This document shows positions 1 to 64,000 of a stretch of 64,000 nt of DNA, in pieces (the first letter of the stretch is position 1; each line of letters opens with the position of its first letter). This DNA comes from Prunus persica (taxonomy: Eukaryota; Streptophyta; Magnoliopsida; Rosales; Rosaceae). The DNA lies in NCBI RefSeq assembly GCF_000346465.2, contig NC_034009.1, positions 11,536,747-11,600,746 on the forward strand, in the 5' to 3' direction. Below the pieces are notes generated by a model, which was not told the origin of the DNA, ran no database searches, and saw nothing but the letters and a program-made list of their open reading frames with translations. The position numbers and the translations under genes are program-made.

Positions 1-243
1 GGCTTTTGCTTTGTTGTGCCCTGGCTCATACTTGTTGGGGTTTGGGTTTGTGATCCCATTTACTATATGCATACTCTGTCGGCTATGGCGTGCGTGGCCA
101 ACTCGACCAGGCCAGTTGAGGCCATGGAAGGAAGGGTTTTCATGTCTAGCAAGATCAAATTGATCCACATATTTCCCCTTGAACAACCTCTGCCTATAAA
201 CCTCTGGTGCAGTCCTTATGATGCCTTTCACTGTGGATGACAT
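1..243 (-). CDS. Partial gene at the window edge, unidentified small basic protein
   Basis: Reading the minus strand from an ATG at 243-241, the frame stays open for 81 codons to the window edge without a stop. The product begins MSSTVKGIIRTAPEVYRQRL and is rich in Arg, His and Asn, with no signal peptide or membrane segment. I do not recognise the family. Upstream, a donor-like site (CTGCAG then GTATGA, near 588) and a pyrimidine-rich acceptor-like tract near 290 suggest that the ATG lies in a second exon behind a leader intron of about 300 bp. That intron holds an AG microsatellite. The 3' part is outside the window, so length and function cannot be judged. Confidence 0.5.
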   Translation of the reverse strand, partial: MSSTVKGIIRTAPEVYRQRLFKGKYVDQFDLARHENPSFHGLNWPGRVGHARHSRQSMHIVNGITNPNPNKYEPGHNKAKA

Positions 244-415
244 TTCCTATACCCCTTGCTTCAAAAACCCAAGTGTTACAATGTACAGTCCTCAGCCCTG
301 TCACTTGCAACATGCATACAAATTATGCAATCATGTTTAACTGATCAGTAAAACAAACTTCCAAGCAATATATGATACTGGAATCTTAATACAAATTATA
401 TGCTAAATTGATTAT

Positions 416-419
<4 letters not shown>

Positions 420-456
<37 letters not shown>
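420..456. repeat. (AG)n microsatellite, about 18 units
   Basis: This is an uninterrupted AG dinucleotide run. It lies in the probable leader intron of the edge gene. Confidence 0.9.
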
Positions 457-458
<2 letters not shown>

Positions 459-612
459 TTATATGTAGAAGGTATATTTGATAGGAAGAAACCATAACCA
501 ACAAGGAGCAAAACAGAATTCAAGATCATTTGATTGCAAACTTGTTGAGATGGTGATCAAATATGTGGTGTGCATATTTCATACCTGCAGAAGACTGAGG
601 TGCTTTTTTTGA

Positions 613-729
613 TCAGAAGATGGAGGTATTAGCTGGGTCTTCAGGCCCTGATGAGCTTCTTCCGCAAACCAAAAATGGCGGTCGGTGCCTTCTCTGTTTT
701 GTCTGTAATGCTGTGATGAGTAGTGACAT
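613..729 (-). other. Possible upstream ORF in the leader exon of the edge gene
   Basis: The putative non-coding first exon of the edge gene contains an ATG at 729-727 followed by 38 codons and TGA at 615-613. It starts MSLLITALQTKQRRHRPPFL. It ends about 25 nt before the leader-intron donor, so it would sit in the mature 5' leader. It is seen only as an open frame; its translation is inference. Confidence 0.3.
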
Positions 730-898
730 GAGTGGACCAAATTACAGTTATATAGCGCTAAGTCTTGCTTCTAACTGAACTTTGAACCCCTTCACTTTGA
801 TTCATAATTTACAAAATGGCAAGAAACAACGGCTGACAAGTGGCATATGTTGATGACATGTCACATAACGATTGGCTAGCCATTGTAATTAGTATGTT

Positions 899-1034
899 TA
901 ATGTTAGGGAACTGATTTTCCACTCCTTTATTGTCCACGTACACTCCTATTTTGTCATAGTAAAAATTATTAAAAAAACAAAATAGAGTGTAAGTGATCA
1001 AATGAAAGTGGGAAAATCATCACCCTAACGTTAA
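899..1034. mobile_element. Small MITE, about 135 bp, with long inverted ends
   Basis: The left end reads AATGTTAGGGAACTGATTTT. The right end, reverse complemented, reads AACGTTAGGGTGATGATTTT, and similarity continues to a shared CTATTTTG core, so the two halves are nearly whole-length inverted repeats. This is the structure of a MITE. The superfamily is unassigned because no clear target duplication is visible. Confidence 0.6.
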
Positions 1035-2274
1035 TCACTTGTTTATTTACATAGGATGAGTATTTGAATTATTCTGCATTCTGAAGAGCTCTTTTTGTTG
1101 ATGATCATTAATTTTTTTCTCATCATTAATTTGTTTTATAATAATTGGTGGCACCTTTAAGAAGAATAATAATAGTGGCAAATAAAAAAGGATTAATCCC
1201 TGGAAAAATAAAATAAAATAAAATAGTAAGGGTTAATATTATCTAGAAAAGTAATATGAAAATATGGCACACATTTTAATAACCATATCTTCTTTTTTTC
1301 TTTTCTTCTTTTTTTTTTCTTTTTTTTTTCTGAGAACTTCAATAACCGTATCTTTTAAGAGAAAGATGATTGGAGGTTATTTTGGGTATTTCAAGTCAGC
1401 AGATAAAGGGCTGAAAAAAAGGAGGGAAAAGTCTGTTATTATGGTTGATGCTGTCTTGCTGAGGGCTGATGATGACTTGGCAAACTCCTGCGTCCAAGCT
1501 GTTATAATATAATTTCTTACTCAAAAAAGGGCGGCACATTACACTGGGGCCCGTCACTCCTTCACCAGAATAAAATATGAGTCCAAAGAGCTCGTGCCAC
1601 GTGGCTCGCTGGTGGACAATCATCACCATGGAATCCTGCTCTCTCTTTTCTTATCCACATATATATGCACTCCCCTCCCAATCAAATTCTCCTTCAAATT
1701 ATCAAAATTAAAAATAAAAAAAGGAGGAAAAGAGGCATTCTTTAAAATGTAACACTCTTTGAGGTATAAAAACAAAAGGGGAAGATGTATATGAAGGTAT
1801 TATGTTTGTGTTGTCGCACTACCGATTCATAATTCATTTCCGACTCATTTATAATCGTGTTGTGTTTTTGTTCACTATCGATTCATTTCCAACTCACATA
1901 TAATCAGTATTGCGTTCAGGTTGAAAACAGGAGCTATGAACAAGAATTTATCTTTTCAAATATGTATATGTATAACTTCAGTTGCTAACTTCTTGTTTTT
2001 TTTTTGGGTTTGGTACAAGATTCTTCAAATAATTTAATCGAATATGTGAGAACAAAATTTAGAGCTATCAGCATATAGCCCTGTAGATTTCAAACTAGTA
2101 CATTGTTGAGAAAATGATGTGTAAATTGTCAAACCACCCAGAGGATCAAACCTCAGAATACAAGGCAACTTAACTGTCAAAACTCCCAGAGGGAGTGATC
2201 CAAATGCATTTATTCAGTTCATAGGCATCCCACAATCTTTATTCAGAACACTCCACTCGATTCTAGGAACTTTA
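1035..2274. other. Intergenic stretch with no gene seen
   Basis: This is AT-rich DNA with poly-T tracts (near 1290-1330) and no convincing ORF. A palindromic G-box, CCACGTGG, lies at about 1597-1604. The right end is the 3' flank of the RING gene. Confidence 0.6.
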
Positions 2275-5200
2275 CTAAGAACGAGCATAACGTACAGAAA
2301 TCCGCCACTGTATGGGGCTCCTACAAGAAGGGCAATCCTTCATACCCTGTTTCTCATGGAGCTCGTTGCATGTTCTGCAAACCACTTGGTGCGCACATGG
2401 GAGGAACACCACAGACATCTCCTCTGAAAGGCACATCACACACTCCCGTTCCCGTTTCACCCCTCCTGTCTCAGAGTAGTCATGAAAATCCTTCACTACT
2501 TCTGAGATATAAGGCGTCCGGGACCCCTTTTGATCTATGCCATTTTCGATGTCTGTTACTTTGCTGGCATAGCTTCCATCAATGCCCCTCCGAAGCGCAG
2601 CAATCTTTGAAGAATCACTCTTGAGTCTCAATTGGGAGATTTCTTTTTCGAGCTTCTGAATATCATCTTTGTACTTCTGCAGGTTGTTCTCTGCTTTCAG
2701 TTTGATCATATCCTCCTTGGATTTTGTTGAAGCCTCAATTTGTTCTCTTTCTTTTCTTACTGAACTGGCCTGCTCAAGTAGTTCGTCTTTTGATGTCTCC
2801 TCCTGCTGCCATCTAGCCTGCGACATACTTTCCCTTTTAGTGAGAAGAAGCTCAGAACTAAAACCTATTAAAGAAAGTAGGAAGGAAAATAGTGTAAAAC
2901 GAACAACAGAACATTTTCAAGATTTTATCAGAATGAGTTGTACAACAACGCTATTGACATGCTCTTTCTCAAAGTTCATACCATCAACCCATCCATGTGT
3001 GACTGAAAATTTTAAGGTACAAAATTGTTCGTTTGCACATGTGCCCAGTGTGTATGAATATATGATAACGATAAGCTCCAAAAGGAGAAAGCAAACTGAG
3101 TATAAATAGCTTGATCTAAATAGCAAAAGTACAACACGACTGAATCGTCTTCATTACATCACATGCAGTACCATTTAATTTGAAACGACTGCAAAATGTG
3201 CCATCCCAAAGAAATAGCATGTTATACACATAAGACATGAAAATGGCACAGTAGTCTGGGTCAAAGGGATATATGATAGCAGACAATTTTAGACTCATTT
3301 GCAAAATCCTATGCAACCACCTGATTTATGTTTTTAACATCCCCCTCTATAATTTAATTTATATATCCCAATGCATTAATTGTCAATTTGGAGAACTTGG
3401 AAATAAAGTATTTAAAACACACCTCCAATTGTTCCTGGAGATCTTTGGCTTGCTCTACTTCCTGTAGCAGCTGTTTGAACTTGCGTTTTTCAATCACAAG
3501 TTCTTCATTGAGCAACACTTTCTGCTTCTCCCATGACTGAATCTTCATCAGTGTCTTCTTCTCCCTCTTTGATACCTCCTGGCAGCTTGCAGCTGACTCT
3601 GCAGCACGTACTTTAGCAGCCTCCATCTCCTGCCTCAAAGCAGCATTCTCCACCTCAAGCCTCCGGACGGCAGAATTTGCTCGTTCAACCTGGCCACTAG
3701 CCTTGCACAAAGCATTTTCCATCTCAGAAAGCTTCTTCATGGTGTTTTCCTCTAGAGTTTGCTTCTCTTTCTTTAGCCGTTCAACTTCTTCTTTTTCTTG
3801 CCTCAATGACTTAAGTTCAGCCTTGTCCTTACTCAACCTACGAGCAGCCTGCATAACCTTCTGATTGGCCCACTCTGTCCACTCTTGGAGCTGATTTTGT
3901 AGGTCTCGCACCCTTGGAACCAACTTCAAAATCATTTCATCTTTCTTGTCCCGAGGGACCCACTGCCCCGAGGACTTATCATATGGTATTCCAGAAAAAA
4001 TAGAATTAGTTGCATCAGACTTACAGCTAAGGGACACTGAACTGGAGTTGTTTTTTGTAGGCAGAGAGAGAGAAAGCTCAGTATCAGCAACTGATAATGC
4101 AGGTGGAGTATTGGCTACAGGTAATGGCGTTGAAGTATTGACAGCAGGTAATGCTGTTGTAGTATTGACAGCAGGTAATGCTGTTGAAGTACTGACAGCA
4201 GGTAGTGGATTTGAAGTATTGACAGCAGGTAATATGGATGGGACATTGTTCTGTGGTAAAACAGAAGCAGTATTGTCAGCATCCAGGTTAAATGCTCTAG
4301 GTGAAGAAGGTCCAGCATTGGAAGAAAGGTTGTGGTTTCCATTTTCTTGAGGCACATCAACTCCCATAGCCTTGCTTATCTTCAAGGAAGCGTTCTTTAA
4401 ATTGACAGCGGTAGAGTCTGACACAGACTTCAGTTTCTTATCCAAGATTAAACCACCCAAACCACTCAGCTTCCCTGCTCTTGAAGATCCCTTACATCCA
4501 TAAGTCCGGTAATTTTTCTCCAAATGAAGTGGCTTCTGCCGAAGCATGTATTCTCTCTTGGCACTAACAGAATGGACCTTTCTACTACCTAAAAGTTTTT
4601 CCTCTACTGCAGAAGATTGAGATGTTCCAGAAACACCAAAAGATTTATCCCCGTTATGCGATGTGGAATTTGTGATCTCTTTCTCAGAGAATGATCCACT
4701 TTGAACAAGGGAATTTTTTGGTTTAGCTATGTTGGGAACCCCTCCTGCAATGGCAGGTGTCTCGTACTGTGAACTATGAGAACCAGGAATTAAAGGAACT
4801 GGCTTAGAAGGGCTCAGAAGATTCAGTTCAACACTTTTGGCTTCTATTTTTGACTGGGGTTGATTCGGCGTGGAGGAACTTCCGTTTGAAGCGCCATCAC
4901 TCATGAAACTATTCAAGGGATCACCATCCATTGCACAAGCATGAGAGACATTCATGTCACAAATCAACAAGCACCACATTGCATCACCCATACTGAAGAA
5001 AGGCCTCACCTCTCGAAGAACGCAGACTAGTTCTGCCAATATGTACTTCTCCAGCTGCTGTAGATCTTCAAAACAGTGCTCCCTCGAAGGATCAATTTCT
5101 TGGCCACTTCTAAGAAAATTTAAAGTATTATCCACTATATTAGACACAGTGTCTTTACACCCATAACAAAGGCCAGACCGCAAAACAGCCTTTGTAGCAA

Positions 5201-5672
5201 CTTCTTCTGCATAACCACAGGCAACAATCTTTTTTATTGCACTCTTGAAAATTGTGTCCAAATTGCTTAGAACAAGTTCTTCGAGTTGGGTTTCTGTGAG
5301 GTCACTCCAATCGGCATCTTGGAACTCATCTGCCTCTAATTCCTCTCTGGGCCGGCTTGGCCCAACCTCAGATGAACCTACAGTACTAGACAATCCGAGG
5401 TCAAGTTTCAACCCATCAGAATGGTCTTTATTAACAGTACACAGGTCACAGACGCCGATTTGTCCATGACCTTGCGTGATTTCAAACTTTTCAGCTGAAA
5501 ATTCATAACTTGTGCATTCAGTTTGAGGTAAAGGAATTATCTTATTCGGGTCACCTAAAGGCGGATCAGCCCGGAATTTCCTCTTATTCCTACTTCCCTT
5601 TTCTTGAACAGTTATTGAGGGAGATACTTGGGTGCTACAACTACTAGTGCCCTTGGCGACCATTGATGCCAT
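2275..5672 (-). CDS. RING-type E3 ubiquitin ligase, MIP1/RF298/RF4-like
   Basis: Two coding exons, 5672-3423 and 2850-2275, join in phase 0 and give about 941 residues. The start at MASMVAKG is chosen because an acceptor (TATGCAG) lies just upstream, which implies a leader intron to about 6268. Residues 125-190 (LTETQLEELVLSNL onward) form a UBA-like helical segment. A low-complexity Ser/Pro region follows, then a long coiled coil (about 580-830), then a C-terminal C3HC4 RING at about 887-926 (CVMCLSEEM, LPCAHQVVC, CPSC). This matches the plant family of MND1-interacting protein 1 and RF298/RF4. The predicted role is ubiquitin transfer from an E2 to a substrate; the substrate is unknown. The length is somewhat greater than I recall for the Arabidopsis members (about 800 residues). 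Confidence 0.87.
4085..4245 (-). repeat. In-frame 27-bp minisatellite inside the RING gene
   Basis: Six degenerate 9-residue units run in tandem: LPAVNTSNP, LPAVSTSTA, LPAVNTTTA, LPAVNTSTP, LPVANTPPA, LSVADTELS. The period of 27 nt keeps the frame. The array lies between the conserved N-terminal segment and the coiled coil, so length variation there could be tolerated. Confidence 0.85.
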
Positions 5673-5682
5673 TTCAGCTGCA

Positions 5683-6345
5683 TAAAACAATCTATTTCAA
5701 TATATACATATCAATATGCATCAAGTATCATCTATCAGTTCCTAATGCCATACCAAAATACCAATTGATAATTTCTACCAAAACTGCAATCAAACAACAA
5801 ATTACAAATATCAACATTGATAACTGCAATCAAGAATCCAGCTCACAAGATCATCTACTGGTCAATCAAAATAAACCAATTAAAACCAGATTACTAAAAG
5901 CATATTGCGTTCAACAAGGACTGGACCAACACATATAAATCTCAGTATCTGAATTAAAGGTTGCCAACATTTTGGAACCAAAATCAATCAAAACACATCA
6001 ATCAAAGATATAGAAAAGACTACCCAGAAGCAAAAACTGAACAATCAATCCGTTTGAAACATACCCACTTGATTACACATGATAATTATGAGCTAGCAAT
6101 GTGAAACTCGATAGAAATCTAAAATCAAAACCAACCCATTAGATCAAAACAAGAATCAAAGAAAAAAATTCAAGAATCTGGTAAGTGGGTGTTCATGTAA
6201 TTAAAGATCCCCAATACAAATATAAAAATTTGAGGTTCATAATCAGAGAATAGACGATCGAGACGCACCCGATTCCAGCTATTGTTCGAGCAATCAAAGG
6301 TACGACCAGTCTCAGAACATCAGAGAATCAGAAAGAGAATTTATA
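5683..6345 (-). promoter_or_regulatory. Leader intron and first exon of the RING gene
   Basis: On the minus strand a donor-like GTGCGTCT lies at about 6267, just after a purine-rich exon, and an acceptor TATGCAG lies at about 5680 before the ATG. The roughly 590-bp intron is AT-rich and contains no other gene. The transcription start is probably near 6320-6400. This is inferred from splice-site appearance. Confidence 0.5.
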
Positions 6346-6359
6346 GTTGTTTTATTTTC

Positions 6360-7370
6360 TTATTTTCTTAATTATTAGTCTAAAGAGAAATAGAGAATTG
6401 AACGTCTGTCTCTCTCAAAAGCTTTGGGTGTAATTTTAATTCTTTTTGTTTTTATTTTTATTTTTCCTGATAACCAGACCAAGTAACCAAGGTTAATTGA
6501 ATTTGCCTTTTCTATACTAACCATGGTTAATAAAGATTACCCACCTACTCATATACATGAGTTATTTCATAATAAATATCAATTTCAACAATAATAAAAT
6601 TGTCTACACTAATGATTCAACATAAACAATTTCTTGGGCCAAAAGAAAGAAAATGTTACAATTAATATCACGAATTTTACTATATTTTTTGAAATATTAA
6701 GTTTGATAATCCATGAGTTTGTGTACAATATATATATATATATATATTTTGGGTAAAAATATTCTTCTTTTTGTATATGGTGATTTTTGAGAAAATCCTA
6801 AGGCATCATTTACATTTGTATGTCTTTTATTTGAAAGTTGAGAAGTTTTTCTGTCTATTTTGAAAAAGCTTTGACTTTTTCTAAAAGTGAAAGTTTTTTT
6901 GTGGCTAAAACCTAAATTTACTTAGAATTAATTACTTAAATCTACAATGAAACGAATTATCATGTTACCATCTTATCGAAGAAATGACATATCATAATTC
7001 GGATTATATGCACTAGGTACATAACACAATGTATGCAAAGTGCCAAAGTATGGGTTTTTTTTTTCTTTTCAGTTTGTTTACTACTTGCATTCGTTCATTA
7101 CATGTGCAATATGTGCATGTCAAGGATACGAGAGAAACTCTCATATAATAGGGATAACACTTTTTGTTATTCTTAACCAATAATGCAATGACATTTAGGA
7201 TAACTTTTTCATGTGTCATTACATTATTGATCGAGAATAGCAAAATAGTGTTATCTCCCGTTACATGTAAGTTTTTTTGCAAGGATACACATCATATATG
7301 TAATGTATTCCCATCGCATATACAATATATGACATGTGTATAGATGAGTTACGCTTGCAACATGCTCTAC
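6360..7370. other. Intergenic AT-rich DNA
   Basis: I see no gene here. A (TA)n tract of about 10 units lies near 6729-6749. Confidence 0.6.
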
Positions 7371-7384
7371 AGTTTTTCTCGTCA

Positions 7385-7520
7385 TTTTAAAACTAATTCT
7401 TTTTTTTTTTTAGTACAAGTGATTTGAGGAGGGAGGTTTACACAAATATTCAATGAGTGTTGGGGGGTTTCGAACTTCTACCCACATAAGTAAAGGTAGA
7501 AAAATTCAACCAAACTACAC
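7385..7520 (-). mobile_element. tRNA-derived SINE remnant
   Basis: On the minus strand an A-box-like TAGTTTGGTTGAA is followed about 45 nt later by a B-box-like AGTTCGAAACCCC. The unit ends in an A-rich tail (a T run at 7398-7410 on the plus strand). Paired pol III boxes plus a tail are the hallmark of plant SINEs. It could instead be a degenerate tRNA-like repeat of another sort. Confidence 0.5.
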
Positions 7521-7683
7521 CCCACTTACTTAAAATTGATGTAATGATTAATTTCTTTTCAACATTCTATTTCATATTTCTTCTTTTAACACATACTTTC
7601 CATTGATTCGAAATAATTATAAAATATCTCATCATTTACCTTTTCTTTATGGTAAAACAAAATATCTCACATTTTCTCCTCGA

Positions 7684-7709
7684 ATTATTATTATTATTAT
7701 TATTATTTC
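7684..7709. repeat. (ATT)n microsatellite
   Basis: About eight ATT units run in tandem in intergenic DNA upstream of the twin-Cx9C gene. Confidence 0.85.
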
Positions 7710-8204
7710 TGGTTTCCAAAAGAATGTTGTTATGTTGCCTTGGACGGTTTCAATGTTAGGGAAATTCAAGATTTATATATTTTGGTAAAGCCCATAACTT
7801 CAATGAGGGGTCTATAAAATGTAATTGCCAAATTGGCATATGCAAATTTGGAAAGAAAAACAATAGAAATAAATAAAAGAAGGTGAGATATGGACCATAT
7901 GGTTTCTTTGGTTGGGAAGTTAGGAAAGCTAGGTCTAGAACCCTATACTCTTGGTGGCTATTAGGCTAATGTGGGGGGATGAAGTGATGCCACATACAAA
8001 GTGAAGCAAGCACCTAACCTTCCAAAAAGGTTCAGTCTTTTTCATTTACCAAATATTTAGTAATTTTTCATAAAATCATTTTTTATTGTATAAAAATAAA
8101 AAAAAATAAAAAAAACTATTTAATAATAAATTGTAATTTTTCATAAAATCAGTGGTATTAATATTTGGTGGGTAATTTAGGGCTTGGTTTGGTAGAAGCC
8201 AAAA

Positions 8205-8692
8205 ATGAACCAACCCCTAACCCAACCGAACCCAGAAGGCAGCGACCAGTCACAGCAGCCACCACCTCCTCTTCACACAGAAGTAGAAGATGATGATGAG
8301 AATGTAAAACAACTCAAAGATTGCTCTGTTATCTACCTATCCTTACAGGTAATATTTCCCAATTTTCTATTGAATTTTAAATTCCAAAACCCTAAACCCT
8401 GAAAATCATGAAAAACCCCATCTGATCTGTGGTTTGCAGGATTGCCTTGTTAAGACTGACAGGAATTGGAAATCTTGTCAAGTGGGTATGCATTTTTGTT
8501 CTCACTCTTTTTTCTCTTTCAGTTTTCCTTTTCCTGGGTTTTGCTCTTTTTTCATTTGGTGTTCCTGTAGGCTTGTATTTTGGTGTTACCTATTTATTTA
8601 TTTATTTATTTTTTTCTGTGAACAACATTTCATCAGAAGTCCAGGCCTTGAAGGCATGCAATGAGAGGAGGAATAATGGCAGGGGAAAGTGA
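8205..8692 (+). CDS. Twin-Cx9C (CHCH-type) small protein, DUF3128/Emi1-like
   Basis: Three exons, 8205-8348, 8440-8485 and 8637-8692, join in frame to give 81 residues. The mature sequence has Cys at 40, 50, 61 and 71, which is exactly two C-x9-C pairs, with DRNWKSC before the third Cys and VQALKACNERR at the end. Known twin-Cx9C proteins are oxidised by the Mia40 relay in the mitochondrial intermembrane space, and many help assemble respiratory complexes. Assignment to the DUF3128/Emi1 group comes from memory of that motif layout. The N-terminal 38 residues are Pro/Gln/Asp-rich. A broken copy of exons 2-3 lies at 13.66 kb. Confidence 0.75.
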
Positions 8693-8869
8693 GATCATAG
8701 CAAAGATGAGCTTCAATTAGGATTTCTAATATGTATGAATTTTTTTTATTTTTTATGAACTAATATGTATGATTTTTGGGATTATTTGACTGAATCTTTA
8801 AATGAAATGGTGACCATTTCTTGGTTGTTTTGCATACAATTTCTTGTAACCAAAACCCACAAGTTATGT

Positions 8870-9270
8870 TTCTCTTCTCTCCACAAGTCATCAACTGCAT
8901 TTTGTTCTAGAATAAAGCAGAGTTATAAAGAAGCCTTTCTCTGTTTTTGCTGAGAAACAGAAGCAGAGATGCTTTGGAATTAGACAGCCTTTACACAGAA
9001 GTAATGCAGAATTCTCAGGAGGAACCTAAGTTGAAACGTCAATAATGAGAATCCCTTTCATCTGAAAGATAATCCGGCCGAAAAAAGAAGAAGAAAAATA
9101 TCGTTGAGCAAAAGGAGATGGTAACGGTAACCATCAGCTTGATTCAGGAAACAGAAAATGATATGATAGCCAAAAGATGGGCACAAAGAAATAAATAGAT
9201 ATATGAACTGTGGTAGACTTGTGGAATTCTGGCGCTAGATCCTCTTCCAAAGCAGGTCGACCTTGGCATT
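8870..9270 (-). pseudogene. Decayed MsrB-like fragment, no F-box partner
   Basis: This block resembles the shared 3' parts of the other MsrB-like copies in the array. It has the same trailer (AAGCAGAGTTA and neighbours), an exon-3-like remnant near 9020-9080 and the end of an exon-2-like remnant near 9225-9265 (PAFEEDLAPE when read on the minus strand). Its frames are broken. It lies directly downstream of the complete copy at 9490-9734, so it is probably an extra duplicated end. Confidence 0.5.
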
Positions 9271-9489
9271 TTGTTTTGACGAAACAAACAAGTCATCATC
9301 TGCATTTTGTTCTATAGAAGCAGAGTTACTGTCTGATGGCTAAACAACAAAAAGATTAGGTTTCTGTGTTTGCTGATCATGAGGAACAGAAGCTGAGTTG
9401 CTTTGGCATTCCGACAACCTTTTCACACGAGTAATTGAAGAACTCCTAGCAGGAACTTGTGTCGAAACATTGTTGACACATTGGGAACC

Positions 9490-9734
9490 CTAAGCCTCTG
9501 AAACATAACCCAACTGCTCACCGCACATAGTGCATGCAGTCTCAATTGTCGGAATCAATTTAAGCTGAAAAGGAGAAATCTTGTTGAGCAAAGGAGATGG
9601 TAACAATAACCATGAGCCAGATTTAAGAAGATAGATGGATATATGAGCTACGAAAACTTACTTCATAACGATAACTCCCTTCAGCAAGCAGCTTGTCAGA
9701 TTTCTTACCATCTTGAATGTTACTGCCTCGAACC
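9490..9734 (-). pseudogene. MsrB-derived exons of F-box unit A
   Basis: Two blocks, 9734-9662 and 9564-9490, look like MsrB exons 2 and 3. The first starts after AAG, in the phase of the F-box donor at 10599/10598, and runs 24 open codons with KSDKLLAEGSYRYE. It ends at a GTAAGT donor. The second starts after TTTTCAG and runs 24 codons with CTMCGEQLGYVSEA before TAG, keeping one CxxC pair. The catalytic-cysteine part is absent. The upstream F-box part is itself frameshifted, so the unit is probably dead. Confidence 0.55.
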
Positions 9735-10598
9735 CTTCATCTCAAACAGTAATCATGCCAAAAATCAGTTGACATAGTTAACCAGTGTCTCAGTACCCTC
9801 CCCAGAGGTTCAACTTCAAACATCCAGGTATTGTACCAATTCATAGTTAATGACATGCTTAAACAAACTCAAAATCTATCAGAGTGACAGCTCTGAGGGG
9901 GTCACTCCTAAGTCCATAGGCCATTGATCATAGTGTTAGCCACTGACGAGAAAATTTCCTGAATAACTATATACCTTGTAGCAGTAAATAGTAGGCGTTG
10001 AACTTGTTAGGTCTTGTGTAAGTTCATATGAAGGAGCTTTAACACGGTTCGATGATGACATGCTAACCTAAACGAAACAAAACGGCTCTGTAATGCTCTG
10101 CTTCCTCAAAATTCTTCAAGATGTGTTTTGAGTATCAATATAGCATGAAGGAGATAATTCAATAAACGAAACAAGAAGGCTCTATAACGCTAAGCATTGC
10201 AGCAAGACACACTCTGTACTTACAAGCTGAACTCATATTTAACCAAAGAAAGTCTGATACCACTTGATTTTGGTGAGAAAGAAAGCCAACCGTAACGCAA
10301 CCATAAAAAACTGAACAAGCCTACATATTTTACAAAATTCGGGCTTAAGTTTAGGCTCTATGACACACAACACCACCACATCCTCAAACCTGATGAGAAG
10401 TTGAGATTGTACACCATTATTTTCCATGCTTTCTTATGCAATATTAAGGGAGGTAAGCAGAACTCAGGATGGAAAATATTTCTGCATGAATGCAATACAG
10501 AACAACAACTTACACAAATAAAAGGAAAAGCTAAACTAATAACATAGAAGTGCAACCATATATTCTGCATGTATATCTTTGAAGTATAATTTTGATAC

Positions 10599-11787
10599 CT
10601 TTTCACCTCCTCTTCTTTAAAAACTTTGGAGAGTGGAACAAAGCATGCACTGTAAGAAGTTGCATCAAACGCTGACCCAGTCGGAGTAATTTGAGATTTC
10701 CCGAGACTCTTTACCTCTTGATTATCAAAAACCACATCCCGACCGTTGAACGCCATGAGGATTTGCCCATCAATCAAAATCATAACTGGTTCAGTGTAGT
10801 GACAGGACACATCTTTCATGTACAAGTCTTCAATAACAAGAATCTTGTTCCAAGATTCTTGGACACCGTAATCTTTCATAACCCACATGTCAAGTTCCCT
10901 GGAAGCACAACCACCAAACACACATAAAACAAGACAACCTCCTAAAACTCCCAACTTTAAAAGATCATGAAATTCTCTCTTTACTCTTCCATAGTTGCTA
11001 GTCAAGGGTAGTGATCGAAATTGCTCGGTTTCAAAGCTGAAAGAATGTATGCATTCAGCACTTTCAACAGCAAGGGAGACCCAATGAAGAGCTTCATGGA
11101 AAAGGGCACTGAAGGGAAACTTAAGTAAGTCACTAGGAGCATTTCCAATGCTTCTCCAAACTCCCGTTCCTATGGTGTATACAGTATATCTCAACCTCAA
11201 GGTAGTCGATTGAGCGACACTCTGGGTCGACCATCGGATAAAAGGATTGCAACACCTTGTACTGATTCGTCTCGACGCTAAAACCAAATCCATCAAGAGG
11301 GGCCCTGCACCTGCCCTTGTAATTAGGTGGGATGGTGATGAACTCACCCAAAATTGGATTGCACACATACAAAGGGTCATCTCTACTTTCTCCAGACAGA
11401 CAAAGTAAACCATTACAAGAGTTTACCATACGAAATTCTAAAATGGGTAGGCTGGTTTTGGGAGCAAATGCAAACCTCATTTTCTTGAGCCTCATATCAG
11501 AACCAGAAAATTCTACTATCTGGGTGAATTTTATTTTCCTTGAATTTTTTACGAAGGAATGGCTCTTGATCAAGATGCCAAGAGGTAACCTTGAGGCTTG
11601 GAGATGAGCAAATTGAGGGTCAGAAATAATATAAAGCCAATCTTTGCAAACGCGCCTGCAGTTGAAGAGGGTTTTTATGGACAGCCTTGAGAGAATTTCC
11701 ATGACCATAGCCAGAGGAAAGCTGTTGGAATTTGGAGGGATCTAGATTTGCTACCATCTTCCTCTGTTTCATTTTGCGGGTTTCCAT
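10599..11787 (-). pseudogene. F-box/FBA gene A, broken by two frameshifts
   Basis: The sequence follows the other four F-box genes from METRKMKQRK (ATG at 11787) through an F-box (MEILSRLSIKTLFNC) and an FBA-type beta-propeller region. Two lesions are visible against the paralogues. One is an extra T in the CAGCTTTCC stretch near 11720. The other is a 7-bp insertion (TGTATAC) after GAGATATAC near 11180, which truncates the ORF that starts at 11708. The second half (10606-11170) is still open in another frame. It runs past the place where the paralogues have TAC TAA, because this copy has TAT CAA. The family normally supplies the substrate-binding subunit of SCF ubiquitin ligases. Confidence 0.75.
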
Positions 11788-12149
11788 AGTTTCTCCTCAG
11801 CCTATAGACGGGGACTGGGATGGGGTTTAAATTTCCGGTGGAAGGAATACCGGCGAGCTCAAAAAAGCGTTTGTGTTTCTTGCTGCTTTTATAGGAAGGA
11901 TGGAACCGCAGTTGCTAATGGAAGAGGTTTTGGCGGGAAACTTTTGCCTTAATTCATTCGAAAATATTATTTTTATAATTAAAGTAAATTTGTTAAAATA
12001 ACAAATTTTTATTAATTTTGTACATGTGGCTCCTACTTGGCATGCCACATGAACGAGTTTAACAGTAAGATGCGAAAAGTGAATTTTGGGAACAAGGTTT
12101 TTTTTTTTTTTTTTGGGTTGCGAAAGTTAGGAAGGAAAATGAGTTTTTT

Positions 12150-12365
12150 TTTTTTTTTTTTCCAAACAATGAGATAATATTATTAAAGACGAATAGTAAG
12201 GTTTACATCACAAGCAAAAATATCAAAAATCCACTCAGGTCATAAATCACTCCAAGTATGAATTCCGCCAAATACAGACACAAAGGCCGCAATTTTATGC
12301 GCTGCATTGTTACAATGACGATGGGTATACAGGAAAACGCAATGCTGAAATTGCCCCACCAACTA
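12150..12365 (-). mobile_element. 3' end of a LINE (RNase H-like domain remnant)
   Basis: The minus strand translates as CNNAAHKIAAFVSVFGG followed by PEWIFDIFACDVN with one stop between. This resembles the C-terminal end of the RNase H-like domain of plant L1-type LINEs and related proteins. A T-rich run at about 12142-12160 on the plus strand is the A-rich tail expected downstream of such an end. The open frame is decayed. The family call is from recognition of the motif. Confidence 0.5.
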
Positions 12366-12781
12366 CTTTATGTCAAAAATAATGATTTCCACAGCAATTT
12401 CAATTTTCTCTCACACACCAAATGTTATAGAGATCCAAACATGAAATTACCGATCTTCAAATTAAGGCCATTTTTCACTCGGCTAAACCCCATTAACAAA
12501 TTTATGAAACAAGTTGAGTCAAAGTAACTTTTGGACGACATAGTGGGATTGAGACATCATTCGAGTTACACTAGACTAATTAAGTCTAAACTTAATGATG
12601 ATTTTAAGTAGATTGCTTTGAGCATTATTGAATTAGACAATCCGATAACAATATTATGGGAGCAATAATATTGAATAAGACAATCAAATAACATTGCTTT
12701 AGAGTGCTTTTAAAAGAATCCCTTCCCTCTAGAAAGATTGCCCAAGTGAAGTGCCCAAAACAAAAGTTGCACGTGATCTTA

Positions 12782-13644
12782 GGCCATCTTTAGTCATGGG
12801 CTATATCCCAAATATAACCCTAAAATAATGCAAAATCCATATCTAGTCATGAGCTAAACAAAATTTTGGTGAAAAATTTGGAGGGCCACATTTGGCCATT
12901 TAGCCCGGAGCCCTCCAACCGGGCCAAATGGGCCAAATGGGCCAAATGTAGCCCAGCTTTGGCCTAGGCCAAATTTGTGGTGGGGCCCATCCATGTGTTT
13001 TTCAACAATCAACATTGATATATATAGATTTTTAAAAGCCTTTTGAATGTTTCGTATTGTTTAAGAAAAAAGTATAAAAAATTGTTGACAATGACGTTGG
13101 AGGTCAGATCTACCCACTCCCTTTTTTTTATTTTTTTATTTATAAATAATAATAAATGTGGTCAACTTTTCAAATCTTTTCAAGTGTTGTTTAAAAACAA
13201 TTATAAAAAAAGTCTTGTTCATGAACATTGGAGCTCAAACATCGAAACCCATCCTTTTTTTTTTTTTTGTCTTCACATTTTTAAATGTTTCGTATTGTTT
13301 TAAAAAATTATAAAAAATTCTGTGCCATGGCCGTTGAAGGTCAAACCCTTGAAACCCTTCCAAATTTTTTATTTATTTTTAAATTGCCTTTGTTGGCTTT
13401 TTTTAATTAATTTTTTTTTTTATAAATAGTTGTTTAATTAAATTAAACAATATATGGTTGTGGAATGTACAAGTGTTGTACCATAATTTTTCTCAAAATA
13501 ATAAAATATGAAGGACCCTAAAATATAGCCATGCATGGCTGGAGATGGAAAATTTAGCTCTGCACTATTCTTTAAACAATTAATTTTTGGGGGGGCTAAA
13601 TTTTTAGCCCTGAACTATATTTAGCCCTACAGCTGGAGATGGCC
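12782..13644. mobile_element. Non-autonomous PIF/Harbinger-like element, about 863 bp
   Basis: The left end reads GGCCATCTTTAGTCATGGGC. The right end, reverse complemented, reads GGCCATCTCCAGCTGTAGGG. The flanks are TTA on the left and TCA on the right, compatible with the 3-bp TTA/TAA target preference of PIF/Harbinger elements with one change. No transposase ORF is seen. Inside, GGGCCAAAT is repeated three times near 12928-12955. The right end abuts the broken twin-Cx9C copy. Confidence 0.6.
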
Positions 13645-13654
13645 TCAGGTCTTT

Positions 13655-13850
13655 TCCCATCTGGGTTCGGCTGGAACACGAAATCTTGTCAAATGTGCAT
13701 GCATTTTGTTTTCTCACAATATCTTCTTTGGTTCCTCTTCCTTTCTTGTGTGATTTTAATCACTGTTTTCAAATTCAGGTTCTTTGAGGCCTTTAAGACA
13801 TGCAACGAGAGGAGGAAGAATGACATAGTAAACTGCGATCATATGAAAGA
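13655..13850 (+). pseudogene. Truncated duplicate of the twin-Cx9C gene
   Basis: Exon-2-like (GGAACACGAAATCTTGTCAA) and exon-3-like (GCATGCAACGAGAGG region, 13798-13815) sequence and the 3' flank (GATCATATGAAAGATGAGCTT region) match the intact gene at 8440-8710. Exon 1 is missing, cut off at the Harbinger-like element. The exon-2 donor GTGGGTATGC has become ATGTGCATGC, so it could not splice. This is a clear processed-by-duplication relic, not a retrocopy, because intron sequence is kept. Confidence 0.7.
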
Positions 13851-14199
13851 TGAGCTTAAAACGATTGCCACCATCTGCTCTCTGGTTTTTATTTTATGTT
13901 CTATTTATAATTTGACTAAATCCAAAAAAGAAATTAGCCTTCAACAATTTCCTGTAACCATAAGGATAATATCAAAGGACCCAAAAAAGAGATTGTAACT
14001 AGGCACTTTAGACATTCATAAAAAGGTCACAAAACAAATCTTACTAGCATTATGTTGTATAGAAGCAGAGTTACTGTCTGATGGCGAAGTAACAAAAAGA
14101 AGCCATTTTCTACCTTTGCTGATAGTTGCTTTGGGGATTAGAACAACCTTGAAACTAAAAAGCAATTCAAGAATTCTCAGCATGAACTTGTGTTTCGTA

Positions 14200-14489
14200 A
14201 CATTATCGACACATTCAGAACCCCTTACGTTTGAAAACATAACCCAAGTCCCTACCACATATAGCACATTCATTCCCTATCCTCAAAGTGAAATCCACCT
14301 GAAATTGTTCAGCAAAAAGGAGACAGCAACAACCATTTGGTATTCAAGAAAACAGAAGATGGTCACAAGAAAACAGGCTGGCCATAACCTCAGTTAAGTT
14401 TTGTGTTCTTGTAGGGTGGCATCCCAGAACCAACACAATCAGAACTCCCCACAGCACGCAGCTTGTCAGATTTATTCCCGGCTCTTACC
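14200..14489 (-). pseudogene. MsrB-derived exons of F-box unit B
   Basis: The acceptor TATGCAG precedes a block starting at 14489 that joins the F-box B donor (14857/14856) in phase. It then reads 32 codons, including NKSDKLRAVGSSDCVGSGMP, before TGA at 14392-14390. An exon-3-like block follows near 14200-14305 (GTGGATTTCACTTTGAGG onward) with a decayed reading frame. Only the region around the first zinc-site pair survives (DCVGSG, one Cys lost), and the catalytic part is gone. Confidence 0.55.
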
Positions 14490-14849
14490 CTGCATATCAT
14501 ACGGTACACATGCCAAATGAGTTTCCATAATCAGTAACCAATGCCTCACCCCCCTGCTCAAAGGGTTAAACATCATTGCACAGTTAAACAAATGTTTGGA
14601 CAAACTAAAAAATCTATCATAATGATCGTAGTCTTAGCAAGTGACAAGCAAATTTTCTGAATAACTAGAGCCTTGTATTGGTAAGTAATAGGCATTGAAT
14701 TGAACTTGTTAGATCTTGTGAGCTTACACATATGCAGGATCCTTATAACAATATTGCCTACAAAATATCCACTTCCAGAAATAAAAAGAAAGATAGAAGT
14801 TGTAGCAGAGAAATATATGTTTGTGCATGTATATCTTTGAAGTAGAATT

Positions 14850-16073
14850 TTAGTACCTCTTCACCTCCTCTCCTCTTGAAACATCGTAGAGTGAAACAAA
14901 GGATGGACTGTAAGCAATTGCATTGAATGAGAATGATGACCGAGTCCCAGTAAGTCTGATTTCCCTGAAACTCTTTTTTTCTTTATTATAACAAACAACA
15001 TCCCAATTGTTGTGCACCATCAGGATTTCCCCATTACTCAAAAACATGATAGGTTCATGCAAACTCAAGAAAGGTGTCCTTCGAACCAAGTTTTCGACGA
15101 TGACAAGAAATTTAGTCCAAGACTCTTGGACACCATAATCCTTCATAACCCACATGCCAATTTTGCTAGATTCATCGTCAAACACAGATAAAAGGAGGCA
15201 ACCTCCTAACACTCCCAACTTAAAAGACTCTGAAGATTGCTTCTTTCTTTGTCCAAAGCAGCAAGGTGAGGGTAGTCGTTGGAATTGCTCTGTTCCATAA
15301 TTGAAAGTGTTTATAAGCATAGACATATTACCACCATAGGAAACCCAATGAAGAGCTCCTCGCAGATAAGAATTGAATGGTAACTCAGGGAAGTCCATAG
15401 GAGCATTTCCAATGCTTCTCCAAAGCCCTGTACCAATGGTGTATATCTCAGCCTCAGCCTTGCAGAAATTGTCAGATAAGCTCGTTTGCAACACCTTGTA
15501 CTCATTCGTCCTGACGCTAAAACCAAACCCAACAAAACTGCACCAGCCCCTACCTTTCTGGGTAGGTGGAATGATGATGAATTCACCCAAAATTGGATTG
15601 CAAACATAACATGGGTCATATTTATGAGGTCCAGACAAACAAACTAAACCATTGCATGAGTTTACCAAACCGAATTCGGAAATGGGTACATTGTCGGTAA
15701 AGTTCATTGTGTCTACCCACGAATCAGATTCAGCACATTCCTCTACATGGGTCAACTCAGGTTTCCATGATTTCAGATTATGGGGATACTTCTTGATCAA
15801 GATGCCAATTCTTGATCTTGATAGGTGGGGATGAGTAAATTGAGGGTCAGAAATTAGAGAAAGCCACTCTTTGCAAACGCACCTGCAGTTGAGGAGGGTT
15901 TTCATGGAGAGCATTGAGAGAATCTCCATGGCTATAGCCGGTGGGAGTTGCTGGAAGTTGGTGCAGGGACAAGGACCTCTGGGTTGCTGCCATTTTTCTC
16001 CTAATCGCTCTCTGTCTTTGCTGCAAGTCGCTGCTCTATTTGCTGCTCTTTTGCTTGGATTCATATTATTCAT
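14850..16073 (-). CDS. F-box protein with FBA domain, unit B
   Basis: A single open frame of 407 residues starts MNNMNPSKRAANRAA. A basic tail of about 40 residues precedes the F-box (FQQLPPAIAMEILSMLSMKT, about 41-85). It is followed by an FBA-type propeller region to the C terminus (NSCNGLVCLSG, EIYTIGTGLWRSIGNAP, GALHWVSYGG, MWVMKDYGVQESWTK). This resembles At3g07870/CPR1-type F-box proteins, which bind SKP1 and recruit targets to SCF ligases; the target is unknown. The apparent end GEEVKRY-stop coincides with a donor-like AG/GTACTAAAA at 14857/14856. An alternative model splices to the MsrB-like exon at 14489 and gives about 438 residues. Confidence 0.8.
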   Translation of the reverse strand: MNNMNPSKRAANRAATCSKDRERLGEKWQQPRGPCPCTNFQQLPPAIAMEILSMLSMKTLLNCRCVCKEWLSLISDPQFTHPHLSRSRIGILIKKYPHNLKSWKPELTHVEECAESDSWVDTMNFTDNVPISEFGLVNSCNGLVCLSGPHKYDPCYVCNPILGEFIIIPPTQKGRGWCSFVGFGFSVRTNEYKVLQTSLSDNFCKAEAEIYTIGTGLWRSIGNAPMDFPELPFNSYLRGALHWVSYGGNMSMLINTFNYGTEQFQRLPSPCCFGQRKKQSSESFKLGVLGGCLLLSVFDDESSKIGMWVMKDYGVQESWTKFLVIVENLVRRTPFLSLHEPIMFLSNGEILMVHNNWDVVCYNKEKKSFREIRLTGTRSSFSFNAIAYSPSFVSLYDVSRGEEVKRY

Positions 16074-17080
16074 TTTGGGGTTTCTTTGTTTTCTTTTTTC
16101 TTGGAGTGTCAGGAGGAGACTTATCAGCAGTCAAAATCGTTGGAGAAATACCAGAAGAGCATTGAAATGGGCTTTTGGCGGCAAGTGCATACTTTACGTT
16201 TTTGGGTTGTCCCACTTGTCACTCTTGGAGTGGGCTAGAGGGGCACCTCTCAATGGACCAACCGAATTTTAATTCGAATCTGGTCTGGTCCAGCTAATAC
16301 AAGACAATATTAAATGTAATTACAAGAGCATCCACATAATGTATTTAAAGATTTTAGTTAAGGATCGGTTAAAGAGTTCTAATCTCAGTTATCTACTAGA
16401 TATGGTAGTAGGTTAAATAAGATAAGAGTAGAAGTCGCAGATCAATCCTTAACATAAAGTTATTAGATATGTTAGAGGGTTAATTAATTTTTTTAAAAAT
16501 AATATACCGTACATGCAATTCAATAACTAAATTATAAGTCATTAACCAATTCTTAACATAAAGTTCTTAATGGTGCAAAACCTCTTGCGCCAGAGAACTT
16601 CTCCAATAAGGATTTTTGTTAATGATTAGTTAAGGAGTTCTAATCTTAGCCCATCCATTAGATTTGCTAGTGTGTTAAATAATTTTTTTAATATATACCA
16701 TGCATGCAATCCATTGAATAATATTAGGAATTTTTAACCAAACTTAAACTTAGAAGTTTTGGATTAGTCAAGGAGTTCTAATCTCAGTCATTCATTAGAT
16801 ATGTTAGTAGATTAAATAATTTTTTAAAATATACATTATATGCAATCCAATCAATAATGACATAGTTTAATAAACAACTTCAATAGGAATCTGAATTTTG
16901 ACTCTCCTCAATCCAACTCTTCCTCAATTCAATTCATTCTCATCCGATTACGGAGAAGTAAAACAAACATGCCATAAAAGAGAAGAAATCGGTGAGATGG
17001 GCGGGTGCTGAATAAGGTTGTAAATAGGCACTTGGACATTGATACAAAGTTTTACAAAAGTTTCAACCAGGATTTTGTCT
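16074..17080. other. Intergenic DNA between F-box units B and C
   Basis: No gene is seen. The first 250 bp are the promoter side of F-box B. The rest is dominated by degenerate repeats described separately. Confidence 0.6.
16345..16865. repeat. Degenerate tandem repeats, units of about 140-250 bp
   Basis: The phrase GGAGTTCTAATCTYAG, then ATTAGATWTGYTAGTRKRTT, then a T-rich run and TGCAATCCA recurs at about 16370, 16630 and 16770. The copies are imperfect and head to tail. Confidence 0.6.
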
Positions 17081-17329
17081 AGACAAGTCATCACTTGCAG
17101 ATTGATCTATAGGGGCAGAGTTACTATAATGGCTATACAACAAAATGCTGCCTTTTTCTGTCTATTCTGAAGAACAAAAGGAGAGCTACTTGGGTATTAC
17201 AAAAACCTATATACAAGCAATTGAGAAGCTCTCAATAGGATCCGGTGTCGTCAAAAGACTCGAACCATTGTGGCACATTGGGAACCTTAACCTCTTACAA
17301 CATAACCCAAGTGGCCACCGCATAGAGTG

Positions 17330-17602
17330 AATGCAGTCCTCATCCTCAGAGTTAAATCCAGCTGAAAACAAATGAAATTATTCAGCAACACACTAGCACA
17401 AGAGAACAGATGGATAATAAGAACTACGACAACTCACAGAGGATTTATGGCTCAAGGAAGACCCTCCTCAAAAACAGGGCATCCATAGCCTGAGTTAAGT
17501 TTTGTCGACTTGCGGGGTGGCATACCAGAGCCGGCACACTCATAACTCCCTTCCAAAAGCAGCTTTCCAGATTTCTTACCCGATTTCTTACTGCGTCGTA
17601 CC
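17330..17602 (-). pseudogene. MsrB-derived exons of F-box unit C
   Basis: The block starting at 17602 (after ATGAAG) is in phase with the F-box C donor at 18097/18096. It reads 49 codons, including SGKLLLEGSYECAGSGMPPR and KSTKLNSGYGCPVFEEGLP, before TGA at 17454-17452. The intact MsrB has [20 protein letters not shown] at this place, so most of exon 2 is kept; the position of the first zinc-site pair reads ECAGSG, so the second Cys has become Ser. An exon-3-like remnant starting near 17360 (AGFNSEDEDC) is out of reach after the stop. Confidence 0.6.
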
Positions 17603-18089
17603 CTTCATATCATACACAGTAAGCATGCCAAAATGAGTTGATCAGTGACCAATGTCTCACCACTTACTGAAGCATCCGTGTTATTATTCAAATTCCTAGT
17701 TAACAAAATTCTCGAACAAGCTCAACCTATCATGTTAACAAACCTGAGGGGTTCACTCCCTTGTGAACAGAAAATTATCATAGCATTGGCAAGTGACAAG
17801 TATTTTTTTAGTAACTATAGCCTTATTAATCATTCTATCAACAGATCTTAAGCATTGAACTTGTTACATGTGTATGAGCTATATGAATAATTCCAGACTT
17901 TCATATGCAATGTTAGGGAAAATTAGAAGAGCCTAGGAAACAAAAAGTTTGTGCAATTTTTAAAATGTAATACCTTGATTGCATTTTCGGACAAACATGA
18001 ACTTCCACAAATATAAAGCAAAAAATAAAAGTTGTGGCAGAGAAATGTAAGTAAATTAAAGCATGTATATCTTTGAAATATATAGGATT

Positions 18090-19310
18090 TTAGTACCTCT
18101 TCACCTCTTCTCCTTTTGAAACATTGTAGAGGGAAACAAAGGATGGACTGTAAGCAATTGCCTCAAATGGTGACCGAGTCCAAGTAATTCTTATTTCCCT
18201 GAAACTCTTTGTTTCTTGATTATAACAAACAACAGCACAATTATTGAACAACAGCAGGATTTCCCCATTCCTCAAAAACATAATTGGTTCATACACATGA
18301 CAGATTCGTTCCTCTGGACACTCATACAAGTTTCCGAAAACAAGAATTTTAGTCCAAGACTCTTGAACACCATACTCCTTCATAACCCACATGTCGAATT
18401 TGCTATAATCATCATCAAACACAGATAAACAGAGACGCCCACCTACCACTTCCAGTATATAACAATCTGAAAGTCGATTTCCCAGTAAGCTAGGCACAGG
18501 CAGTGGTCGAAATTGTTCTCTTTCGAAGTCGAAAGAATGTATAAAATCAGGAACTGTGCTACTATAGGATACCCAATGAAGAGCTCCATGCAGAAAAGGA
18601 TTGAAGGGTAACTGATCAATATCCCCAGGAGCATTTCCAACACTTCTCCACACTCCTGTACCAATGGTGTATATCTCAGCCTCAGTGCCATTGGTCATTT
18701 GCAACAACTTGTACTCATTGGTCCCATTGCTAAAACCAAGCCCAACAAAAAAGCACTTGTTTCTACTTAGATTGGTAGGAGGGATGCTGATGTGCTCACC
18801 CAAAATTGGATTGCACACAAAACATGGGTAATCTCTATTGGGTCCAGACAAACAGAGCAGACCATTACATGAGTTTATCAAACGAAATTCAGGCATGGCC
18901 CCAATAGGTAGGCTGTTTTGGGGATTAAACCTTATTTTCTCAAGCAGCAAATCAGAACCAGCACAATCTTCTATATGGGTAAAATCAAGTTTCCTTGATT
19001 TTCTTATAGGGGGGTAGGTCTTGATCAAGATGCCAACGGGTGATCTTGAAGAGTGGAGCTTAGTAAATTGAGGGTCAGAAATTATAGAAAGCCAGTCTTT
19101 GCACACGCACCTACAATTCAAGAGGGTCTTGATGGAGAGGCTTGAGAGGATTTCCAAGACCAAAGCCTGTGGAAGTTGTTGGAATTTGCTGCAAGGAGCT
19201 TTGGGTTGGCATTGTTCCCCTGATTGCTCTTTGTTTTTGCTGCTCATAGCTGCTCTGGTTGCCACTTTTTTTCTTGGATTCATAGGATTTCCTTTCGTTT
19301 CTCTTGCCAT
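18090..19310 (-). CDS. F-box protein with FBA domain, unit C
   Basis: One open frame of 406 residues starts MARETKGNPMNPRKKVATRA. It has a basic N-terminal tail, an F-box (FQQLPQALVLEILSSLSIKT, about 40-85) and the FBA-type region with NSCNGLLCLSGPNRD, YTIGTGVWRSVGNAPGD, GALHWVSYSS and MWVMKEYGVQESWTK. The likely role is the substrate receptor of an SCF ligase. It is intact and nearest in sequence to units B and E. The stop at 18090 lies just after a donor-like AG/GTACTAAAA at 18097/18096. If spliced to the MsrB block at 17602, the product would be about 454 residues. Confidence 0.82.
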   Translation of the reverse strand: MARETKGNPMNPRKKVATRAAMSSKNKEQSGEQCQPKAPCSKFQQLPQALVLEILSSLSIKTLLNCRCVCKDWLSIISDPQFTKLHSSRSPVGILIKTYPPIRKSRKLDFTHIEDCAGSDLLLEKIRFNPQNSLPIGAMPEFRLINSCNGLLCLSGPNRDYPCFVCNPILGEHISIPPTNLSRNKCFFVGLGFSNGTNEYKLLQMTNGTEAEIYTIGTGVWRSVGNAPGDIDQLPFNPFLHGALHWVSYSSTVPDFIHSFDFEREQFRPLPVPSLLGNRLSDCYILEVVGGRLCLSVFDDDYSKFDMWVMKEYGVQESWTKILVFGNLYECPEERICHVYEPIMFLRNGEILLLFNNCAVVCYNQETKSFREIRITWTRSPFEAIAYSPSFVSLYNVSKGEEVKRY

Positions 19311-19806
19311 TCTGTAGGTTTGGGAAAGTTCAAGAGCTAGCTGATGAGGGTGCCTTGAGAGAACTAGCTGATGCTTTCTTTTGAAAAATATTCAGAGCTA
19401 AAACGGCACGTATAAACTGGCATGTATTGGGCAAAGGACAAATGTCAAATGAAAATTAAGGAAGAATCATCTGTTACGTGTACAACACCCGTCTTTACTT
19501 TTCTGATTTCGGGTACTATCTTCTTAATTTATTTAAAGTCAATTTCGGTTCTGTATTTTACCACTTTTATCACTAACGTTTCTATAGTTTTAATTTGATA
19601 AATTTTATCCCTATAATTTCAATTTCAAGCAATTCAAGCACAATTCTCGATATTTCGATCCAATATTGTAGCCCGTCCCCAATTACTTCCACAGCCACCC
19701 CACAGCCCCTATTGTAAATTTTCTTATGCTTTTAAGTCTCAAAGTCACTTACCTTGGGTTCATGAGGAGGGATTTTGGGTAATGCATGGAATTAGGTTTG
19801 GAGTTT

Positions 19807-19908
<102 letters not shown>

Positions 19909-19980
19909 GTGATTGTGAAGGGAGGGGAGCATAATGTTGGGTTGACAGGTGAAAGAGTGAGGGTATAAGGTGGATGTGGG

Positions 19981-20562
19981 CATTGGCGGATCCAAAAATT
20001 TTTTAGCAGAGGTACAATATTGTCTAAGTATGAAAAATAGTTTTTTGGAATAATCATTTTCTCAAGATAATTTTTAGCGGCTTTTATTCCTTACACATCA
20101 AATAAGAAAACTTGATTTTATGGGATTTTAGTATGAAGTATATATTGACTTAATGAGCCATCATTTTTAGCCTAAATCGTATTTTACATTAAAACCGAAT
20201 TTTCATATTTTGATTTGGTGGGAAATTGATTTTTTAGTATTTTTATTTGAATCCAAATGGAGGGTACTTCCTTATTTACATTGTAAACTTAAGTAAATGG
20301 AGTAATACAAAAATAAATAAAAGTAAAAGAACAAAGACATTTACTTAAATGTTGAAAATGAAAATAAAGTAATCTGTACATCAATTGAGTAAAAGGGCAA
20401 TTTGAAACACCTACAATGGTTTTTCCGGCGTGAGGAGGTGCAGGAAAATAAAGTAATCTGTACATCAATTGAGTAAAGGGGCAATTTGAAACACCTACAA
20501 TGGTTTTTCCGGCGTTGGGAGGTGCAGCTGTACCTCCTTGTGCCTTACTAGGTCCGCCAGTG
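19981..20562. mobile_element. Non-autonomous hAT-like element, 582 bp
   Basis: The ends are imperfect inverted repeats: CATTGGCGGATCC on the left and, reverse complemented, CACTGGCGGACC on the right. An 8-bp flank repeat (GATGTGGG at 19973-19980, GATATGGG at 20563-20570) matches the 8-bp target duplication typical of hAT transposons, with one change. No transposase ORF is present. It contains an 84-bp tandem duplication. Confidence 0.65.
20361..20530. repeat. 84-bp tandem duplication inside the hAT-like element
   Basis: The stretch starting AAAATAAAGTAATCTGTACA at 20361 recurs at 20445 with few differences and ends GGAGGTGCAG in both copies. Confidence 0.9.
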
Positions 20563-20570
20563 GATATGGG

Positions 20571-21203
20571 GGTGGTTGGTCCCGAATGCTATTTTAGGGC
20601 TTGGAATGGTTTCTGATTTCTATGAAAAAGGTCGGTGATAGTTTCTGGAAAAAGAGAGAGATGAAGGATTAGGATAATGTATTATTTGATTGATAGATAT
20701 GTATGTGACTTGGGCCCACTTAATCTTGTCGGGTGGTTTAGTATAGGATAATGTATTATTTGCTTGACATGACATATACATTATTTCTATATTTATTTAA
20801 TGAATTAATTCTCAAAATACAGCTTGGATTAAAGCATGACCAACATTGTATGTTATATTGGGCTTGAAATATCTTTGAATTTCTTGTGACATTTTGGGCC
20901 TCAACATCACCAATACTATTTAAACCTTATTGTATTCTTAAAAGCCAATAATGTGTTGCCACATATATTTGTATTTAATTAATAAATTATTTTTAATTTT
21001 TAGTTCAATACGGGTTGTCACTATATAGGATTGTTACCCGTTCTTTTAACTAAAATTTTCGGTTTGAATTGGTATGGTAGAATTAAAATATAAAATAATA
21101 ATTTAACCAAATCAAATCAGCCGTTAATTCGATACAATTGATACACCACGAATTTTTCAGATAAGATGCCACCCCTACTTGTAGGTAAGTCGTTAACAAT
21201 ATG
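20571..21203. other. Intergenic AT-rich DNA
   Basis: No gene is seen between the two transposon remnants. The phrase GGATAATGTATTATTTG occurs twice (20672 and 20746). Confidence 0.5.
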
Positions 21204-21788
21204 AGGAATGCTAGCAACCTTCTCTTTTGGACATTCTCCCTTTTTTGCTTGACATGTGTCATTGTCCTTACACTTAAACCAATGTCATTAATATATTATA
21301 CAAGCTAACTTTTGCTTTCCAAGTTTACCCTTATTAAATATATTCAATTTATCCAAAACAATTTCACAACTTTCTTACCACCTTATTATTATTATTTTTA
21401 ATGTCAAATTTTTTATTTAAGAAAATGTCTACTTTTAAAAAAAAAGAAAAAAAAAGAAAGAGGAAATGTCCCTTTTTTTAAGGTCAAGTTTAGACTTATT
21501 TTTTTATTTAAAAAAAAAAAAGGACATTTCCTCTTTTTTTTTAAAAGCAAACATTTTCTTTTTTAAAAATAATTGATGTTAAAAAAATTTAATAAGATTG
21601 TAAGAAAGTTGTAAAATTTGTTTGGATAAATTGAATACATTTAATAAGGGTAAACTTGGAAAACAAAAGTTAGCTTGTATAATATATTAATGACATTGTT
21701 TTAAGTGTAAGGAGAATGACATATGTCAAGCAAAAAATGGAGAAGGTTCAAAAGAGAAAGTTAGAGAGAAGGTTACTAGTATTCTCCC
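21204..21788. mobile_element. Foldback (long inverted repeat) element, about 585 bp
   Basis: The left arm (about 21204-21475) and right arm (about 21510-21788) are reverse complements over most of their length. Matching segments include AATATATTATACAAGCTAAC against GTTAGCTTGTATAATATATT, and GGAAATGTCC against GGACATTTCC. The tips read GGAATGCTAGCAACCTTCTC and, reversed, GGAGAATACTAGTAACCTTC. No coding capacity is seen. A transcript would fold into a long hairpin. A Mutator-like foldback MITE is one possibility; no target duplication was found. Confidence 0.75.
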
Positions 21789-22339
21789 ACAAGTTAACCT
21801 CATTTTAAGTACCTAATCAAAAGATAAAGGTATTGAATTATCTTATCCGATTGATAGGTACATAAGTAAAAAAATTGTCAAATTGTAGTCAATGTGCACA
21901 CAAATAACTCACTTGCAAAACCATGAATACACCCAAATCAAACAACAACGAGAGACATGAAAATTTACTCCAACTAAAAAGAGCAACATCAATATACCGC
22001 AACCAACAATATTATACCAATTGTATGTATACTACCTTTTGCAATTATTAATAACAAACTTCTAAACACAAATATGGTATAAATGATAATACTTCCATAG
22101 CCAAAAGGACAAATGATATGCAACTTCAAAAAGGAAAATAAATGATAACCATTAGAAAATACTTGTACGATTGTAACTAGAAATTTAGACACTAATTAAA
22201 ATCAAAAGTTTTAACAAAGAGTTTCAATCACTTTGTTCTAGACAAGCCATCAAAGGCATTTTGGTCTATAGACGCAGAGTTTCCCCTAATGGCAAAGCCA
22301 AGTAACAAAAAGAAGCCTTCCTTTTTCCTCTTAAGAAAT

Positions 22340-22613
22340 CATGCAGTCCCAATCCTCCAATTCAAATCCGGCTGAAAATAAAAAAAGAAAATTAGAAAAT
22401 GGAGATGGTAGTAGCAACCACTAGATAGAATCAAGAGAACAGAAAATGAATGCATAACAACCAACAAACAGGCACAAGAAAATAGGCAGATATATAAGCT
22501 ATGAAAACTTACAGAGGAATTTTTGGCTTTAGGAAGAGCCTCTTCAAAAGCAGTACAATCATAACTCGATTCATCAAACAGGCAGCTTGTTATATCTCTT
22601 ACTGCTGCCAACC
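22340..22613 (-). pseudogene. MsrB-derived exons of F-box unit D
   Basis: The acceptor TATGCAG precedes a block starting at 22613 in phase with the F-box D donor (23050/23049). The frame reads VGSSKRYNKLPV and then TGA at 22576-22574, the shortest extension of the five units. The exon still ends at an intact TCCTCT/GTAAGT donor at 22513/22512, and an exon-3-like block begins after TTTTCAG at 22371 (PDLNWRIG in frame). This is the most decayed copy, lacking the zinc-site cysteines. Confidence 0.5.
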
Positions 22614-23042
22614 CTGCATAAAAAGTGGTAACAGATAAATGAAGCTAATTTTTATGCATGAAATCTGAGGAATTATTTTACGAAAAAAACTCTGTTACCA
22701 CTTGATTTTAGTGAAAAAGAAAACTCAAGGTTTATGCAACCCCAGAAAGTTTACCAAACCCGCATAGTTAACCAAAATTTCAATCTAAGTTTAGGGTCTG
22801 TGGCACTTCGCCGCGACCTTCAAGACTGATAAAGCATACAGATTGTATACCATAATTTCAAACTTCTATGCAGTATTAGAGAAGATTAGCAACTTCAGAC
22901 ACTTTTTACATGTCTGCGAAATGCAAAATATTGGTCACATTTGCTTTAAAGCATCAACTTGCAAAAATAAAAACGAAGAAGCAAAGTTGTGTCAGAGAAT
23001 TAATGTAACTAAGTTTATGCAAACAATTTTAGAAATATCATT

Positions 23043-24191
23043 TTAGTACCTCTTCACGTCCTCTGCCTTTGCAATATCATAGAGCGAAAGAAAGGATGGA
23101 CTGTAAGCAATTGGCTGAAATGACCACTTCTTAGTCGAAGGAATCTTTATTTTTCTGAAGCTCTTTTCTTCTTGATTATAACAAACTACACGCTCAAAGT
23201 TGTAGAACATCAGGATTTCCCCAGTGCTCAAAAACATAATTGGATTATACCTATCACAGATTCGTTCCGTCCAAAGGCCAAACAGGTTTTCAAAAGCAAG
23301 AATTTTAGTCCAAGACTCTTGCACACCATACTCCTTCATAACCCACATGTCCAGTTTGCTAGCATCATCCTCAAGCACACATAGATGGAGACAACCTCCT
23401 ATCACTTCCAATGTCAAACTATACGGAAATTGATTCTTTGCTAGCAAACTAGGTAGTGATAATGGCCGGAATTGTTCTCTTTCAAAGTCGAAAGATTGTA
23501 TAACCTTGGAACTTATACTTCTACCACCATAGGGAATCCAATGAACAGCTCCATGAAGAAAATTATTGAACGATAAGTTATTAAAATCCCCAGGAGGAGG
23601 AGGTCCAATGCTTCTCCATGCCCCTCCTGCGCCAATGGTGTAAATCTCAGCCTCAGTGTCCGGGTTGTTCAACTGAAACACCTTGTACACATTGGTCCTG
23701 ACGCTAAAACCAAGTCCCACAATAAGCCACTTGTCGTTTCTATTAGCAGGTGGAATGGTGATGTACTCGCCCAAAACAGGGTTGCACACATACAGGGGAA
23801 AGCCTTCATTAGCTCCAAAACAAAGCAGACCATTACATGAGTTTATCAAGCGAAATTCGGGCATGGCGTCGTCAACGGGAGGTAGGGTATTTCTGGGAGA
23901 AAACGTTATTTCCTCGAGCTGCAAATCTGAACCAGGAGCAGCACATGCTTCTGCTTGTAGATGGGTAAAATAAAGTTCCATTGGTTTTGTTAGAGGGGGA
24001 GGAAGGAAGATCTCGATCAAGATGCCAAAGGGTGATCTTGAAGCGTGGAGATGAGTAAACTGAGGGTCAGAGATTATAGAAAGCCACGCTTTGCACACGC
24101 ACCTGCAGTTGAAAAGGGTCTTGACAGAGAGCCTTGAGAGGATGTCCATGGTTATACCCAGTGGAAGTTGCAGGAACCGTTGGGTTGCCAT
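23043..24191 (-). CDS. F-box protein with FBA domain, unit D
   Basis: I place the start at the ATG at 24191-24189 (MATQRFLQLPLG), because the upstream in-frame sequence to 24284 has no ATG. This gives 382 residues, with a shorter N-terminal tail than units B, C and E. The F-box is MDILSRLSVKTLFNCRCVCK, near the N terminus, followed by the FBA-type region (NSCNGLLCFGANEG, EIYTIGAGGAWRSIG, GAVHWIPYGG, MWVMKEYGVQESWTK). The product is a probable SCF substrate receptor. The stop follows a donor-like AG/GTACTAAAA at 23050/23049. Confidence 0.8.
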   Translation of the reverse strand: MATQRFLQLPLGITMDILSRLSVKTLFNCRCVCKAWLSIISDPQFTHLHASRSPFGILIEIFLPPPLTKPMELYFTHLQAEACAAPGSDLQLEEITFSPRNTLPPVDDAMPEFRLINSCNGLLCFGANEGFPLYVCNPVLGEYITIPPANRNDKWLIVGLGFSVRTNVYKVFQLNNPDTEAEIYTIGAGGAWRSIGPPPPGDFNNLSFNNFLHGAVHWIPYGGRSISSKVIQSFDFEREQFRPLSLPSLLAKNQFPYSLTLEVIGGCLHLCVLEDDASKLDMWVMKEYGVQESWTKILAFENLFGLWTERICDRYNPIMFLSTGEILMFYNFERVVCYNQEEKSFRKIKIPSTKKWSFQPIAYSPSFLSLYDIAKAEDVKRY

Positions 24192-24469
24192 TCTACTGCT
24201 TGCTCTTTCTTGCTGATCGCTCTTCTTCTCCTTGAATTCAATCGTATAGGAATAATTTTGCCAGTCTGGCCAGAAAAGAAGCACAGCTTTTGGTACAGAG
24301 ATGCAAATAGAAAAGGTTTGTTGTTAAATTTGAGTTCAAATTAAGAGAAGAATTAGGTTAATATAGAGATGGGTTGGCTTGGGATGATCCAGGAAAGATT
24401 GGATTGGATTTGAAGTTGCAAACTTGAAATTGCTAAAAATTGCAGAACTTGGACATCTGATGAAATGTG

Positions 24470-24760
24470 TGTTGAGAATGGGAACAAGAAAGCAAATAAC
24501 TCAAACGCAAGAACTGGATTGAATGACTTATTATTGAACAGCAACCTTTGGTTATTATATAGCCTTACATGAACTAACAAACAGCTGAAATACAGCCCAC
24601 GATTCACACTAACAGAAACGTGGTAACGTGCATAAGGAAAGAGTCAAAAACAGTAAACAAGTCTCCCTACATAGTAGGAACTTATTTGAAACAGAAAACA
24701 AACCTAAATATCTGAGAATCCTATACTAATAAGGAATCCCAAACCCGTCAACGTGAATGG
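24470..24760 (-). mobile_element. Putative LTR remnant (copia-type character)
   Basis: On the minus strand the stretch ends in CCCATTCTCAACA and carries a TATA-like GGCTATATAATAACC in the middle, with A/T-rich flanks. This is the usual build of a plant LTR. No matching second LTR or pol sequence is seen nearby, so it would be a solo or truncated LTR. The call rests on general appearance. Confidence 0.35.
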
Positions 24761-26130
24761 GTTAGGGTTTTGCAGACAACATATGTGAGTCAAAGGAGAA
24801 CAAGAGTTTTTGACGAGACTGCGGCGGCGAACGAGAGATAGGAGGGGGTGCTCGCTGAGAGGACTTCACTGGATTTTTCAAAGAGAAAATTGCCCTACAC
24901 GGTGTAGGACAAGGAATGAATGCGGACCCAAAAACAATTGTGGGAGACAAAAAGGCTTTGGTGGAATGAGTGCCCCTTGGCTTGGCAATATTCCTAAGAT
25001 GCACGCAAGGTGCTCGACGAAATGCAACAGCGAAGCCTGGGCTTCGCTCACAGGCGGGCGCCTAATTTTTTAGACCAAAACGACGTCGCTTTGGAACAGG
25101 CCATTTCAAATTTTTTTAATAACCTGGCATCAAAACGACATCATTTTGAGCCAGGCTTTAAAAAAAAAATTTTAAACCCGACGTTGTTTTGGCATCTCCC
25201 CTTCTTCTAACCGACGTTATATTTTTGTTGTTGTTAATTGATATTGTTATATTTTTGTTGTTGATAAATATTTTTTTAATTGATATTGTCATATTTTTCT
25301 TCTTTTCTTTCTTTCTTTTTTATAATTAAGTGAGTCGAGGTGGAAAGCCAGAAAATATGGGTGTGTAGCTCGAGGTGAAAAGCCAGAAAATATGAGTGCT
25401 GAGAACAAGGGATGAGATCCCAACATGCTTTTGTTATTCAAGGACGTTGTCTGATGCTTTTCTTACCATTTAAACCAGGACGTTCTTCAATCTGAAAACA
25501 AAAGCAAACTAGAGAGAAAACATAAGCAGAAATCAATCAAAAATGTATTCCCTTCGATTCCTGAAACTTCAACAGATTTGAATTTATCCTTTGATCCTTC
25601 TTCAAACCAAAAAACAACACATGAAAATGTTGTCTTTCCACACTCCAATTTTCACACCGATTTTACTTCTATGCAAGCTGCAAATATGCACAATTAAATT
25701 CCAGCAACTATGAACATGCTTACACCATATGCGAACTTGATAATGGCAAGGAGGTTTGACAAGACTGCAGCAGAAGAGACCAATTTTTTTAATGCTCACC
25801 GTGCTAGTTCGATAGCAAATGTAGGATTGCGTCTGCTAGCAAAGAAACCAAGAGTGTGCTTCATTGACTGCTCTGGTCGCATCCTTGAAGGCTGAAGTTG
25901 CTGAATTGCATGGGCAACTCAAGCAATCAAACTAACATATAGAAGCACTAAAAAAGAAAAATCGTTTCCTTGTTTAATAATGCTCAAAAAGTAAACTTAC
26001 AAAATTGTTTTGATTGGACATTATTTTTACAATTTGAACTGTATATATGACCCTCTTTAAAAGTAGGCCAGCAACAACTTGTTTAACAAAAGTTGTGTCA
26101 CATTTATATATCACCCTAAAGGTCTGCTCC
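24761..26130. other. Repeat-derived intergenic DNA between units D and E
   Basis: No gene is supported. The segment 25075-25190 has three variants of AAAACGACGTCGTTTTG-like palindromes, often seen in plant repeats. At 25333-25400, a phrase around AAAGCCAGAAAATATG occurs twice. Short ORFs here have no recognisable motif. Confidence 0.5.
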
Positions 26131-26136
26131 TGCGGG

Positions 26137-26164
26137 CCCCCCCCCCCCCCCCCCCCAAAAAAAA
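26137..26164. repeat. Homopolymer C20 followed by A8
   Basis: Twenty consecutive C bases are followed by eight A bases. It directly precedes an F-box gene fragment, so it may mark a join or an assembly problem. Confidence 0.9.
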
Positions 26165-26285
26165 GGTCTTAATCAAGATCCCAATGGGTGATCTTGCAGA
26201 GTTGGGGTCAGCAAATTGAGGGTCAGAAATTATAGAAAGCCAGGCCTTGCAAACGCACTTGCAGCTAAAGAGAGTCTTTTATGGG
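26164..26285 (-). pseudogene. Fragment of a sixth F-box gene
   Basis: About 120 bp match the F-box region of unit E in antisense. The minus strand encodes a decayed CKAWLSIISDPQFA-like segment, then SPIGILIK. It starts and ends abruptly and has no start codon or FBA region. It is evidence for at least one more unit in the array in the past. Confidence 0.7.
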
Positions 26286-26485
26286 GAGAAATTATTGTAT
26301 GGTATTGTAATTCGGCATTGCAATTTGCATACAGCTAAAGACGGTGGTATATTCACAGACAGCCATCGCATTTGATATTAAACAAAAGATTAACACTAGT
26401 CAAGATTATAGGTTAGCTTTAACACTAGTAAAATCATGAGAAAACTACAGGACAGAAATAAGCCATAAAACCCCTTCCGCCAACA

Positions 26486-26520
26486 AAATTAAATTAAATT
26501 AAATTAAATTAAATTAAAAA
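26486..26520. repeat. (AAATT)n microsatellite
   Basis: About six pentanucleotide AAATT units run in tandem, passing into an A run. Confidence 0.9.
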
Positions 26521-26631
26521 AAAACTTATAAGTATATAACTAGGCACGTCGACATTCCCAAAAGGTTTTAACCCAAAAAAAGTTACATCTTGCATTTTGG
26601 TCTATGGAAGCGGAGCTATCCCGAAGAATTC

Positions 26632-27019
26632 TCAGGAGGAACCTGCGTTGGAGCATCGTTGACACAATAGGAACCCCTTACCCCTGAAAACATAGCCCAA
26701 GTTCTCACCGCATCGAGCACATGGGAATCCCATTGCGGTAAAATCCGGCTGAAAAGAGATTGTGTAGCAAAGAGACACAGCAACAACCATCAGATGGATT
26801 CAATAAAACAAAAATTGATTACAATAAAATAGATAGATACATGAACTACGACAACTCACCGTCGCAGAGGAATTCATGGAGTTAGGAAGACCTCCTTCAA
26901 AGGCAGGCCAGGCATAGCCTGAGTTAAGTTTTGTGGACTTGTGGTGTGGCATCCCAGAGCCAGCATAATCAAAACTCCCTTCAGCAGACAACTTGTCACA
27001 ATTCTTAGAGCCTTGCACC
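26632..27019 (-). pseudogene. MsrB-derived exons of F-box unit E (open in frame)
   Basis: Block 27019-26860 follows a TATGCAG acceptor, is in phase with the F-box E donor (27606/27605) and is open for 53 codons, including KNCDKLSAEGSFDYAGSGMP and KSTKLNSGYAWPAFEGGLP. It ends at ACG/GTGAGT. Block 26748-26632 follows CTTTTCAG, starts in phase 0 and is open for 38 codons with CARCGENLGYVFRGKG before TGA. The second zinc-site CxxC pair is kept. The sequence matching the catalytic-cysteine segment is present but in another frame, so the reductase site is not encoded. This is the best candidate for a live F-box-MsrB fusion. I label it a pseudogene only with respect to MsrB activity. Confidence 0.6.
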
Positions 27020-27598
27020 CTGCATATCATATATTGAGCATGCCAAAATGATTTGATATACTCATTGGCCAATGTCACAGCCTTCTTTCAGAATATCCAT
27101 ATATTGAACACATTTATAGAGTGATAATAATTGTTTACAGGTAGCATCCTAACCATTGACAATATCTTTTTATTTTTCAATCCCTAAAGATTTTCAAAGA
27201 AGTGTTTTGAGTATTACTTTAGAATCCAGGAGACAATCCAACAAACAAAATTCAAAGGCTCAAAGCAGACAATATGTCACCAATTGATTTTTGTGGAAAA
27301 TAAACTCATCTAATTTAACCCCAAAAAAAAAATTTGAACAAACCACATAATTCCGAAAAAGGATCTTGCATACACCAGTATTCTGATCAGTCATATAGAT
27401 TGGATATCGTATCAAAAATTTCATACGCAATTTCATGGGAGATTGGCAGAATTTAAGATACCATAGATTTCCGTATTTGAAACATGCAATACATAATTTC
27501 CCTACATTGACATCAACTTCCACAAATAGAGAGCAAAACAAGAAGTTGTAACAGAGAAATAGAACTAAATTATGCATGTATGTTGTTGAAGAATAATT

Positions 27599-28834
27599 TC
27601 AGTACCTTTTCACCTCCTCTGCCTTTGAAATATCATAGAGTGAAACAAAGCATGGGCTGTAACCAATTGCATGAAACTCAGATCGAGTCCGAGTAATTCT
27701 AGTTTCCCTGAAACTCATCCTTTTCTGATTATAGCAAACAACAACCCAATCATTGTAGGACATTACGATTTCCCCATTGCTCAAAAACAGCATCGGTTCA
27801 TACAAATCACAGCTAAGTTCTCTTGGATACAAGTTTTCAATAACAAAAGTTTTAGCCCAAGACTCTTGGACACCATAATCCTTCATAACCCACATGACAA
27901 ATTTGCTAGAATCATCCCCAAACACACACAAAACGAGGCAACCTTCCCACACTCCCAACTTCAAACAGTCTGAAAATTGCTTCTGTAGTGGTCCAAAGTA
28001 GCTAGGTGGGGGCAGTGCCTGAAATTGTTCTGTTTCAAAGTTGAAAGAATTTATAAGCTCAGGAACATCCCTAAAACAGGAAATCCAATGAAGAGCTCCA
28101 TGAAGATAAGCATTGAAGGGTAACTGAGGACCAAGGCTCCCAGAAGCCTTTCCAATGCTTCTCCAAAATCCTGTACCAATGGTGTATATCTCTGCCTCAT
28201 AGTTGTAACTTGTGACCGGTTCACTCGACTGAAGAAAAGATTGCAACACCTTATACTCACCGGTTCCGACGCTAAAACCAAGTCCAACACAATTGAAAGA
28301 TGGCCTACCCTTACCAGAGCGTTCAATGGTGATGAACTCACCCAAAACTGGATTGCACACATACAAAAGGCCACCTCTTTCGGGTCCAGACAAACAAATT
28401 AAACCATTGCACGAGTTCATTAGATTAAATTCAGAAATGGGTAGGCTAGTTTTTGGGGTAAACCTCATTTTCTCGAGCCGCCAGCGAGAATCAGCAGATT
28501 CCTCTATCTGGGCAAAGTCAAGTCTCCTAGTTATGCTTTTAGGGGGAAAGGTCTTGATCAATATGCCAATGGGTGATCTTGAAATGCAGAGATGGGCAAA
28601 TTGAGGGTCAGAGATTAGAGAAAGCCAGGCTTTGCAAACGCACCTGCAGTTGAAGAGGGTGTTGATGGTGAGCCTTGAGAGAATGTCCATGACCAAAGCC
28701 CGCTGAAGTTGTAGAATTTTGCAAGGACCATTGGGTTGCCATTGTTCTTGCTGTTTGCTGCTGATTGGTGGTGTTTGCGCTACTCTCTTCTTTGAGGTCA
28801 TAGGGTTTTTCCCTTTCTTTTCTCTCGGCATCAT
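27599..28834 (-). CDS. F-box protein with FBA domain, unit E
   Basis: One open frame of 411 residues starts MMPREKKGKNPMTSKKRVA. The F-box is at about 45-88 (ILQLQRALVMDILSRLTINT), followed by the FBA-type region (NSCNGLICLSGPERG, EIYTIGTGFWRSIGKASG, GALHWISCFRD, MWVMKDYGVQESWAK). It is the unit next to the intact MsrB gene. The ORF stop at 27601-27599 (VKRY-TGA) lies just past a donor-like AG/GTACTGAAA at 27606/27605. Splicing there to the blocks at 27019-26860 and 26748-26632 would give about 501 residues with an MsrB-like tail. The likely role is SCF substrate recognition; the target is unknown. Confidence 0.82.
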   Translation of the reverse strand: MMPREKKGKNPMTSKKRVAQTPPISSKQQEQWQPNGPCKILQLQRALVMDILSRLTINTLFNCRCVCKAWLSLISDPQFAHLCISRSPIGILIKTFPPKSITRRLDFAQIEESADSRWRLEKMRFTPKTSLPISEFNLMNSCNGLICLSGPERGGLLYVCNPVLGEFITIERSGKGRPSFNCVGLGFSVGTGEYKVLQSFLQSSEPVTSYNYEAEIYTIGTGFWRSIGKASGSLGPQLPFNAYLHGALHWISCFRDVPELINSFNFETEQFQALPPPSYFGPLQKQFSDCLKLGVWEGCLVLCVFGDDSSKFVMWVMKDYGVQESWAKTFVIENLYPRELSCDLYEPMLFLSNGEIVMSYNDWVVVCYNQKRMSFRETRITRTRSEFHAIGYSPCFVSLYDISKAEEVKRY

Positions 28835-29826
28835 AGATGGGTTTTTGATTTGCGGAGGAAATGGGAGGGAAACGACCGGGAAAGTCGTGTTTTTTAGGGA
28901 ATTCCAGAATCAAAGCCGAAGGGCAGAGGAGAGCTTGTGCTTTTGGGCTGGTATCTTTCTTCCTTTGGTGGGCTCAGTCACCTCTTGGACTGACGATGTA
29001 GTCTTGTGCACTTCATAGACTTTCTGAGCCAGCCACGTATTATTGCTCTGCTGAATGTGTTTTTTTTTTTTGCTTTTTTCAATGTTAAAAGAGAGCTCAA
29101 TTTGCAGTAATCATCCTTGAAATTTACTCAAATTTTCACTTTAGTCCTTGTAATTTTTTTTTTTGCAGTTTCGTGATAGAGACTTGGTTTGACTCTTTCA
29201 TATTCATATAGCTTGGCTAAATTCCAACCTCACAATAATCAACAATGGGCTAATGATCTGTAATTAAAGGATGAGAGCAGATTAGTTTAGTTTTTTTGTG
29301 TTAACTTTTTCTATTTTTATTTTTTATACATTTGATTTTAAAATTTTAACTTTATTAATTTTAATTGTTTATAACATAATACAAAGTTTTTATTGTTTTT
29401 TGGTTCGTGTGGCGCAAATTCAGTGGTCAATATGGAGTTATGAATGCCACGTTATCATTTAACGGAAAACTTAAACAATCAAACTAATGGAGGTACGAAA
29501 ATGGTAGTAAAATCAATATGAAAAAAATTCTTATAGTAAAGTCTGAATTTTGGGAAACTTCCGGATAGTAAAGTGAAATTTACCCTTAAAATAAATTTGG
29601 AATGGCCCTGACGACTGACTATTCATGAAACATAGCAGGCCATGAAACAAGAAACTACACACAGAGAGGTTTTATTGCCACTTTAGTAAAATTATAACAC
29701 ATCATTCATCGCTCACCCTCGACTTACTAACAATCACTGCATATCAGATTATAAATCTTGGTCTTCAAGCAAGGCAAGAACCACACTAAGGTTTTAAGTG
29801 TGCACAACAAACTTGATCAGAAGACT
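28835..29826. other. Intergenic DNA between F-box E and MsrB
   Basis: This holds the F-box E promoter side and the MsrB 3' flank. T runs occur near 29060 and 29155. No further gene is seen. Confidence 0.6.
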
Positions 29827-30955
29827 TCACAGTGTAGACTTCCCTGGAACAAGCTTGACCGAAACGCTGTTGACACAATGGCGTTCATCGGTCGGCACCT
29901 TGTGCCCCTCCCCTTTAAAAACATGGCCCAAGTGACCGCCACAAGCTGCACATGTGATCTCAGTTCTCCTCCCATCAGGGTCAGGCTGAAACACAGAGTT
30001 GCTTCAGTTCTATAAAATTTCAGCAAAATGTATAGGACAATACCTTTAACAAACAACTTATACATTATTATTAGCAATAGAAAGTTAGAGGCTTACAGAG
30101 CGGTTTATGGCTCCAGGCAGACCCTCATAGAATGCAGGCCAACCGCATCCGGAGTCGAACTTGGTAGTTGACTTATAGAGTGGTGTTCCACAACCAGAAC
30201 AATTGTAAACCCCTTCTTCAAAAACCTTGTCATATTCCCCAGTGAATTTTGGCCTGTATGTCATCAAACTCCAATGATAAGCAAGTCTCATTTAACCTAT
30301 TCATTTGTATGTATCTTTTGCATTTGTGCAACTGCTTGTCCCCAAATTCTGGTAAAGGAACTAGATAGCAATTGTTCACTGGGATAATTACCTCTTTAAT
30401 CTAAATCTAAAGATAAATAAGCACAAGCTACAACAAGGTAAAACACTAAAACCCATCCCATAAAGCCTTCTGCCAATTGATCACTGATGCTATGGTTGTG
30501 TAGGTAACAAAATATCAGACTTTGGAACTCTGCTACAATCTTTGCATTACATATTCTAAGAATTAAATCAAGGAAATAAAATTCTATTTCAACAAAAGAA
30601 AGGAAAATAAAAGTCAAATGGGATATATTTGTGCAGTGAGTACAAAAATGCTAAGACAAAAACTTTACTCTCTCAAAATTAATAAAAGGTTCACAAAATC
30701 TCTGTAAGCACTGTAAGCAATCAGACTAATCAGAAAAGCCAAAAAGAGCTAAAACCCATGAAAGGCCACAAATCATATGAGACATAACTAAATAAATCAT
30801 AGCATATCTGATTATAAAAAAATCTTTTTAAGGAAGGAAAAAAGAAAGAGTAGGAATTACTCTGTCCCCTTCTCGCGTAGAATCCTAAACTGTTCAGGGG
30901 AGAGAACAGCGCGCCATTCTTCCTCGGATTTCTGAACTGACCCTGGTGCAGCCAT
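29827..30955 (-). CDS. MSRB: Methionine-R-sulfoxide reductase B, cytosolic type
   Basis: Three exons, 30955-30861, 30253-30097 and 29985-29827, join in frame (intron phases 2 and 0) to give 136 residues, the usual length of the plant MSRB5-9 group. The start is [15 protein letters not shown], with no transit peptide. Zinc-binding pairs are C50/C53 (NCSGCG) and C96/C99 (CAACGG). The catalytic Cys is C121 in [10 protein letters not shown]. The enzyme reduces methionine-R-sulfoxide in proteins, normally with thioredoxin or glutaredoxin as reductant. It is divergently arranged with the SAC3B-like gene. Its exons 2 and 3 correspond to the MsrB-like blocks found after every F-box gene in this array. 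Confidence 0.9.
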
Positions 30956-31298
30956 TGCCACTGTCCGCGCTCAATGATTGAGATGGGTTTTCTGGGAAAG
31001 TTCTGATATAGATTTCCGGGAAAATGAATATGGACGGAAAATCAACCACGTGGGCCTTTTCGCTTCAAACCGGATAAGGATTTATCCTTGTGATGTGATG
31101 TGATGTAGGCCTGTATAATTGGAGGCCCAATACTAACAGATGGTTTTGAGTTGGGCTTGAATATAAGACGACGGCGTTTCTTTGCGTTTCATGCTCCAAA
31201 GCTCAAGAATCTTCTGGCTTTCTTTTTCTCCGAGTTGAAAATTTTGAAACAAGAAAAGAAGGAGCAAAAAATTAACAAGAAGACACTCTGAAACACCA
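30956..31298. promoter_or_regulatory. Shared divergent promoter of MsrB and SAC3B
   Basis: Only 343 bp separate the two start codons. A palindromic G-box CCACGTGG (about 31046-31053) is fused to GGGCC. Further GCCCA/TGGGC motifs (site II-like, TCP-binding in known plant promoters) lie near 31124-31130 and 31150-31156. A short GTGAT/GTGATG repeat sits at about 31090-31106. Such motifs are typical of housekeeping divergent promoters. Confidence 0.6.
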
Positions 31299-34200
31299 AT
31301 GTACTCGGGGTTTGGGAAGGCGTCAGGGCCAACTGAACCGCCGAAAGCACAACCATCTTTCGGAAATTTTAGTGGTCGACCTCCTTCATCCTCTCCACCG
31401 ACCACCCCTCTTTTTTCCGCCTCTGCACCAGTTCGATCACCTCCCAGGTTGGCTCTCTCGATCTTTCATGATTGTTGCTCACATGGGTTTGTGTTGGATA
31501 CTAGAAAAGAATTCAAAGTATCAATCTTTTTGGATTTTTTTATTTTCTCAATCCCTTTTAGAATTTCAGATATTAAATTTGCCTTTTCTGAGTTTAAGCA
31601 TACTACAGAAGTTTGGCTAAAGGCTCAGAGTTTTGTGCCCAACTATGTGCTAGGTTTTAAAGGAATGTATGAATAGAAGAGTAAAGAAAAAGAATGTACT
31701 GTTATGATCAAATTTGTATTCTAGGATGCTTGTTGAATCAAATTCTGTAAAAACAGCTCGTGGCAACTTTTTAAATCTGTATACTGCATCTTTGGGTTTG
31801 AGGGTCATGTGCAAGTCTGGATTAATGTCAAGAGCTGTGTAAAAGCCTGTGCTTGAATAGGCATTGAGCATTTGGGTTTTGGTTATGTATTACAAACTGA
31901 TGGTTTTCCTTTGATAATAGGGGACCCGAAGCTCTAGGAAAGCTGCATTCACCGTTTTTGGCCTTTGAAGATGCTCGTCCTGCTCCAAGTCATCCTTACC
32001 CATCTGCGGGAGTCCATAGGTAACAGCAACCCTTATAATTGTAAACCTTTAAATTCATGCATCGGTGTTTCTCCTAGTGTTATATGCTTTTTTTCTTTGT
32101 TATCTGTCTCAATTCTGTCACAAAATCCTTTTCGTGTATGTTTTGTTTATATGCATATGTCACAGTAAATGTGGTGCTGTGGTAAATCATTTATGTATGA
32201 ATGTGCTCAGTTATGCATAAACCAATACTGAGTACATAATTATAATCGCAGCAATATTTTGTTGTACCTTCACAAGGATGCTCCATTCACAAATGTGGGA
32301 GTACCTATACTCCATAAATGTGGCTCCTCCTGTTTCATCTCTTCAACTTTTCAGATTATTCGAGAAAACCAATTAGCATCTCTTATACTATTGGTGAGTA
32401 GGTTTTGCATGTGGTTTTAAAGCGGTGAGTGCCTGAGGCGTATGCACATTTAATATTTGGGTTTAATGTGTCAAGACAATAGTTACCCACTTAAAAGTTT
32501 ACTGTAGTTCAAAACCATGCAGATGTATACATATTTTTGCGTTTTGGCTACATAGTGTACAAAAAATTAGTTTTCTTTTTCCCTTTTCTTCTGAAAGATA
32601 TATTAGTTAAGGAGGTGACCAAGCAGGAGAAATTGACACATGCAATAGTTTGATTAGAAATTAAACCTTGAATCTGAGCTAATGGTTGTTTAGATGCTGT
32701 ATAACTCTATTAAACAAATGCCCACCTAAATCCTAAACCCAAGTCCTGAAAATGCAGTCTTGCGAGGTCCAGGTGCACCATAATTATACTGGTCCTCATA
32801 TATATTTATCTGTTATATATGTTTAGCGATACTGATCTTTGGCTTTGCATTTCCATACATGCATTTGTTATCATGTAATTGGTCATTTGTGTTTAATGTG
32901 ACTCCTGTGTTTTATGGTACCTGGTCACTGCTCCTGTTAAATCATAAAATGTCATAACTCATATTGGCAGCTACTTTTTGCTCCCAGGTCCACGGAATCT
33001 CTTCCGAGTTGGGATGATGAGCAGAGATCCTTTCTCAAAAATTATGATACCCAGGCTCAAGAAAGGCCATCTGCTGTCACATCATTTGTTGTTTCTCGTA
33101 ATTCTGGAACTAGTGTTACGGCCAAGATTGCCAGATTCCAAGACACAAAAGGGGCCAGATCTCTTCCCTTTATGTCTAAAGATGAAAATATAAGAAATTC
33201 CACTCAAGGTGTCCCTAGGAGGTAAGTCCTTTCTTTCTTGTTAGGTTTGTCATTTTGTTTCTCTGCATATGTTGAATTTGCACTTATTTTCATTTGAAAA
33301 TTGCATTGCTTCAACCTACCTACTCTAGCTGTCAAACTGTGTTTCTGTAGCTGCAAATAAACCGTGTTATATGACTGCAATCTTTACTTTGGTCCAGGCC
33401 ATTAACTTTAACGATATGAACTGTGTTGATTATACTGTTCATAATGATGCTAATATATGTTTTCTACGTTTCTTGTGCTCATGTATGCAATTACCATCGA
33501 GAGTCATAACAGAAGAGATTTACTTTTTCTTTCGCTTTTATACTTGAGTTTAAATAGTTTCCATGAGGATATGTGATGTAGGATATAGGTGAATTGTAGA
33601 TTTAGGCAGATTAGTGGAAGCAAAAACACTGAAAAACAGAAAATTAGATGAATAAAGAGAGAGGTCTGGAATCACTCCAGGGGGGATTCACACTCGAATT
33701 CCAATCTCTGGAAACTAAACTTTAATTCAATAACTCAACTATCTTCCAATGAACTACATGGGCTGTAATTTTAGTAAACTAAACCTTGAGACAATAGGAA
33801 TAAAATCCTTCACTAGAATAGAAATCCTAATCCACAAAGGAATAGGAAAACAAACCATTCCTAATAAATCAGGAAACTTAGAAATCTAGAAAACTAGAAA
33901 ACTAGAAATCCTACTGAAACTAACAAATAAATTAGGAAACTAACAATAAAGGAAATCTGCTCCAGACTCTATTAAAGGGAAGTTTCAGTGATGTCCTCAT
34001 CAATATGCTCCTGATGTTTTGGTAATGTGACCAATATGCTCCTTGAATTGTTGATATGGGTGAATTGTAGATTTAGGCAGATTAGCGAAGCGAAAACAAT
34101 GAAAAACAGAAAATTAGATGAATAAAGAGATAGGTCTGGAATCACTCCAGGGGCTTCACACCAGAATTCCAATCTCTGGAAACTAAACTTTAATTCAATA

Positions 34201-37200
34201 ACTCAACTATCTTCCAATGAACTACATGGGCTGTAATTATAGTAAACTAAACCTAGAGACAATAGGAATAAAATCCCTTACTAGAACAGATATCCTAATC
34301 CACAAAGGAATAGGAAAACAAACCAATCCTAAATAAATCAGGAAACTTAGATTTCTAGAAAACTAGAAATCCTACTGAAACTAACAAATAAATTAGGAAA
34401 CTAACAACAAAAAAGGAAATCTGCTCCAGACTCTATTAAAAGGAAGTTTCAATGATGTCTGCATCAATATGCTCCTTGAAAGACTGCTTTGATTTTCCTT
34501 TTCTTTCTAGCCTTATTAGTTCTGCTTTAATTTGCTTAATCCAGTAGCCCCTCAGATTTGCCTGTAAATTTGTGCAGTCACTTAGTTACTCCAAGAATAC
34601 GATCGCCTCCCTTGGTCTCTTATGAGGATTTGCATCCCTTTGTTGGAGTAGAAGGGTAAGTTCCAAGTTCAACTCTGTGTGTGTGTGTGTGTGTATGTTA
34701 AATGGTCTGGTGAGTTCTAAACTATTAATCTTTTGGAAATCATCTTTTGTATGCTTTTGCAACATTTTTATGTATGGTACTTGGGAAACTATGTTTTGGG
34801 TGGAGACTTTGATGCAAGAACATAATAGTTTGGCTACGTTATCTCCAAAAATACTGGTCGCTTTATGTTTTCCTGTCTGCTCATTGCTATGGAATCATCA
34901 TAGAAAAGAAAAGTCATTGCAGTCAGAACATCTTTTTTCTCCCCGATAGTTACATTCTTCATCTTTTATTAATGGTGAAATGCATGGTTGCCTTATGTGT
35001 GTCACTTTTCTGCATGGCTTTAATCTGTAAGATAACTTTATTCAACACCACACTTTTTGTTCATGGTGATCTTTCTTTGATTAGGCTGTTGTTTTCTATA
35101 TAGGCGTGCATTTGCCTCCTCTGGAATGGAAAATCAGCCAAAGTTGCTAGAAGATCATGCTGAGTTGCAGGCTCATCAAGGAACTTCTCTAGTATCACAT
35201 TTTGAGGGCTCTTATGCGTCTGGTAGAAATTTTCCTGTCAAACATGACGATGTTCAAGTCCCAAAACGAACAAGGTTCCCACTTTTACCCCCTACCAAGT
35301 ACTAATGAAGTTGTCCATGAATACTCTCATTTTCCTCAAAATGACTAAAAGTTATATTAACTAATATTAGTAGACACCTTAATATCTACAATTTATGAAG
35401 ACAAATTAGGGTTTACTTTCTGTAGTGCTGGGCAGCCACAAAAAAGATTAAGATGTATTGTTCAATGCATAAGGAGAGAAGTAAAGGAGTTCTTATTATC
35501 TTCTTCTCGTATAAAAGGAACAATTTGTTTATACAAACAATACATCTAAGAGGTTATTTCCTTTGAAGCGATAGTGGAACTTTAGGAATGAGAAATTGAA
35601 CGAAATTTTAGGCACTTACAAAATATGTTACTTTTCTTATGGAATTTGTATGGGCATATCTCCTTTTGCATCCCCAAAACAAGGGAAGAAAAATCTGAGT
35701 GAGGCTAGTATGTGCTTCCCTTTCCAGGCCTTCTATATCACCTGTTATGTTGAATAATGGATCAAATGCCAGTTTTAGTACTCGTGATTCTCGGGTACAT
35801 CAAAGATCTTTGGAATCTCCAAGCAATACTATTTCAGAAGCTGCTGCAAGCAATTTGACGAGCATCCCGGTTGCCAAAAGAACGAGGTCACCTCCTTTAC
35901 TTCCTGAGGATCAAGTCTTTAACAGGAACTCTTATGCCACTGAAGATGGTACTGAACGGTAAAATCTTAGGTGTGTTGGTTATATTTTTACATACTTTCC
36001 CAAGTTTGAGGTTTTCTAATTTTTGTTTTTTTCCTGATTTAATTGCAGAGAAATGCAGGCCAAGGCAAAGCGGTTAGCCCGGTTCAGGGTTGAATTAACA
36101 AAAACTCTTCCAAACAATCCTGACATTGTAGAGCAGGGGGTTTCTGCAAATAGACATGAGCAATCTAATGTTGATAAGAACAAATTGGTTGCATATAATT
36201 CTACTGAAATGTCTATGGATGGTACTGATGGCAATGCTTTATCGGAGAATGAAGGTGTGGAATTGTCTGGTGTCATCATTGGGCTATGCCCGGATATGTG
36301 TCCAGGTATGCCTCTCAACCAAGATACTAAGTGTTAGTGTCAACTGAAATACTGAGGGTTCATAAGCAAGGAAATATGAACAAAAATATTAACAACCCAG
36401 ATTTGTAGTAATTTATATCATTGACTTTCTTCTTTTACGCTAGAAGAGTACGAGACTTTCTGTCCTGACCAAGAATTTTCCTTAATGTTTCAGAGTCAGA
36501 AAGGGCCGAACGAGAAAGGAAAGGGGACCTTGATCAGTATGAGCGCTTGGATGGGGATAGAAATCAAACGAGCATGTCCCTTGCTGTTAAAAAGGTATTC
36601 TTTGTGCTGCTACTTCCATCTCCCCAAAAAATGTAAAATATATGTATGAGGGAGCTTCAATTGAAAGATCCCTCAAATAAAGCTTCAATTGAAAAATCCC
36701 TTATTTGAGGGAGGCCCTTGTAGGGCCCACAACATATTGTATTTCAATGATTCAACCGTCTATTTTTCAAGTCTTCAAAGATGACCTATGAATAATCAAC
36801 TGTTTGGATAGTTGAAATACAATGCCAAGTGGGTCCCTCAAATAAGCTTATTGGAGGGATCCCTCATATATGATATATATTATTTATATTTTTCTCTTTG
36901 AGGCCATTGTCCTTTTGCCCCTAGAAATTACTTTGTTGATAAGATGAAGCATGATGGATGTTCACGGCATTCATACACAGTATAACAGAACAGCTGAGCG
37001 AGATGCAAACTTGATAAGACCGATGCCGATCCTGCAGAAGACAATTGATTATTTGCTCAATTTGCTCGATCAGCCTTACAATGATAGGTTTCTTAGCATA
37101 TATAACTTCTTATGGGATAGGATGCGAGCAATCCGAATGGATTTGAGAATGCAACACATTTTTGACCAAGAGGCTATTACTATGCTGGAGCAAATGGTGA

Positions 37201-40200
37201 GTCCTCTTTACTTTTCTTCCTGTTTGTATGATCTGCTGTTGCTATTTACATAATTACATCATCATAACTTTGTGAACATGAAAGGAATATGCTTAGGTCA
37301 GAATGGTAGGATGGACAAGCAATTCACTAATTCTTATGGCTTTGGCATATAGTTTTCTCAGGTCCATTTTCATAGGCTGCCCGTGCTGTATTTGAATCAG
37401 TTAAATTATTCTCATATACTTCTGTTTTTCTTTCTTTCTTTTTTGTTGTTTTTTCTTTATATAAGTAACTCAGAAATTCCTTTAAACCATCTATCTATTT
37501 CAACTAATTATTATCTTGACAATGGAAGTTTTTCATCAAATAGTTTTTTATTTATTTATTCTCCTTCATGATATATGCAAAGCTCTGTTTGACTGATAGT
37601 TACATATTGGGTTTCAGATAAGACTTCATATAATTGCCATGCATGAATTATGCGAATACTCAAGAGGAGAGGGCTTTGCGGAGGGGTTTGACGCACACCT
37701 TAATATTGAACAGATGAATAAAACATCTGTTGAATTGTTCCAATTGTATGATGATCACAGAAAGAAAGGAATAAACATTCCTACGGAAAAAGAGTTTCGA
37801 GGTTACTATGCCCTTCTCAAGCTGGACAAACATCCTGGGTATATGGTAAGTCTCCTGCAGTAGTCACTCCATTGTACATGTTTCAATTTGTTGTCTGAAA
37901 ATAATGGATTCCTGCTAGGTTGAACCTGCAGAGCTCTCCCTTGATCTTGCAAAGATGACCCCAGAAATAAGACAAACTTCAGAGGTTCTATTTGCACGTG
38001 ATGTAGCAAGGTTCTCACTTCCCTTCAAATGTATTTTCTGGTTTTGTTGTAGACTGGAATATAAACATCAAATTCATTTCCTCTTGCAGAGCTTGCAGAA
38101 CTGGTAATTTTATTGCCTTCTTTCGACTTGCGAGGAAAGCAAGTTACCTCCAAGCATGCCTAATGCATGCTCACTTCTCAAAGGTATGAATAAATTTTTC
38201 TCGTAGTTTGTGTTATTGATTCACAATTACATTTAGGATTTTTGACTTCATAAGCAATAAATAGGCCTGCTCTATCTATCAGAGAGGCATTCAGTTGCTA
38301 CAGCAGCAAGTAGTGGACAATGTAGTATGTGTCTCTGATTCTATAAAAATTTGAGCTGGACAGAAAGAAACATATTAAAGATTTTGCTCCTTTTGTTCCA
38401 GCTATCTCAGTCACATATTTATGTTCATCTGTGACATCCAAGGGAAATGATGCGAACATAATTTTGAACACTGTGTCATTGAGAGTTTAGGGTTAAAAGC
38501 ATTTCAGCCATTATTCTAGTTGCAATTGTAGAATTTTAATCTTCTACTAAACCTGTACAGAATTTTAGGGATATTTTTAAAAGAAGGTTTACCTAGGGTT
38601 TTTCCGAGTGTTTCCTCGGATCTTAAATTTTTGAGGTGTTTGCTTGGTAGCTTTCTGATTCAAGTAGGGAAGAAGTTGCAAATGAATCACGTTGTACTCA
38701 GATGGAAAGCTTTGGTGAATAGAAGTTTGGATTGAGCTTTGAGTTTTTGGGTTAAAGCATGGTAGCATGGTCTCTTTGCTTTCTTCTCTCCCCCTTCTTC
38801 TCTTTCACAGCGTCTAGGCTCTAAGGGTCCTTGTAAATAATATGTGGCTGATAGTGAGATTCAGTCATAAGGTCTCCAATAACACCATAATAAGACCACT
38901 AATCTTCAGCCCATGTAGTTTGGTTGTTGCTGCTGATGTTAGATCTTTTTGCTGGTACCTTTATCTAACAACGTTTGCCGTTTTGACCAGTTACGAAGCC
39001 AGGCACTTGCTTCTGTGCATGCAGGTCTTCAAAATAATCAAGGGATCCCTATTTCCGATATTGCCAAGTGGCTAGCATTGGAGGTACCTTTCTTTGGTTT
39101 GATAAGAATTCCATTTTGCACCCTCTGGGGGAAAGAGGAACTGTTTCATTTTATCTTATGCTTGTGCTTTGATGATTGACATTAGGAAGAGGAAATTGAA
39201 AGCCTTTCAGAGTATCATGGGTTTGTAATAAAGTCATTTCGAGAGCCATATATGGTGAAGGAGGGCCCATTTCTCAATAGTGATGAGGACTATCCTACCA
39301 AGTGTTCTAAGCTTGTTGATATGAAAAAGTCAAGAAGCATAATCAAGGATCTTTTGACTTCTACTCAACTCATATCCTTGTCTACTGAAGCAACAAATGA
39401 GATTCAGCTTATTAAGAAAAATAAGCCTGAACCAAAAACCGTTTCATATGCTGAAAGGAAAAGTCCTGTCCATGATGTCCCAGCCGTTGAAGTAATAAAA
39501 TCCTTCCATGAAGTTGATGAAGAAATGCCTAATTTTGAAGCTGTTTCATCCCCAAAAGATGTCAGACAAAAGCAGCAAATGATTCAAACACCTATTTTTT
39601 CATCTCCAGAAGTTTACAGACAAAAGCAGCAAACAATTCAAACACCAATTCTTGGTCAATACACTAAACATCCCCAACAGGTGGCTGCTGTCCCTCCTTC
39701 CCCATGGGCTTTCTCATCATTTAAACCCCAGCCTGATAAAGTTGGTACAATGGAGAAGCAGAACTATGATGCTCTTTTCCGTAACTCTCCAGAGAAAAAC
39801 ATGCATTCTGGCATGGAAGGAATGCCATTGCATATTGAGTCAAAAACAGCTCTGCAAGACGGATCTCCAGTTGATACATATAGTTACGGTGTGGAACATC
39901 CAATCAGAAAAATTCCGGTCATTAATAAGGTGGAAGATGAGGAACCTCCAGATCTTGATCAGGAAGATGAAAATATTGATGATATGGCAACTGATCAACA
40001 TGAAGAAATTGCTGAGGCAAAAATCAAGTTGATACTAAGGTACTTTAGCTTCTTGTACTTCTCTTGCTGGATGTTGAGGCTATTTTTATCATGTCCCTTC
40101 ATGTTCCCACTTTTTTTCTCACCAGGTTATGGAAGCGGCGTTCTCTGAAGCTAAGGGAACTGCGAGAGCAAAAGCAGTTAGCAGCAAACGCTGCATTGAA

Positions 40201-42673
40201 TTCTTTATCATTGGGGCCACCAGTTCAACTCAAGACAGATGTAAGCTTTTTGCAATTTTTTGAAACTAGAGGTTTACCCGTCTGCTTTGTTCTGCAAGTT
40301 TGTTTTTATGAGCTTTGGTAGCTGCGGATTTTAGAGATATTCCTGTCTAGTTGATGCTGATTGTGAAGCTGTAGTTAGGTGATTATTGATGTGGAATCAA
40401 GCATGCTTCAATGATTTTGTTGGGGAAGGATGATAAAAATTTGTGGCTCTTTAGAGATTGTTTCTTTTTATACTGTTGTCTTACACTTCTTGTCCACTGA
40501 TATACTTTTCTCATCACTTAATAAACCATTTTTTCTTATCAAATAAAGAAAAAGTATTTTGATTTTCTTGTGCCTCAATTTTTTGGGTTCTTTTTCATCT
40601 CAAATAGAAGTGAGGAGATTTCACTTGTGCATCTCTCCATCTTCACAAAATAGTGTAACACTTGGCTAAGAATTATAGAAAAGTTACCTACTTGAACCCC
40701 TTTTCATCCTAAATGTCTTACTCAGTTACCCAATCTTCCATCAATAAATGCGTGCGGTTTTTATTTTTGCTTGTTCACCTAGAAGAATTGTGTTTACATC
40801 TATTGGAACATAGTGTCGGAAAGAAATCTAACCGATGATTTATCTCAGCCTTGGCATCTTTTTATTTTCTATTTTGTAGCAACTGAGCACATCTGGTGAG
40901 TTTGACATTGATCTCATTTTGAGGGAGAGATACAAAAAGCAAGGAAAATCATGGTCAAGACTTAATGTTTCAGATGTAATAGCGGATATACTAGGGAGAA
41001 GAAACCCAGACGCTAGATGCCTCTGTTGGAAAACTGTTGTATGTTCCCAGATGAACTATCTAGAAGGTGAACTGGGACAGAGGAGCCATGTCTTGGGAGC
41101 AGCCCCATGGTTGCTTTCAAAGCTCATGCCTTTGGAAAATGATGTGGACGACGATGATGATCTCGTAATTTCGTCTCCTGGTGTGTCAATATGGAAGAAA
41201 TGGATTCCTGGCCAATCTGGTTCAGATATGACCTGCTATTTGTCTGTGGTTAAGGATGCAAATTTTGATAATCTAGTTGAAACTGTATCTGGTGCAAGTG
41301 CTATTTTGTTCCTTACATCTGAAAGTATCCCTTGGAAATTGCAAAAAGTCCAGCTCCATAACCTTCTGACGTCAATACCTTATGGTTCCTGCTTGCCCCT
41401 TCTGATCTTAAGCGGCTCATACAACGACATTGCAGATCCTTCTTCCACTGTTGTTGATAATTTGGGTCTCCATGACTTGGATAAGTCACGAATAAGCAGC
41501 TTTATAGTTGTTCCCCTTGTTGAAAACCAGCAAACGGAGCGAGTGGATGGGTTTTTCAGCGACAGGCGACTTAGGGAGGGGCTCAGATGGCTTGCAAGTG
41601 AATCACCTCTTCAACCTATTCTTCATCATGTAAAAACACGTGAACTCATTCTTAGCCACTTGAATTCTTCGTTGGATTCACTAGACAAAATGAAAGATTA
41701 TGAAGTAGGTCCAGACAAATGTATCCTTGCCTTCAATGAAGCCTTGGGTCGGTCACAGAAGGAAATTGCTGCTGCTGTCCAGGAAAATCCTTGCAGTTGG
41801 CCTTCCCCTGAGATTGCTTTACTCGAGGAGTTTAGTGATGAGTACAGGGTTGTGAAGTGGTACTTGCCAAGCATAGGATGGAGCTCAGTGCAAAAAGTTG
41901 AACCATTAATTTCAGCTCTAGGTGATTCTAGGCTTCCAGATTTTCCTGACAATATTTCGTGGTTGCCCAGATGTTGTAATGCTGGAGAGGAGATTGAAAA
42001 CCTGAGAATTGAACTTGAAAATGGCTTAATTGAATACCTGACACATTCAAGTACGATGATGGGGCTTGCACTTGCTATGAAAGAGGCACATGTAATGTTG
42101 CAAAGAAGTTGTCGACTTGAGCGCGATGACTCGTGCTGCTACATTGTTCCGAATTGGGTTATGATTTTCAGACGAATCTTCAACTGGCGGTTAATGGGTT
42201 TAGCCAGTGGTACCTTTTCATCAGCTTATATCTTGGACTGTTCTCATCTTAACAAAGCTTTTGGAAACCCCAGTAAGATGGGGCTTGAAGATAGCGGACC
42301 TTCACCTTATTATCTTGATCAGCCATCTCTGGATGAAGTCATTGCAGTTAGCTATAGCCCTCTTTTGTCCCGTAGAGATCAGGCTTTGCTAGAAGCTGAT
42401 CGAACTCTTCCTGAAACATCTCCCAATGGTGAAATTCATGGGACCCCTAACACAAATGACTTGATGGAGATGGAGGATGAAAGACGTTTAATGCATGATG
42501 ATCAAGCAAGGGTAGACGATGCATCTCGTGTAAATGGGACACTAGAGAATGCTGGCAGAGAAATAGTGATGGCTGGAGAAGTAACAAAGGGAGCTGAAAA
42601 ATTAAGCAGGTTGTTAGAACAGTGTAACATATTACAGAATGTGATAGACGAGAAGCTGTCCATTTATTTCTGA
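31299..42673 (+). CDS. SAC3B: SAC3 family protein B-like (TREX-2 mRNA export scaffold)
   Basis: Sixteen exons with consistent phases give about 1601 residues: 31299-31447, 31921-32019, 32988-33221, 34578-34655, 35104-35274, 35728-35958, 36049-36305, 36494-36594, 36981-37196, 37618-37845, 37919-38010, 38090-38183, 38991-39083, 39186-40039, 40126-40240, 40880-42673. The N terminus is FG/Ser/Pro-rich (MYSGFGKASGPTEPPK). The SAC3/GANP domain runs from about residue 400 (GLCPDMCPESERAERER) through YNRTAERDANLIRPMP to about 680. A long C-terminal region follows, ending EKLSIYF. Arabidopsis SAC3B (about 1700 residues) scaffolds TREX-2 at the nuclear pore for mRNA export and also acts in gene silencing. 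Exon borders were chosen by GT-AG and phase. Confidence 0.88.
33582..34490. repeat. Two tandem copies of a 471-bp transposon-derived repeat in SAC3B intron 3
   Basis: A unit starting GATATAGGTGAATTGTAGAT at 33582 recurs at 34053, and both carry GGTCTGGAATCACTCCAGGG and CTACATGGGCTGTAATT. The copies are highly similar, so the duplication looks recent. On the minus strand the composition resembles a plant LTR. No pol sequence is nearby. Confidence 0.75.
36636..36885. mobile_element. MITE in SAC3B intron 8
   Basis: The left end reads ATATATGTATGAGGGAGC. The right end, reverse complemented, reads ATATATCATATATGAGGGAT. Internal inverted segments TCCCTCAAATAAGCTT and AGCTTCAATTGAAA are also present. 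There is no coding capacity. It lies about 95 bp before the exon-9 acceptor. Confidence 0.6.
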
Positions 42674-44155
42674 TCTGCTAATAATTTTGTACTAGTAATT
42701 TTTTTGGTAAGAATTTTGTACAATTGTAACAATAGAAATTTGAAGTAACAGCTGCCTTGCATCTGTCAAACGAGTTTCAGGGTTAAGCTTCAAACTGGAT
42801 GACATTAAGAATAGATTCATTCTTGATAAGTGAGAAAGTATTTTCAAACCTACCTTTTCTGATTCAAGCGTCGTTACTAATTCCTAATGCCATTTCCTCA
42901 TCTTTGAGAGTTGACATTTCTATTTGACTTGGTATTGCTCGACTTTTAATCACGATTTGAGTTCCCTCTATTTGACGTAATCTACAAACGAGTTACAAGT
43001 TCAAAGATTAAAATGTCAAGCATTGCTAAAACATGCCAGATGACCCATACCATATTACGTGTTTTATGATCCTAAGGGCGATTTTGAAGCTCAGGACTTC
43101 AACGAAAAACTCAGACAGCATCATGCATGCCCTTTAGCCATTGACCAAATTTCTATATATATTTTTTTTTAAATGCTAGCATCAGTTGCAAGATGATTAC
43201 GAATGCCGCCTACGCTCAACCCAATCTCAGCCGTTGATAGTTATAGACCCCACATCAAAACCATCACTCATCAACAGCTGAGATTGCATCACGACTCACT
43301 CTAGCACTCATTATTTTTTCCCATCTGCATGCACACTTACTCTTTTTCTTCCTTTGGCCAACGCATGGTTCCCAAAAAGGAGGTGAAGCAAGCACGGCGC
43401 CATCATAGAGCACTTGTTTTCCAGTAATTGGCTGGCAGTGTTGCCCCTACCCTAACTTGTGGACAAAGTAGTCATTGTTTGGATAAGACATGAGGTTGCT
43501 AAGAAAGGTGAAGGCATATATATGTAGGCCACTCTCGATTCGGGGTTTTGTCACTTAATGAGGAAACAACAAACAAGAAAGGTCACATTCCATGACAATC
43601 TACTACCTCAACATTATTGAACCAAACTGCCTGCCAACATTATTGCTCAAATTCATCATCCAATAACATCACCTCTTTCTGATCTTTAACAAACTTAAAC
43701 AGCAGGTGTTATTGTAACTGCATCAATATAGCAACCTCTTCATTGCTGATTGCAGGGTTTACATTCTTAACCTAAAGCAGTTAAAAATGCAATTTATATG
43801 AAGAGGAAATCATAGTTACAGATAGAGAAGTGAGAGTAACATGCACAATATATTATATCTACTGATCATCTTTAAGTTTTAAGAGATGAAGAATCACAAC
43901 CGAAGCTAAAAATTGTACACGATTAAGTACATGAAAGGTTCGACCATGAATTCCGTGAAAAGGAACCTCCTACTTTCATTTCATTTCCTCCCTCTCCATC
44001 GCTTGGATTAGCAGATGCAAAGGTTACAGCTGAAGGAATGTTCTCCAGGCATATAATATGGTCAGAAACTGTGTCATTAGTGAGATTAGCAAGGGAACCT
44101 AGAGATTAGCGTTCAGGAACATCTTCATATATGTATGCAGAACCGACTGCTTCTG
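42674..44155. other. Convergent intergenic DNA between SAC3B and PP2C
   Basis: This contains both 3' flanks. No ORF or RNA gene is seen. A short inverted arrangement around CAATCTCAGCCGTTGAT and ATCAACAGCTGAGATTG (about 43223-43288) suggests a small MITE remnant. Confidence 0.5.
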
Positions 44156-47100
44156 CTAATCACTGGATGCACCACTATCCCACATCCTGCAATCAGTAAA
44201 ATTTGAGTCAGGTATTTCAACAAAGGCATCGGTTAAATACTGGCTCTCCAAACAAAAAAATTTGCTATGATCAAATTTGATGAGAGAAAAAAGAAAGTGT
44301 CCTCCAGGCAGACACTTGATGGGGATTCTATTTGACACAGAGGATTAAAGGCAACATCAAGCGGAGAAATACCACTTAAGAAAAATAACGAGATGTGTGG
44401 CAGCTTCAGTAAGGCCTTCCAGTTCAATCACTGCAGTCAATAGAGGGAAGTAAATGCTTAGCTGATAGCATAAAAGTCACAAAATGATATAAAACAGCTT
44501 AAAAGACCTACCAACTCCAAGGGCTCTGACATGCAGGCGACGGAACAACAATAGCTGGGCTCCGATTCATCGAAAGCACAAGCTGACAAGACTGTACTTC
44601 TGAGGAATCACTTCTCACTGAACGGAAAACTTCTGACCCAGTGGTAACAGATGATTCAGAAACTTTTCTCATCCTTGTTGCTGGTCTATTATTGGTCCCA
44701 CTTGTTCCATCAGTAACACCACCACCTGACTGTGAGACACACAATAAAAAGTTGGTAAATAAGCCAATGAATAGAGATTGTATATAGGAAAACAATGCCC
44801 TCTAAAGCTAATATTGGATTCTGTATGTGTCATTTGCAAAGGAAGAAGCAGCAGGATAGCAATGAGTAGTTTATCTATTCCTTCAAATTGCAGATAATAT
44901 CAAGAAGTCAGTCAACTTGAAAATTTAATCCTTTGTCCTGGACATGGGGCATATGTAATCCTATGTTGTGTCTCACCCTGCTACATCATATGACTAGAAA
45001 TTTAGCATTTAAAAAGCCCAATTTTATTATAGAAGTCAAACAACAGAAATAATATTCTTTAACCACTAGTACACTGGTAATTTACTCAAACAAAGTATAA
45101 CTTGTAACATGCCCACCAAAATCCCCTCTCAGGAAAACATACCCCACTTCCAAGAACATTTACTATATACCACTGTAGTGACTGACAGAAGTTCTTATCA
45201 GAGGGACATTGGGCTCGGCCTAAAGGAAGATGGAAAAACAAATAGTAAAAAATCCAGAAAGTTTACATAATTCATACATTAGACAAGCCTTTGATGTGAA
45301 CAATGATAATTGTTATATCATCTGTCCGGTTTTCATGTTCCAACCACAATTTGTATGATTCTCCAGCAATGGCAGCACATGCATCCCGGGGATCTGAATA
45401 TTTTGAAGCCTGTATGAAGAATGGTGCTTGGAAATTCATAAGCAGGAAGAATGGAAATAGAAATAAAAACTAATAAAGAGAAGAAATTGTTCAACATGTT
45501 TATTCTTTTGGTGGAGTATGAAAGAATAAAGAAATAAACAAGAAGCCAAGGCAATGCTAACCAGTTACACATATAAAGAAACTCACAAATATGCAGGCAT
45601 GATTAAATCCATCAATAGATTAGTCAATTACCCAAGTAGAAGTGAATGCAGAGTAATAAGATGAGATGGACACAATAAAGCAACTACCTCAAATGCTAAC
45701 TGCTAGTAAGCTATAAACTGTAAAAGATCAGAAGACCTAACAGCTACAGATGCTAGAGAGGGAAAGCATACAAGCAATTGCTGCTTTTTTATATTCTTAC
45801 TGTACAAATATGACAGCAGAGCAGAGCATTAATGATGATGCTAAATGAGAAGCCTAAACCGCAGCCAGTAGTTATCTGGAGATCAGACTCAATAAACACC
45901 ATAGATATATCAATGAAATAATAGCCTTATCAACATACCTAACATGCCAAATAAAAAGTTACTATCTGATGGCAATATAAGTTTCTTCCATACTTTTTTT
46001 GCATTTATAGAGCGATCTAATCATAATTGATCATAACCATATATGAACATGAGTACATACAGACAACCATTTGCCTCGGTCATTGATAATGTGTAGCAAT
46101 CAAATTTAAAAAACTCTAAAAACAATGAACTAAAAGTAAAATACTAAAAGCAGCAAGAGATCATGGTATTCGCATAATCAGGAATTCAACTACAATAGGC
46201 CAAAAACAAAATTAATGCCTAAATGAAGACAATCAATAAAAAAAAAGGTTGATACACTTAAAAAGAAGATAAGTAGATCTTTATTGCATTCTATAATGGG
46301 TCATGTGAACATACCATATTAACCACGGCTTGGCTAGAGAGGAACTCAAAAACCCCATCACTTGCGACAACAAAGAAGAGATGATTAGGTGTCAGCTGAA
46401 GCATTGACACCTCTGGAGTTGCAACAACACCAATCTTCTCAGCTGTACTATCACCTACACTCCTTGTAAACGCAGTCCCAGGATACATCCCATTTTGAAC
46501 CCACAGCCTGGGAGGATCACCGCCTTCACTCTCTTCATCACCCCAGGTCTGGATATCTGGATCCTTCAGCCCTTCCACTTGATCAACACTCAAAACCCTG
46601 GCCCCACAAAGCTTCACTCTCCCATACTCGTCTTTCCTAAATGGTGTTTGGTCATAAGACAAGTCCTCTGCAATAATTCTATTACCATCTTTCACTGCAA
46701 CCACAGCTCTCGAATCACCCACATTCGCAACATAAAGGGTATTCCCAATAACAAGCACAGTAATTGCCGTGGTTCCACTCATAGTATCATCAATGTCACT
46801 ATTATGCAACTCATAATTCGTCGTCAAAAAGGCAGAATTATAAGCTTTCACAGGGTCAGCTGACAATGTCGGATCATTTGCTAATATCTCTACTAGCCTG
46901 TCCTTAACAAAATTAGAACACTGGGTACCAAATTGGCCATGCCCATCAAACACACCAAAGAAATGGATATTTGGGTTACCTCTGACTTGCGTTCTAACAC
47001 AGAAACTGTCCTGGTTTTCCTTATCCGGCGAGTCGGGATAGTAACCACGCTGCGTTAGCAGAGAGTACTCCAAACGGAAGTCATGTGAAGGAACAGGGAC

Positions 47101-47232
47101 GAGCTCCAATGACCTCCCTGAGAGTATGTGCTTCCTTTGCGCACTGTACGGACTAGCGTCTCTGAAGTCCCGGAGATCACCATCGGAAGACTGGGGGTAA
47201 CGACCGCAACACTTGCCATGGACACAACCCAT
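44156..47232 (-). CDS. Protein phosphatase 2C, PP2C35-like
   Basis: Four exons, 47232-46315, 45409-45278, 44729-44512 and 44186-44156, join in frame to give about 432 residues. The start [14 protein letters not shown] is chosen over the in-frame upstream stretch because that stretch has no ATG and because MGC is a myristoylation/palmitoylation signal, implying a membrane location. PP2C motifs are [21 protein letters not shown] (metal Asp at 96), [33 protein letters not shown] and [17 protein letters not shown]. It removes phosphate from Ser/Thr using Mg or Mn ions. It resembles Arabidopsis PP2C35 (At3g06270, 348 residues) but has about 80 extra C-terminal residues, Ser-rich, encoded by exons 3-4. 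Confidence 0.87.
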
Positions 47233-48070
47233 GGCTCCTAAAAGGGAGAGAAATGAGAGAGACAGAACCAAGAAATTCAATTCCAGTTCAATTGCAGCCC
47301 AGGTGTTTCAGAAAATGCCTAAAAGAAACCGAGCGTGGCCAAAAGCAGAGAGCTACTGAAATGCAATTCTTGGTGGGAATGGTGAAATGGGTATCCTTGA
47401 ATTTCGACATTGTGGCGCTGGAAGTGGTGATTCTCTGCACAGCTCATGATTCAGAACCAGAATTGAGGCACAATGAACAAAACCCTAAAAGCAAAATGAA
47501 CTAAGAAATGGAACCTTGTGAGCTGCGACTACAGAGGATTAAGTTTCCCAGACGATAATTGCATGAGTGTTTCCTTTTCCACCCTCACAGAAAGAGGGTT
47601 TTCCGGGAAAATTTTCCTCAGAAAAGAACAAATCTCGTCACCACCGAGAAACGATATTCAACACAAAACCTAAAGCACAAACCCAAAGGACCAAAGGAAT
47701 AAAGTTAAAAAGGTTAAAACTTTTTGGTCTTTCTTTGATCACAACACACACAACGCAATGGGGCTTGACACACAACAGAACGTGAGGTTTTCAGAGAAGA
47801 AAAAAACAAATTCTACTTTCTTTTGAGGGCACAAGATCAGGGCTCAAGAAGAGAACAGAGCTTTTTTTTTTTTTTAAAGATTCAAGAATGCGAAACCCTA
47901 AGAAAGCAACAGTCCAAATAAGATGGGGTCTGTGTCTGTGACTCTGCAAAATGGTGACGAAATGGGGTTTCTTTCAAGAGAGAGAGATAAGGAGAGAGAG
48001 AGAGAGAGAGAGAGAAGAATGAGATTCTATGTGTGCATGGGTGGGTTAGTGTGTGTAAAAGAAACCCATG
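47233..48070 (-). promoter_or_regulatory. Leader and promoter side of the PP2C gene
   Basis: An AG-rich (TC on the minus strand) tract at about 47979-48017 and a T run near 47862-47874 lie upstream of the ATG. Long TC-rich leaders are common near plant transcription starts. The exact start is not visible. Confidence 0.4.
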
Positions 48071-49890
48071 TTCCAAGAAATCGCCAAACCATGTAAGGTA
48101 AAGCTACTGACCTTTTTTGTAATTTAATGCATAAAATACACAATTTTTTTTCATTTCAGAATTCAAATAGTATTTGTTAATACATTGTTACGCTAAGCAA
48201 AGAATTTTTGTTCCAACACTTGCAATTATTTTAAAACAATTTGCCGTCTTGCACACATTTTGGTTGTATTTGTTTGAATTTATCTAACAAAATATGTTCT
48301 TCAATAAAATAAAATAAATACTGAATTTGAATTTGAGTCGTTAAAATTGCAGCCTAATAAATTATTGCCTTGTGTAAACCACCAAATTCAAAAATGCGAT
48401 TTAATTGAGTTTACAATTTGGAATAAATCAACGGAAAGCAAACGTTATCAGACGCAATGCATCAAGCAACCTCTAACGCGAACACGTGGGGTTCTGGCAT
48501 GGAATGGAATAATCTTCACAAAGGTGAAAGAGGAGGGAGGAGCTGCTAACCAAGAAAAAGGTTTAAAGAAAGGGTAGGTTGCTTTGCGGAAAGAAAAGAA
48601 AAGAAAAGAGAAGAAAAGAAAAGGGGGAAAACGAAAGAAAAATCTGATTTTATCACCATTCATATTTAGCAATGACTTTGGACCAAGCGCAGCGCAGTTA
48701 ATTTTGCACCTCAAGTTCTGGTTTCGGATTTTCTTTTTCCTAATATTGCTTGTGTTAAAAAAACGTATTATGCATATTTAAGATAATATCTTGAATTTAA
48801 AGTTTTTATTTATTTATTGCAGTCAATTTTGACTTCTTTTTTTCTTCCTACAATTGAAAGTCAAAGTTCCAATATGTGGTGCTATGCTATCCCCCAAACC
48901 TCTTTAGTAATTGCATATCTTTTTAGCATCACCCTTGTCTGTTTAAATTGGAAGTTTCTTCTTCAATTCATATGAGAATACTAATCAAGATGGACAGTCG
49001 GGTGCTGCTGCGACTTGTGAGGAAGACCTTGAACCTTGTTGCCAAGGAAAATTCCAAAATTGCTTTTTGGAGAAAAGAGGTTTTGGGTTGGGTTGAGTTG
49101 GGTAGAAATTAATTTCAATTTTCAAGATGATTTGGGGACCAAACGCATGTCGCATGACCCATAAAGAGTCCCACTAGATTCTGTCGTTCTTATGAGCTTT
49201 TGATGTCTAGCTTTTTCTCCATCGCAATCTCAGCTTTTGATATTAAAAAACTCTAAAAGTTGATGGGTTAAGTTTCTTCTTCCTTGGTTAATTAATCATC
49301 TTAATATATACTTTCTTTCTGCCAAACTATGAATTTGGACAATGAATAAAGATGAATCTTACATGAAAATATGTTTCATATTCATAGTCTGTCAACATAA
49401 GTATTTATCAGATACACAACCTTTTTAATTGAGCAAACATTAGACTACGTTTGTTGAAAATAAGGTAAAACAAACATGCCACTTCTTAGATAGGATCCTG
49501 TCTTGCAAGACGTAAGACAGTCGGACACCGATCATACACAATCGGATCATCCGACTGTCTCACGCCCTGCAAAAAACAAGATGTTAATTTAAGGGCTAGA
49601 ATGAATAACAGCATACTTGAGTTGAACCTACCATTTAGTCCGGCCCAATAACTATCAGTTAGAATTGGGCCTTTGGGTTTAAACAAGTCTTTGTCATGAA
49701 ATGGGCAATGGCTTGTAAAAAGTATTACCCATTTACAACATTTCATCAATTTATTTGGTACACGAATGAAGCAAAAGCATGGCCAGTGGCCAAAAAATTA
49801 ATGTAAATTGATAATGAACCCATTTTAAGACAGAAGAAACTTTTACGCGCTGTCTGTATGCAATAATTTTATATCATACGAACCCAATAA
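48071..49890. other. Intergenic DNA, no gene seen
   Basis: This is AT-rich with AAAAG-type low complexity at 48591-48640. A small inverted repeat, GACAGTCGGA against TCCGACTGTC, lies at about 49517-49560. Confidence 0.5.
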
Positions 49891-49892
49891 GT

Positions 49893-50047
49893 AATTACGA
49901 AATTTAGTAGTGAGTGAGAGTGTCATATATGAACTCCTAATGCAGACCTTCATATTAGTTATATAATTACTATTCATATAAATTATATGGCTAATATGAA
50001 AGTCCACATCTATGATCCATATATGACACCCTCATCATAAAACGACT
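49893..50047. mobile_element. MITE copy 1 (GAGGGTGTCATATATGG family)
   Basis: The left arm contains GTGAGTGAGAGTGTCATATA. The right arm, reverse complemented, reads ATGATGAGGGTGTCATATAT, and similarity continues through TTCATATTAGYYATATAATT. The element is almost wholly inverted repeat. A relative lies at 60.95 kb. Confidence 0.65.
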
Positions 50048-51046
50048 CGTCTTGAGTAATTATAGCAGCTTCCACACCTTTGTACCTGTAGCTATTTCAT
50101 GTCTCCGACAACTTCATCAACTTAATAATTATCACGTGCAAATTATATATGTTTTCTAAAACGTGAAAGCTAAAAAGGAAGAATTCCAAAAAATAAAGAA
50201 AACAATAATTATTGTGTGTTGTTGTGTATGTATATGCGACAAAGAACTATTGGATGACATCATAGTGAGGGGTCGTGACTTCATTCCCCATTGCGCATTA
50301 TCATGGAGAAGGAATTATTTTGTTCATGAAAAGTTTATCCAACCCCATGCATGCAAACCACGCTTGACACTCCACGCATTCAAAACAAAACACAAAAGAG
50401 ATTTCAATGGATTTTTCTAGCATGACGTTGTTTTATGGTCCAAAACTATGTTGGTGTAGTTTTTTAGGATCCAAGTTGTACAAGATTGAGTAGACTTTAT
50501 ATTAAAAGAGTTGAATGAAATTTTATGCATGATCTCGTGTGTGTGAATATTCACCGTCCGTTCGCTACATGTAAAAAGGGATTTGTTCTTTGATGAAGTA
50601 ATTAGCAACAAAACACATGGACAAGGAGACAAGGGAAGGGAACGGAAAAAAATCCCTAAAAAGGAAGTAGGAAATGAAAGAAAATGAATAGAATAAGAGA
50701 TGAGAATAGAAGAAAGAAAACTTCCAAGTAAACCTCTCAACAAAGAAGCACTTTTAATCCCCACTACTACTACTACCACCACAAACCTCAAAATCTTAGG
50801 CGTGACATGCCTAAGTGGGGTGCATTATCATCATGCTACCGCTTACTTATCATACCCCCAAGTAGTAACAAACCCCCCTTTTTCATCCAATGCTTCCACA
50901 TCATCTCTACTACTTATCCCCACCACATCCCCACTTTTCTCTTTCTACCATTTTTATCATCGTCGTCTTCTTCTCGCACCTCCGCCGTCCGATCCCTCTA
51001 AAATTTTCACCTAATTTCTAATTAAAATTTAAATACCCCCACTTAA
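50048..51046. other. Intergenic DNA and 3' flank of the AdoMetDC gene
   Basis: No gene is seen. A (ACT/ACC)n-like stretch lies at about 50760-50783. Confidence 0.5.
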
Positions 51047-52114
51047 TTACGATTTATTATTGTAATTATTACTCCGGCGATCCACGAACGTTTGATACAC
51101 CACCGTTCCGGCAGCCGGGAACTCATCTGCTGCGCAGCTCCGGCACTTGAACCCCAGCGGCTCCAATGCCCCCGCGACACGTGTCCACACCTCGTGGCTC
51201 TCGCACGTGGTCGACACGGACATTGTCGCCGGCCGGAACACCTGCACGACCTTCTTCAGCATCCGAACGACGTCTTCGCGGTCGTCGTAGACCGACCCGA
51301 CGCACTCGAAGCTCGCGTAGCTGTAGCCGTCTTCCGGAGTGACGTGGATCGTCGAGTGGCGATCGCCGTCGATCCCGTTCATGGAGTAGCCGCAAGGGTC
51401 GAATGCGAAGTCGCAGATCAGAGCCCTAGGGTTAATTTGGGAAATCCCCGTGAGCTCCGTCATCTCTTTGCCGGCGGAATCACCGTTCTTGTCGTCGCCG
51501 GGACGGCGGAAGAAGTTGCGGGCGAGGTCGCGGTCGAGCTCGGTCATGCAGATTTCGAGGGTGTAGAAATCGTCTTCGTCGCTGTCTCCGAAACGACACG
51601 TCGTGTTCTGGGTGGACGCGGAGAACACGTGCCAGGCGTGCGAGGGGGTTTTGGAGGGCATGACGGAGGCCTTGCGGTAGCAGAGAGCAGCGGGGAGAGA
51701 CTCTTCCAAGTAAACGACCTCGTTTTGGAAGTTGGTGTAGGGAAAGGGCTGGGCTCTTGGGAAGATAAAGTTCCCGCGGGTGTAGCGACAGGAGGAGAGG
51801 GTGAGGCCGAGATCGAGCGACGCGTGGCGGAGGAGGGGAGGGATGGATTTGAGGAGCTGGGTGGTCCCACAGGTCTTGATGATGATCTTGGTAGGGTAGA
51901 CGAAGAGGCTGGACTCGGATAACACGTAGGCATCGAAGTAGTGATTGGCTACGGCCGAGACCACAGTGCATTGGACCTCATCTAGGACTTCTTGGATGGA
52001 GTCAAAGTCAAGAAGCCTTAGGCCAAGCCCAAGAGTGCCCATATTTTTAGGGTCATCCCCAAAGAAGTGTAGCTCCAAGCGCTTCTCAAACCCTTCAAAA
52101 CCAGACACAGCCAT
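51047..52114 (-). CDS. S-adenosylmethionine decarboxylase proenzyme (SAMDC4/BUD2-like)
   Basis: A single exon encodes 355 residues from the first ATG (MAVSGFEGFEKRLELHFFGD). The proenzyme self-cleavage site lies in YVLSESSLFVYP between E67 and S68, where S68 becomes the pyruvoyl group. C82 (KTCGTTQ) and the long CDFAFDPCGYSMNGIDGDR and TPEDGYSYASFEC segments are the conserved catalytic and fold motifs. The enzyme makes decarboxylated AdoMet, the aminopropyl donor for spermidine, spermine and thermospermine. The sequence fits the intronless BUD2/SAMDC4 group better than SAMDC1-3. The coding sequence is GC-rich compared with its surroundings, which creates long antisense shadow ORFs. Confidence 0.92.
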   Translation of the reverse strand: MAVSGFEGFEKRLELHFFGDDPKNMGTLGLGLRLLDFDSIQEVLDEVQCTVVSAVANHYFDAYVLSESSLFVYPTKIIIKTCGTTQLLKSIPPLLRHASLDLGLTLSSCRYTRGNFIFPRAQPFPYTNFQNEVVYLEESLPAALCYRKASVMPSKTPSHAWHVFSASTQNTTCRFGDSDEDDFYTLEICMTELDRDLARNFFRRPGDDKNGDSAGKEMTELTGISQINPRALICDFAFDPCGYSMNGIDGDRHSTIHVTPEDGYSYASFECVGSVYDDREDVVRMLKKVVQVFRPATMSVSTTCESHEVWTRVAGALEPLGFKCRSCAADEFPAAGTVVYQTFVDRRSNNYNNKS

Positions 52115-52340
52115 TTGGGTTGCTTTTTTTTTTTTGGCACACAAACACAAAAACAAACAAGTACCCAATTGAAAAAGCACCAAAATGAAAGTACCCAAAT
52201 GAATGAACAAGTGGATACAAGTAGCAAAAGCTAGTAGGATAGAGAAAAATGGAAAGAGAGAAGGGTTTGTGGAGTGAGAAGTTTGTGAGGAATTGAGAGA
52301 TGAGAGAGAGAGGTGGGGTGTGTGGAATTTATAGGTAGGT
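52115..52340 (-). promoter_or_regulatory. AdoMetDC core promoter and AUG-free leader
   Basis: On the minus strand a TATA-box-like CTATAAATTCC lies at about 52326-52336, and a TC-rich stretch follows toward the gene. Between it and the ATG at 52114 there is no upstream ATG. The classical tiny/small uORF pair of plant SAMDC1-type leaders is therefore absent, consistent with the SAMDC4 class. Confidence 0.55.
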
Positions 52341-55300
52341 GGGTGTGAGGAGTGAGAGAGTGAGAAAGGAGAGAGAGAGAGAGTGGGATGGATGGAGATT
52401 GGAGAAGGTAGCTAGGGGTAGTGAGGTTAGAGGGGCATGCGGGTGAGGCAACCAAGAATCATGATTGCAGGCATTATGAAGTGAATAAGGATGATGATAT
52501 TGAAATGCCTTGCCTTGCCATTTTTATTTTTTCTGTGCAAAAATCTTTCTCCACAGTACAGCACAGCACAGACAGGTACAACAGGCAACGGAATTTATGC
52601 CCACGCCTATATTTTTTTTTTTTGCTATAATTTTTTTTTTCTTTCCTTTAGATTTTTGTTCTGTTTTTTTTGTGAATTCTCTCAACCCTGCACTTCTCCA
52701 CTTACTTGCAGTCAGCAGACAATCACTGTTCTCTCCCATAAGTGGTTGCAAATCCAACTATGCATGGCCAGTAAATGATTTCTTGTTTCCACTTTATTTC
52801 AAATCCATTTGGATTAAACATTCACAAAAACATATTTGATCAAATGAATTGGTTTTTAATATCTCACATGCTGATTTGGTTGCAGAAAATTTGTCTGCAG
52901 TTTTCTTGACCATTTTTATTTTGCATGGTCTTCTGCTGTGGCAGAATCCATAGTTTTCATTGCTCTGTCCCTCCCTGTCTAAGAAATCAGCAGAAAAAAC
53001 AGGGGAGGTCCTAGCTAGTAAATTGAATTGATTGTGCTAAGAACTGGGGAAATGAATTCAGAAGCAGCTTGTGATTAGCCAGCGAATTGTGAATAATGTT
53101 GTACAAGGACCATATCATGACCAATTTTGATGAAGATAATAAATATGTTTTTTTTTTTTGGGGGGAAACTTTTAATTGGGTTAATTGTGAGTGTAGATTC
53201 AAAATAGGATGGGTCAAAATTCAGCATTCACAATTAGAAGCAATTATATCTAAGTCATAGCTTCATAAAACAGAGACATAATTATAGACTAGAGATAGAT
53301 ATGTTCTTGTTCCTATCCTATGCATGATAATAATTATTATCATTGCTTGCTGCTAAGCTCAATTTGCTTTTTATAGCTTTTTTTCTTGCAAGCTAATTAT
53401 AGACACAAATGCGGGTTACGTCGGTTAGTTAAGGCACTGATGCAGCGTGATAATTGATTGGCTAAACTTTATCCCAAAATATGTAACTCTGGAATCCACC
53501 ATAAAGATATGAGAAACTCTCAAGGTTTATTGATAAAATTGGAATAACAAAACATAACCATAACCATCGGTAAAATATGTTTAAATCCTCCTAAAAACCC
53601 TAGAAATAACAAAAGAATTAAAATAGAAAATAACAAAGTTTCTAAAAACTTTAAAACTAGATTTTGGGCTACTAAACGATCTTGGATGATCGAAAAAGCC
53701 CATACATCATGGTAAAGCGATGAGTTTTACTCCTAACACTGTTCTCTTCGAATCGATCGGTCATGAGCCTGATTCCGAGCTCGAAACCCAAATTTGCATT
53801 TTACCAACTCCTCTTCAATTGCTTCTGCCATCTGTTCTACATCAGGCAATATGTCCATCTGTTCTACATCAGGCAGTATGTCCATCCTCTTTAACTCGAG
53901 TTCAAATACCCACCTCCGTAGAGAACTCTAATAAAAAGACCTCTGATATGAGCACTCCAAATTTGAATATGAGGAGGTAGTGGCAAATGGAAAGGTGAAA
54001 AATACAGTATAAGATGAAAACAACCAACGGGTTGATAGGGACAATGCTGCCAATTCCTGAGCAGGATTGAGCAAGCAGATGCTGCTGAAGACAAAAGGTA
54101 GACGTGCCCAAAATATATTATAAGTTAAAAACAATAATAATTTCGTTCACAAAACCAAAAACAAAAGGAATCAGGCGTGGCTGAAAAATAATGAGAATAT
54201 CCTTGAATTAGGGGGAGACCAGTCCGTTAAATCAAAAACCCATTCCTCACATCATTTTTATTCTCCATGCAAATTCATGTACCCAGCTACGGTGGCATTA
54301 TCATCTTTGTATTTTCACCTTCAAATTAGAAGGGTTTCTTCAAACAAACAACTCATTTACACAGGTTAATTAAAAGCTAAACTTTTTTAAAAACGCTTGA
54401 TAACGAACTTGTTCTAAGTTATGTCAAGATTGTATCACAGTCGAGATCAAGTTAAGACATGAGTTGAAAGTAAAATACGAGATCTCGATACATGTCTCGA
54501 CTCATATATTCACTCTATTTAAATCTTTTCAAACGAGTTGGTTTTTCCTTATTATAATTACCCCTCAAATAAATGGATCCTTCCCATCCCATGGCATTGC
54601 TATTAAAGCATTTATCCTTTGTTTAGCCTCACTTTGATTAGCAATATCAATACTTATTTCAACTTTGATTAGCCTAAATCTAGCAAAACTGAGGCCCCTA
54701 TCATTACAAACTAACATACAGGCCAACATCCAAAATAAGTTTGCCGGTTTATAATTTCATTCATCTACCAAGAGTACTGCCGACAGAAAAGAAAAATTAT
54801 TTTTCTCACACAATGATTTTCCTGTTAATTTTGGTCAGACATAAAGTTGAATGGAGGTACAGTAACTCTGAAGGAAAAGGGGGTAATTAGTGCTTTTTGG
54901 GCTTTCCAAGGAAGTTTCATAGCCAGCCAGCACAAACTACTTCCTCCATCACATTTCTGGTTCTCCTTGGCTTTTAATTCAAGACTATTGCTGAAGATTA
55001 TATATCAATAATTCCAAATCATGAACTAGCTATGAAGAAGCTTCTCCTCAAAATAGGTTTTAGGGTTAGGGTTATATGCACACCAAGAACATTGTCTAGT
55101 AATATCTTCCTTATTTAAAAGAGGTCTCATGGTCGAATCTCATTCATCTTTATTTGTTGATGAAATAAGTAGCTCAACGAGTTACGTTGTTAGATTCTAG
55201 TCTACACACACTCAAAGTTCGAACAAAAATTTTATTCGATAAACAATTAAAATTGACAGTTTGATAACATATGATACTAAACAGGGTTGATAATAGAATA

Positions 55301-55400
55301 TTGTCATAGATGACAAGGAAGATAAACATCAATACAAAAGCAACCTTTGTAGGATAGGCACTAGGCTGTATGTATAGAGGTGAAAAATATAGAATTTAGA
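52341..55400. other. Gene-poor DNA, left part of the 9-kb gap
   Basis: No gene is supported. At 53480-53900 a transposon-like stretch contains a 30-bp direct repeat (see separate entry). Poly-T tracts occur near 52610-52640 and 53148. Confidence 0.5.
53825..53885. repeat. 30-bp tandem direct repeat
   Basis: ATCTGTTCTACATCAGGCA followed by RTATGTCC occurs twice head to tail with one change. Confidence 0.85.
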
Positions 55401-55669
55401 ACGGTTGGGAAAGCAATGATGGAAATATGTGAGTTTAGAATCAAAATTTTCTGTTTTAAGAAGAGGAATGATGCAGGATGTGTATGGCGTCATGAATAAA
55501 TCTTATGAAAGATCGATGTGGCTGGCAGCCCCCATTATGACCACAATCCCACCTCTTTGTGCTGCACGCGCATCACCAAACTCAAACACTATCTCTCTCA
55601 AAGCCCACACCACACACTCTCTCTTTCTTCTGCACGCAATCTTCTTGCTGCTTAGCCCCAATAGACCTA

Positions 55670-55672
<3 letters not shown>

Positions 55673-55711
<39 letters not shown>
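55673..55711. repeat. (TC)n microsatellite, about 19 units
   Basis: This is an uninterrupted CT/TC run in intergenic DNA. The apparent ORFs across it are repeat artefacts. Confidence 0.95.
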
Positions 55712-55712
<1 letters not shown>

Positions 55713-58360
55713 CTCAACACATCTCCATCCACAAAAATGGTCAACCACTTAGCTTTGTTAGAATCAAATCTTACTTAAAAAGTCTCAACCAAACCAAACT
55801 ATCAAGTGTCAACAAAGTAAGTCCCCCTATCCAACACCTTTTACATGAGGAAAAGTTGGAACCAAAATCTTTCTCTTTAACTTCGACTTGAGACTAATTC
55901 ATTCTTTTGAAAAATATAAAAATAAAAAACGGTAATTTGAAGGGACAAATAAAGGTATTTTGAAAGACTTTATCTATAATCCTCATTTGGTCCCACTAAC
56001 CCACCTTTTAAACTCTATTCCCTTCCCAAAAAGCTCTTTTATGAGTTTTGTTCCCATGATACGACGGACGTATGTAACGCTCCTCCCACAATAACCAGTC
56101 TCATAACGACATGTGCGAGTATATGATTTTAGGGTTTATATTGATAAGATAACTAATGGTAGTCTAAAATGATGTAGATATGAACATAAGCTCTCCCAAT
56201 AACTAATGGCATAATTAGCATATTGGGAATCTTACATTTAGAGCTCGTTCGGAAATATGTGTTTTTCCGAAGTGCTTCTATTAGAAGAAAGGCGACAGAT
56301 TTATTGAAAATCCAAGTGTTTCCCGGATTACTAGATGAGCACACCTACTAGGTGCTTTTCTAGAAAGAGCATTTGTGACCCAGAATCACTTATAAATTTT
56401 TCGACTAAATGATATTATAAATGCTTTTGATTGTCATGAAACACTTTTAGCCATTTCATAAGTACTTTCAAACATAAATTTACACTTTCCGTGCTAATAT
56501 GATACTTGTGTCTAAAATGACATTATTTTGGAGTTTAGCTAGAGTCAAACAATTTAGGTTTGAGTATGAGCTTTTGTTTGATCCATAGGGTTGGAGGTTT
56601 GAAATCTATAGTGGTAAGATAACTAAATAGAAGCTTAAATCTAGCCCAGTATACAAGAACACAAGCAAAGGATACAAAACATGTACATACACTCATTTTA
56701 GAATGCAATATTATATCTCTCCTCCAACCCAAATCAATGAAATCATGTATATGCAACATCTCAAATCCTATATATAATTGGTCCCAGTCATCGGCCTTGT
56801 GCACCCCCCGACAACCACCATGAAAGACCCTACAAAGCTACACATCATCAACCATGTGTCCCAACTCCTTGGCACACTTGGTTGGCTCCCCTACTGCCTA
56901 GGCCCTCCATGTATTTCAATTTCGGGGCATGTTGGCCCCACCAGGCCCTCCATGGTCGCTCCATTTGCAATTGGTGGGACCAAAATGAATCATAGAATGA
57001 AGAAGAGGGCTTGCTCAGCCGCCATGTCATGAGTCTCACACCATGCTTTCACGCGCACAATATATTTTTCCAAACATGTTGTAGAACCAAAGATTTGAGA
57101 TTGTGTGTTATGAAAAAAATTCTGTCACATCGCATCTTATAATATAAGTGGACGATTAATTTATATTTTTAAATATAAATTTTTAAATATATATTAATTA
57201 CATGAGGTGACAGTATATAAATATAAAATAATAATTTCTCGTGTTGTGACAGGTTAGTATTTATATGGGGTGTTTGTTTTTTTCTTTTAGCACTAAGGAG
57301 CATCCGTGAGTGCTACTGTACCATGCGCATAGAATTTGCCTAAATGTATATCATGTATTGTGTGGAGTCCACCACTCTCTCACTTGGAGTGCCATTTGAT
57401 GACATGTTAAATGTTTTTAGTGCACAGCTGAGCAGTACAAGCCAACAAGGATTGGAATTTAGTTTCTGGTTCAGTTTCATCATGATCAAGTTCATGGGTT
57501 TTCACTCTCAAGCTTTTATAAAACTCCTTTTGGTTATGGAGATCAAGTTCATGTACTAAAAAAAAGGACTGAAATGGTGTGGTTTGATTAGTCCTATTCA
57601 TCTTCTTTGACTTCCCTTTTTTTGAAATTTTAAAGTGAGCCTTTACAATTGAATTTTATTTCTACGAAAGATAAGTTCAACATCAATGAATATAGCGTAT
57701 CATATTACTCCAAATTAACGTGTTTGTCTTCTCTTTAGTTAGTGTTCACTAAAATTTGCACAATATTCAAATTCTAAGTGGAGTTGTACTATACTAAAAA
57801 GTGGTGAAAAAAATCTTTTTTTAAAAAGAATAAACGAGAGTTTTTATTGATAAACAAACAAAAGTATAAAGCAAAATGTGATGAATATGAGTAAATATTC
57901 TCCCGTGACTAAATGCAACAACATGTTGAATTGATATGGAGAGAATCTCGCACAATCCAAAATGACTAAAAAATCGCCATATGTGATAATATTGATTTTC
58001 AAAAGGGTTAGAAGTGATTTTAAATTTATGAAAAGTAATCACTAATACAAAGTTACTTCTTTACCTATTAAACTACTGTTAACTTTCAATAATTCACCCA
58101 TTGTGCAAAATTATTAGCTTAAACCAAGTTTGCAAATAACAAGTCAACCACATGTTAGAAGAACCTTGATGATTAGAGCCTCAAAAGGCCAATCAAATTC
58201 TCAAGTGGTGGACATGCCCAACTGTGTTTCTTTTAATATTAGCAAGAGTTTTACTAGTTAACTACATTTAAATCTCTATCTAGCTACCTTAGGCAATTTC
58301 AAGGGTTTATCCTAGGTTTGAGTATCTATACTCATGACCCATAATCAAGGAAGAAGTCAC
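55712..58360. other. Gene-poor DNA, middle part of the 9-kb gap
   Basis: I found no ORF with a recognisable motif and no RNA gene. The sequence around 56240-56480 has the look of a degraded MITE, but I could not pair its ends. Confidence 0.45.
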
Positions 58361-58364
58361 AAAA

Positions 58365-58530
58365 TGAAAAAAAAAAAAAAAAAAAAACCCACTTCTTCTT
58401 TTTTGAGGGGTTTTTTTTTATAAAAATTATTGAATAAAAGTTTGGAAGGGGAGAGAATATGCTATTGGAGTTCGAACATGAGACCATTAGTCTACAAATA
58501 AATACTTTTACCATTGAGCTATGGACCTGT
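58365..58530 (-). mobile_element. tRNA-derived SINE
   Basis: On the minus strand an A box, TAGCTCAATGGTAAAAG (about 58505-58521), is followed by a B box, TGTTCGAACTCC (about 58468-58479), at the spacing of a tRNA promoter. The body then runs into T/A-rich tracts near 58370-58430. The boxes match the pol III consensus well, but no cloverleaf or acceptor stem is present, so it is a SINE and not a tRNA gene. Confidence 0.65.
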
Positions 58531-58924
58531 TGAATTTTTGTGGGGAGTGTTTAATATCATTAAAATTGGATTATACCAATTTTATTAAAACACTTTAATT
58601 AAGAGAAAATTAATTGTGATACATCCTAATCTAGGGGAAGGGTGATGGCTCCCACCAAAGAATGACATGATACATCCTAGTAGGTGCTAAAGATTCTGAA
58701 GCAAACAAGGCATGTTGGGGAGCTTTTAAGTGGCCATAATCTTCCAAGTCACAAACTGCCCCCACATTCTCACAAAAACAAAGCCCTCACCTCACCCAAG
58801 TGACCAAACCAAATTATAACAATAATTTTACTCTTCAACTCCTCCACTCTGCCACACACACCAGAAGACACAGTCTCCAAGTCCTCGAGCCCTGCCAAAC
58901 CGAAATGCAAAATCTATCTCGAAG

Positions 58925-58957
<33 letters not shown>
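58925..58957. repeat. (AG)n microsatellite
   Basis: About 16 AG units run in tandem. A shorter AG run lies at about 59663-59683. Confidence 0.9.
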
Positions 58958-58960
<3 letters not shown>

Positions 58961-60154
58961 TAATCCTCTATACACGCCACATCATTCCACTCGTGCTTTT
59001 TTTTTTGTCCACAAAGCCCTCACATCACAGTTCGAATCTCTCTCAATTGCTCCACGCAAGCATCATTTTGCTGTGCGACTTTGTGACTCGTTTTCTTTCT
59101 CTTGCCTTGCCTCTCTGCTGTCTCATTCGCTTACTTTCCCTACCTAAAGGCCTCAAGTACATAATCCGCAGTAGTGTATTTTTTGTCCATTTTGCACAGT
59201 AGATTCCCAAGTTCTTATCCATTTCGCCAGCTCTTAACACTATTTTGACAGGATACAATTTTGTGTTGAAAAAAAGCCCAGGACTGGTTTGGGGCACCGA
59301 ATATGCGGCGGAAGACCACTTCTTTCAACTCCTCACAGTACATCGATATTGTCTCAATCTACATTAAGTGCGTTTCAGTATACAGTAACTTTTATTGCAT
59401 GAGTCTACTCTTCGCTATCATAGAATAAGAAAAATAGACACATAATTATATACAATAGGATCTATCTAAGATCGCGCAGTCCGGTTCATATTGGACCAAC
59501 TCGTAGTGAGTCAGTGAAATCCAGTTGATTAAATTTTGGCAGTAGTGGACCTGTGAGAGAAGGAGAAGTGGGGAGTTTCAAGAGAGATTCATGTAATTGA
59601 GTGACTCCATTTCCCATGCCTCTTTTTTTGAGTGAAGCCATTGGTAATATGAGTTTCTATCTCAGAGAGAGAGAGAGAGAGAGAGGCAGGCACTTCAGGC
59701 ATGGATATGTAAGCATGGAGGCCATCATGTTCCCTCTGCTCCAAACCCCCTGTCCTCTCCAAAAGTTATAATAATTATTAATAAGTTTTTTTTTAATTTT
59801 TGTTAAGCCAACCTACTTTTACATTTCTGACTCACTCAAACCCTATTTTGGGTTTTTGGATTTCACGAAGACAAATCTAGAAGATGCTTCTATTCTCTCT
59901 CTTTTTTTTTTAATTTCTCTCACTTTTCCAATGAGTGAGAATGAAAAGTGTTATTAGGCTTTTGGCAATGGTGGACCAAAAGATAAAAATGCCGACATCT
60001 TGGAACTCTTAATCCTTTGTTTTAATACATGTTTAAAGCAGTAAACAAGATCCTAATTGGACTGTATCACCTATGATTACCTCTTGCATACTTCGAAAAG
60101 ATATTGTGCTGTGAAGCATCTCATGCCAAACAATTGCTTAATTAATTTTTCTTG

Positions 60155-60290
60155 TTTTTTTTTTTTTTTTGAGATCATTTCATATTAAAAGAGACGATAA
60201 TACACTAACCCAAACCCAGAACTTTTCATGAGAAAATAATTGCTTCAAACCACTCCACTAGTGAGTCATTTGTAATTTTCTTGATATTTG
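60155..60290 (-). mobile_element. Possible degenerate SINE
   Basis: On the minus strand a short body with a TAGTGGAGTGGTTTGAAGCA A-box-like stretch and an AGTTCTGGGTTTG B-box-like stretch runs into a long A tail (T run at 60157-60171 on the plus strand). The boxes are weak, so this is tentative. Confidence 0.35.
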
Positions 60291-60949
60291 TTTGCGTCTA
60301 GTGCTTCATTTCATTAGAGGAAGAAAAAAAGAAAACCAATAGTATTTAAAATTTAAAAAAAAAAAAATTCTTATAAGCTGGTCTGCATGGATTGAAAATA
60401 AGATTAAGAAAAAGGGAATGTAACACATAATGATTATAATGTTGATATGTTATAAGTGGATTGATTATGTGCCTAACGTGACATGAATAATACAATGTAT
60501 ATCAGCAGCAGCAGGATCTCAATCTCAAGTTCTTAACGTTAATAATATATTAATTAATCACAGACAACTTAGGATTCGTACCAATATAATTTGTCAGATC
60601 TTAGACACTCCTGCATGCTAGATTAAAATATTTTATTTTTAAATATTCTACTAATTATAACTTATATTCAGCTGAACTGGCATGCAAAAGTATTAGGTCT
60701 TTTTGAATTGGAATAAGATAAAGAAATTGAAATTGAAATTGAAATCAAAATCAAATTACTTATCATGGCTGAATTGACCCTTCAAAGTTACTGTTAGGTT
60801 TGGGGTAAAACTTGTCTGTAAAAAGTAACAGGTTCTTTGTAATGGGGCCCTTGGCCTATTCAGCCCATTATATCAGTGGGCCCAACACTTGTTGATCACC
60901 CACCACAGAATTCAGCCATGACATGCCACATTCCAACTTGTTGCACATG

Positions 60950-61118
60950 AGTCGTTATATGGTGAGTGTGTCATATATAGACAATAGATGTGGACATTTA
61001 TATTAACTAAATTATTCATTTGAATAGTAACTTTACTTAAGTTTAATGAAATGATCATATCATTAATATGATGATCCGCATAAGGAGTATATATGGCACC
61101 CTCATTATAGAATTTCGT
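60950..61118. mobile_element. MITE copy 2 (GAGGGTGTCATATATGG family)
   Basis: The left end reads GTGAGTGTGTCATATATAGA. The right end, reverse complemented, reads ATAATGAGGGTGCCATATAT. Internal sequence (GATGTGGACATTTATATTA) resembles copy 1 at 49.9 kb. Confidence 0.6.
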
Positions 61119-61828
61119 TGCATTACAAAATCATTCAATTGGTAGAGTGATTCTATAGTGAGGGCCCTAGATGATGTCACATCTCACAACCGTTGGATCA
61201 AACTAACCAAAATAATAATAATAATAAAAAACTTTGCTTTCTCTTCTGTTTTTTGAAACAAAAATTTTATCCGCTTTGACATTACCATTACAAGACAAAT
61301 CAATACTTGGGCCTAAACTGTCTTAAAAGGGGTATTTCCAAAATCTTTTTGGAAATGAAACAAAGAACTATCAAGGAAGTAGAGAGGAATTTATACAAGT
61401 AAATATATATATATAATTTTTATTTTTTTTTTAAACTTTGGTATAGATGCATGGCAAGAACACAGTTAGGAAAAAACTAAAAACAAAATAAAAGGCAACA
61501 AAAAAATATCTGTAAACAAAAAACCTCTGTTTAACTTTTCGGCAACCCAAAATACTCGGAGAAAAAAAGGGCAATAAATCTTTCCCTTGTTCTTAGTCTT
61601 TTTTTGGCTTCACCAAAAACTCTCAAGTCTTCCTTAATCTAAGATTTTCCGACCTTTTTTCTCTTCCTCACAATTTATGCTCTCTCTCTCTCTCTCTCTC
61701 TATACCTACCTAACGTCCCTACCTCTCCCATGCATAACCCGCATTTCTAATGTCAATGGCCTCTCCTGCCTTTGCCCTTATAAGCCTCGAAAGAATCCCA
61801 AAAAATTAATAACAAACGCCGTGACAAG
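61119..61828. other. Promoter side of the GATL gene
   Basis: This is AT-rich, with a (TC)n run at about 61681-61702 that is typical of a plant 5' leader. No other gene is seen. Confidence 0.5.
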
Positions 61829-62881
61829 ATGGCGTCGTGGAGTACTTCAACCCCTCTCCCTATACTCCTCGGCCTCCTGTCCATCCTCCTCCTCCACCCC
61901 CTCACCACCACCTTCGGCATTCGCCTGGGCATCATTCACCGTCGCTCCCCTGACCTTCCCGTTTTCCGTGAAGCCCCCTCCTTTAAAAATGGGGAGCAAT
62001 GTGGCTCCAAGAACGCAGACGGCATCCACGTGGCCATGACCTTGGATGCCAATTACATCCGGGGCACCATGGCTGCTGTCTTCTCCTTGTTGCAACACTC
62101 AACATGCCCTGAAAATCTCTACTTCCACTTTCTCTCAGCGCATATTGCACCAGAGTTCTTTTCAAGTATAAAGTCTACATTCCCTTATTTGAACTTCAAG
62201 ACTTATGCCTTTGATTCAAACCGGGTTCGTGGGAAGATATCAAAGTCTATAAGACAAGCATTGGATCAGCCTATGAATTATGCAAGAATTTATCTAGCTA
62301 ATATCCTTCCACCCGACATGGGACGAGTTATTTACTTGGATTCAGACCTCGTTGTGGTGGACGACATTGCCAAGCTATGGAGTGTGGACATGGAAGACAA
62401 GGTGGTGGCTGCACCAGAATATTGCCAGGCAAATTTCATACAGTATTTCACCAATACGTTTTGGTCTGACCCGGATTTGTCAAAGACGTTTCAGGGAAGA
62501 AACCCATGTTATTTCAACACAGGAGTGATGGTGGTGGATGTGGATAAATGGAGGAAAGGAGGGTACACACAGAAAGTTGAGGAGTGGATGGCATTGCAAA
62601 AGAGAAAGAGGCTATACAATTTGGGGTCTTTGCCGCCATTTTTGCTGGTTTTGGCTGGAAACATCAAGGCTGTGGATCACAGGTGGAACCAACATGGACT
62701 AGGTGGTGACAACTTTGAAGGAAAGTGTAGGAGCCTCCACCCAGGTCCCATTAGTCTTCTGCATTGGAGTGGGAAGGGTAAGCCATGGTTGAGGTTGGAC
62801 TCCAGGAAGCCATGCACCGTCGATCACCTATGGGCACCGTACGATCTCTACCATTCTTCTAGACACTTTCTGGAAGAATAA
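61829..62881 (+). CDS. Galacturonosyltransferase-like protein (GATL3/GATL4-like)
   Basis: An intronless frame of 350 residues starts [15 protein letters not shown]. Residues 11-30 form a hydrophobic signal peptide or anchor, pointing to the secretory pathway and Golgi. The glycosyltransferase family 8 core follows: [17 protein letters not shown], the metal/sugar-nucleotide DxD at 171-173 ([16 protein letters not shown]), [16 protein letters not shown], and the C-terminal [14 protein letters not shown] proteins act in pectin and xylan synthesis. Length and lack of introns fit the family. The neighbourhood with PP2C35-like and SAC3B-like genes favours GATL4 (At3g06260) from memory. Confidence 0.9.
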
Positions 62882-63557
62882 AAGAGGAGAGTGAACTGTG
62901 AAGAGAGAACATGCAAGTCAGGAGATAAAATGCAGATTCAACTATGCACATAACACATGCCTTGGTTGACATGTGCTCCGAGGAGGCAGAATCAGATCGG
63001 ATCTTGGGTTCTTTGCGCCTTCAGCGTCACTATCGTCGGCTGGCTCCGGTAGTGAAGCTGGGGACCTGGATGGTAGAATTTTTTTGACTACTCTCTGTTA
63101 GAATGTTGTTGCCAAGAGTAGACCATCCAATTTGTAAATGTTAATTAAAAGTCTTCTTTTATTGGTTAGGAACCTGTAAATTGTAGTGGTTCGGGGACCA
63201 AATTTAAAGGACTGACAACAGAAACAAGAAAACTATATGAGTTACATGAATGATCTCTTCAGAAACTTCAATGTCTGAAAGCCGTTCCATACGAATCACA
63301 CCATAAACTTGAACTTCCATCTTTCAAACACCAACCCTATCTACGAACGAAGTGTCGGTCCCACTACACTCGGACTTGGAATACTGCTGAAACAGGACGA
63401 CCCAAAGTTGAAAAAAATTGTCCCACCATATGCATTGGACTTTAAAACACAAAGAACAGGTTTAGTCAAGATCAGGGTGCAGTCGATTAGACAAAGAACG
63501 CGTCGTTGACCCTGAATTTACATTTTAAATTCTTGAGTTGCCATCAATATCAATCCC
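62882..63557. other. 3' flanks of GATL and of the edge gene
   Basis: No gene is seen. The two genes converge here. Confidence 0.5.
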
Positions 63558-64000
63558 CTATACTTTCGTTGCAGCAGCAGATGGGCACCTACCCAATGTA
63601 TTCCACAAAATATAATCCCCAGAAGTAACCTGTTTACCAAGTGAAAGACCGACAAGTACATACTCAAATCTCACATTTAAATAATTAATAGTATCAGAAG
63701 AAAAGAGGAACCGAGAAGAATTTCTCTTATACCCTTTGGAAATAACTCTGGTCGAACTAATTAATGAAGATTTGAAAATTATTTGTAGCACTGCCATGAT
63801 GATATTTATGCAAGTTTATACATGATACCCAAAAGTCATGAAAGAAAGACGCAAAATTAACTGCAACTACAGCATTCATGTCAGTGCCTCTACCATGCCA
63901 ACATTTTTTGCAACATAGAAAGTAGAGCTTGAAAATAGAGAAGTCTGAAGAAAAACGTACCTGAGTTGAGAACTCCACTGGTGCTTTGACAGCTGGATAA
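63558..64000 (-). CDS. Partial gene at the right edge, last two exons, unidentified
   Basis: The minus strand shows exon sequence 64000-63961 (PAVKAPVEFSTQ in frame), a CAG/GTACGT donor, an intron, then an AAACAG acceptor and a final exon 63629-63558 in phase 0 (VTSGDYILWNTLGRCPSAAA, then TKV and stop). The joined tail is plausible protein, but I cannot name the family. The upstream part lies outside the window. Confidence 0.45.

Follow-up and report, generated by a model that had tools for sequence, protein, structure and literature searches.

Plants carry very many F-box genes, and the targets of their products are mostly not known. The locus described here, a 64,000-nucleotide stretch of the Prunus persica genome (NC_034009.1; hereafter the window), raises the question whether five tandem F-box genes, each followed by an MsrB-like block, are spliced in frame into that block and so encode F-box-MsrB chimeras. 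Our reading is that these are, with good likelihood, FBX92/At3g07870-like F-box genes with a coding part lengthened by MsrB exons 2-3. The features of the cluster, numbered from the first letter of the window, are the following.

27606..28834, minus strand: unit E exon 1, F-box + FBA (beta-propeller); ends EEVK-AG/GTACTG; Pfam F-box 6.3e-08, FBA_1 3.6e-08
26860..27019, minus strand: unit E exon 2, MsrB exon-2-derived; phase 2 entry, ends before GTGAGT
26632..26748, minus strand: unit E exon 3, MsrB exon-3-derived; shared 20-nt frameshifting deletion; C-x2-C-x15-C-x2-C; ends NAGSS, stop; relatives P0001 (apricot) and P0002 (Malus)
23050..24284, minus strand: unit D exon 1, F-box/FBA; ATG at 24191 a likelier start than the listed GTG at 24284
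22574..22613, minus strand: remnant of the unit D tail, stopped after 12 codons
18097..19310, minus strand: unit C exon 1, F-box/FBA; orthologues P0007 (apricot) and P0010 (Malus, apple)
17452..17602, minus strand: unit C tail in exon 2, 49 codons long with the end ...EEGLP, stop (P0007 ...EEGLP, P0010 ...EEDLP)
14857..16073, minus strand: unit B exon 1, F-box; orthologue P0011 (almond)
14390..14489, minus strand: unit B tail in exon 2, 32 codons long with the end ...NTKLN, stop (almond P0011 ends alike)
10599..11708, minus strand: F-box pseudogene of unit A, its frame broken by a 7-nt insertion near 11188
9440..9734, minus strand: unit A blocks resembling MsrB exon 2 and, from 9564, exon 3
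29827..30955, minus strand: intact MsrB gene, parent-type; exons 30955-30861, 30253-30097 and 29985-29827; intron phases 2 and 0; SelR 2.4e-44

The F-box and propeller body

Pfam profiles detect an F-box above cut-off in units B, C, D and E (unit A being broken), FBA_1 in units C, D and E, and the b-prop_At3g26010-like domain in units B and E. Structure prediction for apricot P0001 (97% identity with unit E) gives a model that resembles kelch/propeller structures (query TM 0.35). The units are best read as candidate SCF receptors of the FBX92-like type, on the basis of their sequence. They share the combination of F-box and FBA/beta-propeller with FBX92/At3g07870-like proteins, and several of their relatives are named At3g07870-like by their sources, a name that is source annotation, the Arabidopsis sequence being absent among the 120 of 899 matches listed. 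PMC7178401 lists AT3G07870 as FBX92 with the cell-cycle machinery of leaf growth; in PMC10148998 the name FBX92 occurs only among the references. The difference lies in the tail, as the excerpted literature passages on FBX92 mention no MsrB-derived extension.

Splice sites and open frames

Sequence inspection confirmed the five predicted donor/acceptor pairs to the base, all of them in phase 2. The last bases of exon 1 are 27606 (E), 23050 (D), 18097 (C), 14857 (B) and 10599 (A), each in the context AG/GTA, with the donor variants GTACTG, GTACTA (three units) and GTATCA and without a G at +5. The corresponding first bases of exon 2 are 27019, 22613, 17602, 14489 and 9734, preceded by ATGCAG in three units and by ATGAAG, hence an AAG acceptor, in the other two. 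Beyond the split Arg codon the joined frame continues for 53 (E), 49 (C), 32 (B), 24 (A) and 12 (D) codons, exactly as claimed, ending at GTGAGT in E, at GTAAGT in A, and at a stop in C, B and D. The exon-3-like block is likewise open in units E (to ...CSNAGSS) and A (to ...VSEA). Read without splicing, units B, C, D and E terminate in RY followed by a stop; the spliced form would presumably be the main peach product.

Two elements of the original prediction had to be given up at this point. First, the low chance of five phase matches presupposed independence, which is lacking because the F-box blocks of the units are tandem copies (paralogues, 65-76% identical), one of which, unit A, has a broken frame. 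Secondly, the cluster does not consist of five intact genes, as the F-box frame of unit A is interrupted and unit D keeps only 12 tail codons.

Origin of the tails from MsrB

Some 1 kb upstream of unit E, and on its strand, stands the intact MsrB gene; the exon-2-like block of the units begins where exon 2 of this gene begins. The tails match MsrB (SelR, PF01641) exons 2-3 in sequence, with this common exon-2 start and with intron phases 2 and 0, and differ from MsrB in having neither its exon 1 nor its catalytic Cys. Against the SelR profile, the unit E tail (exons 2+3) scores 25.7 bits and that of P0001 34.6 bits, the cut-off being 24.9; the scores of Malus (21.7) and of two tails from Malvales (12-13) stay below it, and six of the ten tails tried gave no row. 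Profile comparisons with two peach MsrBs were controlled with 100 shuffles, because the E-values of such comparisons are pairwise. The scores were 85.8 for the Malvales tails (best shuffle 21.6), 89.1 for the four Rosaceae exon-3 tails (18.1), 55.4 for nine short tails (14.0) and 38.9 for the legume/Quillaja tails (16.6). Compared directly, Malvales and Rosaceae tails score 22.4, barely higher than the shuffles (19.8); the mutual score of the sets ros2 and fab was left out since both contain P0005.

A protein search with the tail of P0001 alone (412-506) gave no match besides P0001 itself; the tail of cacao P0012 (340-476) returned 14 rows, of which 13 belong to Malvales genera and one to Malus. 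A DNA search with the unit E tail gave four matches, all within the peach cluster, absence elsewhere being no proof of rarity. Naming the parental copy proved unsuccessful: the MsrB gene of the window and the C8 copy are both 60-72% identical to the unit exons, with overlapping ranges.

Chimeric genes formed by exon capture from a neighbouring duplicate are a known kind. Like them, the units have terminal exons joined in phase to another gene and a similarly oriented parent-type gene close by; they differ in that the F-box-MsrB join is apparently old, being present in several orders, and was then copied in tandem with its host gene.

Occurrence in relatives and probable age of the fusion

A protein combining F-box, FBA and SelR in one chain, which had been proposed as a search target in related genomes, is present in apricot: P0001 is the only row with a precomputed SelR among the 120 of 899 matches listed. 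The junction is also annotated in the apricot and apple orthologues of unit C and in the almond orthologue of unit B, and MsrB-homologous tails were found in three plant orders. At the protein level, annotations in Rosaceae, Quillaja, legumes and Malvales (Malvaceae and dipterocarps, cacao included) put a junction at this position with an MsrB-like tail behind it, most of these relatives being gene-model predictions that may share predictor habits. Because of this distribution, the fusion probably predates the fabid/malvid split. On contigs no longer than 2065 bases, P0020 runs through the junction as a single open frame, a hint at a spliced transcript. That the F-box-MsrB chimera is real we consider highly probable.

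Family tree analysis groups unit E with P0001 and P0002 (100/100), unit C with P0007 and P0010 (98/96) and unit B with P0011 (100/100), and the tail ends agree with these groups. P0006, P0067 and P0114 were left out of the tree. Its tail label was given for a length of more than 20 residues and hence covers tails unlike MsrB (Populus P0079 and P0093, Liquidambar P0043, Camellia P0064), and its change counts were not used; Populus P0085 was left uncounted. Relatives that end without a tail include Fragaria P0006 and P0008 and Rubus P0013 and P0039. The open-licence literature (subscription papers being outside this scope) gave no sign of an F-box/MsrB or F-box/SelR fusion; a paper matching both terms uses an F-box gene as a qPCR reference (PMC3680461).

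Cysteines and the possible role of the tail

The four zinc Cys of MsrB are invariant in all nine complete Malvales tails (the truncated Gossypium P0123 was dropped before counting), in which 13 of 77 filled columns are invariant, including a K-x2-L-x-L motif near the C-terminus; the catalytic Cys has no counterpart in them. The Rosaceae exon-3 tails have lost the first zinc CxxC pair and carry a new one that arose through the frameshift of the shared 20-nt deletion, the same deletion that puts the catalytic-Cys HCVN segment of the units out of frame. The result is a C-x2-C-x15-C-x2-C pattern in four Rosaceae proteins and peach unit E. This agrees with the predicted zinc segment. The enzyme has been lost and the metal-gripping cysteines alone may be retained, the tail being best read as a non-enzymatic, possibly zinc-binding C-terminus; an actual zinc-binding function is quite conceivable, if short of probable.

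We propose that MsrB exons 2-3 were added to an F-box gene before Rosales, Fabales and Malvales parted, with splicing from a phase-2 donor just ahead of the F-box stop into MsrB exon 2, whose acceptor is also in phase 2. F-box and propeller would still form an SCF substrate receptor, with the tail as a non-enzymatic accessory piece which in unit E could form a small zinc knuckle and so help the protein to bind partners, to dimerise or to stay stable; unspliced transcripts would give a tailless form ending in KRY. A fuller version would have the four-Cys site kept in two ways, by the original MsrB cysteines in Malvales and by a pair rebuilt from the frameshifted catalytic-site segment in Rosaceae, with the tail as the working part, a metal- or redox-responsive switch on the receptor, and the tailless form arising by intron retention; taken as a whole this is rather unlikely. 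The chimera itself, with a domain kept so long on one F-box subfamily, offers a direct handle on the regulation of that subfamily; it would also illustrate clearly how part of an enzyme becomes a structural module, one lineage rebuilding its metal site out of frame.

The fusion might instead be real and spliced with the tail a plain, mostly disordered C-terminus that neither binds zinc nor has a fixed job, a doubtful yet serious alternative. AlphaFold models give no confident fold for the tail (pLDDT 26-56 by blocks in P0001, 26-36 in P0012), legume tails have no CxxC pairs, the tails of units B, C and D are short, and the exon-2 part evolves fast, with lower conservation than the body in every one of the six pairs of the four Rosaceae proteins (0.38-0.63 versus 0.55-0.79). 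A plain tail, however, does not sit well with the invariance of the cysteines and of K-x2-L-x-L in Malvales, nor with the rebuilt cysteine pattern of the Rosaceae.

Openness and conservation of the tails

A further possibility is that the MsrB copies are decayed pseudogene debris downstream of each F-box gene, that the proteins end in KRY, and that the tails of the relatives are artefacts of predictors extending open frames. The stops or shortening in units A, B and D, the weak donors, and the termination of P0039, P0013, P0106 and P0117 at or near KRY would fit, but annotations in three orders place the junction identically and the Malvales zinc cysteines have not drifted. Also, the exon-3 residues of the four Rosaceae proteins are conserved nearly to body level (0.49-0.87, below the body in five of six pairs). 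Neutral evolution was simulated in 3000 runs per indel/substitution ratio, with 80% of indels assumed to be frameshifting; the share of runs in which E and C both retained 42 open codons was 23%, 0.3% and 0.0% at ratios of 0, 0.1 and 0.2. The ratio in the E-C intron is about 0.13 (6 indels, 46 differences). The joint openness of these tails, although not rare without indels, is therefore more than chance, since a neutral process with a realistic frequency of indels would seldom produce it, and debris is an improbable explanation.

That the tail retains methionine-sulfoxide reductase activity or, as originally suggested, senses oxidised methionine on substrates is extremely improbable despite its MsrB ancestry, with the catalytic segment out of frame in the units and absent from the Malvales tails, and MsrB exon 1 outside the chimera; of the F-box/MsrB interpretation as a whole, the chimera and the zinc segment stood, and this sensing role fell together with the chance argument and the five intact genes.

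Between peach and apricot, the unit C tail differs at 4 of 50 positions and the body at 5 of 404 (p 0.011); in unit E the difference between tail (6/92) and body (13/409) is not significant (p 0.14), nor is that in unit B (0/33 versus 7/405). Tail dN/dS, computed without unit A, is 0.54-0.94 over just 35-42 codons. Among the five units, E and C keep the longest tails, and those of A, B and D are truncated or disrupted.

Predicted splice junctions of the units

The five tandem F-box genes (units A–E, minus strand) had been predicted to splice in phase 2 into MsrB-like blocks, and each of the five donor/acceptor pairs was found at the exact bases named. The joined frames also have the lengths claimed, i.e. 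49, 32 and 12 codons up to a stop in units C, B and D, and, by reading, 53 and 24 codons up to a donor-like site in E and A. Unspliced, the frames of B, C, D and E end in RY*; the F-box frame of unit A is disrupted by a 7-nt insertion near 11188. The donors lack a G at position +5. The argument of the original prediction that five phase matches have a low chance fails, since the F-box blocks are tandem copies (65–76% identical), and the splice sites common to the units are therefore inherited. Unit homology runs about 100 bases beyond the stop in most pairs, and resumes over the MsrB-like blocks.

Units E and C share 42 aligned codons open in both; they differ there by a 12-base insertion and by a 7-base gap, which by position lies after the stop of C. 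Over its first 150 bases, the intron of this pair has six indels, all of lengths not divisible by three, and differs at 46 of the 149 bases compared. In neutral simulations (3000 runs per indel/substitution ratio), pairs were still open in 23%, 0.3% and 0.0% of runs at ratios of 0, 0.1 and 0.2. The joint openness of E and C, set against the indel-rich intron, argues against neutrality. Identity among E, C and B is slightly higher in exon 2 (0.74–0.76) than in the intron (0.68–0.71). Tail dN/dS (E–C 0.55, E–B 0.94, C–B 0.54; 35–42 codons) covers too few sites to settle selection by itself; the F-box part gives 0.53–0.69 (B, C, D, E).

Relatives with the same junction

The F-box–MsrB chimera is very probably real and, on the ages of the rosid splits, old. 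The unit E protein has 899 matches; the best of the 120 listed, apricot P0001 (506 aa, 97% identical), combines F-box, FBA and SelR domains in one chain, the combination that the original prediction had suggested looking for in related genomes. Reading of C-termini revealed the same junction position (Arg; Ser in P0015), with V, I, M, T or L next and then a stretch resembling MsrB exon 2, in Malus, Rosa, Rubus, Argentina, Fragaria x ananassa, Quillaja, Senna, Neltuma, Acacia, Theobroma, Reevesia, Diplodiscus, Corchorus, Hibiscus, Durio, Rubroshorea and Shorea. In three Malus/Pyrus proteins (P0030, P0032, P0034) the tail has diverged so far that it is no longer easily recognized. Six rows (Camellia, Actinidia, Vaccinium, Liquidambar), which do not constitute a survey, had no such tail by reading. 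P0020 has a 475-aa frame open across the junction (three contigs, each at most 2065 bases, source 'lgn'), and P0117, P0023 and P0028, also from 'lgn', end at the donor position, which fits spliced versus genomic contigs, given what we infer 'lgn' to be.

In a tree of the F-box part (48 rows), Rosaceae and Malvales each form a group at 100/100, and legume/Quillaja rows form one at 100/99. Unit E joins P0001 and Malus P0002, unit C joins P0007 and Malus P0010, and unit B joins almond P0011. Tail ends match these groups: unit C types end in EEGLP/EEDLP, unit B and almond tails in NTKLN, and unit E types continue through exon 3.

In P0001 and P0002 the annotated exon 3 has five more codons (TISFQ) at its start than it would have with the CAG acceptor chosen for peach; peach has no AG immediately before the equivalent stretch, so that acceptor placement in apricot/Malus is tentative. 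The tail of Populus P0085, which contains DDKSSSEGTYNC, resembles MsrB exon 2; if this likeness is true, the fusion would reach Malpighiales. Legume tails P0025 and P0026 apparently hold two exon-2-like copies (P0025: VQGSKEYVKSSAEG... and VQKKFAKSSAAQG...), which would fit a duplication of exon 2.

MsrB homology and origin of the tail

SelR scored above cut-off for the apricot (34.6 bits) and peach unit E (25.7) tails. Among ten tails tried, Malus scored 21.7, two Malvales 12–13 bits on the same profile stretch, and six gave no row. A PDB sequence search with the apricot tail placed MsrB structures on top (6qa0, 1.2e-06). Tail-set profiles were compared with two peach MsrBs, with 100 shuffles as control. 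Scores were 85.8 for Malvales, 89.1 for the Rosaceae exon-3 set, 55.4 for nine short tails (eight from Rosaceae and one from Quillaja) and 38.9 for legume/Quillaja; shuffle maxima were 14.0–21.6, and no shuffle attained any real score. The Malvales–MsrB alignment begins at residue 2 in both. Tail sets score lower against each other than against MsrB (shuffle maximum in brackets): legume/Quillaja–Malvales 31.3 (21.6), short tails–Malvales 30.8 (13.4), legume/Quillaja–Rosaceae exon-3 28.7 (15.4) and Malvales–Rosaceae exon-3 22.4 (19.8).

Unit E has an intact MsrB gene some 1 kb upstream:

30955-30861, 30253-30097, 29985-29827; same orientation as unit E; MsrB exons, intron phases 2 and 0, SelR 2.4e-44

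The start of unit exon 2 coincides with that of MsrB exon 2. Units E, A and B have a 20-base gap directly before the HCVN codons (the segment with the catalytic Cys); the gap is one base longer in C, and D lacks this stretch. As the gap is common to units, the deletion is older than the tandem copying. Identity comparison singled out no MsrB copy as the parent.

Cysteines and possible function

We propose a putative zinc-knuckle role as the best specific, albeit unproven, idea for the tail. PMC3680461 gives part of the MsrB zinc and catalytic Cys identities; the others follow the general MsrB assignment. All four zinc Cys are invariant in nine of nine complete Malvales tails; of the 77 filled columns in these tails, 13 do not vary. 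The Rosaceae exon-3 tails (P0001, P0002, P0015, P0051 and unit E) have lost the first MsrB CxxC and retained the second, while the new frame from the deletion gives another; C-x2-C-x15-C-x2-C spacing occurs in 5/5. P0040 and P0096 have the last pair only, and legume tails have none. Identity among the four Rosaceae relatives is 0.49–0.87 in the exon-3 part, 0.55–0.79 in the body and 0.38–0.63 in the exon-2 part.

The AlphaFold model of P0001 is mostly confident for F-box and propeller, with kelch propellers (Keap1, KLHL20) nearest in the PDB (query TM 0.35). Tail confidence is 26–29 (residues 421–470), 50–56 around the cysteines (471–500) and 37 at the end, and 26–36 in cacao P0012; from shallow alignments and zinc-free models, this would neither show nor exclude a zinc knuckle. 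The suggested sensing of oxidised Met is disfavoured, as no tail inspected contains the catalytic segment; a reductase function is likewise disfavoured.

Other features in the window

26163-26288, minus: orphan 5' piece of an F-box gene, about 125 bases long; identity to the starts of the five units 80–83%
8883-9150, minus: another, partial copy of the exon-3/downstream block of unit A (80% over 64 columns, 69% over 183 columns)
8643-8716 and 13787-13860, minus: 74-base repeat pair, 82%, outside the units

The orphan fragment lies between E and D and is followed by a G-run. The partial copy falls outside the originally predicted range, and the repeat pair is perhaps a mobile element.
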